A stretch of 64,000 nt of DNA from Epilithonimonas sp. JDS (GTDB lineage: Bacteria; Bacteroidota; Bacteroidia; Flavobacteriales; Weeksellaceae): contig NZ_JAJSAX010000001.1 of NCBI RefSeq assembly GCF_021261315.1, positions 372,001 to 436,000 on the forward strand. Reading direction: 5' to 3'. Below, one piece after another: positions 1 through 64,000 of this stretch. How positions within the stretch are numbered: the first letter of the stretch is position 1; each line of letters starts with the position of its first letter. The position numbers and the translations under genes were made by a program. The notes under the pieces are model-generated. The model did no database searches. It had not been told where the DNA came from and saw only the letters and a program-made list of their open reading frames with translations.

Positions 1-130
1 AGGAAGTTAGAAACCAATAATAGGAGTAACACCAAAACTAAACTACAAAATATAACTTTGGGTAATTTTTGACTTGTAATTTGATATATAATATTATTTT
101 TTTTCATATTCTGTGTTTTCTATTATTGTA

Positions 131-853
131 TCAAATAATTTTCAATTTATGTTTGAAATAATATAATGCAATATTATTAAAAATAACTAATCTTTTATAC
201 AACTTGCCCAATAAAGGTCTATTACTTTTTTTAATTGTTGTTACTGTATTATCATTTCTTCTGTATAATACAAGGGGTTGGTTAATAAATTTTACTTTAC
301 CAACAATTTCTCCCACAAAACCCAACCAAATATCAAATGCCACTTCCCTATTTTTCGGAAATGGCAATGCTTTTTCTAGGACTTTTCTTCGCAAAGCCAT
401 AGAATATCCGTAATAGGTGTTATATCCCAGATTTTTGAAAATGCCCGATCCAGAATTAAAGATACTAAAAAAAGATTCATTTGTAACATTTAAAAATTCA
501 TCTGTTACTTTAGAGTCAGAAACCACCAGATCATAGTCTTGTAAATATGCCGTTATCGTTTTTACTTTATTTGGTAACCAGACATCATCTTGATCCGAAA
601 GAAATATAATATCTCCTTCTGCATGTCGCAGTGCATTTTCAAAATTAGATGTAAATCCCTTTTGTCCTTGGTTTAAGAATATTTTTATTCTATAATCATT
701 GATGTTTTTTATTACCTCTATGGTCTTATCGGTTGAGTGGTCATCAGAAATCACGATTTCATCATTATCACTTAGTTGTACAAGTATAGATTGTAATTGT
801 TCTTCAATATATTTTTCTCCATTGTATGTTGCCATACAAACGCTTTTTTTCAT
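131..853 (-). CDS. Family 2 glycosyltransferase
   Basis: Predicted cytoplasmic GT-A glycosyltransferase of about 240 aa that adds a sugar to the lipid-linked repeat unit of the surface polysaccharide. The N-terminus has the GT2 nucleotide-binding pattern CMATYNGEKYIEEQL, followed by DDHSTDKT and the metal-binding SDQDDVW motif near residue 90. No membrane segment is evident. I place the start at the ATG at 853; an in-frame TTG six bases upstream (859) is less likely. It is the last polysaccharide gene visible on the minus strand, downstream of a second glycosyltransferase and a polymerase, so assembly is its likely role. Donor and acceptor sugars cannot be told from sequence. The family call is firm, the specific linkage unknown. 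Confidence 0.88.
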   Translation of the reverse strand: MKKSVCMATYNGEKYIEEQLQSILVQLSDNDEIVISDDHSTDKTIEVIKNINDYRIKIFLNQGQKGFTSNFENALRHAEGDIIFLSDQDDVWLPNKVKTITAYLQDYDLVVSDSKVTDEFLNVTNESFFSIFNSGSGIFKNLGYNTYYGYSMALRRKVLEKALPFPKNREVAFDIWLGFVGEIVGKVKFINQPLVLYRRNDNTVTTIKKSNRPLLGKLYKRLVIFNNIALYYFKHKLKII

Positions 854-920
854 ATTCAATAGTTATTAATTGTGCGATAATCGTTTATAAAATCTTACTT
901 CAAAAAATTACAAAATTAAT

Positions 921-1772
921 CTATATTTTTTTTGAAATGCCAAAAAGTATTCCTTTTGATATGGATTTTAATTTTGCAAATTTATCTTCTTCAAAGAGTA
1001 AAACCGATATATATCTTAATCCAATGTATTTTACTATCAAATGTTTTTTTTTCCTTATTGGATATAAATGCGGATATCTTCTCCAGATATAGATTTGATT
1101 TTTTATCAAATAAAAAGTACGGAATGCAGAATAGTTATCAGAGATTCTGCCTTTGAGAGTGTTTTCAGAATATCCTATTTTATGATTCAGAATTATATCT
1201 GTAAGTATTACTGTTTGCAGAGCATATTTTTTATTTGCCTTATAACAAAAATCGAAATCTACAGCGTCTATAAATAGTTCTTCATCAAACAATAAACCTT
1301 TTTCAAAGGTTGATCTTGGAAAAGCCGATCCAGAAGTAATACATTCTTTTACCAACATAATGGTATTTTCGTTATCATTTTTATAGGCTAGTTTTTCCCG
1401 AGCTGTATAATTGACTCCAAAAATACCAATGTTAGGATTTTCATTTTTTGAAATTTTTTCTTTATATCTTTCCAGCATTCCCGGTGCGAAGTAACTATCC
1501 TGATCAAATGTTATTAAAAAATCAAAATCATTGGATAGCAAGCAATTTACTCCAAAATTCAAGGCTTTTCCTATTCCAACATTCTCACCTACTCCAGCAA
1601 AGGTAATCTTGCCACTTATTTTTTTTATTTCTTCGCAACTATAATTTCTTTCTCCGCTGGGTGTATTTTCCCAGATTATAAGATGATCTAAGTCACTGAT
1701 ATAGGATGAGATATTTTTTTTTAGCATCTCTAATTCTGGAAAATAAGTAACAACAACTCCTATAAGCTTCAT
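921..1772 (-). CDS. Family 2 glycosyltransferase, rhamnosyltransferase-like
   Basis: 283 aa GT-A glycosyltransferase. The start MKLIGVVVTYFPE and the acidic FDQDSYF motif (about residues 90-96) resemble the rhamnosyltransferase branch of GT2, which begins with a V-V-T-Y-x-P pattern. It probably transfers a deoxyhexose or related sugar onto the undecaprenyl-linked repeat unit at the inner face of the membrane. It lies between the EpsG/Wzy-like gene and another GT2 gene on the same strand, with gaps of about 70-80 bp, consistent with one polysaccharide operon. The rhamnosyl assignment is inference from motif resemblance only; another donor sugar is quite possible. Confidence 0.85.
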   Translation of the reverse strand: MKLIGVVVTYFPELEMLKKNISSYISDLDHLIIWENTPSGERNYSCEEIKKISGKITFAGVGENVGIGKALNFGVNCLLSNDFDFLITFDQDSYFAPGMLERYKEKISKNENPNIGIFGVNYTAREKLAYKNDNENTIMLVKECITSGSAFPRSTFEKGLLFDEELFIDAVDFDFCYKANKKYALQTVILTDIILNHKIGYSENTLKGRISDNYSAFRTFYLIKNQIYIWRRYPHLYPIRKKKHLIVKYIGLRYISVLLFEEDKFAKLKSISKGILFGISKKI

Positions 1773-1854
1773 TTTAATATTTTATAATTTAACTATTAGT
1801 GTAAAAAAACATGCTTTTTCAAATAATAAAAAATAATTCGCTCGATAACTTAAA

Positions 1855-2931
1855 TTAATTTGAAAAAAGCCAAGATTTATATGGTTCATATAATTCAGAA
1901 ATATCAACCATAATAAATATTTGTGCACTATACAAAATTAATAACATAATCCACGCAAGATATTTAAACTTATAGGGAAATGCGTATAACAGCATTGGAA
2001 ATAATAGAATTTGAACAACGGATAGCAATTCAAAGCTTCTTATTGAAAAAACAGCCGCAGTAACACTAAAAGAGAAATATAATACTAATGAAAACAAATG
2101 TATCCTATATAAGACTTCAAATCCTTTAATATTTTTCAATTTATTATAATTAATCCCTAGAATTATAGCCATAAACGTAGCTAATAAAACTCTAAAACCA
2201 AACAAATTCACTTCTTCATCAACAGAATTATTCTCTAAAAATTCTAAATATAATTTTATTTTAGGGAAGATTCTATCCAGAAATAACAATTTCAAAATAT
2301 TTATTTTGGCTATTATAATTACAAAAGATCCTAATAGGGCATAATAATAATATTTTATATTAATTTTTTGTCTAATCAAAATTAATATCATAAAAAAAAG
2401 TATACTGGAAGTATGAAAAAATAATGCAATAGCCATTAAAACTATACTCTTTTTATAGAGACCATTAATCATAAATGGAAGACTAAGCAAGAAAATACCA
2501 CCGGCAACCCCTGCTCTAATGGTGGTCATTTCCATCATCAAAAAAAGAAAAGAAAAATATATTATAAAGCTTAGGAATATATTGTTTGAATATTTATATA
2601 TAGCGTACAATTTCGTTGTCACACCTAAAAAAGCAAAACACATAAAACTACTATTAATAATTTGTGTTCTACTATCAAAAAATAATTTAAAAAAATTAGG
2701 AATTACATATATACAGGGTTCTACCATGTTATTAGCTGCAAACTTTGCATATGACACATCACTAAATCTGAAAAAGTTTCTATACATTGGAAAATCCTTA
2801 TCTATATAAAGTCTTGTCCCAGCAAATAAAGTGAGTACAATTATTAATATTACAATAATTACCTTTTTTAGTTGATAATTACCTAAAAGAGCTAATAAAG
2901 AAGTGGTTAAAAAAAGTATATAATATATCAT
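1855..2931 (-). CDS. EpsG/Wzy-type polysaccharide polymerase, multi-pass membrane protein
   Basis: 358 aa, very hydrophobic, with about 9-11 predicted transmembrane segments. The first covers residues 1-20 and the last runs close to the C-terminus. An early LFAGTRLYIDKDFPMYRNFF stretch matches the pattern of EpsG family proteins, where a G-x-R...D-x-x-Y motif follows the first helices. Family members are thought to polymerise repeat units on the periplasmic side after Wzx flipping. Its position after wzx and before two glycosyltransferases agrees with a Wzx/Wzy-dependent pathway. Wzy proteins are poorly conserved, so the call rests on topology, this motif and context. It is separated from wzx by an unusually long 426-bp gap. 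Confidence 0.75.
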   Translation of the reverse strand: MIYYILFLTTSLLALLGNYQLKKVIIVILIIVLTLFAGTRLYIDKDFPMYRNFFRFSDVSYAKFAANNMVEPCIYVIPNFFKLFFDSRTQIINSSFMCFAFLGVTTKLYAIYKYSNNIFLSFIIYFSFLFLMMEMTTIRAGVAGGIFLLSLPFMINGLYKKSIVLMAIALFFHTSSILFFMILILIRQKINIKYYYYALLGSFVIIIAKINILKLLFLDRIFPKIKLYLEFLENNSVDEEVNLFGFRVLLATFMAIILGINYNKLKNIKGFEVLYRIHLFSLVLYFSFSVTAAVFSIRSFELLSVVQILLFPMLLYAFPYKFKYLAWIMLLILYSAQIFIMVDISELYEPYKSWLFSN

Positions 2932-3357
2932 ATAATTTTACTGCTAACTTTTACAGTTTTTAATATTTAGTAAAAATAAATTTATAAATTTGACAGGGTT
3001 TTAGACGTACGATAAAGAAGAAAATAAAAATCATTTTTTTACACTCAATTGGTTAAAGATGAAATTATATTTCATTATTTTTTTTTAATTTTTTTAAAAA
3101 AAAATCCCAATCGGAAGAAAGTTTCAACAAATTAAAATAACTTAATATTAATATTCCCTAACTTATTTATTTTTTCTAACTATATATTTACAATATGTTC
3201 TTTTTTATAAATTTTTTCACCAGTCAATATTTAATACCAAAAAAGCATTTTAAAAAGATTTTCATTTTTAAAATATGACTATCAGTATAAACGTTTTATA
3301 AGTCTTTTCTACTTTGTATGACCAATAAGAGAAAGCAATAACGTAAATAAAAAACCA
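2932..3357. other. AT-rich intergenic region without a recognisable gene
   Basis: 426 bp of very AT-rich sequence between wzx and the polymerase gene. Long A and T runs occur around 3080-3110. I see no credible open reading frame, no strong intrinsic terminator and no complete -33/-7 promoter on either strand. The gap is long compared with its neighbours and might contain a degraded gene or a promoter for the three distal genes. Confidence 0.6.
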
Positions 3358-4809
3358 TTATCTAATTATAGCATTTTTTATTTTATTAATTATTTCCTTC
3401 ACTTCGTTTTCTTTCAAAATATAAAGCAACGCTCCATAAACCAACCATGAAATCAAACTCATCAGTACAAAATAGAATATGTTTTCTGGGAAAAGTTTTA
3501 TCCCTATCAATGAAACCAGCAACATTATAACTGAAGCGACAATAATTTTACCAAAATTTTTATCAAAAATATCAGGCAAATTTGATGTTCTCTTCAAAAA
3601 AAAGAACATGATGACAATCGCTAGAAGTTCTGATAACACACCTACAACCGCCGCTCCGTTATGCTGATAATATTTAACCGCAAAAAAATTGACACAGACA
3701 CTAAAGGCTGCCGATATTAGTGTGGCATAGGTGTATACCTTTTCTTTATTTTGAGGATACAATATCAAAAATCCCATAAAATATGCCATGCTCACAATCA
3801 AACATAAAGGCGATATAAGTTTCATTGTAATAATAGACTCGTCAAATTCCGACCCTGCTATAAGATTAATTATCGGCTTTGCAAAAACAAGAAAATAAAC
3901 AGTAAAAGGTAAAGATGTAAGCAGCAGAAATGTAAAGCTCTTGTGAAGATATTTGAAATACTGCTCCTTGTCTTCCTGAAACAAAAAGGACAGTCTTGGA
4001 AGCATTACCGCTCCTATTACTGTTATAAAACTAATCACAAATCTTATCATTTTATTGGCTACAGAATAATATCCAACGTACTTATCACCGGCAATAGTTC
4101 CTATGAGCAGATTATCCAAATTCAAATAAATACTTACTGAAATTGTGGCGATAAATATTGTCAAAGCTGGTTTAATGTGTTTTTTTACATTCAAATTCCG
4201 CAATACATTCTTTTCTTTATAAAGAATTTTAGAAATCACAAAGAAATTAAGAATATTAGCCCCACATGTAGTAAGAACAATACAAAAGGCATAAAAGTGA
4301 TAATTATCCGGTGATTTTATAAAAAGAAACATCAGAACAACCATCAGAACACGGACACCAACATACCTAATTGTAATATATAACTGGTCTTCTACCCCTT
4401 GGAAGTACCATTCTGCACCAATATTAGTTAGAAAAATCATCGCACTCATAATAAGAAGGATACTTTTATAATTGGAAAAATAATCCATTTGATAAAGCAC
4501 TCCAAATAATAAAATATAACCTGCTAAAGATGTAACGCCTAGTAATACGAGCAATTCTGCTAATGTCCTTGCTTTTTGAGCTGGTTGTTCTCTCACTTTA
4601 GCAATCTCTCTAATCCCATACATCGGAATTCCTAGAGCGGTAAAAAGCAGAAAATAATTGATAATAGTATTCACATATTCTACCTTCCCGATATATTCCG
4701 CTCCTAAAACCCTATTGATATAAGGCATCGTAATAAGACCGACAGCTGCACCGGAAATAACCCTGAAGCTATTCAGTATATAATTTTTTTTTATACTTTT
4801 TGTTTTCAA
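3358..4809 (-). CDS. wzx: Wzx-type oligosaccharide flippase (MATE/MVF-like fold)
   Basis: 483 aa with about 12-14 hydrophobic helices. It would flip the undecaprenyl-pyrophosphate-linked repeat unit across the inner membrane. The N-terminus (VISGAAVGLITMPYINRVLG) carries the pattern typical of the Polysacc_synt family: a helix followed by P-Y-x-x-R-x-L-G. Around residue 110 comes a GAEWYFQGVEDQLYITIR block, also typical. The apparent start is TTG at 4807-4809, five bases after the wzc stop; the next in-frame ATG would delete the first helix, so TTG is preferred and translational coupling is likely. Same-strand neighbours are wzc upstream and the polymerase downstream. The family call is firm; specificity is unknown. 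Confidence 0.9.
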   Translation of the reverse strand: MKTKSIKKNYILNSFRVISGAAVGLITMPYINRVLGAEYIGKVEYVNTIINYFLLFTALGIPMYGIREIAKVREQPAQKARTLAELLVLLGVTSLAGYILLFGVLYQMDYFSNYKSILLIMSAMIFLTNIGAEWYFQGVEDQLYITIRYVGVRVLMVVLMFLFIKSPDNYHFYAFCIVLTTCGANILNFFVISKILYKEKNVLRNLNVKKHIKPALTIFIATISVSIYLNLDNLLIGTIAGDKYVGYYSVANKMIRFVISFITVIGAVMLPRLSFLFQEDKEQYFKYLHKSFTFLLLTSLPFTVYFLVFAKPIINLIAGSEFDESIITMKLISPLCLIVSMAYFMGFLILYPQNKEKVYTYATLISAAFSVCVNFFAVKYYQHNGAAVVGVLSELLAIVIMFFFLKRTSNLPDIFDKNFGKIIVASVIMLLVSLIGIKLFPENIFYFVLMSLISWLVYGALLYILKENEVKEIINKIKNAIIR

Positions 4810-4814
4810 AATTT

Positions 4815-7172
4815 TTATCCGAAAAATTTATTCCACCATTTTTTTTCTTCTGCCTGATAACCATATCCATATTTGTTACCATATCCAAAATTGGTCTTAT
4901 GAATATCATTTAAGACAAATGCAGCATTTACAATTTTTTTGGTTTCGATATTTTTGTTGGCAAATTCTATAAATGCTTTTTCCGTAATCTCAGATCTTGT
5001 AACATATATGGTAGCATCTGCAACATCAGCAAAAAGGAAAGAATCTGTTACTAGCATCAATGGTGCTGTATCTAATATGATGTAATTATAATCATCTTTT
5101 AATGACTCTATAAGTTCATAATAACGGCCATTTTGCAAAAGTTCTGCCGGATTCGGCGGAATATTTCCTGAATAAATAAAATCACAATTTGGATTAAAGC
5201 CACTTGGATGAATTATTGATTTTGTATCATTTGCATCTCCATACAGATATTCTGCCAAGCCCTTTGAGCCCTTCATAGAAGGATTATATCTTTGCAGCTG
5301 CGGATTTCGAATATCAGAACCTATTACTAGAACTTTGTTTTTAGAATTAGCCAAAGCTAAAGACAGATTAACCGAAATAAAAGTTTTACCTTCTCCCTTA
5401 ATAGTCGAAGTCACAAAAATGATTTTTGCAGAATCTTTCCTTGGTAGCATAAATTTTATATTCGTTACCAAAATTCTAAATGATTCTGCTAAAGGACTCA
5501 CATCATTATGCTGGATAAGATGTTGGTCTTTGCTGGAAATTCTTGGGATTTCTGCTAGTACAGATGATGATGTTAGTTTCTCTAAATCATTTCTATCAAT
5601 TAATTTATTATTGAGCAGCTCTTTTAAATATATATAACCAAAAGGTATCAAAGATCCTAATATCATTGCGCCCAGTAGAATAAACAATTTCTTTGGTGAA
5701 ACTGGTTTTTCTGCAGCATAAGCATAATCTACAACTCTAGCTTTATCACCAGTAATTGCCATTGTAATCGCAGCTTCCTCTCTCTTTTGTAACAAAAGCA
5801 GGTATAGGTTTTCTTTAATTTGTTGTTGCCTTTCTATACTTCGAAATAATCTTTCTTGCTTTGGTACTTTTTCGATTTGATTTTTACTGTAATAATTTTC
5901 ACTTTCAGATTGGCTTCTACCAGCCTGCATACCAATTAAATTACGATTAAGACTTTCACGGAGTGCATTTCTAACAGAATTAAGGTCTTTCGTGTTTTCA
6001 ATAACCAATGGATTTTCAGGTGTTGCATTTTCCAGCAATCGGCTTCTGTCTATTACCAATTTGTTATAAGCAGAGATATTGGACGTTGCGGCAGGATTAT
6101 CCAATCCTATATTGGTGGGTAGAACTTGGTAATTATTAGTCTGTGAATTGATGTAGCCCAACATTATTTTTGTAAGCTCTATCTGCGTATCAAATTCTAT
6201 TGCTTTTCGGCGGGTTTCATTGGAGATTTGCAAGTTAATTTTTGCTTCTGCACCTATATCCGTCAAGTTATTATCAAGCTTGAAGCGTTCTTTTTCCGTC
6301 TCTACAGAACCTAATTCATTTGATATTATAATAATTCTATCATCAATAAAATCCTTTGTTTTCTTGGATTCTGAATTTTTATCTGTAATAGCATACTCAT
6401 TATAAATATCTGTTAGCTTATTTAAAATATCTTTAGATTTATCTGTATTCTGGTCTGCCAAGGTAAGCCCAATCACTGTTGCATCTTTATCTAAAAGATC
6501 TACTTCAAGAGATTCTTGAAGATCATTTACATAGCCATCAAAATCTGAATAGGTAAAGTAAAAATCATCAAGATTCAACTTTTTCACCTTTTCACGATTG
6601 AATTTTGAATTCTTGGTAATTAAGATATTGGCATAAGGAAGACTTATGGTCTTATTAAATGTAGTTATTAGATCTTTTTTAAATTCATCTGAAGACAAGG
6701 TAATTTTATCTCCATCAATTTTTATATTTATCGGTTTCTCAGGTAATTCAGTAAATGGTTTTTCGGTAACAATATGTACAATAAATGGATTTGTGTCCTT
6801 ATATAATTCTACGTCATAAAATTTCTCTCTGGAATAAATAGATGTTTGAATTTTTAATGTCTTGACGACATCTTCTACAATTTTTTTTGATTTGAAAATT
6901 TCCAATTCATTTTCGATACTGTTTGTACCCATTCCGGCAAATCCTCCCAATCCCGACAATACATCAAAATCACCAGAAGCACTCGACATTTTTTTCGCTT
7001 CTTTGATAAGAACAGATGATTGTACTTTATAGACCGGAGCGCTTATCATTATATAAGTAACAGCCAAAATCAATGCGGCAACAATTCCTAATAAAAACCA
7101 ATGCCATTTTTTTGTATATGGTTTAATAAGTTCTCTTAAATTGATTTCTTCTTCTTTATTCTTAACGTCCAT
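4815..7172 (-). CDS. wzc: Wzc-type polysaccharide co-polymerase / tyrosine autokinase
   Basis: 785 aa inner-membrane protein controlling export and chain length. It has a cytosolic N-terminus, TM1 near residues 28-50, a Wzz periplasmic domain with long helical stretches, TM2 near 497-520, and a cytosolic BY-kinase domain. Kinase motifs are a Walker A KGEGKT (about 590), Walker A' VLVIGSDIRNPQ (about 612) and Walker B YIILDTAPL (about 697). The tail has the expected tyrosine cluster (GYGNKYGYGYQ), the autophosphorylation site. In known systems, cycles of phosphorylation of this tail drive octamer assembly and polymer export through Wza. The gene lies 115 bp downstream of wza and is tightly linked to wzx. 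Full length and intact by eye. Confidence 0.95.
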   Translation of the reverse strand: MDVKNKEEEINLRELIKPYTKKWHWFLLGIVAALILAVTYIMISAPVYKVQSSVLIKEAKKMSSASGDFDVLSGLGGFAGMGTNSIENELEIFKSKKIVEDVVKTLKIQTSIYSREKFYDVELYKDTNPFIVHIVTEKPFTELPEKPINIKIDGDKITLSSDEFKKDLITTFNKTISLPYANILITKNSKFNREKVKKLNLDDFYFTYSDFDGYVNDLQESLEVDLLDKDATVIGLTLADQNTDKSKDILNKLTDIYNEYAITDKNSESKKTKDFIDDRIIIISNELGSVETEKERFKLDNNLTDIGAEAKINLQISNETRRKAIEFDTQIELTKIMLGYINSQTNNYQVLPTNIGLDNPAATSNISAYNKLVIDRSRLLENATPENPLVIENTKDLNSVRNALRESLNRNLIGMQAGRSQSESENYYSKNQIEKVPKQERLFRSIERQQQIKENLYLLLLQKREEAAITMAITGDKARVVDYAYAAEKPVSPKKLFILLGAMILGSLIPFGYIYLKELLNNKLIDRNDLEKLTSSSVLAEIPRISSKDQHLIQHNDVSPLAESFRILVTNIKFMLPRKDSAKIIFVTSTIKGEGKTFISVNLSLALANSKNKVLVIGSDIRNPQLQRYNPSMKGSKGLAEYLYGDANDTKSIIHPSGFNPNCDFIYSGNIPPNPAELLQNGRYYELIESLKDDYNYIILDTAPLMLVTDSFLFADVADATIYVTRSEITEKAFIEFANKNIETKKIVNAAFVLNDIHKTNFGYGNKYGYGYQAEEKKWWNKFFG

Positions 7173-7192
7173 CTAAGTATTATTTATGATTA

Positions 7193-7286
7193 TGACTGCA
7201 ATAAAAAATACGGCAGTCAAAGTTTTTATTTAATTTTTAAAATGTTTAATTGCTTAATTTTAACTTCACTATTTTGATATAGTGAA
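7193..7286 (-). other. Two stem-loops between wza and wzc
   Basis: The gap between wza and wzc holds two short hairpins. One has 7-bp arms at 7193-7199 and 7213-7219; the other has 8-bp arms at 7265-7272 and 7279-7286, directly after the wza stop. Neither is followed on the minus strand by a strong T-run, so they look more like mRNA processing or partial attenuation sites than full terminators. Functional role is inferred only. Confidence 0.4.
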
Positions 7287-7287
7287 A

Positions 7288-8073
7288 TTAATTTCTGAAT
7301 ATTAGAGCCAGAACACCGATGAGAACAGATGCAACGGAAATCCAAATCCCTGTCTGAGGACCATAGGATGCTGCACTTTTTCTTGCTTTATTTGGAGATA
7401 CGTAAATGACATCATTTTGTCTTACGTAATATTCTGGAGAATTAAATAATTCTGCATTAGTTAAATCTACATAATGCTTGGTAGTCACACCATCTACATT
7501 TCTTACTAACAGGATATTTTTACGTTGTCCATATATAGTAAGATCTCCAGCCATTCCTATTACATTAAGTATTGTTGTTGGTTGCCCCTCTGGGATTGGA
7601 ATTGTTCCAGGTCTATTAATCTCGCCAAGTACAGTGACTTTATAATTAAGAGTACGGATATTAACCCCTGGATTTTTAATATATTTTGCAAGTTTATCTT
7701 TCAATTCTGCTTTGAAATTTTCTAAGGTTTTATCCTTAGTGCTCAAAGTGCCTAAAATCGGAAAATCTATATTACCATTACTATCAACCAAATAAGTTGG
7801 CTCCACCGATGCATTACGCGTCGGCATTGTTGAAAACTGAGACATATCTGTAGAATAGTAATTCTGATTGAATGGTTTTGCAACCTCATTATCTTTAGCA
7901 AGAACAGTAATAGATAGTTGATCAGCCGGCTGAATGGTAGAAGAATATTGTCTTTGAGAAGCTTCAATTGCTACATTTTCAATATTTTTCAGGTAATCTA
8001 TTTCTTGGTTTGTTTTACAAGACGATACAACAAGCAAAATCGGAAGACAAACAGATAGTAAATAATTCTTCAT
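7288..8073 (-). CDS. wza: Wza-type outer-membrane polysaccharide export lipoprotein
   Basis: 261 aa. A lipoprotein signal peptide ends in a VVSSC lipobox near residues 15-19, so the mature protein should be lipid-anchored. A Poly_export domain follows (IQPADQLSITVLAKD around 47-61, then the DFPILGTLS segment), then a SLBB-like domain (VTVLGEINRPGTIPIPEG around 146-163). It ends with a hydrophobic segment (GIWISVASVLIGVLALIF), the usual C-terminal helix region in Bacteroidota homologues. It forms the outer-membrane exit channel and works with Wzc, encoded just downstream. A TAnnTTTG promoter box lies about 34 bp upstream of the start, so it may begin its own transcript. Confidence 0.93.
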   Translation of the reverse strand: MKNYLLSVCLPILLVVSSCKTNQEIDYLKNIENVAIEASQRQYSSTIQPADQLSITVLAKDNEVAKPFNQNYYSTDMSQFSTMPTRNASVEPTYLVDSNGNIDFPILGTLSTKDKTLENFKAELKDKLAKYIKNPGVNIRTLNYKVTVLGEINRPGTIPIPEGQPTTILNVIGMAGDLTIYGQRKNILLVRNVDGVTTKHYVDLTNAELFNSPEYYVRQNDVIYVSPNKARKSAASYGPQTGIWISVASVLIGVLALIFRN

Positions 8074-8106
8074 AAGAGTTCAAAGATAGTTTTCATTAGA
8101 AGTTTG

Positions 8107-8114
8107 CAAATATA
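8107..8114 (-). promoter_or_regulatory. Bacteroidota-type -7 promoter box upstream of wza
   Basis: Minus-strand TATATTTG matches the Bacteroidota -7 consensus TAnnTTTG. It sits just past the 3' end of the CapD-like gene, 34 bp upstream of the wza ATG. A clear -33 TTTG at 19-21 bp is not visible, so this is a likely but incomplete promoter. It would let wza-wzc-wzx be transcribed separately from the sugar-biosynthesis genes. Confidence 0.55.
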
Positions 8115-8121
8115 AACAAAC

Positions 8122-10053
8122 TTATTTATCTAACGATTCATATATGGAATTATTGCTTTTAAATTCTTTTACTATGGATTTTAGTACTCTTACTATTTCC
8201 TGCTTCTCTTCTTTTCTGGAAAAATCGATAACGAGTTCGGTTAATTCATCTATCTCTCCAAACTGCATAGACGGGTCTTTGGAGATCATAATCTTCTCGT
8301 GAGAAGTTGGAAGCGTACGGGCGTTATCACTCAATAATTCTTCGTAAAGTTTTTCTCCCGGCCTTAGACCTGTATAGATAATTTTGATATCAATATCCGG
8401 CTCAAAACCTGATAATTTGATCATTCTCTTCGCCAAATCGATGATTTTCACAGGCTCTCCCATGTCGAAGACATAGATCTCTCCTCCACCGCCCATTGTT
8501 CCGGCATTTAGTACCAATTCACACGCTTCTGCGATGGTCATGAAATATCTTACAATATCGGGATGCGTAATGGTAACAGGCCCACCTTTTTCAATCTGTT
8601 TTCTGAAGTGTGGAATTACAGAACCGTTAGAACCTAAAACGTTTCCGAAACGGGTTGTTATAAATTTGGTTTTATTACCTTCAAGATTTTGTAGAGATTG
8701 TACAAATAGCTCGGCCACCCTTTTGGATGCACCCATCACATTTGTTGGATTCACTGCTTTATCAGTAGAAACCATTACAAATCTATTGACTTCATATTTG
8801 CTTGCCAAAAGAGCCAGATTCTTCGTCCCCATCACATTTACAAGTACTGCTTCGTGCGGATTTTCTTCCACGAGTGGTACGTGTTTGTAAGCGGCAGCGT
8901 GGTAGACCATAGAAAAATTATACTTTCTAAAGATAGGCTCCAAACGGTTGAGATTTGAAATATCTGCCAGAACAAATTTGAAATTGATATGAGGATAAGT
9001 TTCCTTCATTTCCAGCTCTGTATCGTAAAGTGGCGTCTCAGACTGATCCAGAACGATAATCTGCATTGGCTCCAGAAGCGCAACCTGTCTTACAATCTCT
9101 CTACCGATAGAACCAGCGCCGCCAGTCACTAAAATTGTTTTCTGGAAATGTCTTTTTCTTACTTCAACATTATCAAGTTTGATCTGTCTTCTGTTGAGAA
9201 GATCCTCAATCTGAATTGTTTTGATTTGATTGATAATCTCTTTGCTCCGCAGTTTTTGCATATTTGGAGCTTTGTAGATCTTCAGATTGTTCTCAAGGAA
9301 AAGATTAACCCAAAAATCCAGTTCTTCTTTTTGCAAAGCCTCTTTAATAACCAAAACGCCACTTACTTCTTCGATTCCGTTTTCGAGATTATTGATGAAT
9401 TTGGCTTTGGTAATAATAGGTCTGTCTAATAGTTTGATACTTACTTTTTTGTTGTTGTAAGATATAAAACCGCGGATATCAAAAGGTAAGTTGGGATTAG
9501 ACAGGATAACCTGAGCAATAGCAACCGAGGTGTCATCATCTCCAAGAATAAAGATTTTTTTCCGGCTGCCACTTCTTTTATTCTCTTTTATTATATTAAA
9601 AAAACCTTTGACACACAGCCTGAATACGAACAAAAACAAACACGAAATAGCAAAATATAAACCCAGAAACGGTATAAGTACTACTTTTTCATTAGAACTC
9701 AGAAAGTAAGAATAATTAATAATAATGATCGTTAAAACACCACAAAGATTCGCTAAAAAAATCTTGAAAAGATCAACAAAAGTGGAATGTCGGATAACGC
9801 CCAAATAGGTTTTGAATATATACATATACAAAACATTGATCGTTAAAATAAAAAGAAAAACGTAAGGCAACGGGAATACCTTATAATGATTCACTTCCAA
9901 ACCTAGTATCAGCATATGTGATACAAAAAGAGATGTTGCTATGATTAATAAATCAATAAATAATATAACCCATCTTGGCAAGAATTTGAGGTCTGCAAGA
10001 TCCAATACATTATCATTCAGTGAAAATCGCTTTGGATTTTTAAGCTTCTCCAT
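8122..10053 (-). CDS. CapD/WbpM/PglF-like membrane nucleotide-sugar 4,6-dehydratase/epimerase
   Basis: 643 aa. The N-terminal part has four hydrophobic segments (about residues 25-150), then a CoA-binding-like nucleotide domain (FILGDDDTSVAIAQVI), then a large SDR domain with the NAD-binding GGAGSIG motif (about 310-316). The catalytic segment around residue 428 (STDKAVNPTNVMGASKR) is typical of the WbpM/PglF/CapD class. Such enzymes convert UDP-GlcNAc to a 4-keto-6-deoxy sugar, the first step towards bacillosamine or fucosamine-type sugars. It follows the aminotransferase gene by 15 bp. With PglE-, PglD- and PglC-like neighbours, a UDP-bacillosamine route is the best reading; a UDP-FucNAc or QuiNAc pathway is the alternative. 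Confidence 0.9.
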   Translation of the reverse strand: MEKLKNPKRFSLNDNVLDLADLKFLPRWVILFIDLLIIATSLFVSHMLILGLEVNHYKVFPLPYVFLFILTINVLYMYIFKTYLGVIRHSTFVDLFKIFLANLCGVLTIIIINYSYFLSSNEKVVLIPFLGLYFAISCLFLFVFRLCVKGFFNIIKENKRSGSRKKIFILGDDDTSVAIAQVILSNPNLPFDIRGFISYNNKKVSIKLLDRPIITKAKFINNLENGIEEVSGVLVIKEALQKEELDFWVNLFLENNLKIYKAPNMQKLRSKEIINQIKTIQIEDLLNRRQIKLDNVEVRKRHFQKTILVTGGAGSIGREIVRQVALLEPMQIIVLDQSETPLYDTELEMKETYPHINFKFVLADISNLNRLEPIFRKYNFSMVYHAAAYKHVPLVEENPHEAVLVNVMGTKNLALLASKYEVNRFVMVSTDKAVNPTNVMGASKRVAELFVQSLQNLEGNKTKFITTRFGNVLGSNGSVIPHFRKQIEKGGPVTITHPDIVRYFMTIAEACELVLNAGTMGGGGEIYVFDMGEPVKIIDLAKRMIKLSGFEPDIDIKIIYTGLRPGEKLYEELLSDNARTLPTSHEKIMISKDPSMQFGEIDELTELVIDFSRKEEKQEIVRVLKSIVKEFKSNNSIYESLDK

Positions 10054-10068
10054 TTTTTGGTGGCTATT

Positions 10069-11202
10069 TTAAAATTGAAAATTACTAATTACTTCATAAA
10101 TTCTTTTTTTATCATCATTGGTTAGGTTGGAACCAGAGGGCAGACACAAGCCCTGGTTGAATAATTCTTCTGCCACATTTTCCCCGTAGTACGGACAATC
10201 TTTGAAAACTGGCTGAAGGTGCATTGGCTTCCACAATGGCCGCGTTTCTATATTTTTTTCGGCAAAAGCATTCATTAAATCATGATTTGTTTTTGAAGTC
10301 AAATCTTTGTTGATGGTAATGCTTGTAAGCCAATGGTTGGAGTAAAAATCGGAATCGGCTTCCGAGAAAACATCTACAGCTTCTGTCTCAGAAAATAATT
10401 CCTTGTAGAAATCGTGATTGGCTCTTCTCTGATTGATCCTGTCATTCAAAACTTCCATCTGACCTCTTCCAATTCCGGCGCAGATATTACTCAATCTGTA
10501 ATTGTATCCCACTTCGGAATGCTGATAATGTGGTGCCTGATCTCGGGCCTGGGTTGAGAGAAAAATTGTTTTGGTTTTTTGCTCTTTTGTACTGGTTACC
10601 AAAGCGCCGCCACCTGACGTGGTAATAATTTTGTTACCATTGAAAGACAATAATGCAAACTCACCGAATGTACCGCATTTTCTGCCTTTATATGTTGAGC
10701 CCAAAGACTCCGCACTGTCTTCTACCAATGGAATCTCGTATCTGTTACAAACTTCCAGAATTTCGTCCATCAATGCCGGCATGCCGTACAGATGAACTAC
10801 AATTACCGCTTTTGGTTTTTTGTGATTTTTGATTCTGTCCTGGATTGCAAGTTCCAAAAACTCGGGAGACATATTCCAGTTAGTTTTGTCAGAGTCTACA
10901 AATACAGGTGTTGCACCAAGATATTTGATTGGATTTGCTGATGCAGAAAATGTAAAAGACTGGCAGATTACTTCATCTCCGTAGCCAACACCTAATTGTA
11001 TCAAAGCCAAATGTAATGCTGCAGTTCCCGAACTGAGTGCAGATGCAAATTTATTTTCTTGAAGGAAATCTTCTATTGCTATTTCGAATTCATCCACATT
11101 TTTACCTAAAGGTGCTACCCAGTTGTGATCAAATGCTTCTTGAATATATTTCATTTCTCCGCCGCCCATATGTGGTGACGATAGCCATATTTTAGCCTCC
11201 AT
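10069..11202 (-). CDS. DegT/DnrJ/EryC1/StrS aminotransferase, PglE-like
   Basis: 377 aa PLP-dependent sugar aminotransferase. The family start IWLSSPHMGGGEMKYIQEAF and the PLP-binding block LSFNGNKIITTSGGG (Lys191 as the Schiff-base lysine) are clear. This subgroup aminates C4 of UDP-4-keto-6-deoxy sugars using glutamate. It is 15 bp upstream of the dehydratase gene that would supply the keto sugar, and near an acetyltransferase that would act next. It is close to the usual family length (about 380 aa) and shows no obvious defect. PglE or LegC-type chemistry is inferred from similarity and context. Confidence 0.92.
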   Translation of the reverse strand: MEAKIWLSSPHMGGGEMKYIQEAFDHNWVAPLGKNVDEFEIAIEDFLQENKFASALSSGTAALHLALIQLGVGYGDEVICQSFTFSASANPIKYLGATPVFVDSDKTNWNMSPEFLELAIQDRIKNHKKPKAVIVVHLYGMPALMDEILEVCNRYEIPLVEDSAESLGSTYKGRKCGTFGEFALLSFNGNKIITTSGGGALVTSTKEQKTKTIFLSTQARDQAPHYQHSEVGYNYRLSNICAGIGRGQMEVLNDRINQRRANHDFYKELFSETEAVDVFSEADSDFYSNHWLTSITINKDLTSKTNHDLMNAFAEKNIETRPLWKPMHLQPVFKDCPYYGENVAEELFNQGLCLPSGSNLTNDDKKRIYEVISNFQF

Positions 11203-11345
11203 TATTTTATTATTATTTACTGAATATCAATTATTTTAACATTATTACAATAATTAACTCCCATTATCATTAAATTAATATTTAAAATCAATTTTATTTT
11301 TTTGATTTAAATATCACAAATGACCCGTTATATTATAAGATTTTG

Positions 11346-11353
11346 CAAAGTTA
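11346..11353 (-). promoter_or_regulatory. -7 promoter box upstream of the aminotransferase gene
   Basis: Minus-strand TAACTTTG matches TAnnTTTG, in the 216-bp AT-rich gap between the acetyltransferase and aminotransferase genes. This would give a leader of about 140 nt. No convincing -33 TTTG is seen at the ideal distance, so it is a tentative internal promoter. Confidence 0.4.
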
Positions 11354-11418
11354 ATTAATTATGTATAAACTAATTCTGTTTAACTGTTTTTTCTATTATC
11401 TATTTTGAATCTAGATTA

Positions 11419-12033
11419 TTAGTGATTTTCTATAGTCTTGATAACTCTCGCAGGATTGCCAGCCACGACGGCATAATCCGGAACATCCTTCACAACCACA
11501 GCTCCGGCTCCTACCACAGACCATTTTCCAATTGTAATATTTTGCTTGATACAGGCTCCGATACCAATTTGGGCTCCTTCTGATACTTTTATGTTTCCCG
11601 CCAAAGCAGCCTGAGGAGAGATATGAACATAGTCACTAATTTCACAATCGTGATCTATGCTCGCAGATGTATTGATGATACAGTGATTACCAATTTTGCA
11701 GGATGAATTGATTACAACACCACCCATTACAGCATTCCCTTTGCCTAATTCTATATTTCTAGAAACAATTGCTCTCGGATGGATCAGATTAAAAAATTCT
11801 GCTTGGGAGTTTTCTGCATTTTTCTTTCTGCTGAGATTACTTCCAAGGGCGAAAAAAAGTTTTTCATTTTTAGGAAAATCAGAAAGGTGATGAGAAACCG
11901 GATATTTCAAAATCTCTTTAACCTCAACATTTTGATCATAAACGCCAGCCACTTCGTAGCCTGATAATTCCGCTATCTCTATTACAACTTTCGCATGACC
12001 TCCGGCTCCGGCTATATAAATCTTATTATTCAT
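11419..12033 (-). CDS. PglD-like sugar O/N-acetyltransferase (left-handed beta-helix)
   Basis: 204 aa. The N-terminal PglB-like Rossmann subdomain ([20 protein letters not shown]) binds UDP-sugar in PglD. The C-terminal half is a hexapeptide-repeat left-handed beta-helix ([19 protein letters not shown] onward, with [20 protein letters not shown] near the end) that binds acetyl-CoA. The His in the SIDHDCEI motif is the predicted catalytic base. In PglD this enzyme acetylates the 4-amino group of the UDP-amino sugar. Its start overlaps the end of the PglC-like gene by 8 bp, so the two are translationally coupled. Substrate is inferred from neighbours. Confidence 0.9.
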
Positions 12034-12631
12034 TTCCTTTAAAACTTTCTGTAGTTGCCTGTCCGGCGGTGTTGATACCTTCAGATTTAATCACTTTTTT
12101 CACGGTTAGCAAAAGAATCTTCACATCCAGCAAAAAAGTCAAATGATCCACGTACCAAACATCGTATTCGAATTTCTTTTCCCAGCTGATGGTATTTCTG
12201 CCATTGACCTGCGCCCAGCCTGTGATGCCCGGTTTAATAATGTGTCTTCTTTTCTGTTCTGAGTTATACAAAGCCAGATAACTTACCAAAAGTGGTCTTG
12301 GTCCGATGAAACTCATATCGCCTTTCAAAACATTAAACAGCTGTGGCAGCTCATCCAAAGAAGTCTTCCTAACAAACTTCCCCATTTTGGTCAGTCGGAA
12401 TTCATCCGGCAAAAGATTACCTGATTCATCCTTCTGATCTGTCATCGTTTTGAATTTTACAATCCTGAAAACTCTTTCATCTTTCCCCGGTCTTTCCTGA
12501 AAAAAGAAGACATTTTTCTGATTGAAAAAATACAGCAGTATGATTAGAAGTATAAATACCGGAGAGAGAACTAAGATCAAAGCTAATGAGAGCAAAAAAT
12601 CGAATAAGGGTTTAATGATATTTCTGTACAT
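12026..12631 (-). CDS. PglC-like phosphoglycosyl transferase (polyprenyl-phosphate sugar-1-P transferase)
   Basis: 201 aa, the small monotopic PGT type rather than the long WbaP/CpsE type. A single N-terminal re-entrant hydrophobic segment covers about residues 7-36. The catalytic core includes [10 protein letters not shown], the [20 protein letters not shown] motif with the Asp-Glu dyad, and GPRPLL. It would load the first sugar-1-phosphate onto undecaprenyl phosphate and so commits flux to the polysaccharide. It overlaps the PglD-like gene and begins 12 bp after a 28-nt palindrome that ends the preceding small gene. Confidence 0.93.
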
Positions 12632-12642
12632 AATGACAAAAC

Positions 12643-12670
12643 AAATCCGAAATTCTAGAATTTCGGATTT
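12643..12670 (-). terminator. Perfect 28-nt palindrome between the small secreted-protein gene and pglC-like gene
   Basis: A perfect inverted repeat with 13-bp arms around a central TA, starting 5 bp after the stop of the small secreted-protein gene. On the minus strand it is followed by TGTTTTG rather than a clean U-run. It can act as a terminator or as an attenuator/processing site that sets expression of the polysaccharide genes downstream. Confidence 0.6.
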
Positions 12671-12675
12671 GATAT

Positions 12676-13038
12676 TTAAATATTAATCTTTTTGTTTTTA
12701 GCTTGATAATAAATCATCAGAAATATACCTAGTATTACGAGATAAGGAATATAGTCATTGATTGGAACTGGCTCACCTGGGTTACCAGGTCCTTCTTCAT
12801 GCTCTCCAGGTCCAGGAACACCAACTGCTGCAGATGGCTGGCTTTCTCCCTCGGGTGCAAAACTGTTCGGATTTGCCTCAGCCTGCGTTGCAGAATTGAT
12901 ATTTGGTGACTGTTGCTGACCAGAAGTTGACTGTTGTTGTTCAAAGACATTATCTGTAAACTGAGCAAAAGACATAACACTAAAGGTTACATACAATAAG
13001 GTGAAGTACTTTCTCATTGGTAGTTTAATACTAAACAT
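12676..13038 (-). CDS. Small secreted protein with exosortase-like tripartite C-terminus (PIND motif)
   Basis: About 120 aa. A Sec signal peptide ([18 protein letters not shown]) is followed by a low-complexity Gln/Ser/Pro/Glu/Gly-rich linker, then a C-terminal motif [10 protein letters not shown], a hydrophobic helix ([13 protein letters not shown]) and a basic tail (KNKKI). Motif plus helix plus basic tail is the architecture of exosortase/archaeosortase sorting signals, and it resembles the PID-CTERM type annotated in Flavobacteriia (from memory, not searched). The longest frame begins at TTG (13047). ATGs at 13038 and 13017 are better starts; the latter gives the tidiest signal peptide. 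It lies 76-107 bp after the giant T9SS gene and directly before the polysaccharide genes. Function unknown. Confidence 0.7.
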
Positions 13039-13123
13039 AATTTTCAAGCGGTAAAGATATAAAAATTTAATAAATTTTTTATATCCTTATATTAAATTAA
13101 ATTAACGATCCTTTTTTTTAACA

Positions 13124-16100
13124 CTATTTGATAATTTTCTTGGTTCTGATATTACCTGCATTATCTGCTTTAATAATATAGACACCGGAAACGATGGTTC
13201 TTGCATCCAGACGCAACTCTTTCTGAGATGTACTTTTGGAGACAATCAGCTTACCACTTGCATCGTATAATTCTACGTTACCCAAAATCTTAGAAGATTT
13301 GACGACGAAATATTCTCCATCTCTGTAAACCAAGAACTCTGATTTTTTCAGATCATCTGATGCCAGAACTTCTTTGTTTTTATAAACAATTTCGAAGCGC
13401 GTTTCATCTGTTCCTTTATTAGCTGTAAAGATATAATCCTGAGACGTAAGATCTGTGTACAAATTGTTAAGTTTATCAAAAAGATAGATTTTTTGATTGG
13501 TATCAAATATACCTTCTTTACTTCCTAAGCTAATTTTGTAATTGCCAGTAACAGAGTATTTATTCCCCAATGGAATCACATCTTCCAAGTTCAGAGGATT
13601 GCTTCTTGCCTGGATCTGCAACTTCTGAGTATTCAATTTGGAATAGAAAGAATCATCTCCTAATGATAAAATATCTGCATCATAATTAGCATCGTAATTA
13701 TTGGTTGCACCATCTACGTGACCGATAAGAATTGTATTGACGATATTATCAGGCGTGGTCAACATTACCCAATATCTGTTCACATCAGAGGTTCCTTTAT
13801 TATTATAGAACACACCAGCTTCACCAGTTCTTATGGTATTATCATAAGTCAGAGTTTGATTGGTTCCAATATTCTTAGCCTGAACGATGAATGCCTGCCC
13901 CACTTTGATATTTTTTGTAGGAATATAAGCACCCGTTGATGGAGACGGCGTTACTGTTGTCGTTGGAGGCGTTCCACCCAAAAGTGTAATAGTAGCATAG
14001 TTGTTTCCAGCATAAGCCGATCCATCTTGTTTCACGACAGGTGTTACATTGCTCCAGAACCAAGCTTTTGCATTAATAATATTACTGTTGTTACCTAAGA
14101 AGAAGAATTTCACAAAATCCATATTAGAAGGATAAGGGTTTCCTATCAGGTTGTAGCCGTGTTCTACAATTCCACCAGTCCCTGTGTTAGGCGATTTCTT
14201 GATATTAATTGAATAGCTACCGTTATTTGGCGTTCCTACAAATTTTAGATTCGTATCTGAAGTTAGTACAGCAGGATCATATGTAGATTTACCACGTATT
14301 GCGTAGCCTTTTGCATCTATAAACTTAGCATCTGGAGTTGCATAGAATCTATCATCTGACTCATTGTATTGGAAAATTCTGTTATTTGGTGAACCTTCTG
14401 AGAAACCACCTGTACTGTTTGCGGCATTTACATTTGCAGTGTTCAGCAAAGGCTGATCTTTAACAGGCGAGCTCCAGTAAGTATAATCCAGTCTACGCAT
14501 TTTCACATCACGTTTCGCCAGCATTTTTCCTGTATTAGGAATTGTTGAATTCACCTGAAGAAGGTTCGCATCACTTTCCAAGACAAGGTTATCATTAGTT
14601 GCATTGTTTGTGATATCAATCGCATCAGTCACCGTCAAAGAGTTACCTGCAGTGATAGTTGTTTTACCAGTAGCAGCGATTGTCAAAGATTTTGCCTCTG
14701 CATTACTGTTAATAACAACAGTTTGAGTAGCAGGAATGCTTGCACATTTTCCATTATCCGGAACTTGAGCCGGGAACCAGTTTGCTGCTGTATTCCAATC
14801 TGTTCCAGGTCCTCTGAATTCTTTTTTGAGTCTTTCAACAGAGGCTGTATTTATAATTTTATCACAAGTTCCTACTGTCGCTTTTAACTGATAACTTGTT
14901 GCGATGGTCGGCGCAGCATAAACAGTAGTTGCATTGGCAGCTGCTACATAAGGAATCGTGAGCGCTGCATCTGTATACAAACCGGTTGATGGCGTCCATG
15001 TAATTTTTGGTGTAACATTAATTTTTACATTATCGATGATCCAACCGTAATAATCCACAACATTATCGTAGGCTAATCTGAATCTAATTTTAAAATTAGT
15101 ATTACCCATAAAACTAGCCAGATTAATCGTTTCTGATCTAAACATTGCGCTTGCAGGCGCGGTACCTGGAGTAGAAGTACTTGTTGTGAACTGAGTATTC
15201 CATTGCGAATAACTAGATTTATCGAAAGAAACAACACCATTTTTCAATGTAGCAGTACCTACATAACTAGACGTTGGAAACGTTGTCCAGTTTGTCCCAC
15301 CATTGGTTGAATATTCAACATACCCGTAGTCAAAACCTGCTTCGGATGCACAGATATGATCAAACGTCAATTGTGCGGATGCGTATTGAGACAAGTCTAT
15401 AGAATTGGTTAAAACAATTCTCGTGTTTCCAGCAGCATTATCCACCACTCCTGCACCTTCCAAACTAATAGCTTGAGTGCCTTCCGTAAAATATGGTTCG
15501 GTGTAAAATGAACCACTACCAGTTGCGTTAAGCGAGAAATAATCTGAAACTGCAGTTTCAAAGCCTTCTTTTATTAAAGAAACAGCCGTATTTCCTGTAA
15601 CATCCAGCTTAACATAATCCAAAGCACAAGCAACATCGGTTGCACCCGCCGGTGATGAAACAATGGTCGGTTCAAGAACAATATTTGCCGGCGCCACCAA
15701 AATCGCAGCAACCACAGAAGAACGCAGACCAGATTCACAAGTACCGTTAAAGACAGAAACATAATAAGTCGTTGTTTCAGAAATGCTTGGAGTAGACCAG
15801 TTTCCTATAGGTGTTGTCGCTAGCGGCGTACCTCCGGTAGATGCCGAATACCAACGGTACTCGGTAGTTCCAGCAGATCCTACCGCACTTAAGTTCACAG
15901 AACCAGTACCACAATTTGAGCCATTGGTAACTGAGGTGATAGAAACTGCACAGGATTTTTTCACTTCAACATTATCAATAGCTGCGGCAGTATTGTAATT
16001 ATCAAAATTATCATTATTCCATTCAAACACCAATCGCATTGTTTGTCCAGCAAATGAACTGACATCTACGTTCGTGTTAAACTTGGTAGCAAAAGTCGGT

Positions 16101-19100
16101 TGCTGGTTCATATTGTCGTTAAGAAGAACTCTTCCTGCACCAGCGGTGATTTGAGTTCCAGCTACTGGTGTAAATGATGCAGGTACCAACCATACTTTGA
16201 AATAATCATAGTAAGTAGCACCTATATTTTCTCCCACTGCTCTCCAATCATAGTTAATATCTACTAATGTAGTTCCAGACGTAATTGCAATATCACGATA
16301 CGCCTGCACTACGGATGTTGTACTTATATAATTATTATTTGTTCCTGTCGCTGTACTTGAAATGTAAAGACTTTTGGTTCCACCATTATTGACAGCATTT
16401 CCTACAAACCATTTATTTGTCTGTGTTCCATTCACAAGCGTCCAGTTATTTGCGCCTTCAAATCCATCCGCATAATCTAGAACCGCAGCTATGTGAGCTG
16501 TTGTAAAAGTACCAACAGTGCTCCATGCGCTTACATCTGCTCCGCAACCTTTTGTTCTCACCCATACATAATATAGTGTTGATGGATTTAGAGCTGTCAA
16601 ATTAGCAGTTGTCACACCAGCTGCTGTAGTTCCTGATGGTGTAGTAGATGTAATTGGTGCAGTAGACGAATTAGAATAGTAATAATCATAACCTTTGATC
16701 GCACCAGATGTTGGCGCAGTCCAATTAATAGTAGCGGAAGCATCAGTAATGGATGCCGCAGCTGTTAGCGTCGGTACATTTACCACTACCGTTGCATCTC
16801 CCAAATCAAGGAATAGATCAGCAGTTTTATCATTTCCTAAAGCACTGTATTGATTTCTAAATATTAAGTTGATTCCCTGAACCGTAGTACCTGCCGGAAT
16901 ACAGAAGTAATCTGCAAACTTAATAGTAGCTTTATATACATTTGGAGATGTAGACTGTCTTGTAAATTCTACCAATGTTGCCGTATTGTTTGCATCCTGA
17001 GCTGTTGTCCCAATATATTGAAATTGTGATGTAGGGCTTACCTGGACACCGGCATACATCCAGATACTAGTCTGACCATCTGTATAGAAATTATTGACGC
17101 CATCAAAATCTTTTAAATAAACATCAATTGTGTTGTTTACAGTATTGTTTGGCGAAACAGCATCTGTATATACTGTATAATCAGGTGTCGCGACAACTGT
17201 AAATTTATAATCTTCAGCCTCAGAACGAGTTATTGATGAATTACAAGGATCTACAACATTACCATTGGAAAGGTACATAGTTCTCACTCTCATTCTATAG
17301 TCTCCCACTGCAGTACCTGCCGGGACAGTAATAGAACCACTACCAGATGTAACATATGATGCTAAACCATATACTCTTTCCGAAGATTCGAAAACCAAAT
17401 TATTGTTCCAGTCTATCCAAATTGCTGTTCCAGCACTACCGCCAGTCGAAGTAAATGAAAAATCCACAGTACCTGCCGCATACATCTCTACTTTTTGGGT
17501 AGCATAGTTATCCTGATAACCTCCTGTAGTATATGTTGAAGTATTGCTTATATTGGAAGTGTAGCCTTTAGTAGTCGTAAAATTTGAGATATAATTTGTC
17601 GTATTGGTACTTGACGGTCTGCAATATCCATAGTAGAAACTTCCTCCACTTGCCCAAGTACTTTTATCTACACCATTGCAGTTAGAACGCACCCACCAGT
17701 AGTAAGTATTTCCCTCAACCAAACCAGTAGTTATGCTAGCAGTTGTAATTCCTGCACCTACTGAACCTGTAATTGTAGAACCAGCAGTTGGAGCCGTATT
17801 GGTTGTAGAAAGATAATATTCGTAACCGTTTGTAGGCGCAGCAGATGGTGCTGTCCAATTGATATTGGCATTGTTTACAGCAACCATTGCAGATGAAAAC
17901 GGTGCAACTGGAACTTGACAGGTTGGTGTAAGTTCCAGCCTAAAATCATCCACCCCTAAATTCCACGGAGTACCTGTAGAACTTACACTTACTGCAAAAG
18001 TGTAGTTGGCAGCAGATGCAGGCGTGTAGCTATAAGTATATTTTACATAACCTGATGTAGTTTGAGTTGCACTTACAAAAGTAGCTAATTCGGTGGCACC
18101 AGTTAAAATTTGAGAATTGTTAACTAACAATTTTCCTGTCCACCCAGTATTTGTCGTTCCTGTACCAGTGTTATAATAAAAACTAATATCATATGAAGTT
18201 CCTGCTGACAATGCAAATGCAGGAGTCCATAATTGACTTGCTAAACTATTACTATATTGAATAGACATATAATTTGGTGTAGATCTCGGATCATTATATG
18301 TATCCGTAGCCGCATTTGCAGAAACCCACGCCTTTGTACCAGTTACATTACTCCAACAAGTGGGGGCTACTCCAGAACCGATAGTAGACATACTATCAAA
18401 ATTCTCAGTCCAAGGGAAAGAAGAAATTGCATTACAAGAAGTAAGAACTGTCTGTGTCGCACTATTAACACTTGTACAAGACGTTGCGCCAGTTGCTCTC
18501 ACTCTATAGTAATAGGATGTAGCGGGATTCAATCCCGTTACTGCTTGTGATGTTCCTGTAACAGCTAAACCATTGTAACCCGATACGAATGAAGCAAACG
18601 TAGAAACAGTAGAAACATCCAACAGATAGCCTGTCGCACCAGTTACCGCTGCCCAGTTAGCCGTGAATCCTGAACTTGTGACTGCAGTTCCTGCACTGGA
18701 GGTCGGGGTTGCAAGACAAGTGGTAGCAGAACCTGTAACTCCCGTCGAATACCAAGGCGCACCTGCACAGGAATTGGTACTGCTTCGTGAAAACACAAAA
18801 TAGTTATGCTGTGTATTTGGCGTTCCGCCTACCAAATCATAAGATGTCACCGTTCCGTTACTAACTACACATTTATATGTTTTTCCACCAATGACGTAAT
18901 CTGTGCCGGTAACATAAGTAGTTCCTGATGACAATGTAGGAATATCTGTGGTTGTGGTTGAAAGAAAAACCATGTAACCAGTAGGAACTGGTGAAGCAGC
19001 AGTAAAGCCAACCGTCAGTGTTGTAGCTGTTACGTTGGAAATTACGACGTTACTTGGTGCATTTGGAATAGAACAAGCTGTTGTGAATGTGCCGGAAGCG

Positions 19101-20332
19101 CTCCACGCACTTTTATCAGTTCCGTTACAATTTGATCTAACCCAATAGTAATAAGTCGTTGCAGGTAATAATGACGACAACCCTGCTGTTGTAACGCCCG
19201 CTGCAGTTGAACCACTAGGCGTTTGCGAAGAAGTTGGTGTAGTACTACTTGTACTGTAATAATATTCGTAACCACTTGCAGGCGCTGTACTTGGGGCAGT
19301 CCAGCTTATAGTGGCAGAATTAGTTGTTAACAGTGAAGATGTAAGTGCCGTAGGAACCCCTGAACAAGTTGGTGGAGACCATATAAATGTTAATCCTGAG
19401 GCTGGAACACTAGTAGAATTTAAAGTAATTGTAGCAGTATTTGACGATCCTGAAACGGTTCCTGCCCAAGTAGATCCTGACCTGTTATTGAAAATAGAAT
19501 TAGTTGCACCACGCAAACCCACCTGAGGATAAGTAGTGTTACTTGATGTAGTTGTATTAGTTCCATAAACAACACGAACCACATTTGTTGTTTGGGTTAG
19601 TCGTATCTGAAAATTCAATCCACTATTAATACCATAATTATTATAAACAGCCCAATTCTGAAATTGGACCACAAAGTCCGATCCTACTGTCGAATAACTT
19701 ATAGTACCTCCCGCTGTCAAAGATGCAGCTGCATTACTTGCTGTTGCATTTGCGCTTAACGTAATCGTTGTGCCAGAAATCGCTGTAATATAAGTATTTG
19801 CAGGAATACCAGTACCTGTCAAAGGCTCACCTACCTGCAATGCAGCTGCAGTTGCAGTACTACTAACAGTTATTGAGTTACTTCCAGAAGCAATTGAAGC
19901 AGTAACTGCAAAATTGTTATTTACCAAATCCCTTCCAATTGCAGCGACTACTGCATTCCCTGTTGCAGTAGAAATTGGAGTTGTAGCACTTGCTGTAGGA
20001 GTTCCAAAAGATAAAAAACCATTTGAGTTCACATATACAGTTGTACTCGCACTTTGGGTTGTTGTGCCCAAAGTAAAGCTAAAGGGAAGGGTAGCACTAT
20101 AATTTACATCGTCTGCACCACTAGTTCCAACACCGGTATTCCTTACCAGTGTTGTTGCTGTGGTAGGATTTAAAGGTGTATACGTTTCGCTACTTTGAGT
20201 GAAATTATATAGGCTAACTTGTCCATTTAATCCTAAAGAAGTTGAGAAAGCAACCAGAAGGAAAACAAAAAACTTGAAATTTGCAAAATAAAATGCATTC
20301 CTCGTTTGGGAAGATAATAAATTTTTAATCAT
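13124..20332 (-). CDS. Giant T9SS-sorted surface protein 1 (2402 aa): fibronectin III, GEVED, MAM-like, Ig-like domains
   Basis: Secreted multidomain protein. The signal peptide covers residues 1-38. Approximate layout: an N-terminal beta domain (40-320), three FnIII domains (330-630), a jelly-roll-like region (640-800), FnIII (803-900), a GEVED domain ending in SRSEAEDY (900-1050), FnIII (1190-1280), a MAM-like domain (1280-1457), an Ig-like domain (1457-1545), a second MAM-like region (1584-1767), a G8-like NW repeat (1839 onward), then the shared W-S-S-P-V cassette from about 1948 and the type A sorting domain over the last 75 residues (GVYIIKADNAGNIRTKKIIK). The Sec and T9SS pathways would export it and PorU-type processing would attach it to the surface. 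Likely an adhesin or matrix protein; the ligand is unknown. No strong terminator follows. Confidence 0.9.
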   Translation of the reverse strand: MIKNLLSSQTRNAFYFANFKFFVFLLVAFSTSLGLNGQVSLYNFTQSSETYTPLNPTTATTLVRNTGVGTSGADDVNYSATLPFSFTLGTTTQSASTTVYVNSNGFLSFGTPTASATTPISTATGNAVVAAIGRDLVNNNFAVTASIASGSNSITVSSTATAAALQVGEPLTGTGIPANTYITAISGTTITLSANATASNAAASLTAGGTISYSTVGSDFVVQFQNWAVYNNYGINSGLNFQIRLTQTTNVVRVVYGTNTTTSSNTTYPQVGLRGATNSIFNNRSGSTWAGTVSGSSNTATITLNSTSVPASGLTFIWSPPTCSGVPTALTSSLLTTNSATISWTAPSTAPASGYEYYYSTSSTTPTSSQTPSGSTAAGVTTAGLSSLLPATTYYYWVRSNCNGTDKSAWSASGTFTTACSIPNAPSNVVISNVTATTLTVGFTAASPVPTGYMVFLSTTTTDIPTLSSGTTYVTGTDYVIGGKTYKCVVSNGTVTSYDLVGGTPNTQHNYFVFSRSSTNSCAGAPWYSTGVTGSATTCLATPTSSAGTAVTSSGFTANWAAVTGATGYLLDVSTVSTFASFVSGYNGLAVTGTSQAVTGLNPATSYYYRVRATGATSCTSVNSATQTVLTSCNAISSFPWTENFDSMSTIGSGVAPTCWSNVTGTKAWVSANAATDTYNDPRSTPNYMSIQYSNSLASQLWTPAFALSAGTSYDISFYYNTGTGTTNTGWTGKLLVNNSQILTGATELATFVSATQTTSGYVKYTYSYTPASAANYTFAVSVSSTGTPWNLGVDDFRLELTPTCQVPVAPFSSAMVAVNNANINWTAPSAAPTNGYEYYLSTTNTAPTAGSTITGSVGAGITTASITTGLVEGNTYYWWVRSNCNGVDKSTWASGGSFYYGYCRPSSTNTTNYISNFTTTKGYTSNISNTSTYTTGGYQDNYATQKVEMYAAGTVDFSFTSTGGSAGTAIWIDWNNNLVFESSERVYGLASYVTSGSGSITVPAGTAVGDYRMRVRTMYLSNGNVVDPCNSSITRSEAEDYKFTVVATPDYTVYTDAVSPNNTVNNTIDVYLKDFDGVNNFYTDGQTSIWMYAGVQVSPTSQFQYIGTTAQDANNTATLVEFTRQSTSPNVYKATIKFADYFCIPAGTTVQGINLIFRNQYSALGNDKTADLFLDLGDATVVVNVPTLTAAASITDASATINWTAPTSGAIKGYDYYYSNSSTAPITSTTPSGTTAAGVTTANLTALNPSTLYYVWVRTKGCGADVSAWSTVGTFTTAHIAAVLDYADGFEGANNWTLVNGTQTNKWFVGNAVNNGGTKSLYISSTATGTNNNYISTTSVVQAYRDIAITSGTTLVDINYDWRAVGENIGATYYDYFKVWLVPASFTPVAGTQITAGAGRVLLNDNMNQQPTFATKFNTNVDVSSFAGQTMRLVFEWNNDNFDNYNTAAAIDNVEVKKSCAVSITSVTNGSNCGTGSVNLSAVGSAGTTEYRWYSASTGGTPLATTPIGNWSTPSISETTTYYVSVFNGTCESGLRSSVVAAILVAPANIVLEPTIVSSPAGATDVACALDYVKLDVTGNTAVSLIKEGFETAVSDYFSLNATGSGSFYTEPYFTEGTQAISLEGAGVVDNAAGNTRIVLTNSIDLSQYASAQLTFDHICASEAGFDYGYVEYSTNGGTNWTTFPTSSYVGTATLKNGVVSFDKSSYSQWNTQFTTSTSTPGTAPASAMFRSETINLASFMGNTNFKIRFRLAYDNVVDYYGWIIDNVKINVTPKITWTPSTGLYTDAALTIPYVAAANATTVYAAPTIATSYQLKATVGTCDKIINTASVERLKKEFRGPGTDWNTAANWFPAQVPDNGKCASIPATQTVVINSNAEAKSLTIAATGKTTITAGNSLTVTDAIDITNNATNDNLVLESDANLLQVNSTIPNTGKMLAKRDVKMRRLDYTYWSSPVKDQPLLNTANVNAANSTGGFSEGSPNNRIFQYNESDDRFYATPDAKFIDAKGYAIRGKSTYDPAVLTSDTNLKFVGTPNNGSYSINIKKSPNTGTGGIVEHGYNLIGNPYPSNMDFVKFFFLGNNSNIINAKAWFWSNVTPVVKQDGSAYAGNNYATITLLGGTPPTTTVTPSPSTGAYIPTKNIKVGQAFIVQAKNIGTNQTLTYDNTIRTGEAGVFYNNKGTSDVNRYWVMLTTPDNIVNTILIGHVDGATNNYDANYDADILSLGDDSFYSKLNTQKLQIQARSNPLNLEDVIPLGNKYSVTGNYKISLGSKEGIFDTNQKIYLFDKLNNLYTDLTSQDYIFTANKGTDETRFEIVYKNKEVLASDDLKKSEFLVYRDGEYFVVKSSKILGNVELYDASGKLIVSKSTSQKELRLDARTIVSGVYIIKADNAGNIRTKKIIK

Positions 20333-20731
20333 ATCTTAAGTGTTTATATATAATACTTGTACAATCTGTGTCAGATCATAAATAGCCTGCAAAATTATAA
20401 TAATTTTTGAATTATTTTCATAAAATTAATATTTATTTACAAATATTAATAACAAAATTAGAATATAGCACAAAAAAATCTAAACCGATGTTTAAATTAA
20501 GAATAGTATAACTGCAATCCTATAAAGATCAAACAAATCAACAAATAAATAGTAAAATACCTGCCTTATTGACTTAACAATTGTTAATATATTACAACAT
20601 ATAGAATTAAAACCTTTTATTATTAATGTAAAAATTTAACCTGTTGATAAGCTTTAAAAGTCGAAGTGGAATACCATTAGATCAACATTTAAACAATTAC
20701 ATGATCGATTCTAAAATGCTGAATAGGCGCA
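20333..20731. other. AT-rich intergenic region between giant genes 1 and 2
   Basis: About 400 bp with the tentative promoter of gene 1 on the right of its start and the terminator of gene 2 at the far end. No open reading frame, repeat or structured RNA was recognised in the remainder. Confidence 0.5.
20390..20397 (-). promoter_or_regulatory. -7 box upstream of giant T9SS gene 1
   Basis: Minus-strand TAATTTTG fits TAnnTTTG and sits 58 bp upstream of the ATG. The -33 region is AT-rich without a clear TTTG. It suggests this gene has its own promoter and is not read through from gene 2. Confidence 0.4.
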
Positions 20732-20764
20732 TAAAAAACCGCTTCGTAACATATACGAAGCGGT
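20732..20764 (-). terminator. Intrinsic terminator of giant T9SS gene 2
   Basis: Perfect 10-bp GC-containing stem (arms 20739-20748 and 20754-20763), followed on the minus strand by a run of six T. It starts 29 bp after the stop codon. Strong rho-independent terminator. Confidence 0.88.
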
Positions 20765-20791
20765 GTTATAAAAAGTTTTAGAACTTTAAAA

Positions 20792-23700
20792 TTATTTGAT
20801 CACTTTCTTGGTTTTAAGATCTCCAGAGTTCTCAGCTTTGATGATATAAACTCCATTTGTCAAAGAAGAAGCATCTATCCTAACTGTGTTTTCTTTCGTT
20901 GAAGAAGTTATCAACATTCTACCTGAGGTGTCATAAATTTCTATTTTACCAAGAGACTTAGAAGATTTTACAACGTAGGATTCTCCATCTCTGTAAACTG
21001 TGAAATCAGATTTTGCGTTACTGTCTGTTCCAAGAACTGCATTGTCTTTATAAACAATTTCGAAACGGCTGTCGTCTGATCCTTTGACCGCAGAGAAAGT
21101 ATAATCCTGGCTTGTAAGATCAGTGTAAGAATTAGTCAGTTTATCTTTCAAATAGATTTTCTGATTTTCAAAAATCCCTTCCTTGTTTCCAAGGCTGAGC
21201 TTGTAAGTTCCATTTGCAGCATATTTGGTTCCAACAGGAACTTTGTCTTCATTCGAGAAGTCCGCTTTACCTTGGATAGCCAATTTCTTGGTTCCTAAAA
21301 TAGAATAGAAAGAATCCGAACCTATAACAAATAATTCAGCGTCAAAATCGATTTCAAAACCATTAGTAGCACCCGGAATGTAACCTACCAATAATGTATT
21401 GGTAATGCTTGCAGGCGATGTCATTCTAATCCAAAAACGGTTTTTCTCAGCTTTTTTAGCATTGTAGAAATGTGCATTTGCATCATACCCGACTCTCATT
21501 GTATTATCAAATGACAGCGCACTTCCCGCTCCTAACTTTTTAGACTTGATGATGAAGCCCTGCCCTACTTTCACAATTCCATTAGGTGTAGGACTTGCAG
21601 CACCAGAAGGCTGATGCGGATCTACTTCTACCGCTGGTGTTCCACCAGTCATATTGTAGATTGCATAATTGTTCCCGCTATAATTAGAGCCAGACTGCTG
21701 CTGGGTTGCTGTAATATCATTATTGGTCCAGAAATACGCTGTTCCGTAGATCTTACTGCTGTTGGCAGCGTAGAGCGCGTCAAAATTCAGATTAGATGGA
21801 TAAGGATTTCCAACCAAATTATAACCTTTTGTACAGTCAGCTTCCAAAACAGAACCTCCACAAGAGTTCTTCAAGATTTGAGACGAAATCGGCCCATTGT
21901 TAATTTTTCCATTGAAAACAAAAGTATCAGCACTTGCTGGAACTTCTGATCCTGTCCCACCCGTTGGAGTGTAACTGTTTTTACCTTTGATAGCATAGCC
22001 TCGTGCACTATCAAATACTGAACTTGCTCCTAGTGTAATTTCGCCACTTACCGCTGTCACGAATGTATCAGAGGATTCTTTGTAAACGAAAAATCTGTTC
22101 CAAGGTGTTCCTGTACCACTTCCAGCCGCCTGATTGTAACCGTTTGAGAAACTGTAAAGATTCTGATTGCTTACCGGAGAACTCCAGAAAGTGTAACCTT
22201 TTGTAGGAAGTTTTGCCGTACGTTTTACAGTAGCTGTGAAATTTGAGTTATTATCGGCCCCTGTGTTTTTCTGCACAAGACCAGCATCACTTTCTATTGT
22301 AATTTTGTTATCGGAAGGAAGAATAATATTCCCGTTCACAATAACATCTTTTGTCGCTTGAACATCCAGAGATCCTGTACTCGTGATTTCCAGATCTTTT
22401 GTTTCAAAATTAGTAGCAATATTATAAGCGCCTGTCAATTTTGAATCAAGTGTTGCGGTTGGACCAACATTATCGTTGCTCCAAGCTGTTCCGTCCCAGA
22501 CAACGGTGTTGTTGGTGGTGACAGCAACTTCGGTAGAATTCGCAGATTCACAAGCAGCAGTTGTTGCTCTTACAACGTAGTAATATTGGGTGTTTGGCTG
22601 TAAACCTGTTACATTGTAAGATGTTACATTTCCAACATTTTCATTTTGCAATATGTAATTATTAGCAATGGCATTAAAAGTGTGACTTCCTAAATTTGAA
22701 ACCACATCAACATTATACTGAGTCCATTGTGTCGCTAAAGTAGGAAAACCACTAGCTGGATTTGCATTAACACCGGATGCAATGTTAGAATTACGAACTA
22801 AAGTTTTGTCAGCAGTTGAAAATCCCGTTGCAGTCCAAGCTGTTCCAGGATCTTCTCCTATTTTTCCAAAAATATCTACGGAAGAGTTTGAAGAAATTTT
22901 GTATAATTCTACTGCATCATTACCATTAAAATTTACCGCGGCATTGTTAACTGCTGTTCCTGAGTAAGTGGTAGCAGCTGAGTTTTTATAAACTACTACA
23001 GCATTATTAGCTAACGTTCCTGACAAAGTGACATCAGTAGATATAGTACTTCCATTCGCATATAAACGTAATTTGTAATTACTTAGGTTAACAGAAATTC
23101 CAGTACCATTAAATATCTCAAGATATCTATTGTTAGATGTACCTTCAACATATTCAGATATTAACAGATCTGTAGCAGTACCCGTAACTTTTTTGTAAAC
23201 ATCCAATTTATAGCCGGTTGCTCCTGCAACTGCACTCCAATTGGCTGTGAATGTTGATGCAGTAATGCCTGTACCTGCTGTTGCAGTTGTAACTGGAATT
23301 ACACCTTTACCAGTAACTGCAACATTTGCAGTAGTCGCTCCACCACCTGCAGCTGTAATGTTTCCATTAAAATCTCCACAAGTAGAAGGATTTAGTTTTG
23401 TATAGATTGTAGTTTCTGCAAGCGTTGATGCCGTAAAAGGCAAGCTCACTGAAGATGCCCAAGCTGTTGTTCCATCCAAGGATAATTGATAACCTGCAAG
23501 GGCAGTTAAATCTATATTTCCTGTAGAGGCTGTAAGAAGACTTGCTTTTACTGTAAATGTTTTCACAACAGAATCTGTCGTTATGGCAACATCTCCAAAA
23601 TCCAGCGTCGAAGGATTTACAGTAATCGTTGGTACCGTGGTTACTGATGTAGTAAAAGATCCATCTCCAGTGGCACTTCCATTATTATATACTCTGTAAA

Positions 23701-26700
23701 TGTATGAAGTATTAGCAGCTAATTCTATGGTAATACTTTCTGTTGCACTATTCGTATCTGCACAAGCAATGTTGGTTCCATTACAAGAACCACTTCGAAG
23801 ATCAATAACGTGATCGCCGATAGTCCCTTTGACTACTTCAATTTTGTAATAACCAGCGGCAACTGTAGTAAATTTATACCAAACATCACGTGATGTTGTA
23901 GATGTTTTAACATTACAAGTAATAGGAAGTAAACTAGAACTTGCACCAACAGTACTTCCAGAAATCGCTGTTGCATTTATTGTTATATTTTTTGCGCCAA
24001 CACAGTCATCGTTACCAACCATCACTGCATCGTCATTACCAACAACAATTGCATTAGTTCCTGTAGCTGATAACGACACACCTGTCGCCTGCGTATTGTA
24101 TTGTAAAAGATTGACATCATAAATCTGATACGGTGCAGCATTTTGAGAAACACCCATATCACCGGTTGTTGAACCAGTATTAACCATAGTAGAACCTTGG
24201 TTGCCAGATTGCCACTCCGTATAAATATTCGCTGTTACATTACTGCTTGTTGTAATTTTCCATTGAGTAAGTACCACTTTTGTCCAATCTACAATACTTG
24301 GTGTAATACTAGAATTGCTTGAAATAGCTGCTACATTCATTCCAATGTTAGCACCCGCAGAAAGATTACTTATCTTAACTGGAGCATATCTGCTACCCGC
24401 AGAAGTTCCTAACGGAAAAATATATTCTTTACCCGTGGTCAAATTTTGGCGAATCAACTGTCCTGCACTACTAGCTTGCACATAAGAGGAGCTATTAGAT
24501 GTAATAACAGAGGATTCATTCGGCATTGTCAAATTAAAACCAGTAAGGCTTATACTTTTGTTTGTAAGAGTAAGATCTTTATTTACGACAATATTTGCAG
24601 AAAGCTGAAGATAATTCGATCCAGATTGATTAATAATTAGATAATCAAAAATTGTCGCACTATTAATCCTTTGTGGATTAACAATAGAACCATCTCCATT
24701 AAAGATAACCGCTCTGTTACTCGGTGTGAAAGTACCGTTATTGGTAAAACTTCCTCCTAGCGCAAGATCTGCACCAAGAGTTCCGCTCAAAATTAAACTA
24801 CTTCCCGAACCAATCGTAAGATTCCCAGCCATTCCTCTAGCTGAAGTCGGCATATTAACAGAAGCACTGGTCAATATTACGTTTTGTGGAACTCCAGCTC
24901 CTGCGGTTGCAGCATTTCCCGTCCACTCGTTATTCACGCCGTAAGATGTCACACCATTATATTCTAATGTAGAAGCACTCGTATAGATCGGTGAATTATT
25001 AGAAACAAAACCTCCTGCTGCAACTCTCAAAGTTCCTGAAATGGTTGTAAGATTGCTTCCGAAATCAATTCCGTTATTTAATATTGTTGTTACGCTTGAA
25101 GGAATGGAAAGCGTTCCCCCAGTAATTGTTTTTGTCCCATTGGTGATGTTGAATGTCGCACCGGAAGTTGAAGAATTTAAAACTTGTCCTGCTACAACTT
25201 TTACGTTACCAGCCGAGCCAGAAAGTGTCAGTGATTTTCCATTAAGATTAATTGTACCAGCCAATAACTGAAGCACATCTCCCGAACTTCCTTTAACTGT
25301 GACATTGTTAGCAAATTGCAGCAATCCTGCGCCATTATGAACTAAATAATCAAAAGTTTCGCCCGCCGTATTCGTAATCACCTGTGTCCCGGACGCAGCA
25401 TTGAAGAAAACAGCTTTGGTATTTGGATTAAAAGTTCCTCCCGTGTTTGTCCAGTTACCTGCAAGATAGAAATCACCTCCTAGGTTAAGCGTTCCGGTAT
25501 TTACAAAATTAGTGGCCAGTGTGGAAGTACCGTTAGAATTAAATGTACCTGAATTTGTCACAACACCTGTAAAGTTGGCTGCGGCATTATTTGTAAGAGT
25601 TCCAGCGTTTATAGTTGTTCCTTTTACATTCAAAACATCGCCGGCAGTCAATGTTGAACCAGAAGTAATAGTAAGATTTCCAGCCATTCCTCTGGCAGCT
25701 CCAGCAGGATAAGTCACAGTCGCATTACCCTGAATTGTTACGTGATTTGGTATTCCGGCTCCGACAGTCGTTCCGGTTGTAGTCCACTCTGTTCCTACAC
25801 CGTAAGTTGTATTATATAGTAATGTTGATGATGTCCCATAAACAGGGGCATTTGTTGAAACATATCCACCAGCGTTAAGTTGTAAAGTTCCGTTGACAGT
25901 TATAGCATTAACAGCATTTAATTGACCATTTAATGTCAAAGTTCCAGTAACTATTCCAACTGGCGTATCAAGCTTTGCACCAGAACCTGTGTTAACCGTT
26001 ACGTTAAAAGGCGGATTGGCAGTCGGCCAAAATGCATTACCGGATCCTACGCCATAAACGCTTCCACTATTAAAAATTAAACCACTTCCGGTTGCTGCAT
26101 AAGTAAATGCAGAACCTCCGGCATAACCACCATTATTTAATTGGAAAGATCCGTTGATTGTGGTTGTTCCATTATTAGTATAAGTTAAATTCGTTGCTAA
26201 AGTTCCGTTAACTGTAGTGATTGTCCCACTATTACGTGTAGAATAAGTAGCATTATCCATCGTAACGGTATGTCCAGCGGCAATTACCACATTTTGGGAA
26301 GATGTCGGTACTACACCTCCTACCCAAGTTGCAGTATCTGACCAGTTTCCAGTCTGAAATGAAGTTATACCGGCGGTTCCTGTAACTTTAAAGTCATCAA
26401 CCAACCAACGCTCAGCTGTTGCATTATTTGTTAAAGTTATTCTGAATCTTAAGTTTGTTGTGGAAGGAAGAGATGTTACTTTGACTGTACCAGTTGCAGT
26501 TGCAGCAATTGTCACTGGAGTTGCGTCTCCGTCGTATGCTGTACTAGAAGTTGTTGCTGCACTGAATGGCCAGAAGCTATTTCCACTACCAGTTACAACA
26601 TATGTGCTATACCAATTCGCACCTCCATTAGGACTTACTTCAATAGTAACAGTATCGGTAGTGTCAGCACCATTACCGGTTGAACCTATTGAGAATGATG

Positions 26701-27043
26701 CTAGCTTAAACTGCATTTCAACGGCTGTGTAACCGGAAGTATTGATATCGCTGGTGGTCATACTTGCAGTTGCTACTGAAGCAGATGTTGCATTAAGACC
26801 GTAGCTGTGGGTTCCTTCTGATGCAAAGGGAGATGAAGCAGGTCTGTCTCCTGCAGCAGAAGTTCCTGAGTAATACAAACCACCCGATAATGAGAACAGA
26901 CTAGTTGAATTATTCAAACCATCTGAAGCAATTGTAGTCTGCCCCCAAACACTCCCGCTCCACAAAAAAAGAAGGATTGGCAGCAAAAAGTTTCTTGTAA
27001 AACGATGTAGAGATCGTCCGTGCGTGGATAAACTTTTTCTCAT
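20792..27043 (-). CDS. Giant T9SS-sorted surface protein 2 (2083 aa): beta-solenoid repeats, FnIII with inserted lamin-tail domain
   Basis: Signal peptide residues 1-35. An N-terminal beta-sandwich-like region ends at about 225. An NW-type repeat (TGNWSDTATWVGG, about 232) opens a long parallel beta-solenoid-like stretch (270-880) built of repeated T-V-N-G-T-L / L-T-I-x-S-G-S-x-L turns, including two copies of a longer unit with RGMAGNLTI. A PPC-like domain lies near 1010-1130 and an abnormal-spindle-like strand domain near 1150. An FnIII domain (1262-1510) is interrupted by a lamin-tail domain (about 1289-1450, DLLISEYVEGTSNNRYLEIF). The shared cassette starts near 1617 and the type A sorting domain closes the protein. 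Exported by T9SS; probable adhesin or biofilm protein. It has a good promoter and a strong terminator of its own. Confidence 0.9.
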   Translation of the reverse strand: MRKSLSTHGRSLHRFTRNFLLPILLFLWSGSVWGQTTIASDGLNNSTSLFSLSGGLYYSGTSAAGDRPASSPFASEGTHSYGLNATSASVATASMTTSDINTSGYTAVEMQFKLASFSIGSTGNGADTTDTVTIEVSPNGGANWYSTYVVTGSGNSFWPFSAATTSSTAYDGDATPVTIAATATGTVKVTSLPSTTNLRFRITLTNNATAERWLVDDFKVTGTAGITSFQTGNWSDTATWVGGVVPTSSQNVVIAAGHTVTMDNATYSTRNSGTITTVNGTLATNLTYTNNGTTTINGSFQLNNGGYAGGSAFTYAATGSGLIFNSGSVYGVGSGNAFWPTANPPFNVTVNTGSGAKLDTPVGIVTGTLTLNGQLNAVNAITVNGTLQLNAGGYVSTNAPVYGTSSTLLYNTTYGVGTEWTTTGTTVGAGIPNHVTIQGNATVTYPAGAARGMAGNLTITSGSTLTAGDVLNVKGTTINAGTLTNNAAANFTGVVTNSGTFNSNGTSTLATNFVNTGTLNLGGDFYLAGNWTNTGGTFNPNTKAVFFNAASGTQVITNTAGETFDYLVHNGAGLLQFANNVTVKGSSGDVLQLLAGTINLNGKSLTLSGSAGNVKVVAGQVLNSSTSGATFNITNGTKTITGGTLSIPSSVTTILNNGIDFGSNLTTISGTLRVAAGGFVSNNSPIYTSASTLEYNGVTSYGVNNEWTGNAATAGAGVPQNVILTSASVNMPTSARGMAGNLTIGSGSSLILSGTLGADLALGGSFTNNGTFTPSNRAVIFNGDGSIVNPQRINSATIFDYLIINQSGSNYLQLSANIVVNKDLTLTNKSISLTGFNLTMPNESSVITSNSSSYVQASSAGQLIRQNLTTGKEYIFPLGTSAGSRYAPVKISNLSAGANIGMNVAAISSNSSITPSIVDWTKVVLTQWKITTSSNVTANIYTEWQSGNQGSTMVNTGSTTGDMGVSQNAAPYQIYDVNLLQYNTQATGVSLSATGTNAIVVGNDDAVMVGNDDCVGAKNITINATAISGSTVGASSSLLPITCNVKTSTTSRDVWYKFTTVAAGYYKIEVVKGTIGDHVIDLRSGSCNGTNIACADTNSATESITIELAANTSYIYRVYNNGSATGDGSFTTSVTTVPTITVNPSTLDFGDVAITTDSVVKTFTVKASLLTASTGNIDLTALAGYQLSLDGTTAWASSVSLPFTASTLAETTIYTKLNPSTCGDFNGNITAAGGGATTANVAVTGKGVIPVTTATAGTGITASTFTANWSAVAGATGYKLDVYKKVTGTATDLLISEYVEGTSNNRYLEIFNGTGISVNLSNYKLRLYANGSTISTDVTLSGTLANNAVVVYKNSAATTYSGTAVNNAAVNFNGNDAVELYKISSNSSVDIFGKIGEDPGTAWTATGFSTADKTLVRNSNIASGVNANPASGFPTLATQWTQYNVDVVSNLGSHTFNAIANNYILQNENVGNVTSYNVTGLQPNTQYYYVVRATTAACESANSTEVAVTTNNTVVWDGTAWSNDNVGPTATLDSKLTGAYNIATNFETKDLEITSTGSLDVQATKDVIVNGNIILPSDNKITIESDAGLVQKNTGADNNSNFTATVKRTAKLPTKGYTFWSSPVSNQNLYSFSNGYNQAAGSGTGTPWNRFFVYKESSDTFVTAVSGEITLGASSVFDSARGYAIKGKNSYTPTGGTGSEVPASADTFVFNGKINNGPISSQILKNSCGGSVLEADCTKGYNLVGNPYPSNLNFDALYAANSSKIYGTAYFWTNNDITATQQQSGSNYSGNNYAIYNMTGGTPAVEVDPHQPSGAASPTPNGIVKVGQGFIIKSKKLGAGSALSFDNTMRVGYDANAHFYNAKKAEKNRFWIRMTSPASITNTLLVGYIPGATNGFEIDFDAELFVIGSDSFYSILGTKKLAIQGKADFSNEDKVPVGTKYAANGTYKLSLGNKEGIFENQKIYLKDKLTNSYTDLTSQDYTFSAVKGSDDSRFEIVYKDNAVLGTDSNAKSDFTVYRDGESYVVKSSKSLGKIEIYDTSGRMLITSSTKENTVRIDASSLTNGVYIIKAENSGDLKTKKVIK

Positions 27044-27088
27044 ATTTATGTTTTTTTCTTATTATTTTATACTTTTAAAAAAGGATTG

Positions 27089-27119
27089 CAAATGTAAACA
27101 GAATATTAAAACCTACAAT
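27089..27119 (-). promoter_or_regulatory. Promoter of giant T9SS gene 2
   Basis: Minus-strand -7 box TACATTTG (27089-27096) with an upstream ATTG -33 element (27116-27119) at a 19-bp spacing, matching the Bacteroidota TTTG-N19-21-TAnnTTTG promoter apart from one base. It predicts a leader of about 40 nt. Confidence 0.7.
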
Positions 27120-27224
27120 CAATTAGTAAAAATTTAACATTAAAACAAACGATCATTTAATTAAATCCATAATTTAATATAACGATCTGCATATTTATAA
27201 TTATGATCCACAAAGGTTTAAATC

Positions 27225-27252
27225 AAAAAAAACACCTCAAAATAGAGATGCT
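27225..27252 (-). terminator. Intrinsic terminator of giant T9SS gene 3
   Basis: Stem of 7 bp including two G-U pairs (arms 27232-27238 and 27245-27251), followed on the minus strand by eight T. It lies about 50 bp after the stop. Confidence 0.75.
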
Positions 27253-27302
27253 TAGTTTAAAATATTCAAAAATATATTTTAACATATTCTGATTATCATT
27301 AT

Positions 27303-30300
27303 TTATTTAATAATTTTTTTCGTTCGGACATCTCCAGCATTTTCGACTTTTAGAATAAAGACACCGGTTGATAATTCCGAATCGGCAATTCTGAACGTCT
27401 GATCATTGGTAAAGTAAGTTTTCAGCAATTGTCCCGACATATTATATAGTTCTATTTTGCCTAATTTTTTGGCGGAAGTGATTACAAAATTATCGTGATC
27501 TCTATAGATTTGGAAATCCGAAATTCTAATTTCATTGTTGCCCAAAACAGCATTGTCTTTATAAACAATCTCGAATCGGTTTTCATCCAGACTTTTGCTT
27601 GCTGAAAAAGTGTAATTACCGTTTTGCAGATTAATATAAACATTGGTTTGCTTGTCCAACAAATAGATCGATTGTCCATTATCGAAAATTCCCATCTTAT
27701 CCTTCAGTGTAAAAGTATAAGTTCCATCTTTGAAGTACTGAACGCCTAATTTCACTCTGTCGTTTTGCAATTGACCTGAGTTTCTGCCTTGAATACTTAG
27801 TTTTTTAAAATCATTGTTCGCCAAAGTATATAAAGTATCAGAACCCAATGATGATAGTTCAGAATCAAAATTATCCAGATTATTCACCGCATTTTCATTA
27901 TAAACAATAGCAGTAGTGTTTGTAATATTTGCCGGCGAAATGAGCTGCAACCAGAATACATCTTTCTCCTGATTTTGCTTGGCAAAGAAAACACCTGTTT
28001 CCGAAGTCCTCATATTATTTTTAAAAGTGACCGCTGGATTTGCAACGCCGCTTTTTGCTTGAACAATAAAACCTTGTCCGATCACAATTTTTCCGTTTGG
28101 AACTTTGCTGGCGTCATTCTGCGTTCCGGTGCCCGAATTACCAACGCCGGAATAAATATTATAAGTCGCAAAATTGTTCGTACTATAAGTAGTATATCCC
28201 GACCCCATCTGAGTTACCGCCGAATTCCCTGTATTATCCCAAAACCAAAGTGTATTTTCTATCTGATCCTGATTTTGAAAATGAAAACTGACCGCATCCA
28301 AATTAGATGGATATGGATTTCCTATCAGGTTATAACGTTGTCCTCCTGAATTAAGATTCACCGTTACATCGCCATTATTCGGAATTCCGAAAAAAGCAGC
28401 TTTGGAATTTCCTGCAGATTCGCCTTTGATGGAGTATCCAATTCCGGGTGCAAAAGTTCCTGAGTTGACCGTTGTGTAGTAATCCGTCAAAGTGTTGTAA
28501 GTAAAAACCCTTTTCGGGGTCACTGTATTTCCGGATTGATACATAGTGTACAGATCTTGTCCTGCAACAGGTGAACTCCAGAAGTTGTATTGTGCAGCCG
28601 CCACCGCAGCGTCCCTCTCGACAAGGATTTTTCCGGAATTTGAAACTGGCGCATTATTCTGAATTAAGTTTCCGCCACTTTTGACAGTTACAGTCTTCGT
28701 GAGGGAATTACCATTGTTATTTACCAGTTCATTGCTTAACGTTACAGATTGTCCTGATGGAATATTGAGTCCTACTTCATTATTGACTGTTAATTTTTTT
28801 GCAGAAAATGACGGTGGCGACGTGGCATCTCCGGCGATTACTGCAGGACTTGTAATTGTTGGTCCCGTTACATTATTCCAAGCAGAGCCAGTCCAGGTGA
28901 CTGTTTGGTCGTTCATTAATTTCAAACTAAAATAAGTCGTCCCATTCCAGATGCCGCCGCTTTCGTTTGCTGTTGTTCCATCAATTCCGCCGTAGACGTA
29001 GGCGCCGCTGCCTTTCTGAAATCGGGAAGCTACATAATAAGTTCCTGCTGGCAGATCTTTACCAAAATCCTTCACCCAATATTCATCATTAAAATCTTCT
29101 CTGTACGACTGGAAAGGATTGTAAACAGCCGGAATCCACTGTGTAGGTGCCCAGGTGTTTGGATTGGTATTGGTCAAACTGTAGCCAATCCACGCATTTA
29201 CATTGGGTGCCTGACCAAGTCCCGGTGTAGAACCATCAATATAAACCTGCGCAAACACATCCACACCAATTCCTTCGTAAAGATTCTGATCTGTTTTTGG
29301 AAATTGGATATTTGCCCAGTTGGCAACATTGGAATTATTAACAACTACTGTTGAAAGTACACTCACAACTTTGTCACAAGCTCCAGCGCCGGTCGTGGCA
29401 ATGGCATAATAATAATTTGTCCCAGGTGTATTAAAATCATCGGAAGGTCCCGTTGGTGGAGAATATGTGGATGAAGTCGCGCCGGCAATCAATGTTCCGG
29501 TTGTATTATTGGCTACCACATTTCTGTACCATTGATAAGATGTCGCACCCGGAACTGAAACCGAAAGATTGGTTGCAGCTGCATACAAATCAACAGTTTG
29601 ATTTGCAGGCGTGATAGAAGTTGAAGGATAATTATAAGTGATAGCAGTTGGCGTTGCCGGAATTGAATTGACGCGCGCCAAAGTTTTTGTATTTGCTGAG
29701 GGAATCGGCGAAAAACTCAGTCCGTCATTCAGCAAATTGACGCTCACCGTTTTGCCTGGTGAACAACTATTCAAATTTTCTAGAACTACATAAACTCTCA
29801 GACCGCCGGCGGGAATATCAATATTAAGCGCATCGTGTCCGTATTCATTATTGGAAGTGGAGTTTCCGCCGTATTCGCCATAAAGTATAGCACTGCTCTC
29901 ACTTCCGTTAAAAGTTTCCGATCCTGTGGCTGCTTCATAATAGATTTTGAAACCATCATTCGGAATGTCTGTAGCCTCCGCAAAAGTTCCATTGTTTTTA
30001 ATCCAGAATCTCTGCAGTTTTCTGTCGGACAAAGATCCGAAATCAATCTTAGCGGACATTACCACATTTTTATTTCCAACTACAATATTGGAAGACAGAT
30101 CAGAATTCCGGCTTGTGAGTTCAAAAATGTAATGCTGCTTCTCGTTGAAACCTGGAATGTCCGGATTTCCGCCATAAGAATTGCCACCACCGCAAAAATC
30201 TGCATGAACAGAAGTGTAAGCAATACTACCCGGAGACATTGCAGAAGCAAAAAGATAATTATTGGTATTCTGATTCACATTGGCGCCGCCGCATGAATTG

Positions 30301-30518
30301 AGAGGCGTTCCGTAAGTTCTCACGCTGGCAGATCCAGTCCAGGTTCTTGCAAAAAGCTGGTAGATATTTGTGTAAGATCCGGAATTGAGCCGAATGTAAG
30401 TTGTAGCATTTTTATCTAAGTAGCCATATTTGCCGAGTCCTTCGGTGTCTGCAATATATGGTTGCCCAAAGATGCTGATTACTCCAAACAGGAATAACCA
30501 GGAGAAAAAAATTTTCAT
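27303..30518 (-). CDS. Giant T9SS-sorted surface protein 3 (1071 aa), shortest of the array
   Basis: Signal peptide residues 1-18 (MKIFFSWLFLFGVISIFG). The N-terminal 290 residues form a beta-rich domain, with the conserved-looking segments GEYGGNSTSNNEYGHDALNI and LRVYVVLENLNSCSPGKTV, that I do not recognise. An Ig-like region follows (about 300-400, SYQWYRN), then another unknown beta domain with aromatic residues (about 410-540). The shared cassette starts near 646 (FWSSPVAGQDLY) with GNPYPSN near 731, and the sorting domain ends in VENAGDVRTKKIIK. It lacks the long solenoid of most relatives, which accounts for its size. A strong terminator follows. Role inferred as a surface-exposed binding protein. 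Confidence 0.88.
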   Translation of the reverse strand: MKIFFSWLFLFGVISIFGQPYIADTEGLGKYGYLDKNATTYIRLNSGSYTNIYQLFARTWTGSASVRTYGTPLNSCGGANVNQNTNNYLFASAMSPGSIAYTSVHADFCGGGNSYGGNPDIPGFNEKQHYIFELTSRNSDLSSNIVVGNKNVVMSAKIDFGSLSDRKLQRFWIKNNGTFAEATDIPNDGFKIYYEAATGSETFNGSESSAILYGEYGGNSTSNNEYGHDALNIDIPAGGLRVYVVLENLNSCSPGKTVSVNLLNDGLSFSPIPSANTKTLARVNSIPATPTAITYNYPSTSITPANQTVDLYAAATNLSVSVPGATSYQWYRNVVANNTTGTLIAGATSSTYSPPTGPSDDFNTPGTNYYYAIATTGAGACDKVVSVLSTVVVNNSNVANWANIQFPKTDQNLYEGIGVDVFAQVYIDGSTPGLGQAPNVNAWIGYSLTNTNPNTWAPTQWIPAVYNPFQSYREDFNDEYWVKDFGKDLPAGTYYVASRFQKGSGAYVYGGIDGTTANESGGIWNGTTYFSLKLMNDQTVTWTGSAWNNVTGPTITSPAVIAGDATSPPSFSAKKLTVNNEVGLNIPSGQSVTLSNELVNNNGNSLTKTVTVKSGGNLIQNNAPVSNSGKILVERDAAVAAAQYNFWSSPVAGQDLYTMYQSGNTVTPKRVFTYNTLTDYYTTVNSGTFAPGIGYSIKGESAGNSKAAFFGIPNNGDVTVNLNSGGQRYNLIGNPYPSNLDAVSFHFQNQDQIENTLWFWDNTGNSAVTQMGSGYTTYSTNNFATYNIYSGVGNSGTGTQNDASKVPNGKIVIGQGFIVQAKSGVANPAVTFKNNMRTSETGVFFAKQNQEKDVFWLQLISPANITNTTAIVYNENAVNNLDNFDSELSSLGSDTLYTLANNDFKKLSIQGRNSGQLQNDRVKLGVQYFKDGTYTFTLKDKMGIFDNGQSIYLLDKQTNVYINLQNGNYTFSASKSLDENRFEIVYKDNAVLGNNEIRISDFQIYRDHDNFVITSAKKLGKIELYNMSGQLLKTYFTNDQTFRIADSELSTGVFILKVENAGDVRTKKIIK

Positions 30519-30700
30519 CAGGTTTTGTATTTTTAAGGTCTGCTGTAAATTTAGATTTTTTATCGGATTTACAAAATTCAGATTATAAAATTTTACAAAA
30601 CATTGATAATCAAAATTTTATTATTGACACTAATTAAATATTAACAAAATAAACAAACAATTATCTGTGAAAAAAATTACTAAAAAACACACTTAAAAAT

Positions 30701-30738
30701 AAAAAGAGACTGTTTCACTTTTGGAAACAGTCCCTTTT
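30701..30738 (-). terminator. Intrinsic terminator of giant T9SS gene 4
   Basis: 11-bp stem (arms 30706-30716 and 30724-30734, one G-U pair) with a short loop, followed on the minus strand by a T-rich tail. It begins 23 bp after the stop. Confidence 0.85.
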
Positions 30739-30756
30739 AAAGAAAGATATAAGAAT

Positions 30757-33700
30757 TTATTTAATAATCTTCTTCGTTCTCACATCACCGGAGTTTTCAG
30801 CCTTAATGATATAAACACCATTGGAAAGCATCGCAGAATCCAATCTGAAATTTCTGTCGGTAGATTTTTTACTGATGACCAATCTTCCCGTGACATCATA
30901 AACATCGATTCTTCCTAAAATTTTGGATGAATTAATCACATAATCTGTTCCGTCTCTGTAAACTTCAAAGTCTGATTTCGTGGATGAATCTGTTCCTAGA
31001 ACTGCATTTTCTTTGAACACAATTTCGAAGCGTGTAAGGTCGGTACCGTTTACAGATTGAAAAGTGTAATCCCCATTAGTCAGATTAATGGTTTGATTCA
31101 ATAATTTATCTTTCAAATAAATATTCTGCCCCATACTGAAAACTCCGCCTTTATCTTCCAGACTGATTTTCTGATTTCCGCTGACAGATGTTTTGAAACC
31201 CAATCGAATCACATCATCCTTATTAAAATTACCTTTTCTTCCCTGGATTGCTAATTTTTTGGAATCCGAACTTAATGAATAGAAATTCTCCGTCACAGAT
31301 TCGCTGAATATTGCGCTGTCAAAACGTTCAAAGGAATTTTCCGCAGCCGGATGATAAGCCATCGCAATTACGATATGCATATCTTTAGGTGTCGTAAGCT
31401 TGAGATAAAAATTGTCATTGCTCTCCTCACTATTTTTAAAATGCTGAGAATTGGTTCCACCCATTGTAATGCCGGAAGTTCTCATCAAAGCATTTTTGAA
31501 AGTCAGACTTCCTCCTGTTTCCATTGCTCTCATAATAAATCCCTGTCCGGGTCTTAAGATTCCGTTTGGTTTTTTCCCGGTAGCAGCTACGATTGGCGCA
31601 GGAATTCCCATGCCGGAGGATAAGTTTACGATCGCATAATTTTGGTTTACATAACCTGAACCTAACTGACTCAGATTTGTATTGCTCGTATTATCCCACA
31701 AATAGGCAGTTGGCGATTCATCTGCTCCATTATAAAATTTTGAAAAATTGTCGCTATCGTTAAATAAAGCAACAATATCCAGATTGGAAGGATAAGGATT
31801 GCCGATTAAATTATAGTTGTTTCCGGCAGTCGATAAGGCGATGGTATTGACTCCCAATGTACTTTCGTTATTCGGTTCTCCTGTAAAAGTAGCAGTAAGA
31901 GCAGGCGCCATCGTTGGAGATCCCTTTATAGAATATCCTTTTGCAAAGACAGATTTTGGATTGCTTGCAGTGTTAAGAACATTAAATTTGTCATTAGCTG
32001 AATTATAAGCCATTACCGAATTATTAGGCACATTATACAAACTGTACAAAGCCTGATCTTTGACTGGTGAAGACCAAAAATTATATTGGATAGACGGAAC
32101 AGTTGCTTTTCTTTCCATCGTTATGTTACCACTATTCACAGCGTCTTTATCCTGCAATAAGACAGCATTATTTTTAAACAAAGCTTTTCCGCCTGTTACA
32201 ATTTGAATTCCTTTTTTCGCCGTAACTACATAAGGATTGTCGGAATCCAAAGTCACTTCCGGAACTGTGAAAATTGCAGAGGTATCGGTTATTCTAAGAA
32301 GATTATTGACTACGAAGTTTTTACCGCCAGTTTCTACATTGGTTCCGGAGATATCAACATTCAGATACTGTTTTGCAGGTGCGCCCGTTCTGATCTGAAC
32401 AGATGCAGACCCTGCAAATTCTATCACGCCGCCGGTAAGATCGTAATCGCCGCTCATACTTGGCTGTGTTCCACCGCGCGATATTTTATATCGACCACCT
32501 GTCATAACAAGTTTTCCGTCTTCTGCAGTGCCATCTGCAAATCCATTTCCTGAAATATCAATGACTGTTCCTTTGATAATTTTAAGAGAACCTGCGCTTG
32601 AAAACTTATTGACACCAATTGCTTTGAAGCTTACATCGTCCTGAGCCGCATTGCTGGTATTGAGATCCACAATGATATTTTTGGAAGAGGCGTCGCTTGG
32701 CAAACCATTTCCAGAGATTTGATCCGCACCATTTGCTAAGACTTGTGCAGCGTTTGCCTTTCCAATGAAATAAAAAGTTCCGGCAGGACTGAAAACACGG
32801 TTGGTAGCAGTCGATCCTACCTGGACATTTCCTGTGTAAACACTTGTTCCATTAGAAATACCATCCGGTGAGGTGATTTTTAAAACACTTCCCGCATCTG
32901 AGGCAAACGACTGACCGGCAGTTGATCCGACTCTTGCGATATTGAGAGCGGTAGTTCCATTAAAACCAAAATCTAAGGTACTGCCAGATTCTGCGGTCAG
33001 TTTAGAATTGGTTCCGAGTTCAAAATTTCTGTTTAATAATTGAACGTAAGCACCAGATTTTATATTGAAATTAAGGTTTGAATTTTCATTTGTAACCGTT
33101 GATGCCACATCAATATTTTGAGTCGTTGCAGCTGTTAAACCATCTCCGGTTCCTGTAAAATTAAAGTTAGTTGCAGCAGTTGCCCGTAATAGCGCATCAG
33201 GATCTACCAAAAGATCTCCTTTCAAATTAACTTCTGTAATTGCAGCATTGAATTTTGCATCAAATTTACCTTCGTCTCTTAATTCAAGATTACCGTCAAT
33301 ATTCAAAGTTATGGTACCTGCTGTAGAGTTTGAAAGTCTAAAATTACTTTTTGAATTATTAATAAAACTTCCTTTAACATTAAGCGTTATGGTGTTTGCG
33401 GTAGAAACTGAAAGATTCGGGGTTGCAGTAAGATTGGATGAATTTTGTTTAATGACAAAATCTTTTCCAATGGTCCAGTTTACATTTCCATATAGTAGTG
33501 CATAAGAACCATTTGGCCGTATTTCCAGATTACCGTGTGTCAGTGTCGTATTATTAAAATTAGTGGTCGTCATCCTAACGTCGCCACTGGATGAATCTGA
33601 AATCAAGTTTCCAAAATAAGCTGTTACACCATTGTATGTATTAGCTGAAATGTTTGATTGTGCCGGTAAAAAATAAATACCGCTTCCTGTATCGTGATTT

Positions 33701-36330
33701 TTAATAATAAAGTTGGAATCCGGATGAAAAATCTCATTTCCAGCCCAAAGACTTGCAGTAAGCGTGGAAGCAGCAGCAGATGGATAGCTGTACCAAAAAT
33801 TTCCACCGTTTTCGATTTCAAAATTACCTGCTGCCAAAACAGTAAATCTGGTTTGCATATCCAAAGTACCGCCTGACTTGATGATGATATTTCTAAAAGT
33901 CCACAAAGATGAAGATTTAAAAGTAAGAACACCTGTATCCCTAACTACAATTCTAAAGTTTCCACTAATCGTAGTGCTTACCGGAATTTCTACCGCAGTA
34001 GCAATATAAACATTGGTATCTACAGCAGATGGCCCTGCAGAAACGTCTTCCCAAATATTTGAAATTCCATTGTATTTCTGCCAGGTAACTGTAGAAGCTG
34101 CATCATTCCTATTGTTCCACACACCCCCGCCTTTAGTCCTAAAATCGCCATCAGTAAATGCTTCTAATGCAACAGTGACCGTTTGGCTGACAGAAGTTGC
34201 CGCATTGTAATTTCCGTTACCGGACTGTGATGCTGTGATAAGGGATGTCCCGACAGAAACGCCGCTCAAAGTAGAGCCTGACACAGTTGCTACATTGGTT
34301 GATGCACTGGAAAAACTCAAAGCCAATCCTGAACTGGAACTTGCAACCAATGTCAAATTATAAGTATTTCCGACGCCCAAAGTTGGAATCGCAGTAAATG
34401 TAATGGTCTGATTGGCTTTGGTGATATCAGCGCTTAATCCTGTTGGCTGTGTAAGGCTGTAATTGCCTGCATTCGCACCGCCTAATGTTGAAGTAGAGGT
34501 TACCGAAATACCTGTTCCAACATTAACCGAAGCAAAAGTTCCTGTTCCGTTGAAGGTCACCACATCCGGACTAATAATGCCTGAAAGTGTTCCTGTAATT
34601 GTTGCAGCATTAGTCCCGTCGTAGACTTTATTAGCAACTGTTACGGAAGTAATTGTTAAAGATTTTGCTGTAACATTAGCCGTCAATCCGGTAGGTTGCG
34701 ATACCGAATAATTACCTGCTTTTGTTCCAGTTAAGGAATATCCAAAAACCGTAATTGGCTTATTGGTTCCAACATCTTTTGTTGTAAAATTGACAGTAGG
34801 CGTTCCGGTGACTGAGACATCGTCAGAAAAAACGATGCCGACTAAGCTGGGACTTCCGGAAAGTATTGTTGCTGTGCTACCATCGTAAACTTTGTTAACA
34901 CCAGTTAATCCATTAATAGTTAAAGGCTTTGGTGTAACTGTCCATACCAGCGTTTTTGTGTCTGTTCCTCCGGCATTTGTCGCAGAAATACTGATGTTAT
35001 ATATGCCTGCCTCTACATTACTTGCTTTTGTAACAATAGCTCCCGAAAATGAAAATCCAGCCGGCAATGTTCCTGTGCTGTAAGATGTTGGTGTATTGGA
35101 AGCGGTTATTGTGTATGTGTCTCCTGTTCCATAGATGGTGGATTTGGTAAGTGAACTTGTAATGGTAGGTGGAACTGCTGCATTTACCGTTAATGTCTTC
35201 ACTTCAGATTCTATAGTTGCGCAAGGAGAATTACCTGTAATAACAACTTTATACTGATAGCCGTTCATTGCAATAGAAGTTGCAGGTGTAGTGTAAGAAT
35301 TACTATTGCTACCCACATTGGTCCAGGCCGCAGCGCCTATTTTTTCTTGCCACTGATAACTTGCAGCATTGGAAACAGTGACAGAAAATGTTGCAGTTGA
35401 AGGTTCAGTAACTGCCTGATTTGCCGGTTGGCTAGTGATACTAGGTGCAGCAACTACGGTAACTGCTTGAGAAACTGTTCCTGCTGACCAGCAATTTCCG
35501 GCATCAGACTTAGAACGGACATAATAAGTTCCAGAAGTTGTTGGTGCATAAGAACCTGTCGTTTGGTTGGTCGTTGAAGTTCCACTTGAACTGGTTTGCC
35601 AATAATATTTTGTACCTGTTGGAGCTGTTCCGGAAAAACCGAGACTCGTAGATCCGCAGGAAGGTGTAGCAGAAATAGTTCCCACCGGATCTGCAGGCGT
35701 TGTACAAGTTGAAACCGTGGTTGCTGTAACGTTAGCGCTTGTATTATTTTCCACTCTGCAAGTTGTACCATTTGCAGTTAAGGAATTTGGAATGATAAAT
35801 ATATTAAGAACTTCTCCTGCACCTACAGATATTGCGGATGACGGTGTAATAGTATATGTAGCCACACTTCCTGTAGGCGTGTAAGAACCTATTACTGTTT
35901 TTGTACCAGTACCAATGCTGTATTGAACCGATACGTTTGGGGTTCCACTGGCATTACTAACTCTTGAAACAATGTTTAAACTGTTAAGCGTAAAGGATGT
36001 AGAAGCGTCACTGGTAATCGAAAATGTAAACCACTTTGCTGCGCTGATACTTGCAGTTAGGGTATTATTAAACAAAGATCCTGATATGGATCCATTTGCT
36101 GTTGCACAGGTTACGCCGGAACCACGTGAGAATTGAGAAAAAGTCAATCCAGTTGGTGGTGTAGAAATAGTTGCTACTGGTGTATCTGGACATGTAACTG
36201 TTGTAAAAGCACTGTAAGTCACTGTTGTCTGAGCCAGAATAATATTGCTAAAAAATACAGCTAATAGAATAGCATAGTTAGAAAATTGGTTTTTGAAAAC
36301 CACAGTTTTTAGTTTTTTTTTCGTAGTCAT
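30757..36330 (-). CDS. Giant T9SS-sorted surface protein 4 (1857 aa): Ig-like, tandem YDG domains, beta-solenoid
   Basis: N-terminal export signal within residues 1-35. Ig-like domains lie between about 200 and 370. Two adjacent YDG/MBG-type beta domains (about 467-633) carry the hallmark NKVYDG motif twice. A related G-N-G-N-Y-N-A-A-T repeat follows to about 720, then a long solenoid-like region (about 850-1400) with repeated G-x-L-x-I-x-x-G strands. The shared cassette begins near 1417 (FWSSPVKDQALY). The last 85 or so residues are nearly identical to those of giant protein 5, also at DNA level. YDG/MBG domains occur in large bacterial adhesins. Surface location via T9SS is well supported; the ligand is unknown. 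Confidence 0.9.
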   Translation of the reverse strand: MTTKKKLKTVVFKNQFSNYAILLAVFFSNIILAQTTVTYSAFTTVTCPDTPVATISTPPTGLTFSQFSRGSGVTCATANGSISGSLFNNTLTASISAAKWFTFSITSDASTSFTLNSLNIVSRVSNASGTPNVSVQYSIGTGTKTVIGSYTPTGSVATYTITPSSAISVGAGEVLNIFIIPNSLTANGTTCRVENNTSANVTATTVSTCTTPADPVGTISATPSCGSTSLGFSGTAPTGTKYYWQTSSSGTSTTNQTTGSYAPTTSGTYYVRSKSDAGNCWSAGTVSQAVTVVAAPSITSQPANQAVTEPSTATFSVTVSNAASYQWQEKIGAAAWTNVGSNSNSYTTPATSIAMNGYQYKVVITGNSPCATIESEVKTLTVNAAVPPTITSSLTKSTIYGTGDTYTITASNTPTSYSTGTLPAGFSFSGAIVTKASNVEAGIYNISISATNAGGTDTKTLVWTVTPKPLTINGLTGVNKVYDGSTATILSGSPSLVGIVFSDDVSVTGTPTVNFTTKDVGTNKPITVFGYSLTGTKAGNYSVSQPTGLTANVTAKSLTITSVTVANKVYDGTNAATITGTLSGIISPDVVTFNGTGTFASVNVGTGISVTSTSTLGGANAGNYSLTQPTGLSADITKANQTITFTAIPTLGVGNTYNLTLVASSSSGLALSFSSASTNVATVSGSTLSGVSVGTSLITASQSGNGNYNAATSVSQTVTVALEAFTDGDFRTKGGGVWNNRNDAASTVTWQKYNGISNIWEDVSAGPSAVDTNVYIATAVEIPVSTTISGNFRIVVRDTGVLTFKSSSLWTFRNIIIKSGGTLDMQTRFTVLAAGNFEIENGGNFWYSYPSAAASTLTASLWAGNEIFHPDSNFIIKNHDTGSGIYFLPAQSNISANTYNGVTAYFGNLISDSSSGDVRMTTTNFNNTTLTHGNLEIRPNGSYALLYGNVNWTIGKDFVIKQNSSNLTATPNLSVSTANTITLNVKGSFINNSKSNFRLSNSTAGTITLNIDGNLELRDEGKFDAKFNAAITEVNLKGDLLVDPDALLRATAATNFNFTGTGDGLTAATTQNIDVASTVTNENSNLNFNIKSGAYVQLLNRNFELGTNSKLTAESGSTLDFGFNGTTALNIARVGSTAGQSFASDAGSVLKITSPDGISNGTSVYTGNVQVGSTATNRVFSPAGTFYFIGKANAAQVLANGADQISGNGLPSDASSKNIIVDLNTSNAAQDDVSFKAIGVNKFSSAGSLKIIKGTVIDISGNGFADGTAEDGKLVMTGGRYKISRGGTQPSMSGDYDLTGGVIEFAGSASVQIRTGAPAKQYLNVDISGTNVETGGKNFVVNNLLRITDTSAIFTVPEVTLDSDNPYVVTAKKGIQIVTGGKALFKNNAVLLQDKDAVNSGNITMERKATVPSIQYNFWSSPVKDQALYSLYNVPNNSVMAYNSANDKFNVLNTASNPKSVFAKGYSIKGSPTMAPALTATFTGEPNNESTLGVNTIALSTAGNNYNLIGNPYPSNLDIVALFNDSDNFSKFYNGADESPTAYLWDNTSNTNLSQLGSGYVNQNYAIVNLSSGMGIPAPIVAATGKKPNGILRPGQGFIMRAMETGGSLTFKNALMRTSGITMGGTNSQHFKNSEESNDNFYLKLTTPKDMHIVIAMAYHPAAENSFERFDSAIFSESVTENFYSLSSDSKKLAIQGRKGNFNKDDVIRLGFKTSVSGNQKISLEDKGGVFSMGQNIYLKDKLLNQTINLTNGDYTFQSVNGTDLTRFEIVFKENAVLGTDSSTKSDFEVYRDGTDYVINSSKILGRIDVYDVTGRLVISKKSTDRNFRLDSAMLSNGVYIIKAENSGDVRTKKIIK

Positions 36331-36480
36331 TTGTTTCTTCTTAAATCAGTTTGTTAAATTAATTATTTTTCTCAAACTCATTAATAAAAAGTTAAATATT
36401 TTTTAATTAGGCATTAAATAAGGCTTTATAATACAAATACCGCAATTCAACCATCAATTATAGACAACAAATGAAAACCA

Positions 36481-36505
36481 AAAAAGGCACTCGAAAGTGC
36501 CTTTT
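36481..36505 (-). terminator. Intrinsic terminator of giant T9SS gene 5
   Basis: 9-bp stem (arms 36483-36491 and 36496-36504) with a TTCG tetraloop on the minus strand and a T-run. The sequence is closely related to the terminator after giant gene 6, so it was probably duplicated along with the gene end. Confidence 0.9.
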
Positions 36506-36525
36506 ATTTGATATTTACAAAGAAA

Positions 36526-39500
36526 TTATTTAATAACTTTCTTCGTTCTCACATCACCAGAGTTTTCAGCCTTAATGATATAAACACCATTGGAAAGCAT
36601 CGCAGAATCCAATCTGAAATTTCTGTCGGTAGATTTTTTACTGATGACCAATCTTCCCGTGACATCATAAACGTCGATTCTTACTAAAATTTTGGATGAA
36701 TTAATCACATAATCTGTTCCGTCTCTGTACACTTCGAAGTCAGATTTCGTGGCTGAATCTGTTCCCAAAACTGCATCTTCTTTGAACACAATTTCGAAGC
36801 GGGAATTGTCTGTTCCTTTTACTGCCTGGAATGTGTAATCGCTATTGCTCAAGTTTACAACTTTGTTCAGCAGCTTGTCCTTCAGATAAATATTTTGATT
36901 TCCGCTGAAGATGCCTTCTGCATTTTTCAGTGAAACGGTGTAGTTTCCATTTTGCGAATAGACATTTCCCAAGCCAACTTTATCTTCTATGTCAAAGGTA
37001 CCTTTGCCCTGAATTGCGAGTTTTTTACTGCCTAATGTAGAATAGAAGGAATCAGATCCAACAACAAACAATTCGGCATCGTAATCTATTTCGAAGTCAT
37101 TGGTAGCCGTTGGGATATATCCTATCAGAATTGTATTTGTAATGTTGGCCGGCGATTTCAGCTTCAGCCAAAATCTGTTTTTTTCTACAGAAAGTTTGTT
37201 GTTAAAAAAGATGCCGCTCTCTGCAACTCTCACTGCATTAGTAAAATTAAGCGGCTGGTTGCTCCCTGCAATTTTTGCTTTGATGATGAAACCCTGCCCT
37301 ACTTTTATAATATTATTTGGTGTACTGCTTGCCAATGCAGGCTGTCCAGGCGCAGGATCTATTTCCACAGCCGGAGCACCACCTGTCAGGTTGTAAACAG
37401 CATAGTTGTTTCCTTGATAGCCCGAACCTTGCTGCGAGGTAACACTCATATCATTGTTAGTCCAGAAGTAGGCTGTGGCATAGATCTTTGAGGAATTGAT
37501 ATTGTACAATTCATCAAAATCAATATGTGAAGGATATGGATTCCCCACCAGATTGTATCCTTTGTCTGGCCCGGAATACTTCAAATTCACAAAAGACAAG
37601 CTGCCATTGTGAGGTGTTCCTGTAAAAGTAAACTCGTATGAAGTAGTAGGCACTGCAGCATCAAACTGATTTTGTCCGCGGATTGCATATCCTTTTCCGG
37701 ATTCAAAAACGGAAAGATCATTCAGTTGAAAAGATCCTGTGTTTTTGAAAAGATCTGTAGCCTCATCGTACTGCCAGAATCTGTTTTTTGGTGTCCCGTT
37801 AAGACCGCCGCCGTCAGAAAAAGCGTAGAGATTTTGATTGCTGACAGGCGAACTCCAATAGTTGTAACCCAATTTTGGCAGTTTGGCTTTTCTCTTCGCT
37901 TCAATATTTCCGAAGTTAGAAACACCAGTCGCATCCTGCATCAGGTTTGCATTGGTTTCGAGAATTACATTTCCGCCAGTATTGCTGATTCCTTTGTGTG
38001 CATAGAAAACATTAGGTATCACATTATCTGCTGTCTCCGAGATTCTAAGAATTCCGGCACTTATCGTCGTCAGATTATTAACCTTAAGATTTGCTGCAGT
38101 CTTTTCGCCTGTACCGGTAAAATTAAGATTATAATATCCCGGCGTAAAATCGCTCACAGTTTGCGCAGTTGCTTTGCTATATTCCACCGTACTGCCATTT
38201 TCCAAAGTGATGTCCGTAATATTGGAATGCACTGCAGAGTTATCCGTGAAGGTGGCTGTAAAACCGTGTAATCCTTTGGTATTTCCCGTTTTGAAAGTAC
38301 CTCCATTTTTCACAATAACTTTTGCATTGGCTCCGGATAATGAAGTAATAGAATTATCATTAATAGTAAATAAACCGCCCGAAACCACTGTAAATGTACC
38401 GTTTGAATTCAGTGTAATATTTCCTGAAGAATTACCGACATCTGTTCCGCTCACTTCTATATTCTGATAACTTTTACTTCTGATAGTTTGTGAGGATGAA
38501 CCTTTGAATTCTACAACGCCACCAGTTAGATTATACGTTCCGCGCATATTTGGCTGCGCTCCTCCGGTTCCTAGAATCAGGCGGCCACCATCCATTTGAA
38601 ATGCAGTAGTATTTGCCGATGTACTGGCAAGATTATTCGAGGTAAAATCTGCTGTCGTAGTTCCGGTGACTTTTACAGATCCATTTGTATCAACTGATAT
38701 TGCACTGGAGGGTGTTTTGATTCCTGCACCAGAAAATATGATATTATAATAAGAAGGATTTGAGCTGACAGTTTGATTGGCAGTCGCATAATAATCAACA
38801 ATACTATTTGCATTCAGAGCAAGCGTTCCTTCCTGGATATTTCCTAAACCAGTCGCTTTGAGGCCACCGGTATTTGATGTTTTCAAAGTTCCGTTGACGG
38901 AGATAGATCCTGTAGCGGAGTTTATAATTCTGATATTTGAAAGATCAAGAATTCCATTGACCGTTATCGTGCCGCCGGTTCTGCTCAAATAGTTATTCTG
39001 TGCAGCGCTCTGAAGCACAACCTCAGCTGCCAGCGGCACATTCGCACCATTTGGAAATTCAATTTTATTTGATGGGAAGGTGAATGTGAGTTTGCCAGTA
39101 TTACCTAGAGTTGGAATATTTCCAGAAGTTCCAAAAATCACTTTTCCAGTTCCGGAAGCATAATTAATAGTAAGACTTCCCGTTCCCTGCAGACCACCGA
39201 CGAAAGTTTTGTTCCCATTACCTTGATAGTCCCATACGATATTTGAATTAACTTCAATTTTTGCATTTAAAACATTGCTGGTAGAAGATCCAAAAGCAAA
39301 TGCAGGCGAATTGACGATTCTGAAAATTGCTATATCTCCCGTGTTGAAAGCTGAAAAATAATTGGTATCTGCACTTCCTAAATTGGTACTTGAGTTTTGC
39401 CATTCGCAAATTGCATTATTCCCAAAATAAAACAATCCAAAACTTGCTTCTATATACCGCTGAGCAAACGTGCTCCCACTACCGCTGAGAGCAACAAGCT

Positions 39501-41568
39501 TTCCGCCGGTCTCTACCAATCCGTAAGCATTTCCAGCATTAGCATATCCGTCTCCATTGGTGATAAAAGATCCGCCATTTTTTATGGTAAGTTCTATCCC
39601 GTCTGCAATTCCATTTACAGAAAAATTATTTATGCCCGTTTCCAGACTTCCGTAAACCTGTGTTTTTGTAATGACAATTCCGGTCGTATTAATAACAATA
39701 TTATGACCTGACTGTATGGTTACAGCACTGGCATTCGTTCCCGGAGCAAGTGTTGCAGTGTGCCAGTCCGAAGTTCCATTGGTAGAGGATTCCCAAGGAG
39801 TTGTTGCAGAAGCCGTATCTGACCAATTTCCGGATTTAGAAGTTCGGAAATAATCTGTCGCAGCGCTTACTGCAGATATGATGATGTTTCCACTTGTTGC
39901 AGATGTTAATCCTGAAAGGGATGCTGTAATAGTGTAAGTTCCTGCCGATGACAAATTGACTGCACCGAAAGTTGCCGCACCTCCAGACAGAGCAGCAGTC
40001 GTAGTTCCGCCAAGCGTGCCAGATCCTGAAACAATATTTCTTGATAACGTTACAGTTCCGGAAAAATCTGTATCCACACTGTTGTCCGCTCGCTGCGCCT
40101 GTACTGTAAATGACGTTAAATTGACACCTGCATTTCCAGTTGCTGGCGGACTTACGCTGTAAGCAAGTTTTGTAGCGGCAGTGAGTGTTGTAACATTAAT
40201 AGTATTAGAAGGCAGTTCCGAATCTCCCGCAGAATTATTTGATCTGAAGTTATATCTGTAATTCGTATTTGGCGTAAGACCTGTTACATCATAAAAAGTT
40301 GTACCAGACGGAATTGAAGTATAAGTTGCGAAGAGTGAGTAATTTCCCAATCCGTCATCGGCGTACACGAATAATTTATAAGTAAAAGTTTCCGTCCCTA
40401 CTCCCGGATTGGTCCAATTGGCTCGGAAGGATTTTGAAGAAACATTGGTAGCTGCATTTGCAGTGGTAGAAAATGGCTTGGTTACAATTGAAGTCGATAC
40501 AGGTGTTGCACTGGAATAGCCGGTCTGCGGAACCGCACAATTATTAATTGCGTAAGATCTGTAGTAATATCTTGTATTCCCAGTAAGGATCGTATTCAAT
40601 GTGTAAGATCCGGTAGAAGATGAATTTTCTGATAAGTCTGTTGCCGAAGACATATTAGCATTTGTAGAAATCTGGAATCCACGTTTGGTAATACTGGTTC
40701 CGCCACCTGCATTAGTAACACTTCCTGTAAAATCTATATCACCGGTGATGTTCTGAGTTGCAGACACAGTGCTGCTTAAAGCCGGAGCGGCGCAGGATGA
40801 TCCAGCGGGCGTTACAGAAGCCCAAGTGGTTCCCACCCTCAACTCATCCATCTCAACAAAAGGTGTTGTTGTAGTTGCATCTTGGCGAATAAATATTCGA
40901 TTGAGATTAAGTAAATCTGTTCCTGTGTTAGTTGCAGACAATGTAGCTGCAGGTTCTGTACCTCCAGGTGTTGGGTTGATCCACATTTTCACAACATCGT
41001 TTGATGAACCTGCCACAATTTGATAAGAAATCACTACCAAAACAGTTGTTCCAACTGTCTGTACAGACGATGACCAAGCAGTATTTGCAACGGTGGTACG
41101 TGGATTAATGCCGATATTGTATCCTACGCCGCTGCTTCTTGTCCAGACTGTGGCTCCAAAATTTGTTGTCGTCCCTTCATTGAGACCTGTCAAATATCCA
41201 CCTGTTGTATTGAGAGAACCTAAAGAAGAAACATTAAGCAAAAAAGAATAATAAACAGTGCCCGATGTCTGCTGGGTGAAGGCCTTGGCAGCGTCTATGC
41301 CCGCTCCGTCAAAAGCTACTTTGTTGCCTGCGGAAGCTGCCAATCCTGAATAACTAAGACTTCCTGCTGTAACAGCAAGGTCATCCCCGGCATTAAGTGA
41401 AGTCCAGCCACTTTGGGTTTGAAGCGCTGTGCCTGCTGTGTAACTTATTGGATCCAGATGAGGTAAAGTGACCTGGCCGGTAAGAGTTAGGCTTAAAAAA
41501 AGAATGAAGGTGGCCAAAGATTTCTGAAAAGTAAATCCCCAGGAATTCTTAAGTAATTTGTTTTTCAT
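36526..41568 (-). CDS. Giant T9SS-sorted surface protein 5 (1680 aa): LamG-like, FnIII, beta-solenoid
   Basis: Signal peptide ends near residue 32 (LSLTLTGQ). A jelly-roll/LamG-like domain covers about 35-250 (ending FVEMDELRVGTTWASV). It is followed by an FnIII-like repeat, a clearer FnIII domain (364-457), an Ig-like filament domain (457-550, AATKLAYSVSPPATG), an NW repeat (SGNWSDTASATTPWESS, about 580) and a long solenoid-like stretch to about 1200. The cassette begins near 1234 (YWSSPVSNQNLY) with GNPYPSH near 1341. The C-terminal tail matches giant protein 4 except for a few changes, including Gly to Val in KILVRIDVY. A LamG-like domain suggests carbohydrate or glycoprotein binding, but this is inference. 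Confidence 0.9.
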   Translation of the reverse strand: MKNKLLKNSWGFTFQKSLATFILFLSLTLTGQVTLPHLDPISYTAGTALQTQSGWTSLNAGDDLAVTAGSLSYSGLAASAGNKVAFDGAGIDAAKAFTQQTSGTVYYSFLLNVSSLGSLNTTGGYLTGLNEGTTTNFGATVWTRSSGVGYNIGINPRTTVANTAWSSSVQTVGTTVLVVISYQIVAGSSNDVVKMWINPTPGGTEPAATLSATNTGTDLLNLNRIFIRQDATTTTPFVEMDELRVGTTWASVTPAGSSCAAPALSSTVSATQNITGDIDFTGSVTNAGGGTSITKRGFQISTNANMSSATDLSENSSSTGSYTLNTILTGNTRYYYRSYAINNCAVPQTGYSSATPVSTSIVTKPFSTTANAATNVSSKSFRANWTNPGVGTETFTYKLFVYADDGLGNYSLFATYTSIPSGTTFYDVTGLTPNTNYRYNFRSNNSAGDSELPSNTINVTTLTAATKLAYSVSPPATGNAGVNLTSFTVQAQRADNSVDTDFSGTVTLSRNIVSGSGTLGGTTTAALSGGAATFGAVNLSSAGTYTITASLSGLTSATSGNIIISAVSAATDYFRTSKSGNWSDTASATTPWESSTNGTSDWHTATLAPGTNASAVTIQSGHNIVINTTGIVITKTQVYGSLETGINNFSVNGIADGIELTIKNGGSFITNGDGYANAGNAYGLVETGGKLVALSGSGSTFAQRYIEASFGLFYFGNNAICEWQNSSTNLGSADTNYFSAFNTGDIAIFRIVNSPAFAFGSSTSNVLNAKIEVNSNIVWDYQGNGNKTFVGGLQGTGSLTINYASGTGKVIFGTSGNIPTLGNTGKLTFTFPSNKIEFPNGANVPLAAEVVLQSAAQNNYLSRTGGTITVNGILDLSNIRIINSATGSISVNGTLKTSNTGGLKATGLGNIQEGTLALNANSIVDYYATANQTVSSNPSYYNIIFSGAGIKTPSSAISVDTNGSVKVTGTTTADFTSNNLASTSANTTAFQMDGGRLILGTGGAQPNMRGTYNLTGGVVEFKGSSSQTIRSKSYQNIEVSGTDVGNSSGNITLNSNGTFTVVSGGLFTINDNSITSLSGANAKVIVKNGGTFKTGNTKGLHGFTATFTDNSAVHSNITDITLENGSTVEYSKATAQTVSDFTPGYYNLNFTGTGEKTAANLKVNNLTTISAGILRISETADNVIPNVFYAHKGISNTGGNVILETNANLMQDATGVSNFGNIEAKRKAKLPKLGYNYWSSPVSNQNLYAFSDGGGLNGTPKNRFWQYDEATDLFKNTGSFQLNDLSVFESGKGYAIRGQNQFDAAVPTTSYEFTFTGTPHNGSLSFVNLKYSGPDKGYNLVGNPYPSHIDFDELYNINSSKIYATAYFWTNNDMSVTSQQGSGYQGNNYAVYNLTGGAPAVEIDPAPGQPALASSTPNNIIKVGQGFIIKAKIAGSNQPLNFTNAVRVAESGIFFNNKLSVEKNRFWLKLKSPANITNTILIGYIPTATNDFEIDYDAELFVVGSDSFYSTLGSKKLAIQGKGTFDIEDKVGLGNVYSQNGNYTVSLKNAEGIFSGNQNIYLKDKLLNKVVNLSNSDYTFQAVKGTDNSRFEIVFKEDAVLGTDSATKSDFEVYRDGTDYVINSSKILVRIDVYDVTGRLVISKKSTDRNFRLDSAMLSNGVYIIKAENSGDVRTKKVIK

Positions 41569-41724
41569 TTGTGTTAGATTTTATTTCGCAATAAAGTTAT
41601 GATAAATTATTATTTTATCTAAGTACCTTAAGAAAAGTTAATATAGTCCTCCAAAACCCATTAATAAAGGATTTTAAAACCAAAATCTGACATTTACACC
41701 TACAAATGCGATTCTTCCAAACGC

Positions 41725-41750
41725 AAAAAAGACACCCGAAAGTGCCTTTT
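41725..41750 (-). terminator. Intrinsic terminator of giant T9SS gene 6
   Basis: Stem arms lie at about 41730-41738 and 41741-41749, with two G-U pairs and a TTCG loop on the minus strand, followed by six T. It is almost the same as the terminator at 36481-36505, with substitutions that keep the stem. Confidence 0.85.
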
Positions 41751-41771
41751 ATTTAATATTTGAAAAAAAAA

Positions 41772-44700
41772 TTATTTAATCATCTTCTTCGTTCTGATGT
41801 CTCCAGAATTCTCAGCTTTGATAATATACACGCCATTGATGAGAGCAGAAGTATTAATTTTAAGAGATTTGTTCAAAGTTTTCTGACTGATGACCAATCT
41901 TCCTGCCGCATCATAAACTTCAATTTGACCCAGAATTTTGGATGAATTAATCACGTAATCTGTTCCGTCTCTGTATACTTCGAAGTCAGATTTCGTGGCT
42001 GGATCTGTTCCCAGGAATGTATTATCCTTATACACAATCTGGAAACGTGTTTCATCAGTTCCTTTACCTGCTGTGAAAGAATAAGCCTGGTTTGTAATAT
42101 CGGTGTAAGTATTGAGCAGCTTGTCGATAAGATATATCTTCTGATTAGCTTTGAAAACACCTTCTTTATTACCAAGTTTAATCTTATAAGTTCCGTTTAC
42201 AGAATATTTTGTTCCCAGATTAATAACATCGTTGCTGCTCAGTGGATTATTTCTTGCCTGGATCTGCAACTTCTGACTATTGAGTTTGGAGTAGAAAGAA
42301 TCATCACCAACTGCTAATAACTCTGAGTCATAATCTGCATCATAATCATTGGTAGCGCCATCTACGTGAGCCATCAGGATTGTATTTACAACATTATAAG
42401 GTGATATCAATTTTATCCAATAACGGTTGATCTCGCTTTCTCCTGATTTGTTGTTATTATAGAAATAGCTAGAGCTGTCGTTGGATCTAATGCTATTATC
42501 AAACTTCAAAATTCCAAGATCAGGTGTATTTCCAGTTGGTGCGGCAGTTCTCATTTGAACAATGAAGCCTTGCGCTACTTTTATAAATTTGGTAGGAATT
42601 GGAGACTCTACCTCGTCTGAACCTGTTGCTGGAACTCCACCTGCCAATGAATAGGTTGCATAATTATTTGCCACATAAGCAGATCCACCCTGATTTGCAG
42701 GTGCGCCTGGAACGTTGGTCCAGAACCATGCTTTTCCTAAAATCAGATCGCTATTTTTCGTCCCAGTTCCATTATCAAGATTATAGAATTTATTAAAATC
42801 CATATGTGATGGATATGGATTCCCGATCATATTGTAGCCGTGCTCGGTAGAAACACCGCCAACTAATGTATTCTTAGATTTTTGAATCTGGATAAAATAG
42901 TTTCCGTTATGCAGAATTCCTCTAAAGCTAAGCTCATCTGATGATAGAGCTGACCCATAACCCGATTTTCCACGTATAGCATATCCCTTTGCCGAAACAA
43001 ACTGTTGGTCTGCTGTAGCTTTGAACGTATCTGTCACTTCGTTGTACTCATAAGTTCTATTGTTTGGAGAACCTTGAGAAAAACCTCCAGTACTATTAGC
43101 AGCATTAACATTGGCTGTATTTAATAAAACCTGATTGGCTACCGGAGAACTCCAATAGGTGTAATCTGAAGTTCTCATATTGACCTCTCTTTTGGCAATA
43201 ATGGTATTTGCACTGTTGCCATTTGTAAGTTTGGTCTGTGTAAGACTACCATCACTTTCGATCGTGATTTTGTCATCCGGAGTTGTGATATCTCCGTTTA
43301 CAGTAATACCTTGGTCAGCCAGAATTGTGATGGCGCCATTATTTGTTATGTTAAGGTTATTAACTTCAAGTGCCGTATTTGTACTACTTTGAGTATAAGC
43401 ACCATCGATGATTGCATTCTGAGATTTGTCTGGTCCATTAAAATTAGACCAAGCCGTTCCATCCCAAGTTATAGTGGTTGGTTTGAATCTTCCGTAAAAC
43501 TCTAAACCATATTGTTCTGACGCAGGAGAAGAGAATCCATATCCACCTGTAGCTGTACGTCCTGAAGCATAAAATCTAAAATATACGGTTGTTCCTGCAG
43601 CAATATTTTGTAGTGCAGTAACGCCAGCTAAATTCATATCGGGTATTTGACCATCTCCAATAAAGTTAATAGGAGAATTAATAAGAGTATAAGTCGTACC
43701 GTTTAAACTATAGGCAAACTGTATCTGTACACCAGGCGTTGTTGTAAATGTACCCGTACCAATCACACGAGCTTTAATAGATGTCAAAGACAAGATGTTT
43801 TCTGTAGCTGTAAAGCTTGTCTGGAAATAATCTGTATTGGTAACTTCTATTCCATTATTTTGAAAACCAGTAGTTCGGAAAGAATTACCTCCTGCACTTC
43901 CAGGCGCACCAGATCCTCTACTTAGTATCGCACTTGCCGCATTCAAAGAAGGCGAAATTTCTGTTGCAGCAAGAGTAGTTAAAGATGCTGATGATGTCAC
44001 ACCAAAGAAATCCCATTGTGCCAATGCCACAGGCAATTCTACCACATCTACTGTTTGCTGAACATTTGTTGCAGCATTGTAATTAATATTCCCATCTTGT
44101 GATACTGTCACTATTGTGCTTCCCATATTATTACCGGTAAGCGTAGCACCAGAAATGCTTGCTATAGCAGGTACAGAACTGCTGTATGACAATGGCAATC
44201 CAGATGTCGTTGTTGCATAAGTTGATAGATTGATTGTTCCACCTACATTTACAGTTGGAACGGCATTAAACGTAATGGTTTGATTTACTTTCGTAATATC
44301 AGCCGTCAATCCTGTTGGGAAAAGTGGAATATTATAATTGCCACCATCTGCTCCCAAAAGATTGATTGCCAAAACAGTTACTTCTTTGTCTAGTCCTGCA
44401 TTCGCATCAGAAAAACTTCCCGAGACTGTAAATGTTACAGTGTCTCCTATTAAAACACCTGTAGAAGTGACATTCGAGAACACTGCAGTTACAGTTCCAT
44501 CATAAGCTTTATCATTTGCAGTGATGGTACTAATGGTAATATCTTTTTTAGTGATAGTAGCCTGCAATGTTGGCTGCAGCACTGTATAATTTGCAGAAGG
44601 TGCATTGTAGTTTCCTGTTTTCAATAGTACTTTATCTGCACCAGCATTTTTGTTCGCAAATGCCCAACTCACTGTTCCTGTCACAGCAAATGTTTCTCCA

Positions 44701-46646
44701 TTTACCAATCCAGCATAAGCAGGCGTTCCAGTTACAACTACCGAAGTGCTTTGATCGTAAACCTTATTTTGTGGTACCAAACCGGTAATTGTTAATTCTT
44801 TTGGATTGACTGTTAAGGCTTGTGTTACATCTGAAGCAGCATTATAATTTGCATTTCCAATCTGTTGTGCTGTAATTGTAGCATTACCCGCACCAATAAT
44901 TTTCACAGTACTACCTGTTACAGTAGCAACATCAGTATTAGAACTTGTATAAGTAACCGTTAGCCCGGAAGATGCAGTTGCAGTCAATGCGTAATCTGCG
45001 TCACCATATATTTTTGTAATCGCAATAGGCAATCCTGTAATGGTTTGGCTTCCTTTTGCGATGGTAAATGTAAGCGTAGTCGGATCACTGGTTTCAGCAC
45101 CTTTCGTAGCAGTAACATTGGTTGTAAAAGTTCCTGCTGCTGTAGGAATCCCTGTGATAGCACCTGATGTTGTATTAAGAACAAGACCGGCAGGAAGATT
45201 GTTTCCCGCAACAATGGCATAACTATCTGGAATATTAGTCGCGGAAATATTTTGTGAAAAACTCACATTCACAGTGCCGTTGAAAGAAGATGCAGTAACC
45301 ACAGGTTTACTACTAGCCGAAGTAGTTACCGTTTGCGTGGCCGACCAAGCAGAATACCCACCAGCATTTTTAATACGAACTCTGTAATAGTAAGGCGTAT
45401 TCGCAGTTAGTGATGCAATCGTATAATTTGTAGCTGTTAAATTTTCGTTATTATAAATTGGAGAAGAGAAATCATTATTATCGTCTATTTCCAAATGATA
45501 AGTGTATGCCAGCGCACCTTGTGTTGCAGATGGTGCAGACCAATTCGCACGGAAAGAGTCTGTCACGATATTATCGGCAGCTGCAGAAATTGGAGCTAAG
45601 GATACTGTGGTAAATGTTGGATATCCCGAAGCGTTAGAATAAGCTGTTTGAGGCGTCGTACAGTTATTTGTTGCATATGCTCTGTAATAATAAAGTGTGT
45701 TCGCTGCTAGTCCCGACAATGTTTTGGTAAACGCATAAGGAACTGTGGAAACTGCAAGTCCTGTTGTACTGGCTGTAGTTGCACCAGCTAAAGTGGAAGA
45801 GGTTCCATAGTTGAAACCTACTTCTGTCACATTGGCACCACCAATTGCAATGACACTTCCTGAAAGATCTATTCCTACTGCTGTATTGTTTTCTAATGAC
45901 GTGGTTGGAGAAACAGTTGGAGCGGCGCAAGTTTCTACAAAAGAAGCTTTGACAGTAACATCATCTATACCTATACCTTGAGAATTAGATCCAGTTGTAT
46001 TTATATTCCAACGCAGATAGAATACTCCAGCTGGAGCAACGGCATTCGCAAAAGCAACATCAAAATTGTTGACAGAAACTGTTAGCTGAGGAAATCCATA
46101 TGCGCTACTTCCTGTCGGCAAAGATGCTGTTGGAACATCTCCAGCAGATACTGCTGTCCAAGTGGAGCCGTTTGTAGAATAATAAAATTGGACAGAAGCA
46201 GCGGATGAATTAATTCTATATCTCTCTACATTGTAAGATACTGTAATTTTGGTGATAGCAGCAGTATTAGTATTTTTGTAATAACCCATTAAACTACTTG
46301 GACTCGAAAAACTACCGGACGTCATCACACCAGGACTACGGTCAGATCCAGCACTATTACCCCAGTTATACAGACCGCCACTTGCCGGTGCTCCAGATGA
46401 AAATTGAAAACCAACAGTTCTTGTACCTCCAGCAAAGGTCGGACTTGCACTATTTTGCAGTCTCCACGACACCGGCAAAGCATTACTGATGCTTGTACCC
46501 ATCGTATTAAAATTCTCAGTAACAATCGCTGTTGATGGGATTTCTATTTGCGCCCAGACATTCACAGCCATTGTTAGCATAAGAAGAAACACAAATCGCT
46601 TCCTTATTACTGAAGATTTTTGATGAATTAATAATTTTATTTTCAT
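41772..46646 (-). CDS. Giant T9SS-sorted surface protein 6 (1624 aa): FnIII, putative Ig, MBG/YDG domains
   Basis: Signal peptide within residues 1-33 (LLMLTMAVNVWAQ). An N-terminal jelly-roll-like domain extends to about 230, followed by an FnIII-like repeat, a clear FnIII (355-440), a putative Ig domain (442-525, GLVLNTTSGAITGIPTAAGT), and a run of MBG/YDG-type domains (about 525-870) with NKVYDQST and DKAYDGT signatures. A further jelly-roll-like domain lies near 880-1050. The shared cassette starts near 1164 (YWSSPVANQVLL). The middle of the cassette is most like that of giant protein 1, while its tail (KSDFEVYRDGTDYVINSSK) matches proteins 4 and 5, so it looks mosaic. Exported by T9SS; adhesin-like. 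Confidence 0.9.
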   Translation of the reverse strand: MKIKLLIHQKSSVIRKRFVFLLMLTMAVNVWAQIEIPSTAIVTENFNTMGTSISNALPVSWRLQNSASPTFAGGTRTVGFQFSSGAPASGGLYNWGNSAGSDRSPGVMTSGSFSSPSSLMGYYKNTNTAAITKITVSYNVERYRINSSAASVQFYYSTNGSTWTAVSAGDVPTASLPTGSSAYGFPQLTVSVNNFDVAFANAVAPAGVFYLRWNINTTGSNSQGIGIDDVTVKASFVETCAAPTVSPTTSLENNTAVGIDLSGSVIAIGGANVTEVGFNYGTSSTLAGATTASTTGLAVSTVPYAFTKTLSGLAANTLYYYRAYATNNCTTPQTAYSNASGYPTFTTVSLAPISAAADNIVTDSFRANWSAPSATQGALAYTYHLEIDDNNDFSSPIYNNENLTATNYTIASLTANTPYYYRVRIKNAGGYSAWSATQTVTTSASSKPVVTASSFNGTVNVSFSQNISATNIPDSYAIVAGNNLPAGLVLNTTSGAITGIPTAAGTFTTNVTATKGAETSDPTTLTFTIAKGSQTITGLPIAITKIYGDADYALTATASSGLTVTYTSSNTDVATVTGSTVKIIGAGNATITAQQIGNANYNAASDVTQALTVNPKELTITGLVPQNKVYDQSTSVVVTGTPAYAGLVNGETFAVTGTVSWAFANKNAGADKVLLKTGNYNAPSANYTVLQPTLQATITKKDITISTITANDKAYDGTVTAVFSNVTSTGVLIGDTVTFTVSGSFSDANAGLDKEVTVLAINLLGADGGNYNIPLFPTGLTADITKVNQTITFNAVPTVNVGGTINLSTYATTTSGLPLSYSSSVPAIASISGATLTGNNMGSTIVTVSQDGNINYNAATNVQQTVDVVELPVALAQWDFFGVTSSASLTTLAATEISPSLNAASAILSRGSGAPGSAGGNSFRTTGFQNNGIEVTNTDYFQTSFTATENILSLTSIKARVIGTGTFTTTPGVQIQFAYSLNGTTYTLINSPINFIGDGQIPDMNLAGVTALQNIAAGTTVYFRFYASGRTATGGYGFSSPASEQYGLEFYGRFKPTTITWDGTAWSNFNGPDKSQNAIIDGAYTQSSTNTALEVNNLNITNNGAITILADQGITVNGDITTPDDKITIESDGSLTQTKLTNGNSANTIIAKREVNMRTSDYTYWSSPVANQVLLNTANVNAANSTGGFSQGSPNNRTYEYNEVTDTFKATADQQFVSAKGYAIRGKSGYGSALSSDELSFRGILHNGNYFIQIQKSKNTLVGGVSTEHGYNMIGNPYPSHMDFNKFYNLDNGTGTKNSDLILGKAWFWTNVPGAPANQGGSAYVANNYATYSLAGGVPATGSDEVESPIPTKFIKVAQGFIVQMRTAAPTGNTPDLGILKFDNSIRSNDSSSYFYNNNKSGESEINRYWIKLISPYNVVNTILMAHVDGATNDYDADYDSELLAVGDDSFYSKLNSQKLQIQARNNPLSSNDVINLGTKYSVNGTYKIKLGNKEGVFKANQKIYLIDKLLNTYTDITNQAYSFTAGKGTDETRFQIVYKDNTFLGTDPATKSDFEVYRDGTDYVINSSKILGQIEVYDAAGRLVISQKTLNKSLKINTSALINGVYIIKAENSGDIRTKKMIK

Positions 46647-46673
46647 AATGACATTTTAAAATTCGAAATTGTA

Positions 46674-46681
46674 CAAAAATA
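46674..46681 (-). promoter_or_regulatory. -7 box upstream of giant T9SS gene 6
   Basis: Minus-strand TATTTTTG matches TAnnTTTG, 28 bp upstream of the ATG. No -33 element at 19-21 bp. Tentative. Confidence 0.35.
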
Positions 46682-46896
46682 GTATTTATAAAAACAAATT
46701 GAAAATAATAATCATTATTAACTATCAAATCATCAAAAATTAATATTGGGTTTATTTTACATTTTAATCCATTAATTGGTTGCGATGTTTTTCATATTAT
46801 TCATCTTAATTCTCCATAATTTAAATATTACGTTATCAATCATTGAATGATATCAAACTTTAACCTGATAGAATAATTTTTATAATCAAAAAAAAC

Positions 46897-46929
46897 AAAA
46901 AAAATACACCCCGCAATGGAGTGTATTTT
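46897..46929 (-). terminator. Intrinsic terminator of giant T9SS gene 7
   Basis: 10-bp stem (arms 46903-46912 and 46918-46927, one G-U pair) with a 5-nt loop and eight T on the minus strand. It starts about 30 bp after the stop codon. Confidence 0.88.
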
Positions 46930-46960
46930 CTTGTTGATGGCTGTTTATCTTTTTAAAGAT

Positions 46961-49900
46961 CTACCTCATCACTTTTTTGGTTCTCATATCGCCGGAGTTT
47001 TCGGCTTTTATGATATAAACGCCAGTTGGTAACGATGTGTTTTCTATTCTGAAATCTTTAGAATTTGACTTGTAAGATTTGATGAGCTTGCCGCCAGCTT
47101 CGTACAGCTCTACATTACCAAGGATTTTGAAAGACTTCACCACAAAAGAATTACCGTCTTTGTAAACCTGGAAGTCTGTTTTGACATTTGCACCAGCATC
47201 CAGATATGTGGACTCTTTGTAAACGATTTCAAATCTTGAAGCATCTGCTCCCTTTACAGCCTGGAAAGTGTAGCTTCCGTCACTGCTGAGATTGATATAT
47301 TTGTTCAATAATTTGTCTCGAAGATAGATCGTCTGACTGCCATCGAAGATTCCTTCTGCAATCTGAAGATTGATGGTGAAGTTTCCGGCTGCAGAAGACA
47401 CTACCGCAAGAGGCACAACATCGTCCGTATTGAAATTACCTTTCTTGCCCTGTATCGCAAGCTTTCTCGCTCCCAAAGTAGAATAGAAAGAATCCGAACC
47501 TATTACAAAAAGCTCACCGTCATAGTCCGTTTCGAAACCATCTGTAGCCCCAGGAATATAGCCAATCAGCAAACTGTTGACAAGATCATTAGGCGAAGTA
47601 AGCGTGAGCCAGAATCTGTTTCTTGATTCTTCATTTTTCTGGAAGAAGGTACCTGGACCGGCAATTCGAAGCACATTCGAAGCACCGTAATCATTTTTAA
47701 ACTGAAGATTACCTGCACCGAAATCCTTTTTCTGCACGATGAATCCCTGGCCTACCTTCACAATGCCATTTGGAATAGCAGTAACACCCAAACCGACTGC
47801 TGCTCTTGTGGCGCTATTTCCTCCCGTCCCGTTGTAGATTGCATAATTGTTTGGTGTGTAATTCGATCCCGCCTGCACCGGAGTGAAATTGTTGTTGGTC
47901 CAGAAATACGCCGTATTCCAGATCAGAGATGAATTCCCCAGATACAGTTCATCGAATTTGATATTGGAAGGATAAGGATTCCCAACCAGGTTGTACCCGT
48001 GGATTACACTTCCGCCCGTGCCTGTGTTAGGAGATCTTTTGATTGCAACAGAAATATCAGCATTATTTGGAACTCCTGTAAAACTGTAAGTCTTGGAAAT
48101 ACCATTCAAGATGCCACTTTCTGCGCGGAAAGCATAGCCTTTTCCTGCCACAAAGTTGGGTTCTAAAGTCTGGTTGACAGCGCTGAACTTATCCGTGCTT
48201 TCATTATACTCATAAAGTCGATTTGCAGGCGTACCTGGCGAAAATGTCTGCAAATTCTGCCCAGACACCGGCGAACTCCAGTAGATGTAGTCCATTTGGG
48301 TCGTGAGATTATTAATATTACTCGCCAATCTTTGAGACTGGATATTGCCCGTATTTACAGCATCCGCATCCTGTATCAACTGCGCATTGTTTTCGAAGAT
48401 GACAGACCCGCCGGTATTTCTAATTCCTTTCTTCGCCGTGAGAACAATTGGCCAGGCAGCATCCGTAGTAAGCGGCGTTCTGAGTGTTCCGCCTGTAACC
48501 GTAACCAAGTTATCAACCGTTGTGCTACCAAATAAGGTTTTCACACCACTATCAGAAATCTTGATATTATGATAAGCATTACTGCTTCTGAGTGTCTGAT
48601 TTCCTGTAGAAGCCAGCTCAATCTCACCACCTGTAAGATTCATTGTGAAAAATCTTGGAATATACTCATTATCAATGGCAGTGGCAGATGCTTTGGTGAT
48701 TTTATAAGCTGTTCCTGCAGCCATCTTGAGAACACCCGAACTGCTTTCTGTAGTTCCTCCGTAGATGTAGTTGACATCAGTCTCTTCCAAACGACCTCTC
48801 CTGATATCCAGAATACCTCCCAAACCGCCATTAATATTAGCATTCGTTAATTTGATAATACCAAAAGAAGTGCTCGGCGATAAAATCAGATTATTGTTGT
48901 CCATCTCCACTATGACTGCCTTTCCGTTGCTCAAATTTCCAATACCCGTTCCCATACTTTGATTTTCTTTTCCAATGTAATGGAAAGTTCCGTAGGCATA
49001 GCGCGGATCATTGGCCGTCCTCACGTTGCCGACAGTTCCTGCAGTAGCTGAAATCCCTTGTGGTGAAGAGATTTTGAGATACGCACCTAGTATGGCATTG
49101 AAGTCGGTTCCCGCTCTTCCGTTTCCTGTAATGTTGTTTGCAGTATTTCCCGTAAATCCGAAATCCAAAACAGCGCTACCTTCCACGAAGAATCTGGAAT
49201 TGAGACCTAAATCAAAATCACGGGCAAGCTGTACATAGCTTCCAGGTTTTGCAGTGAAGAGAATCCTTCTGCTTCTGCTGGTATCCGGAAAGGCAACGTT
49301 GATACTCTGAATTTTATCCGCAGAAGTTCCATCGCCAGTGCCTGTAAAGTTGAAAACCTTATTGGCATTGTTATTCTGAGTTGCATCCAGTTTTCCGCCA
49401 GTTACAGTCAGATCGCCTTTTAGATTAATGATAGAACTTGCGCCGATCACTGTATTGGCATTCATATCGAATGTACCGCCAGTGATATTCATATTGCCAT
49501 CGATATTCATCGTGTTACTGCCGGCTGTAAAGTTTGTGAGATTGACAATCCCTGACGACTGAGAATAGTTCCCAAGAACATTGATGGTATTGCCTTGCCC
49601 AACTGTGTAAGTTGCAGTTCCGCTTATAACGAGGTTGTTGTAAGTAAAAGACGGCGCGGTAATCACAGTTCCGGTTGCCGGAGAAAAGAAATTGACCGTA
49701 CTGCCTGTCACCGTATAGGTTCCGGCTCCCGGTGTGAAGGTATTACAAATCCCTACTGTTCCTGCGCTTGGCAAAATACGGTTTCCTCCCGTCGCATCCA
49801 AAGTACCATAATTAAATGGCGGAATCGTCTGCGGACTGGTACTTTTGATCTGTATTTTACTGCTGCAATCCAACGTAGCTGTAGCACTGCTTCCGTAAAC

Positions 49901-51229
49901 AACATTTCCTCGGATAATCAGATCACTGTTGGCGCCCAAATTCAGGTTTCCGTTGACAGTGATATTATTGATAGAACGAACGCCTGTTGTGATAAGACCG
50001 TTTGCTCCCGAATTGATGGTAATATTATCAAAAGAGGTAGGAACGCCATTTGGTGTCCAGTTCTCAGCAATCTGCCAGCTGGTATTCACGTTGCCGTTCC
50101 AGACATAATCATTAGATATAGAAGAACTTACGATATTGACATTATAATCCTCCGTGTCTCCGTAGGTTGTCGTATTACAGGAGTTTGCGCTGGTATACAC
50201 CGTGTCACTTCCGCCCCGCAGCCTTATTCTCTTTGGTCCAAGACTCGCAGTTGCCGGTATTGCGAAGGTATAAGTTACAGTAGCATTACTGGTTGCAGGC
50301 GTTGTGGCTAAAGCAACAGCTTCCGAGTTTTCAAATATCCCATTACCATTGAAGTCAATCCACGCACCGCTGTACTGGATGTTTACAGGATCGTCTGTTC
50401 CGAAAGTCATTGACAGCGTATTGGTCGTAGATCCCCGAACCAAATCCAACGGCGGCTGATTGTTGGTGTAAAGATAGCCTGTGTTGCCTGTGGTTGCATT
50501 AGAATAGTTATCGCCCAGAGAATTAGTGAGACTCATATTCAGAATCCTGTCGTAAGTATTGGAATTGGTCTGATTTGCCAGACAGCTACTCACCGAAAAA
50601 GAAATATTATCGATTGCCGCAGGCTGGCTTCCGTTGCCATTGCTATTATTCGTCCATTCAAAAACCAATCGCATGTTCTGACCAGCGAAACTGCTGATAT
50701 CACCTGTGATGCTGTAAGTGGTAAAAGTTCCCTGTCTTAAAAAATTGGCACCAATCTGCACTCTTCCTGTTGCGGCTGCAATTGGTGTTCCGGCCGTAGG
50801 CGTAAAACCCGAAGGCACGAGCCAAACCCGCAAATAATCATAATCTGTACACCCTAGAAAACAAACTGAATCCCCCTGAGCTTTCCAGTCAAAAGACAAA
50901 GTTGCATTGGTTGTACCTGCCGGAACTGTAATATCCCTGTAAGCCTGCGTTATAGATGATGTAGTCAGCGTGTATTGATTCGACACCCCATTGTTATTTG
51001 AAATATAAAGCGATTTATTTCCCACTCCATTGCTGGTAGCAGTTCCTACAAACCATTTGTTAACCTGAGTTCCATTAATAAAACTCCAATTATGGGTGCC
51101 TTCGAAATTTTCAGAATAATTGAGCGTTGCCTGCGCAGAGATTGTTATACTACCCAGCATCAATAAGCAGACATAAAATACATTGTGCAAAATATTATCC
51201 TGCATGTAAATTAATAGTTTTTCCTTCAT
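46961..51229 (-). CDS. Giant T9SS-sorted surface protein 7 (1422 aa): MAM-like, GEVED, beta-solenoid
   Basis: Signal peptide within residues 1-33 (FYVCLLMLGSITISAQ). A MAM-like domain covers about 40-210 and is closely similar to residues 1280-1457 of giant protein 1 (shared NGTQxNKWFVG, ITQAYRDI and AGQNMRLVFEW-type segments). A GEVED domain ends near 363 (GDTEDYNV). An NW repeat at about 376 opens a solenoid-like region to about 960 that resembles the same region in giant protein 4. The cassette starts near 982 (YWSSPVSGQNLQ), with GNPYPSN near 1082 and the type A sorting domain at the end (AENSGDMRTKKVMR). This is the first gene of the array in transcription order and is preceded by about 330 bp of AT-rich sequence. 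Confidence 0.9.
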   Translation of the reverse strand: MKEKLLIYMQDNILHNVFYVCLLMLGSITISAQATLNYSENFEGTHNWSFINGTQVNKWFVGTATSNGVGNKSLYISNNNGVSNQYTLTTSSITQAYRDITVPAGTTNATLSFDWKAQGDSVCFLGCTDYDYLRVWLVPSGFTPTAGTPIAAATGRVQIGANFLRQGTFTTYSITGDISSFAGQNMRLVFEWTNNSNGNGSQPAAIDNISFSVSSCLANQTNSNTYDRILNMSLTNSLGDNYSNATTGNTGYLYTNNQPPLDLVRGSTTNTLSMTFGTDDPVNIQYSGAWIDFNGNGIFENSEAVALATTPATSNATVTYTFAIPATASLGPKRIRLRGGSDTVYTSANSCNTTTYGDTEDYNVNIVSSSISNDYVWNGNVNTSWQIAENWTPNGVPTSFDNITINSGANGLITTGVRSINNITVNGNLNLGANSDLIIRGNVVYGSSATATLDCSSKIQIKSTSPQTIPPFNYGTLDATGGNRILPSAGTVGICNTFTPGAGTYTVTGSTVNFFSPATGTVITAPSFTYNNLVISGTATYTVGQGNTINVLGNYSQSSGIVNLTNFTAGSNTMNIDGNMNITGGTFDMNANTVIGASSIINLKGDLTVTGGKLDATQNNNANKVFNFTGTGDGTSADKIQSINVAFPDTSRSRRILFTAKPGSYVQLARDFDLGLNSRFFVEGSAVLDFGFTGNTANNITGNGRAGTDFNAILGAYLKISSPQGISATAGTVGNVRTANDPRYAYGTFHYIGKENQSMGTGIGNLSNGKAVIVEMDNNNLILSPSTSFGIIKLTNANINGGLGGILDIRRGRLEETDVNYIYGGTTESSSGVLKMAAGTAYKITKASATAIDNEYIPRFFTMNLTGGEIELASTGNQTLRSSNAYHNIKISDSGVKTLFGSTTVDNLVTVTGGTLRTPLTTDAAWPIVLTAKKGIRNTGGSVIFENNAQLIQDADAVNTGNIQSQRLASNINNLTTQMDYIYWSSPVSGQNLQTFSPGTPANRLYEYNESTDKFSAVNQTLEPNFVAGKGYAFRAESGILNGISKTYSFTGVPNNADISVAIKRSPNTGTGGSVIHGYNLVGNPYPSNIKFDELYLGNSSLIWNTAYFWTNNNFTPVQAGSNYTPNNYAIYNGTGGNSATRAAVGLGVTAIPNGIVKVGQGFIVQKKDFGAGNLQFKNDYGASNVLRIAGPGTFFQKNEESRNRFWLTLTSPNDLVNSLLIGYIPGATDGFETDYDGELFVIGSDSFYSTLGARKLAIQGKKGNFNTDDVVPLAVVSSAAGNFTINLQIAEGIFDGSQTIYLRDKLLNKYINLSSDGSYTFQAVKGADASRFEIVYKESTYLDAGANVKTDFQVYKDGNSFVVKSFKILGNVELYEAGGKLIKSYKSNSKDFRIENTSLPTGVYIIKAENSGDMRTKKVMR

Positions 51230-51523
51230 AATAAACTTATATTTTTACTTTATTCGCAATGATATAAATTTATTTTTAAATAAAAAAAGCAAAATCGTCT
51301 AAAATATTTAATTCACTTATAATCAATAATTTAAATTTAATTACTTGATATTCATCATTTCACCGTAAAGAATTCCGAGATGTATGATTTGTAAAATAGA
51401 CAGTTGATATTTTTTCAAATTATTTTGAGATCTAAGTCATTTTGAACATTAATTTTGTTTTAATATTCAAACCATTGGCAGTATCTTTTGATTTTGATAG
51501 AAATTTATCAATAATATAAAAAC
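51230..51523. other. AT-rich intergenic region upstream of giant gene 7
   Basis: About 290 bp between giant gene 7 and the terminator of the lipoprotein gene. A minus-strand TATCATTG near 51267, one mismatch from the -7 consensus, could drive gene 7. No gene or repeat was seen. Confidence 0.4.
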
Positions 51524-51553
51524 AAAAAAAACGCCCTTTGATAAGGCGTTTTT
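51524..51553 (-). terminator. Intrinsic terminator after the small lipoprotein gene
   Basis: Stem of about 8 bp including GCGTTTT (left arm about 51528-51535, right arm about 51545-51552), followed on the minus strand by a run of T. It partly precedes the stop codon region at 51561 by under 10 bp. Confidence 0.85.
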
Positions 51554-51560
51554 CGAATAA

Positions 51561-52112
51561 TTAATAGACTTTGTTTCCGGAAATTGTCAGAATATGTTCG
51601 GTCTTGATGGAGGGACAACACCTGCCATCTTCCTCCGCATATTCCAGTTTTTCAACGTAGATTTTGCCATTACTGATTTTCTTAAAACTAAAAAGATAAT
51701 CCGGCTCAAATCCTCCAATAACCTTCACCCGCTTGCCGTCGTTTTGATACAAAGTCAAACCCTGACCCACGAGCGCATTCCCTCCACCTTTCGGCGAGAG
51801 CGAGAAGTAGATTGCAACATCGTCTATTCCGTCGCCTGTGAAATCTCCTGTCGCCGGTTCCTGAAGATCCAAATTTGCACCGTGCGATTCCAATATTTTT
51901 GGCAGATAAGCGTCAAATTGTGCTGTTGCAAGTTTTACAGCTTCGGCAGTTGAAATCTTTGGCGTCGTAACTTGCGCCGGACTTTTAATATTGGCAGTCA
52001 TTGTATTTTTTTCAGACAGAGTTTCTTTCTGCTTCTTACTTTTCACATCATTACAAGCCGATAGAGAGAAGACAAGAATTGCCAAAGTCATTATACCAGA
52101 TTTTGTTTTCAT
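51561..52112 (-). CDS. Putative lipoprotein of unknown function
   Basis: 183 aa. Lipoprotein signal with an LSAC lipobox (Cys near residue 20), then a polar Lys-rich linker, then a soluble domain. That domain contains GDFTGDGIDDVAIYF (about 89-103), a calcium-loop-like D-x-T-x-D-G-x-D-D pattern seen in FG-GAP/VCBS-type and EF-hand-like repeats. It also has a CC pair in GRCCPSIK near the end. I recognise no named family. It follows the SUKH-like gene by 24 bp on the same strand, so the two probably share a transcript, and it ends at a good terminator. Probably periplasmic or at the inner face of the outer membrane. Confidence 0.75.
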   Translation of the reverse strand: MKTKSGIMTLAILVFSLSACNDVKSKKQKETLSEKNTMTANIKSPAQVTTPKISTAEAVKLATAQFDAYLPKILESHGANLDLQEPATGDFTGDGIDDVAIYFSLSPKGGGNALVGQGLTLYQNDGKRVKVIGGFEPDYLFSFKKISNGKIYVEKLEYAEEDGRCCPSIKTEHILTISGNKVY

Positions 52113-52136
52113 AATATTTGTTTTGGTTAATTTTTA

Positions 52137-52739
52137 TTAATCAATCAGTTCTTCATTAATAAAATCAAATTCGTTACCAATCATCTTTTTCAGATAATCA
52201 TCAAAGCTCTCCGCAATTACTTTGAATTCATCCGGATCGTGCAAAAACCTGAGAATCTGACCAACTTTCCCTTTTTCCGACGGACTGAAATCTATAAACA
52301 GCTGCGAAGTTCCGCCATTGTTCATACAATCTGAGAAGTGAAGCCATTTAACATCCTCCGTTTTATCCGTGATTTTGTCATCAATTTTTACCTCTTCGTA
52401 TTGACGTTCGATGTAATCTAAATAATATTGTGTTGCAATGTTTTGATTAGCCAATATTTCCTGAGATGACAAGAGATAATAAGGATATTCCCAAATGTCA
52501 GATCCTAGGAAATAAAGGGCAATTTCTTCGCCTGCATATTCTCTCCAATATGTGCCGTCTGCATATTCCAGCAGGTTAATAAATGACTCGGGAATTTCAG
52601 GATAAATAATTTTGAGTTGGTCGAGATCAGCTTGCGCCGCACCGTGTTTGACGTTTTCAAAATGTTCCCAAATATCTTTTCCGCCATTATCGGAATAAGC
52701 TTTCCTGAGTCCTGAAATATATTGTTCTGCTAAGTTCAT
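52137..52739 (-). CDS. SMI1/KNR4 (SUKH) family protein
   Basis: 200 aa cytoplasmic protein. The N-terminal half has the SUKH layout: a helix, then G-A-x-x-x-D-L-x-x-L-x-x-x-Y-P-E-I-P (about 33-52), then FINLLEYADGTYW, then a strand with ALYFLGSDIWEY. The central WLHFSDCMNNGGTSQLFIDF is also typical. SUKH proteins are often immunity proteins of polymorphic toxin systems, but others stand alone. No toxin gene is visible nearby, so an immunity role is not supported here. The downstream lipoprotein gene may be co-transcribed. Length fits the family. Confidence 0.75.
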   Translation of the reverse strand: MNLAEQYISGLRKAYSDNGGKDIWEHFENVKHGAAQADLDQLKIIYPEIPESFINLLEYADGTYWREYAGEEIALYFLGSDIWEYPYYLLSSQEILANQNIATQYYLDYIERQYEEVKIDDKITDKTEDVKWLHFSDCMNNGGTSQLFIDFSPSEKGKVGQILRFLHDPDEFKVIAESFDDYLKKMIGNEFDFINEELID

Positions 52740-52887
52740 TTTTGTAATGCTTTGAATTTTTGAATACCAATATCAATCCATTTTCAAATTACAGAAACTA
52801 CATTTTAAAATCACTTTAAAAATATTTGATCTGAAATCTTCTAACCAAATCGCACTAAAACCCTCAAACTCTCCAACTCAAAAACCG

Positions 52888-53667
52888 TCACTTAATCACC
52901 ATCATCTGACTGTGAAGATTCTCAATGTGCAGGATTTTGGAAAACGGACTGCTGATGTTCTTCAATTCTTCTTTTGCGTGGATGTAGGTGTAGCGCGAAG
53001 CAATGTTGTACATATTGGAAACCAGTACCAGCCAGCATTCTTTAGCTTTGGAGTTGTAAAGTTTGTACTTGCTGTTTTTCTTCTCAATCACCTGGCGGAT
53101 CTTTTCGGAATGAAGCTCATCAAACAAAGAAAATCGGTATTCCAAAAACAAAAGAACGCCCTTGTGATGGGGCGTTCTTCTGATATGTTTGACAAATTTT
53201 GTGTTCTTGTTGTTGGTGATCGCAGACGAAATTTCTTTAATCAACTGCTCCGGCTGCTGGTAAAAGTCTTCCTGATGATAATCGATGCTGAGATAATAAA
53301 TTCCGGAAAGGCTTTTATATTCTGACAACAGCGCTTCTACAGTTCGAAAGATATGATTGATGTAGCTTTCCTTTTTCTTGAGCTCAAAATGGTTGATAAT
53401 CTCCGAAACCTCCACACCGATGCTTTTTCCCTGATAATTAATAATGAAATCGGGACTTTCGCCAGTAAGATTTTCGATCTCGATATCAGGATAATGAGCG
53501 AATAAAGTGCTGAGAAGCAGGAGCTCCGTTTTCTTCTGATATTCCTCGCGCTCGTGCAGGTTTGCGCTGCCAATGGAATCATACCATTTCACCAGATTAT
53601 CCGATTTGCAGGTTTTGGAAGCGACGTACACATCCAAATTCTTCTGAAGGTCTTCACAATAGATCAT
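52888..53667 (-). CDS. Hypothetical protein, possible PD-(D/E)xK-like nuclease fold
   Basis: 259 aa, no signal peptide or membrane segment. Residues about 48-90 contain a helix with KKTELLLLSTL, then PDFIINYQGKSIGVEVSEI. This looks like the start of a restriction-endonuclease-like fold: a Glu in the helix, an Asp in P-D-F, then a strand with V-E-V. The usual lysine of the E-x-K element is replaced by Ser (E-V-S), so either it is catalytically altered or the match is spurious. The rest is charged and helical. No methylase or transposase is near. Neighbours give little help. Function uncertain. Confidence 0.5.
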   Translation of the reverse strand: MIYCEDLQKNLDVYVASKTCKSDNLVKWYDSIGSANLHEREEYQKKTELLLLSTLFAHYPDIEIENLTGESPDFIINYQGKSIGVEVSEIINHFELKKKESYINHIFRTVEALLSEYKSLSGIYYLSIDYHQEDFYQQPEQLIKEISSAITNNKNTKFVKHIRRTPHHKGVLLFLEYRFSLFDELHSEKIRQVIEKKNSKYKLYNSKAKECWLVLVSNMYNIASRYTYIHAKEELKNISSPFSKILHIENLHSQMMVIK

Positions 53668-53764
53668 CTTGAATTTATTAGAAATTAAACCTGTTTAAAT
53701 TTAATAAATAATTGATTACAAAATACTTATATGAATTAAAATTAACAAATAAGAAGATATAACA

Positions 53765-53848
53765 ATGTCAAAACATCAAACTAAAATGAATAATAAGCAC
53801 ACAGCAAAGCTTCACAAACAAGCAATGGCAAACGCAAAGGCAAATTAA
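53765..53848 (+). CDS. Candidate 27-residue basic microprotein
   Basis: A short frame beginning ATG TCA AAA CAT and ending TAA encodes 27 aa rich in Lys, His, Asn and Ala (MSKHQTKMNNKHTAKLHKQA, then MANAKAN). Composition is strongly basic and amphipathic-like, unlike random translation of the AT-rich flanks. An AAGAAG purine stretch lies about 8 bases upstream. It sits alone between a minus-strand gene and the phosphorylase promoter. No family is recognised; conservation in relatives would decide whether it is real. Confidence 0.45.
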   Translation: MSKHQTKMNNKHTAKLHKQAMANAKAN

Positions 53849-53904
53849 TTGTTTTTATTTTTAACATTATAAGATTCTAAATGACCGTACAAAAAACTAA
53901 TTGT

Positions 53905-53912
53905 TATATTTG
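53905..53912 (+). promoter_or_regulatory. -7 promoter box that fixes the phosphorylase start
   Basis: TATATTTG matches TAnnTTTG, 38 bp upstream of the ATG at 53950. Transcription from it would start after the in-frame ATG at 53881, so the longer frame cannot be translated from this promoter. This supports 53950 as the true start. Confidence 0.6.
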
Positions 53913-53949
53913 CAGGCATATAGATAAGACCTTAAAAATTATAACAATA

Positions 53950-55602
53950 ATGGATTTTAAAAACTTCAAGATGCCTTACAGCATCAATCCAGATTACACC
54001 AAGAAAACAGCTTATTTCTCCATGGAATTCGCGATCGATCAGTCTCTGAAAATATACAGTGGTGGTCTGGGATTTCTTGCAGGTTCGCATATGAAAAGTG
54101 CTTACAATTTGAAACAGGATTTCGTGGGAATCGGGATTTTGTGGAAATATGGTTATTACGACCAAAGCAGAAATATGGATCAAACCCTGAATCCAATCTG
54201 GACCAAAAAAATGTACAGCTTTTTGGAAGATACGGGCATCAAATTTCAAATTGAGATTCACAACGCTCCGGTTTGGGTAAAAGTTTGGTATCTGGCTCCA
54301 GAGACTTTCAAAACCTGTCCAATGTTCTTCCTGAGCACAGACGTTCCTGAGAATGATCATTTATCAAAAACAATCTGCCATAAACTCTACGACGCCAACG
54401 AATCTACCAAAGTTGCCCAATACATTCTTCTAGGAAAAGGTGGTGCAAAACTTTTGGACGTGATGAATTTCGAGAGAGATGTTTATCATTTGAATGAAGC
54501 GCACGGATTGCCTGCAGCGTTTTATTTATTAAGAAAATACGGCGGCGATCTTAACAAAGTGAAAGAAAAATTAGTTTTCACAACTCACACACCAGAAGAA
54601 GCCGGAAACGAAAAACACAACATCTACCTTTGCCACGATATGTCCTACTTCTGCGGACTGACGATAGATGAAGTAAAGAAAATCGAGGGTGTGGAAGACG
54701 ACAAATTCAACCACTCGCTTTGCGCTTTGAGAATGGCGAGAGTTGCAAACGGTGTGTCACAGCTTCACGGTGTGGTTTCCAGAGAAATGTGGAACAAATA
54801 TCCGGGCATCTGCGAAATAAAATCGATTACAAATGCTCAGGAATTCAAATATTGGGCAGACAAAGCGCTTTATCAATACAAAGAGGAAGGCGATAATGAG
54901 GAATTTGACATCAGAAAGGCATATCTAAAAAAGAGAGCATTCAGAATTGTTGCAGACCAGACCGGAAACATGTTTGACCCAAAAGTTTTAACCATTGTCT
55001 GGGCAAGACGTTTTGCAGGATACAAAAGAGCAGATCTACTTTTAGCAGACAAAGAGCGTTTCAGAAAAATGCTTTCCAACAAAGAACATCCGGTGCAGAT
55101 CATTTGGGCAGGAAAACCTTACCCGATGGATTATGGCTCGATCTCGACTTTCAACAACCTGGTTGAGGAAAGCAAAAATCATAAAAATATGGCAGTTCTT
55201 ACCGGCTACGAATTGTCTTTAAGTAAATCCTTGAAACAAGGTTCCGACATTTGGTTGAACAATCCAAGAGTTCCAAGAGAAGCATCCGGAACCAGTGGGA
55301 TGACCGCTTCTATGAACGGATCTGTCAACCTTTCGACTGACGATGGCTGGATCCCGGAATTTGCTAAACACGGCGAAAACTCCTTCGTAGTTCCAAAAGC
55401 AGATTACGAGAATTGGCCAACAATCGAGCAAGATAGTTTTGACCTTAATAATCTTTATGATGTTTTGGAAAACGAAATCATTCCGGCTTATTACGAGAAA
55501 CCAGATCAATGGAGAAAAATCGTTTTCACCTCAATGGATGACGTGAAAACGCAATTCAACAGTGATAGAATGGCAGACGAATATTACAAATTGATGTATT
55601 AA
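53950..55602 (+). CDS. Alpha-glucan phosphorylase homologue lacking the PLP lysine
   Basis: 550 aa from the ATG at 53950 (MDFKNFKMPYSINPDY). It resembles the short alpha-glucan phosphorylase type (GT35): AYFSMEFAIDQSLKIYSGGLG near the start, GIGILWKYGYYDQ, HLNEAHG with the conserved His, FTTHTPEEAGNE, and WARRFAGYKRADLLL in the phosphate/PLP region. The segment EASGTSGMTASMNG corresponds to the PLP site, where GT35 enzymes have S-G-x-S-x-M-K or G-M-K; here Lys is replaced by Thr452 (codon ACC at 55303-55305). Without a Schiff-base lysine, normal phosphorolysis is doubtful. It could be a divergent glycogen-binding or transferase enzyme. A good terminator follows. Confidence 0.85.
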   Translation: MDFKNFKMPYSINPDYTKKTAYFSMEFAIDQSLKIYSGGLGFLAGSHMKSAYNLKQDFVGIGILWKYGYYDQSRNMDQTLNPIWTKKMYSFLEDTGIKFQIEIHNAPVWVKVWYLAPETFKTCPMFFLSTDVPENDHLSKTICHKLYDANESTKVAQYILLGKGGAKLLDVMNFERDVYHLNEAHGLPAAFYLLRKYGGDLNKVKEKLVFTTHTPEEAGNEKHNIYLCHDMSYFCGLTIDEVKKIEGVEDDKFNHSLCALRMARVANGVSQLHGVVSREMWNKYPGICEIKSITNAQEFKYWADKALYQYKEEGDNEEFDIRKAYLKKRAFRIVADQTGNMFDPKVLTIVWARRFAGYKRADLLLADKERFRKMLSNKEHPVQIIWAGKPYPMDYGSISTFNNLVEESKNHKNMAVLTGYELSLSKSLKQGSDIWLNNPRVPREASGTSGMTASMNGSVNLSTDDGWIPEFAKHGENSFVVPKADYENWPTIEQDSFDLNNLYDVLENEIIPAYYEKPDQWRKIVFTSMDDVKTQFNSDRMADEYYKLMY

Positions 55603-55645
55603 TTATTAATGGTAAATTATTAATTATATAAATCTTATAATTTCT

Positions 55646-55682
55646 AATCCCTTCAGAATTTAAAACTCTGAGGGGATTTTTG
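55646..55682 (+). terminator. Intrinsic terminator after the phosphorylase homologue
   Basis: 12-bp stem (arms 55646-55657 and 55667-55678, one G-U pair) with a 9-nt loop and five T. It lies about 45 bp after the stop. Confidence 0.9.
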
Positions 55683-55724
55683 TTTGAATTAAATTCTTAA
55701 TTTTAAGTTTCAAAAACACAAACA

Positions 55725-56381
55725 ATGATTTTCGATTTTCTCTTCCCAAACCGCTGTCTGGATTGCAATCAGTTGATTGACAAAAGTGAAATCGTCTGTG
55801 AGATTTGTAAAGACAAAATTCATTTTTCCCATCATCAATTCTCAGAAAACAATGGTTTGAAGGAAAAGGCTTCTCTCCTATTTCCGGTTGAAAATGCATT
55901 TTCATTAATGCTTTATGAAAAGGAAAGTCTGGCGCAGAAAATCATTCAACAATTGAAATACAACCATCGAGAAAAGATCGGGAAGAACCTCGCAGAATGG
56001 ACCATAGAGAAATTAAACTTCGAAGACAAAAAGCCAGACCTCATCGCCACCGTTCCACTCCATCCCAAAAAGCTGAAACAAAGAGGCTACAATCAACTTC
56101 ATATTTTCGCAAATGAGTTGTCAAAGCATTTTCAGATTCCAATCAGCCATTCTCTTCTTCAAAGAACAAAACATTCCAAGGCACAAGCGAAGAAAGACCA
56201 ATTCGAACGTCTGAAAACAAAAAATGCCTACCAACTGACCGAGAAGATCTGTGATAAGCATCTATTATTGATTGATGACGTTTACACCACCGGAAACACA
56301 AGTTCAAATATTGCTTGGGAAATCCTACACAATTCCGAAAATGTAAAAATTAGCTTGCTGGTAATGGCAATGGACGTGTAA
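55725..56381 (+). CDS. comF: ComF family phosphoribosyltransferase-like protein
   Basis: 218 aa. It begins with a zinc-ribbon-like set of cysteines (FPNRCLDC and VCEICKDK, residues 5-35) and ends with the PRPP-binding loop LLIDDVYTTGNT (about 186-197). This is the standard ComFC/GntX architecture. In competent bacteria ComF proteins act in the cytoplasm in DNA uptake, but the exact reaction is not established. The gene follows the phosphorylase terminator by about 40 bp and converges on upp. Full length, with a start at the only reasonable ATG. Confidence 0.9.
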   Translation: MIFDFLFPNRCLDCNQLIDKSEIVCEICKDKIHFSHHQFSENNGLKEKASLLFPVENAFSLMLYEKESLAQKIIQQLKYNHREKIGKNLAEWTIEKLNFEDKKPDLIATVPLHPKKLKQRGYNQLHIFANELSKHFQIPISHSLLQRTKHSKAQAKKDQFERLKTKNAYQLTEKICDKHLLLIDDVYTTGNTSSNIAWEILHNSENVKISLLVMAMDV

Positions 56382-56403
56382 TAATAAGTGATGAATGACA
56401 ATT

Positions 56404-56438
56404 GATAAATGATGAATGGCAATCGATTATCATTTATC
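56404..56438. repeat. Inverted repeat between convergent comF and upp
   Basis: Perfect 10-bp arms (56404-56413 and 56429-56438) within a stretch of repeated TGATAAATGAT-like words spanning about 56386-56455. It could act as a bidirectional, T-poor transcription barrier between the convergent genes. Confidence 0.5.
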
Positions 56439-56457
56439 GATTATCATTTATAATGAT

Positions 56458-57108
56458 CTATCTCTGAAGTTTCTCGCCGTAACTCAAATCCCCCGCGTCG
56501 CCCAAACCTGGTGTGATGTAACCTTTTGGAGTTAAACTTTCGTCCAAAGCGCCAATCCAGATATTTGCATCAGGATAAGCTTTTTGAATGGTTTCTACAC
56601 CTTGTCGGCTTGCAATCGCTGCAACGATATGAATGGACGTAGGTTTTCCGTTGGTCAAAAGATCTTTAATAGCTTCGATAAGCGATGCGCCGGTTGCTAA
56701 CATTGGATCAGCAACTATTAAGGGACGATTATCTAGGTTCGGGCAAGTCAAATAATCCTGTTTAATGGAAAAATAATCATTCACGTCGTGTTTTCTGTAA
56801 GCGGCTACGAAACCGCAATCTGCTTTATCAAAATAGTTAAGAATCCCTTGAAATAATGGAACGCCAGCTCTAAGAATCGTAGTGATCACAGGTTGTGTTT
56901 CGATTTCTTTTACGGCGATCTTTTCCAGTGGCGTTGTGATTTCGATGTCGATGAAATTCAAAGTTTTGCTGATCTCGAAGGCGGCAATTTCGCCGATGCG
57001 TTCCATATTTCTACGGAATTTTAAGCGGTCATTTTGTACCTCAACATTTCGAAGGTCATTGATCCAGGAGTTCACCAATGAGAATTCTTCTGATAAAACT
57101 TTTAGCAT
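56458..57108 (-). CDS. upp: Uracil phosphoribosyltransferase
   Basis: 216 aa cytoplasmic salvage enzyme that converts uracil and PRPP to UMP. Diagnostic segments are TTILRAGVPLFQGIL (about 77-91), the PRPP loop LIVADPMLATGASLIEAI (about 130-147), and the uracil-binding GYITPGLGDAGDLSYGE at the C-terminus. Length agrees with bacterial Upp (about 208-217 aa). The gene is convergent with comF and is followed only by a short inverted repeat. Upstream is the repeat-rich intergenic region before der. Confidence 0.96.
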   Translation of the reverse strand: MLKVLSEEFSLVNSWINDLRNVEVQNDRLKFRRNMERIGEIAAFEISKTLNFIDIEITTPLEKIAVKEIETQPVITTILRAGVPLFQGILNYFDKADCGFVAAYRKHDVNDYFSIKQDYLTCPNLDNRPLIVADPMLATGASLIEAIKDLLTNGKPTSIHIVAAIASRQGVETIQKAYPDANIWIGALDESLTPKGYITPGLGDAGDLSYGEKLQR

Positions 57109-57215
57109 TTCGTTTATTTTGTGGGTAAATATCGTAAAAATTTGGAAATTGTCTGGATTTGGTTCAAATTTATTTTTGATGAAATTCGTTATTTAATGAT
57201 ATTTTGATGGTTATA

Positions 57216-57494
57216 GGTCGCTCCTCTGGAGCTTTTGCTAATGTTGATTTTTTTCCTACCAACAGGTTGCTCCTCTGGAGCTATGACAATCATTCAATTT
57301 CTTTTCTACCAGCAGTTCGCCACGCTGTGGCTTCTTTATAAAACTCAATTTGGTGATTTTGCTAAGATCAGACTTTCTTATCATTATTTTGTCATTCCGT
57401 AGGAATCTAAACTCTATGGATTTCTTGGAATGACATTATTGCATTGGTTTTCATATCATATTATCTCATTGTAACAGGTCGCTCCTCTGGAGCT
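57216..57494. repeat. Interspersed short hairpin-repeat modules (GCTCC-TCT-GGAGC type)
   Basis: Three copies of a G-G-T-Y-GCTCCTCTGGAGCT word lie at 57216-57233, 57265-57282 and 57477-57494. Each forms a 5-bp hairpin with a TCT loop and is preceded by CAACAG or a variant. Related modules at 57319-57331 (GCCAC-GCT-GTGGC) and 57534-57544 (TCGC-TCC-GCGA) keep the flank and the palindrome but change the stem sequence. They resemble REP-like palindromic elements. No gene is evident in this part. Confidence 0.65.
57391..57434. repeat. Short imperfect inverted repeat element (GTCATTCC ... GGAATGAC)
   Basis: A 44-bp element with perfect 8-bp terminal inverted repeats (57391-57398 and 57427-57434) and a partly complementary interior. 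It lies among the hairpin modules between upp and der. It resembles a miniature repetitive element; no transposase is nearby. Confidence 0.5.
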
Positions 57495-57599
57495 TTGCCA
57501 ACGCTCGTGATTTGTTTCCCTACCAACAGATCATCGCTCCGCGACTTTTTCTGATATAACTTTGCTTTTAAGCATTTTGAAAACTTGAAAGATGGTTGA

Positions 57600-57740
57600 A
57601 AGCTTCAACATAGCCCCGATAGGAGCGGCATCCTTTTTCTTTTTTGGTATTGAAACTTCGATTTGGATTGCAAATGTGGTGAAAAAAGAAAAAGATATAG
57701 CGGATAGCGGGTTGGACTGGTGAAAAGAAATAGACACGTG
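57600..57740. repeat. Possible dispersed Flavobacteriia intergenic element
   Basis: Segment with AGCCCCGATAGGAGCGGCAT near one end and TATAGCGGATAGCGGG near the other, read through by short minus-strand frames that look non-genic. The wording resembles a dispersed intergenic repeat I associate with Flavobacteriia genomes, from memory only. It is not supported as a coding gene. Confidence 0.35.
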
Positions 57741-57746
57741 ATGCTC

Positions 57747-57790
57747 CTAAAAATAAAAACCCTCTCGAAGTTTGAACTAAGAAAGGGTTT
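57747..57790 (-). terminator. Intrinsic terminator after der
   Basis: 10-bp stem (arms 57757-57766 and 57781-57790, one G-U pair) with a T-rich tail on the minus strand, starting 6 bp after the der stop. Confidence 0.85.
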
Positions 57791-57796
57791 GGATTT

Positions 57797-59107
57797 TTAT
57801 TTTTGTCTGAAGTAGATCTCGATCGGCACTCCGGTGAAACCAAAATTCTTACGAAGTTGATTTTCGGTGAATCGCTTGTACGGCTCCTTCACATATTGCG
57901 GAAGGTTGCAGAAGAATACGAACTGTGGCGATGGCGTTGGCAACTGCACACAATATTTGATCTTGATGTATTTTCCTTTGTTGGATGGCGGTGGCATTGC
58001 TTCAAAGATCGGCAACATCACTTCATTCAGTTTGGACGTTTTGATCTTTTTCTTACGGTCTTCGTAAACGACCATTGCCATTTCTACGGCTTTCAGGATC
58101 CTTTGTTTCGTCAAAGCTGAAACGAAAAGGATTGGAATATCATTGAACTGACCGATCTTGTCTCTGATGGATTGTTCGAAATCACGGATCGTATTCGTGT
58201 GTTTGTCCTCGATGAGATCCCATTTGTTTACAAGGATCACGATTCCTTTTCTGTTTTTCTGAGCCAATCCGAAGATGTTCATATCCTGAGATTCCCAACC
58301 TTGTGTGGCATCTACCATCAAGATCACAACATCGGAATATTCGATGGAGCGGATTGATCTCATTACGGAATAGAATTCCAGATCCTCGGAAACCTTCGCT
58401 TTACGACGCATTCCTGCAGTGTCTACCAGCACAAACTCGTGTCCGAATTTGTTGTACAAAGTCTGGATACTGTCTCTTGTAGTTCCGGCAACATCGGTTA
58501 CGATATTTCTTTCCACATCAAGGAGCGCGTTCGTCATTGTAGATTTTCCTACGTTTGGACGACCTGCGATGGTGATCTTTGGCAAGCCTTCGAATGGATC
58601 TTTGTAATCTGTAGTCGGGAAATCTCTCACAACAGCATCTAGCAATTCTCCAGTTCCAGAGCCTGTTGCGGAAGACAATGTGAAATATTTTTCAACGCCC
58701 AATTGGTAAAACTCGGTTGCAGGAAGTTCTTCTTTGGAAGAATCCACTTTGTTGACTACCAAATATAAAGGCTTGTTTGATTTTCTTAATAATTCGAAGA
58801 TCTCCTGATCGGTGTCTGTAAGTCCATCGTCCACGCTTACCATAAAGATGATAGAAGTTGCTTCGTCCACAGCCAATTGAACTTGCTTGCGGATCTCCAC
58901 TTCGAAAACGTCGTCTGTTCCTACGTCGTAACCACCTGTGTCGATCACGGTAAAATCAACGCCGTTCCAGTCAGATTTTCCATAATGACGGTCTCTGGTA
59001 ACGCCGGCAGTGGAATCTACGATGGCTTCTCTTCTTTCTAATAATCGATTAAATAATGTGGATTTTCCTACGTTGGGGCGCCCAACGATTGCGACAATAT
59101 TTGACAT
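57797..59107 (-). CDS. der: Ribosome biogenesis GTPase Der (EngA)
   Basis: 436 aa with two tandem GTPase domains and a C-terminal KH-like domain, the Der architecture. First domain: GRPNVGKSTLFNRL (residue 7 onward), DTGGYD and NKVD. Second domain: GRPNVGKSTMTNALL (about 182), DTAGMRRKAKV and NKWD. The KH-like tail ends with YCVQLPTPSPQFVFF and FGFTGVPIEIYF. Der acts in 50S subunit maturation and is generally essential. It has a terminator directly after it and a -7 box about 150 bp upstream, so it is a single-gene unit. Confidence 0.97.
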   Translation of the reverse strand: MSNIVAIVGRPNVGKSTLFNRLLERREAIVDSTAGVTRDRHYGKSDWNGVDFTVIDTGGYDVGTDDVFEVEIRKQVQLAVDEATSIIFMVSVDDGLTDTDQEIFELLRKSNKPLYLVVNKVDSSKEELPATEFYQLGVEKYFTLSSATGSGTGELLDAVVRDFPTTDYKDPFEGLPKITIAGRPNVGKSTMTNALLDVERNIVTDVAGTTRDSIQTLYNKFGHEFVLVDTAGMRRKAKVSEDLEFYSVMRSIRSIEYSDVVILMVDATQGWESQDMNIFGLAQKNRKGIVILVNKWDLIEDKHTNTIRDFEQSIRDKIGQFNDIPILFVSALTKQRILKAVEMAMVVYEDRKKKIKTSKLNEVMLPIFEAMPPPSNKGKYIKIKYCVQLPTPSPQFVFFCNLPQYVKEPYKRFTENQLRKNFGFTGVPIEIYFRQK

Positions 59108-59232
59108 AAATTTGTTTCTTTTCTTTAAAAATTAAGAGATAAAGAATTTTGAGATTTAGAAACTATTGTAGTATTACAAATTGCTTAATCTCTCAATCTC
59201 CGAATTTTTAAATTCTAGTTAAGAATGGGTTA

Positions 59233-59268
59233 CTTCGACTTTCGAAGCCCAAAATTTTTGCAAATGTA
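59233..59268 (-). promoter_or_regulatory. Promoter box and leader hairpin upstream of der
   Basis: Minus-strand TACATTTG (59261-59268) matches TAnnTTTG. Just downstream lies a hairpin with perfect CTTCGA/TCGAAG arms (59233-59238 and 59242-59247). The predicted leader of der is about 150 nt. The -33 element is not clear. Confidence 0.5.
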
Positions 59269-59345
59269 CTGATTTTATTTGGGATAGGATTTTTGAGTTA
59301 AATGTTTTGGACGAGAATTTGTTATATCTCTTTTAAAATCAAACT

Positions 59346-59807
59346 ATGAAAAAAGTATTAATTGTTCTTTTGGTGGCTTTTATTATGATCCAGTTTTTTC
59401 AAATTGATAAAGTGAATCCCGCAACCAACGATGGAATGGATTTTATTAAGATTAAAAATACGCCGGAACCGATTGCCAATATTATCAGAAATTCTTGTTA
59501 CGATTGCCATTCCAATGAGACCAAATATCCGGCTTACAGTTACATTCAGCCAGCGGGTTGGCTTTTGAAAAGTCATATAGATGAGGCCAGATTGGAACTT
59601 AATTTCTCTACATTTGCAACCTACGATTCGAAGCGACAAATCCATAAATTGGAAGAAGCAGCAGAATATGTTGAGCAAAAGAAAATGCCTTTGGAAAGTT
59701 ACACACTCGGACATCCTGATGCGAAATTGACCGATGAACAAAGAAAACAATTAGTGGATTATTTCCGAATGGTCCAAAAACAAATCCAGCAAGCAAACTC
59801 ATTATGA
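59346..59807 (+). CDS. Haem-binding domain protein (c-type CxxCH)
   Basis: 153 aa. A signal peptide or anchor lies at residues 1-20 (KKVLIVLLVAFIMIQFFQI). A single c-type haem site CYDCH follows at about residues 52-56 in SCYDCHSNETKYPAYSYIQP, typical of the Haem_bd family in Bacteroidota. A periplasmic electron-transfer or sensing role is likely; the partner is unknown. Its stop overlaps the start of the next gene (ATGA), so the two are translationally coupled. The shared cysteine chemistry with the downstream CxxC protein suggests a linked redox function, by inference. Confidence 0.85.
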   Translation: MKKVLIVLLVAFIMIQFFQIDKVNPATNDGMDFIKIKNTPEPIANIIRNSCYDCHSNETKYPAYSYIQPAGWLLKSHIDEARLELNFSTFATYDSKRQIHKLEEAAEYVEQKKMPLESYTLGHPDAKLTDEQRKQLVDYFRMVQKQIQQANSL

Positions 59808-60229
59808 CCACAGATATCTCAGTAAGTTTCAAAGACAAAAACATCGTTTTCTATGACGGCGAATGTGGATTTTGCAACCATTGGGTGCAATGGATCTTGG
59901 AGAAGGATAAAGCTGACAAATTTTTATTCTCGTCACTACAATCGGAATTTGGACAGAAGTTTTTGAATGAGCGAAATCTACCAAATCAGGTTTTTGATAC
60001 GCTTTATCTGTGGAAACCAGACAGTTTTTATTTGACAAAATATCAGGCAATTTTAGAAATAGCTTCAGAAATCGGCGGCATTTATTCATTGGCTTCAATT
60101 GGGAAAATACTTCCGGATGCGATTGGAAATCAATTTTACAATCTTGTTTCCCGAAACCGAAAAAAGCTGGCTGCAAACCAATGTTTCTTACCAAGTGCGG
60201 AACAGCGGAAAAAATTTATTGAGAAATAG
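59804..60229 (+). CDS. DCC family thiol-disulfide oxidoreductase (DUF393)
   Basis: 141 aa. It carries the family signature VFYDGECGFCNHWVQWILEK near residues 13-32, with the DGxCxxC redox motif, in a small thioredoxin-like domain, then the LPNQVFDTLYLWKPD segment. Members are predicted disulfide exchangers; few have been studied biochemically. The gene overlaps the haem-binding protein gene by 4 bp, so co-translation is certain in layout. No signal peptide, so it is probably cytoplasmic. Confidence 0.88.
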   Translation: MTTDISVSFKDKNIVFYDGECGFCNHWVQWILEKDKADKFLFSSLQSEFGQKFLNERNLPNQVFDTLYLWKPDSFYLTKYQAILEIASEIGGIYSLASIGKILPDAIGNQFYNLVSRNRKKLAANQCFLPSAEQRKKFIEK

Positions 60230-60300
60230 GCTTCGAGAACCTCAGCCTGACATTCTCTAAAAAAGACTTCGGGAGCCTTAGTTTACAGCCATTATTCCAT
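60230..60300. repeat. Two degenerate tandem copies of a CTTCGRGARCCTYAG word
   Basis: After the DCC gene come two similar 25-bp units, near 60232-60256 and 60270-60293. They share CTTCG-GA-CCT-AG positions (roughly three quarters identical by eye). Probably remnants of a dispersed repeat. Confidence 0.4.
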
Positions 60301-60371
60301 TCAGAGAAATATTAATCAAGAAAAAAATAAACACTCGTTTTTGAATTTCTGACTTTGAACACGAAATGTTT

Positions 60372-60379
60372 TATATTTG
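60372..60379 (+). promoter_or_regulatory. -7 box directly in front of the DUF4290 gene
   Basis: TATATTTG matches TAnnTTTG and ends only 6 bp before the ATG at 60386. Transcription would begin at or next to the start codon, giving a leaderless or nearly leaderless mRNA. No TTTG lies at exactly 19-21 bp upstream. Confidence 0.55.
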
Positions 60380-60385
60380 CACATT

Positions 60386-61042
60386 ATGGATTATAATACC
60401 GACAGAACACAACTACTAATGCCCGAATATGGGCGCAACATACAGCAGCTGGTGGAGCATTGCAAAACCCTGCAAACCAAAGAAGAAAGAAATGAAATGG
60501 CGCTTGCTATCATCGAATTTATGGGACAAAGAAACCCGCATCTTCGCGATGAGGAAAATTATAAACACAAACTCTGGGATCATTTCTTTATTCTGGCAGA
60601 CCACAATTTGGATGTAGATTCTCCTTATCCAATTCTTTCCGCTGAAGATCTTATTACAAAACCTAGAAAAATGGATTATCCTTCTTTGGATAACGCTTAT
60701 AAATTCTACGGAAAAAGTATTCTTCAATTGATAGAAAAAGCAATTGCACTGGAAGAAGGCGACGAAAAAGAAGCCTTAACTCACGTGATTGCCAATAATA
60801 TGAAAAAGTCCTACAATGTTTACAACAAGGAACACGTGCAGGATGACGTGATCTTCCGACATTTGAAGGAATTATCTAATAACAAACTGGATTTGACGAG
60901 TTTGGAATCTTTGGAAAGAAGCAAAATTTACTACGCTGCCAACAGAAATAACAACAATAGAAATCCAAATAATAACAGAAACAACCAAAATAACAACAAC
61001 CGGAAAAACAATTTCCAAAACCATAAAAACAACAGAAGATAA
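60386..61042 (+). CDS. DUF4290 domain protein, Bacteroidota-specific
   Basis: 218 aa from the ATG at 60386 (MDYNTDRTQLLMPEYGRNIQ). An upstream in-frame TTG at 60377 lies inside the promoter box and is not the start. The conserved region covers most of the protein and includes GRNIQQLVEHC and MGQRNPHLRD. The last 30 residues are an Asn/Arg-rich tail (RNNNNRNPNNNRNNQ), which suggests nucleic-acid binding or disorder. The stop overlaps the murA ATG (TAATG), so the two are coupled. The family has no established function; a link to envelope growth is inferred from this coupling. Confidence 0.9.
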   Translation: MDYNTDRTQLLMPEYGRNIQQLVEHCKTLQTKEERNEMALAIIEFMGQRNPHLRDEENYKHKLWDHFFILADHNLDVDSPYPILSAEDLITKPRKMDYPSLDNAYKFYGKSILQLIEKAIALEEGDEKEALTHVIANNMKKSYNVYNKEHVQDDVIFRHLKELSNNKLDLTSLESLERSKIYYAANRNNNNRNPNNNRNNQNNNNRKNNFQNHKNNRR

Positions 61043-62355
61043 TGAGTGATGCGTTCGAAATAAGAGGAGGAAAAAAATTAAGCGGAGAGATCACACCACA
61101 AGGTGCGAAAAATGAAGCTTTACAAATCCTTTGCGCTGTTTTGCTAACCGAAGATGAGGTGCGAATCAGCAATATTCCGGATATTAAAGATGTCAACAAA
61201 TTGATTGAGATCTTAGAAGACTTTAATGTAAAAGTTACTAAAAACGGAAAAGGAGATTACACTTTCAAAGCAGATGAAGTTAATTTCGATTATATAAAAT
61301 CCAAAGAATTCAAAAAAGACGGCGCAAAACTGAGAGGTTCTGTAATGATCTTGGGTCCGATGCTGGCAAGATTTGGTGAAGCTTATTTGCCAACACCCGG
61401 AGGTGACAAAATCGGAAGAAGACGTTTGGACACGCATTTCCAAGGCTTTGTAGAATTGGGCGCTGAATTTTCTTACGATGAAGAGGAAGCTTTTTACTCT
61501 TTAAGAGCAAAAGAACTTAAAGGGAAATTTATTTTGTTGGAAGAAGCTTCTGTTACCGGAACTGCGAATATCGTGATGGCAGCAGTTTTGGCAAAAGGAA
61601 AAACCAGTATTTACAACGCGGCTTGCGAACCATATCTTCAGCAACTATGCAAAATGCTGAACAGAATGGGTGCGAATATCTCTGGAATTGGTTCCAATCT
61701 TCTAATTGTAGAAGGTGTTGACAAATTGAACGGAACAGACCACAGAATGTTACCAGATATGGTAGAGATCGGTTCTTGGATCGGGTTGGCTGCGATGACC
61801 AAATCGGAGATCACCATCAAGGATGTAAACTGGAATGAACTGGGCGTGATCCCAAATACTTTCAGAAAATTAGGAATTGAATTGGAACAAAGAGGCGATG
61901 ATATCTATATTCCTTCTCAGGAGAATTACAAGATCCAGAAATTCATCGATGGCTCTATCTTGACTGTTTCAGATGCACCTTGGCCAGGATTTACTCCAGA
62001 TCTTTTATCAATCATATTGGTTGTGGCAACTCAGGCCAAAGGTTCTGTTTTGATCCACCAAAAAATGTTCGAGAGCCGTTTGTTCTTCGTCGATAAATTG
62101 ATCGATATGGGCGCACAGATCATCCTTTGCGATCCACACAGAGCAACCGTCATCGGAATGAATCAGGAAACACCATTGAGAGGAACGTCTATGGTTTCGC
62201 CAGACATCAGAGCAGGAAATGCTTTGTTGATCGCGGCACTTTCTGCAGAAGGAAAATCCATCATTCAAAACATCGAGCAGATCGATCGTGGTTATGAGAA
62301 TATCGACGAAAGACTGAGAGCGATTGGCGCAGACATCAGAAGAATCGAACAATAA
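61042..62355 (+). CDS. murA: UDP-N-acetylglucosamine 1-carboxyvinyltransferase MurA
   Basis: 437 aa, first committed enzyme of peptidoglycan synthesis, transferring enolpyruvate from PEP to UDP-GlcNAc in the cytoplasm. Family motifs are clear: GAKNEALQILCAVLL near residue 21, RGSVMILGPMLARFG near 99, TGTANIVMAAVLA and DAPWPGFTPDLLSI. The active-site loop reads PTPGGDKIGRR, with Asp122 (codon GAC at 61405-61407) where most MurA proteins have the fosfomycin-binding Cys. Asp at this position keeps activity in MurA of mycobacteria and chlamydiae and gives intrinsic fosfomycin insensitivity. Coupled to the DUF4290 gene upstream. Confidence 0.97.
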   Translation: MSDAFEIRGGKKLSGEITPQGAKNEALQILCAVLLTEDEVRISNIPDIKDVNKLIEILEDFNVKVTKNGKGDYTFKADEVNFDYIKSKEFKKDGAKLRGSVMILGPMLARFGEAYLPTPGGDKIGRRRLDTHFQGFVELGAEFSYDEEEAFYSLRAKELKGKFILLEEASVTGTANIVMAAVLAKGKTSIYNAACEPYLQQLCKMLNRMGANISGIGSNLLIVEGVDKLNGTDHRMLPDMVEIGSWIGLAAMTKSEITIKDVNWNELGVIPNTFRKLGIELEQRGDDIYIPSQENYKIQKFIDGSILTVSDAPWPGFTPDLLSIILVVATQAKGSVLIHQKMFESRLFFVDKLIDMGAQIILCDPHRATVIGMNQETPLRGTSMVSPDIRAGNALLIAALSAEGKSIIQNIEQIDRGYENIDERLRAIGADIRRIEQ

Positions 62356-62404
62356 CTAGTAATTTTTAGTTGTCAGCCGACAGCTTGATCATTTATAAAA
62401 AATT

Positions 62405-62433
62405 AAAGGAAGCTCATTATGAAGCTTCCTTTG
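62405..62433. terminator. Bidirectional terminator overlapping the NIL gene stop codon
   Basis: 10-bp stem (arms 62405-62414 and 62423-62432) with an 8-nt loop, T-rich on the plus side and A-rich on the other. It serves murA. The NIL protein stop codon (62417-62419) lies in the loop, so the same hairpin can terminate both convergent transcripts. Confidence 0.8.
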
Positions 62434-62728
62434 TTTGTTGTAGGACCGGTATTTTGCAACTCATCAGTTTATATTCACCTAGGTAATTTTCGATCTTATC
62501 AATTTCGTCATCCGTGATCTTCAAAAGAAGTTTTACGTTGCCGAAGTTATTGCCATTCAGATATTCGATATGCGCGTTCACGATTTTGTAGCTGATCTTG
62601 TAATGATTGTAGATCGTGTAAAGCAGGATATCAAATCTTATTTTACCATTCAGTTCTATTTCCAGGATTATTTCCTTTGCGGGCTTTTGAAAGAAGCCTC
62701 CTTTCTGCGTTTCTTGTGGATAGATCAT
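62417..62728 (-). CDS. NIL domain protein
   Basis: 103 aa. The segment EIILEIELNGKIRFDILLYT then the GNNFGNVKLLLKITDDEIDK stretch fits the NIL ferredoxin-like fold, best known as the methionine-sensing C-terminus of MetN and also found alone in sulfur-metabolism operons. The central NAHIEYLNGNNFG corresponds to the conserved strand-turn with G-x-x-x-G. It lies 29 bp after the DUF4395 gene on the same strand, behind the structured leader, so it probably shares that control. A role in sulfur amino-acid metabolism is inference. Confidence 0.75.
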   Translation of the reverse strand: MIYPQETQKGGFFQKPAKEIILEIELNGKIRFDILLYTIYNHYKISYKIVNAHIEYLNGNNFGNVKLLLKITDDEIDKIENYLGEYKLMSCKIPVLQQTKEAS

Positions 62729-62757
62729 AATTGAATATTTTTTGGTGAGTTGATTTG

Positions 62758-63189
62758 TTATTTAAATTTATTTTGGATGGGAATCACAATGAATTGGTAG
62801 AGATAGCAGCCGACGCAAACCTTAAAAAAGCTTTCCAGACTGGCTAAGATGATCAGGAGAAACCCGACTGCGAAAGCCGGATCATACAATCCATTGAGCA
62901 TTAATAAAAAAACCAATAATGTAAAAAGAGAACCCAATGCCGCCGCAAATCTTTTCGGTGCAGCGAAGATCGGTCTTCTTTTCAGTCCCAATATTTTCGA
63001 GATCGATCTTGAAAAAAGGGCTAAAGGACAAAGTGATAAGCCTAAAGCCCTCATAATAAAATCAAAAACTAAGAGTAAAACCAAATACGGCCACTTGAAA
63101 ATAAGCGCGACCGCAAGAACAATGATTACCAAAAACGCAGTCGATCTAACTGTATTTTCGTCCGTGTAAAATTTATTTGTTTGCTTCAT
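62758..63189 (-). CDS. DUF4395 membrane protein
   Basis: 143 aa with about four hydrophobic helices: two near 17-60 (VIIVLAVALIFKWPYLVLLLVFDFIMRALG), and two later (FTLLVFLLMLNGL and AFAVGFLLIILASLESF). DUF4395 proteins carry conserved cysteine and proline residues; here KVCVGCYLYQF near the end keeps a CxxC. They often occur in sulfur or redox operons, but no activity is assigned. A consensus promoter and a 136-nt structured leader with a terminator precede it, and a NIL gene follows. Confidence 0.85.
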   Translation of the reverse strand: MKQTNKFYTDENTVRSTAFLVIIVLAVALIFKWPYLVLLLVFDFIMRALGLSLCPLALFSRSISKILGLKRRPIFAAPKRFAAALGSLFTLLVFLLMLNGLYDPAFAVGFLLIILASLESFFKVCVGCYLYQFIVIPIQNKFK

Positions 63190-63204
63190 TGTTCTTAAAA
63201 TTTT

Positions 63205-63309
63205 TAAATAAAAAAAGCTCTACCGGAAAGGTAAAGCTTATGACATATTCTCTCCTATCCAATGATTTACTTGGAGTTACACATTATGATTTGAGAGAAG
63301 ATGCCTTTC
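63205..63309 (-). ncRNA. Structured leader with intrinsic terminator upstream of the DUF4395-NIL operon, candidate riboswitch
   Basis: On the minus strand, a 12-bp stem with one mismatch joins 63293-63305 to 63242-63254. It encloses a small hairpin near 63257-63276 with UCCAA/UUGGA arms. It is followed by a terminator hairpin (arms 63230-63239 and 63215-63224, one G-U) and a U-run. A GAAAGG word at the base of the stem (63304-63309) is fully complementary to CCUUUC in the terminator (63226-63231), so an alternative pairing could switch termination. I do not recognise a known class; the S-box core is absent. Confidence 0.6.
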
Positions 63310-63329
63310 ATTTAATTCTAATTCTGTTG

Positions 63330-63360
63330 CAAATATATAAATTATTTAATTCCCACCAAA
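63330..63360 (-). promoter_or_regulatory. Consensus promoter of the DUF4395-NIL operon
   Basis: Minus-strand -33 TTTG (63357-63360), a 19-bp spacer, and -7 TATATTTG (63330-63337) match the Bacteroidota consensus exactly. The predicted start near 63325 places the structured leader at the 5' end of the transcript. Confidence 0.82.
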
Positions 63361-63386
63361 TAAGTATGAATTAAATTTAAAAAATT

Positions 63387-64000
63387 TTATTTCAGTTCCC
63401 CAACTTTATCCAATTTTTCAGAAGCCGCCAATCCATTGGGATTACAGCCTGGCTCACCTTCCGGAACTTTCAGGTTTTTATTTTGATAGAATTTTTCCCA
63501 AAACGCATTGGTCGTTTTTGTTTTCGGGTCGATGAAAGTCATTGGTTCCAATGTGAAGATTTGATTTTCCCGAAATGCTCTTTCCACAAAATCCGAGCAG
63601 TAATAGGAATTTTCGTCCAAAATGTAATTAAAATTATAAGGTTTCCCAACCAAAGTTTCTGCCTTCAAAACAGAATTTGTGATTGACGATCTGTATTCTA
63701 CTTTCAAACGATAAACATCAATCTTTTGTCCGAGTTTGGTTTGCTCTTTCAAAAAAGAATTGAGTTTTTGTTTCTGAGAACCGCCTTTTGGAGCAGCGTG
63801 CAGCACGTACAAATGCTCAGATTCCTTCTTCACAATCCCAATATGGTCGTACGAGGTTTTCTTTTCCGTTTGCGTCACATTGTTGATGGCGCCGGACAAT
63901 CCCGTTTCCAAAGCAGGCACAAAAAGCAGATCACCGTTTTCCAAAATTGAGGTATTATAAGTTTTACAACTTAATGTCAAAAAGAACAAAAAAAGTAAAA
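63387..64000 (-). CDS. YiiX/YebB-like cysteine hydrolase lipoprotein, 5' end outside the window
   Basis: At least 203 codons, open to the right edge. The visible N-terminus is hydrophobic and ends in a LTLSC lipobox, so an export signal probably continues upstream and the start lies outside the window. The apparent TTG at 63989 is unlikely to be the start. The domain is a permuted NlpC/P60 papain-like hydrolase: GDLLFV, then the catalytic His in SYDHIGIV, then the catalytic Cys in YYCSDFVERAF. Members cleave amide or thioester bonds at the envelope; the substrate is unknown. It is transcribed towards the DUF4395 leader. Confidence 0.8.
   Translation of the reverse strand, partial: LLFLFFLTLSCKTYNTSILENGDLLFVPALETGLSGAINNVTQTEKKTSYDHIGIVKKESEHLYVLHAAPKGGSQKQKLNSFLKEQTKLGQKIDVYRLKVEYRSSITNSVLKAETLVGKPYNFNYILDENSYYCSDFVERAFRENQIFTLEPMTFIDPKTKTTNAFWEKFYQNKNLKVPEGEPGCNPNGLAASEKLDKVGELK

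Follow-up and report, generated by a model that had tools for sequence, protein, structure and literature searches.

Seven adjacent giant T9SS genes of Epilithonimonas probably form a diversifying array of RemA/RemZ-type surface proteins

The bab and sab outer-membrane adhesins of Helicobacter pylori are paralogues with conserved ends and exchangeable parts that are moved by recombination. Two tandem genes have reportedly been studied in the colony spreading of Flavobacterium collinsii. According to the available part of one paper, RemA and RemZ of Flavobacterium johnsoniae are type A T9SS cargo, and RemA is a gliding adhesin (PMC10994853). The available part of a study of RemA describes immobile and highly mobile foci, with no helical motion, and type A CTDs that support static anchoring or release (PMC12618676). 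In Flavobacterium psychrophilum, genes for leucine-rich-repeat proteins are consecutive and vary in number among isolates, as far as the accessible text goes (PMC8400371). Arrays of the kind described below do not appear in the titles or abstract openings of the open-licence papers among the matches listed.

The window, i.e. the whole stretch of 64,000 nucleotides of Epilithonimonas sp. JDS analysed here, contains at 13124-51229 seven neighbouring minus-strand ORFs of 1071-2402 aa, each encoding a giant putative T9SS surface protein. As originally predicted, all seven were found at these positions, uninterrupted by unrelated genes, the ORF list holding no other minus-strand ORF of at least 150 aa between them. 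Gene 1 (P0007, 46961..51229, 1422 aa) encodes a signal peptide, a tip without Pfam match, a GEVED domain and a RemA-type cassette (46964-48424); gene 2 (P0006, 41772..46646, 1624 aa) a tip without Pfam match, an fn3 domain, two YDG domains and the cassette (41775-43292); gene 3 (P0005, 36526..41568, 1680 aa) an fn3 domain, a middle part that is repetitive by eye and the cassette (36529-38001); gene 4 (P0004, 30757..36330, 1857 aa) two YDG domains and the cassette (30760-32220); gene 5 (P0003, 27303..30518, 1071 aa) an N-terminal part without Pfam match and the cassette (27306-28724); gene 6 (P0002, 20792..27043, 2083 aa) a tip of family T5, a part that is repetitive by eye, a GBD_T9SS_assoc domain, a lamin-tail domain and the cassette (20795-22324); and gene 7 (P0001, 13124..20332, 2402 aa) four fn3 domains, GEVED, Ig_7 and InhA-like MAM domains and the cassette (13127-14614). 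The reading frame is complete in 7/7 genes and opens each time with a signal-peptide-like sequence, which ends in [GA]Q in all seven proteins according to inspection and a simple motif. The N-terminal domains differ, as expected from the first reading of the locus: the Pfam contents are unlike, though P0001 and P0007 have a common stretch of 187 columns that is 50% identical by BLAST, in which the tip of P0007 aligns with P0001 residues 1283-1464 at ~50% identity.

At their C-termini, the seven proteins have in common a cassette of ~490 aa with a type A T9SS signal at its end. Accordingly, (i) in 21/21 pairs BLAST aligns C-terminal regions of at least ~500 aa at 36-54% identity, (ii) identity to the first array cassette is 40-60% when the comparison is confined to cassettes, and (iii) the sorting-domain model TIGR04183 lies above its 23-bit cut-off in 7/7 proteins, with P0007 lowest (24.9 bits), so that both the long common cassette and the common type A sorting domain were correctly foreseen. 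Genome-wide counts set the cassette apart from generic T9SS tails: TIGR04183 has 127 matches in the genome (126 over cut-off), but nine genes match the long cassette, namely the seven array members and two genes elsewhere; 29 further matches span at most the last 98 cassette positions, and the remaining T9SS tails of the genome gave no match to the long cassette at E <= 0.001. Cassettes no closer within the array than to other T9SS proteins would have pointed away from a paralogous array; the outcome is the opposite, as they are far more alike inside it.

The core that lies next to the RemA sorting domain has no NCBIfam family and two single weak Pfam matches, with no family, among 66 aligned members, and a profile search against PDB sequences was therefore chosen for it. 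This core of ~380 aa, taken without the sorting domain, still matches RemZ (E 7.4e-106) and RemA (E 3.4e-101), and the profile of the entire cassette matches residues 636-1112 of RemZ (E 1.9e-129) and 967-1434 of RemA (E 4.1e-124) of F. johnsoniae. Furthermore, structural superposition aligns the modelled sorting domain with the CTD of RemA (Z 11.1, 1.7 A over 72 residues). With the core alone, a fold search returned nothing at E <= 0.001 and no re-aligned chain reached Z >= 5, the first ~265 core residues being barely covered there; a new fold is therefore not proposed. The cassette is a compact beta-rich core followed by a type A sorting domain and, judged by the profile matches, the anchor that it forms is homologous to RemA and RemZ. 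As the anchor alone is common to RemA, this homology does not prove a lectin or gliding function; the Pfam matches of the seven proteins include no lectin family. SprA and GldJ, the parts of the T9SS machinery that were searched for in the genome, were both above cut-off. We consider it probable (roughly 70%) that the locus is a diversifying array whose products are T9SS surface proteins of the RemA/RemZ type and probably serve as adhesins.

Within Epilithonimonas, the array occupies one slot beside a surface-polysaccharide cluster. The 3' boundary of the slot is a sugar transferase gene (Bac_transf, 12026..12631, minus strand), the first gene of this cluster, whose other members were recognised by their Pfam families (3358..12033, minus strand) and comprise a NeuD-like acetyltransferase (11419-12033), a LegC-type aminotransferase (10069-11202), a WbpM/CapD-like dehydratase (8122-10053), a Wza-like protein (7288-8073), a Wzz/Wzc-like protein (4815-7172) and a Wzx-like flippase (3358-4809), all on the minus strand; Wza, Wzc, Wzx and WbpM are what we take these Pfam families to represent. 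Just outside gene 7 lies a minus-strand ORF of 113 aa (12676..13017), not mentioned in the first reading of the locus, with, by eye, a signal-peptide-like start, a Gly/Pro/Glu-rich middle and a C-terminal hydrophobic segment with a basic tail; it is without a Pfam match, no NCBIfam model exceeds its cut-off, and a relative is present at the same junction in 20/20 other stretches of the genus that reach it, including two without an array. The conserved 5' boundary is a minus-strand gene of 259 aa with no assigned family (52888..53667), which adjoins, where the contig reaches that far, the plus-strand alpha-glucan phosphorylase gene glgP (53881..55602), which serves as syntenic anchor at the other end. 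Array and polysaccharide cluster are linked, and cassette genes also adjoin such a cluster in 19 of 23 genomes of other genera, which were chosen by hand among the matches listed and not at random.

Comparison of the locus in relatives, proposed with the original prediction as a check for copy-number change, found from 0 to 7 array copies in the same slot across Epilithonimonas, the opposite of a strictly conserved gene number. The cassettes are no more than 40-60% identical to the first one, so that the paralogues are old, and since slots with recognisable orthologues occur genus-wide, the duplications do not represent a recent expansion in this strain. The range of 0 to 7 copies also means that there is no fixed set of partners, which makes it very improbable that the locus is a functional operon of different enzymes or structural proteins sharing a sorting cassette by chance. 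The unlike domain content of the seven proteins and the common direction of their genes, into the polysaccharide cluster, would suit such an operon, as would partial, sub-cut-off NCBIfam matches of P0002 and P0007 to exonuclease (ExeM) and thermolysin models; however, what these models match is the lamin-tail and GEVED regions, and the Pfam matches of the seven proteins include nothing catalytic. The genes also have their own terminators in six of seven cases, as had been proposed: a terminator-like minus-strand hairpin starts at most 60 nt past the stop codon in 6/7. The exception, gene 7 (13124-20332), has no terminator directly 3', its next hairpin (12671-12642) lying beyond the 113-aa ORF.

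Each gene of the diversifying array is made up of three parts, namely a slot-specific 5' end (upstream DNA and signal peptide), an exchangeable tip with a variable middle, and the conserved C-terminal anchor. Between slot orthologues, upstream DNA, signal peptide and anchor are often kept and the segment just past the signal peptide is unrelated. In E. caeni and E. hungarica, 4/4 slots have an unalignable tip of 0.4-1.2 kb between flanking DNA that is 78-98% identical, and in all four similarity stops at a point from +19 to +99 of the gene, to resume downstream at 78-97%. Slot 1 of this pair is 97.6% identical before an unalignable tip of ~460 nt and 97.0% identical over 5.3 kb after it, and four genes in the flanks have 88-95% identity. 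The pace of exchange is uneven, since the genomes G021 and G022 show a break in 1/4 slots and are colinear in 3/4. A non-array cassette gene, used as a control, is colinear from upstream DNA to stop codon, with 94.3% identity over 4413 nt in one pair and 96.0% over 4137 nt in the other, the pair G021 C2 and G022 C1b having been left out as not orthologous (583 and 901 aa). Between the source genome and E. tenax, 2/4 compared slots have no clear conserved 5' end.

A total of 68 cassette genes were collected, six of which were excluded from the analysis of signal peptides and tips because they lay at a contig edge, lacked a signal peptide, were outside the slot or were dispersed. Similarity breaks in 79 and continues in 15 of the 94 cross-species pairs with homologous signal-peptide DNA, pairs that share genomes and are not independent. 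In each of these 79, similarity ends no later than 18 nt after the Q codon; 54 of the breaks lie outside the interval from -9 to +12 nt around this codon, nearly all upstream. Among the tip families with several members, 11/18 occur behind more than one signal-peptide family, and tips shared in this way are up to 77% identical in amino acids. The T5 tip of gene 6 has matches confined to array genes (10/10 in 23 genomes, query counted). For three N-terminal families, which were defined by N-terminal BLAST after the cassette tree had been seen, AU tests rule against one cassette clade each (p 1.7e-10, 5.2e-6 and 5.8e-141). With respect to the proposed comparison of N-terminal domains and cassettes, several N-terminal families are in conflict with the cassette tree, although others, such as that of gene 1, agree with it. 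According to these alignments, the exchanged unit starts where the signal peptide ends, or close to that point, and can be as short as ~0.4-0.5 kb, a sharper definition than the 'N-terminal domains' of the original prediction.

The near-identity on both sides of the ~460-nt tip in slot 1 of E. caeni and E. hungarica (97.6% and 97.0%) is hard to reconcile with an ordinary tandem T9SS family that diverged by point mutation and indels, the N-terminal differences reflecting age and relaxed constraint, as are the lack of such a break in the non-array paralogue and the up to 77% identical tips behind different signal-peptide families. This explanation, which would agree with the age of the paralogues (cassettes 40-60% identical to the first) and with the colinearity of G021 and G022 in 3/4 slots, is improbable for the array in general, and could hold for slots with distant comparisons alone.

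Recent gene conversion among array members is clear in one of 80 paralogue pairs, the 3' ends of gene 4 (30751..31050, minus strand) and gene 3 (36520..36819, minus strand) being 93% identical over 300 nt and the last 250 nt of gene 3 being 96% identical to gene 4. Together with an array of paralogues that share their 3' ends and a -7-like motif upstream of merely 3/7 genes here, this tract could be taken as the mark of an active antigenic-variation locus, in which one gene is expressed and silent cassettes are recombined into it within the lineage. We regard this as unlikely given the complete frames and signal-peptide-like starts in 7/7 genes, with no truncated silent copies, and the enrichment of the -7-like motif across the arrays of the genus (present in 40/65 upstream regions where mononucleotide shuffles predict 15.2, although orthologues are not independent), which suggests separate expression. 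Moreover, a near-identical tip donor in the same genome was not found: when 62 tips were compared with 68 genes, the sole same-genome match was 72% identical over 112 nt, and the match between different signal-peptide families was one piece of 82 nt at 82% identity, between gene 6 here and a gene of G001. Because the sampled genomes yielded no close donor of a swapped tip in another slot, import of DNA from unsampled strains seems at least as likely as shuffling within a genome. Sigma-70-like promoters numbered 59 against 60.9 in shuffles in the first half, without excess, and 65 against 51.5 in the second half, about two standard deviations above; no RNA family exceeded its threshold in 12000-53000. 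Two further candidates were rejected: a dedicated site-specific recombinase, as 12600-52000 contains one inverted repeat of at least 30 nt (palindrome 15522-15583) and the flanking genes examined contain no recombinase, and phase variation by A9 tracts, as these were too few (4/66 genes examined, at codons 4-6 of gene 4 and in three other genes). Cassette kinship, copy numbers of 0 to 7 and tree conflicts together support the predicted repertoire made by tandem duplication and N-terminal exchange rather than one operon, with qualifications as to age, exchanged unit, donors, the RemA/RemZ type of the cassette and the link to the polysaccharide cluster.

In the array of RemA/RemZ-type proteins that we favour, the products would pass first through Sec, then through SprA with PorV, and would stay fixed to the surface by their C-terminus, so that the N-terminal tip would point outward. 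Tips would be replaced via homologous recombination in the conserved upstream and signal-peptide DNA and in the conserved stalk or cassette, the incoming DNA probably coming mostly from relatives, and selection on adhesion, phage or immune recognition would keep them diverse. The linked polysaccharide cluster may supply a glycan attached to T9SS cargo, or a surface polysaccharide that the cargo binds, which is the weakest step. A more far-reaching and rather doubtful proposal is that exchange truly takes place at the signal-peptide end, as part of a combinatorial system that spans the genus, in which a pool of tips is moved between slots and strains onto the RemA-type anchor, while the linked cluster makes the glycan that is attached or bound, so that protein and glycan coats would diversify together as one surface-identity locus.

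Tip swapping could let these bacteria change their adhesion targets or how they are recognised. The RemA-type anchor, which in several genera is linked to surface-polysaccharide genes, would according to these arrays be a platform that carries many different, exchangeable tips. Nature thereby supplies a library of tips with the anchor kept constant, and a direct route to the binding partners of T9SS adhesins and to the forces behind their change, be they surfaces, phages or hosts.

In summary, the array resembles the tandem leucine-rich-repeat genes of F. psychrophilum in consisting of consecutive repeat-protein genes of varying number, but the latter encode leucine-rich-repeat proteins, and the available part of the source describes neither a RemA-type cassette nor tip replacement (PMC8400371). 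With RemA and RemZ it shares a homologous C-terminal region that spans ~470-490 aa and takes in the type A sorting domain; unlike these two, it comprises seven genes in one place, with replaced tips and no lectin family among the Pfam matches of the seven proteins. By analogy, it would work like the bab and sab genes of H. pylori, as a set of paralogous adhesins with constant ends and swapped parts, although the proteins and their secretion route are unrelated and here all array genes lie in one slot beside a polysaccharide cluster.

Seven consecutive minus-strand ORFs are encoded between positions 13124 and 51229, from gene 1 (P0007, 46961-51229) to the last gene (P0001, 13124-20332), as was originally predicted. 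Indeed, (i) a T9SS type A sorting domain (TIGR04183) is found above cut-off in all seven products, (ii) the predicted long C-terminal cassette is present (473-510 aa), BLAST finding the shared region in 21/21 pairs at 36-54% identity, and (iii) six of the seven genes have their own terminator-like hairpin within 60 nt past the stop codon. The last gene has no hairpin within 60 nt of its stop; it is followed by a 113-aa ORF (12676-13017, minus strand), with which it may share a transcript, since a hairpin comes only after that ORF. Early in its reading frame, at codons 4-6, gene 4 (30757-36330) carries an A9 tract where slippage may occur.

In a profile search of PDB sequences, the cassette matched RemZ (residues 636-1112, E 1.9e-129) and RemA (residues 967-1434, E 4.1e-124), both of Flavobacterium johnsoniae, and the profile still matches them without the sorting domain (E 7.4e-106 and 3.4e-101, respectively). 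AlphaFold2 models are confident for the cassette (mean pLDDT 87.9) and for its core alone (pLDDT 89.7, pTM 0.89); the modelled sorting domain aligns structurally with the RemA CTD at Z 11.1, and fold searches, which barely covered much of the core, gave no close solved match for it. The genome also codes for the T9SS proteins SprA and GldJ.

The original prediction would be refuted if the array cassettes were no closer to each other than to other T9SS proteins of the genome. This is not the case: across the 25 contigs (4.17 Mb), TIGR04183 has 127 matches (126 over cut-off), and only nine genes match a profile of the seven cassettes nearly full length, the remaining 29 matches (E <= 0.001) being confined to at most the last 98 of its 486 positions. 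The two genes outside the array are G000:C19:138113 and G000:C1:805270; pairwise species comparisons show colinear orthologues of the former, possibly a stable family member.

Cassette genes (E <= 1e-20) are present in 22 of 23 genomes of Epilithonimonas, the genus to which this genome is assigned by its named relatives. Copies were counted in the 16 genomes in which one stretch spans the chromosomal slot from a 259-aa gene, which adjoins glgP wherever the contig extends that far, to the surface-polysaccharide side; in G007 that side starts with another transferase, after which the LegC/WbpM-type genes follow as elsewhere. In the other seven genomes, the slot is interrupted by contig ends or, for G013, was left out. 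The slot holds 7 (this genome), 5, 5, 4, 4, 4, 3, 3, 2, 2, 1, 1, 1, 1, 0 and 0 cassette ORFs, E. mollis (three copies) having an additional, mostly masked long ORF and G008 (two copies) a possibly damaged first ORF with no signal peptide. Of the zero-copy genomes, G002 retains a broken cassette remnant, and the decayed slot of G019 (L157-L158) holds one gene's 5' part with its signal peptide, then a fragment resembling, by eye, the remnant of an IS transposase; G019 also has an intact cassette gene, at a distance of about 9 kb from the far side of glgP. A complete rRNA operon (16S, two tRNAs, 23S, 5S) is located between genes 1 and 2 of the G022 array (L164:10221-15300), which may be why the contigs of draft relatives, G021 among them, break at comparable positions. 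In the window, two minus-strand genes (51561-52739), coding for an SMI1/KNR4 (SUKH-type) protein and a short ORF with a weak FG-GAP match, separate the array from the 259-aa gene; no ORF of at least 150 aa was seen there in the other slots of the genus that were read.

Between E. caeni and E. hungarica, whose four flanking genes are 88-95% identical, conserved upstream and 5' DNA is followed in each of the four array slots by a segment that cannot be aligned, beyond which identity returns. Slot 1 is 97.6% identical up to +81, unalignable until +540 and 97.0% identical across the following 5.3 kb; in slot 3, similarity is lost at +99 and returns at +509/+692 (92.0%); slots 2 and 4 are 82-87% identical ahead of the break (+87; +19/+46) and return at +1330/+1099 and +1264/+703 with 78-96% identity and additional gaps. 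Between G021 and G022, one of four slots has such a break, at +98. As a control, the non-array cassette gene of these genomes is in both pairs colinear up to its stop codon, starting about 300 nt upstream (94.3% and 96.0%, respectively), and likewise, at 86%, between E. arachidiradicis and each of G021 and G022. When this genome is compared with E. tenax, continuity of that gene holds across the signal peptide, and rearrangement is seen further inside. Among the 94 cross-species pairs, taken over all slots, with common upstream and signal-peptide DNA, which share genomes and hence are not independent, 15 run on into the mature protein and 79 break. In the latter, similarity never extends more than 18 nt beyond the Q codon; 25 stop between -9 and +12 nt relative to this codon, and most others earlier, inside or ahead of the signal peptide. 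These alignments place the exchange boundary near the signal-peptide end.

The segments directly after the signal peptide (tips) are mosaic. In 62 genes, the initial ~180 residues of the mature protein form 30 tip families, 11 of the 18 multi-member ones occurring behind more than one signal-peptide family; conversely, more than one tip family is found in 8 of the 10 signal-peptide families that have multiple members. Signal-peptide family S1 is a lump formed by single linkage and may represent several families. When strict criteria are applied, the two tips stand behind different signal-peptide families in 9 of 27 pairs, of which the closest reach 74% and 77% aa identity. Several N-terminal families conflict with the cassette tree (a quick search with SH-aLRT support only), AU tests rejecting a single cassette clade for three; others agree with it, the gene 1 family being a supported clade. 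The tip of gene 6 (P0002; family T5) matched ten times in 23 genomes, itself included, always inside array genes.

When the 62 tips were compared with 68 genes, matches above 80% nucleotide identity comprised 16 rows within the same signal-peptide family and, across families, one 82-nt piece (82%, two rows); the only same-genome match was 72% over 112 nt, so that recent shuffling among the slots of one genome is not demonstrated. Import from unsampled strains via homologous flanks fits better. Recombination among array members is directly visible once, in genes 3 and 4 of this genome, whose last 250 nt are 96% identical vs 54% in the remainder of the aligned end, the strongest case by a wide margin among 80 paralogue pairs from 12 stretches.

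The observation is thus borne out, and the original prediction of a surface-protein repertoire with N-terminal exchange rather than an operon of partners is largely supported, to which are added the RemA/RemZ identity, the 0-7-copy slot, the signal-peptide-end boundary with its colinear control, the polysaccharide link seen in other genera and the conserved 113-aa companion ORF. We infer that the seven proteins are expressed and would bind ligands as adhesins, and that their tips would be exchanged by recombination.

The companion ORF has a signal-peptide-like start, a C-terminal hydrophobic segment and a basic tail; it matched neither a Pfam family nor, above cut-off, an NCBIfam one. A relative lies at the array/polysaccharide junction in 21/21 stretches of the genus that reach it (this genome and two array-less ones included), and it is weakly conserved in four of six loci searched in other genera. 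Across the family, the cassette is matched (E <= 1e-60, with up to eight candidates per genome scored) in 101/197 genomes and 15/33 genera. In 19 of 23 genomes of other genera, hand-picked among the matches listed, a cassette gene lies within 15 kb of the polysaccharide cluster's WbpM/CapD-like gene, on the same strand; in the remaining four, the two are on different contigs (three) or about 510 kb apart (one). The array adjoins WbpM-like and Wza-like genes in six of seven such loci read, five of them also with a LegC-type aminotransferase; in the seventh (G057) it is not beside these genes on that contig. One locus (G177) has eight cassette genes, more than the seven here. In Porphyromonas, Tannerella and Prevotella, linking sugars attach T9SS cargo (PMC11969387), and the array proteins might be attached likewise.
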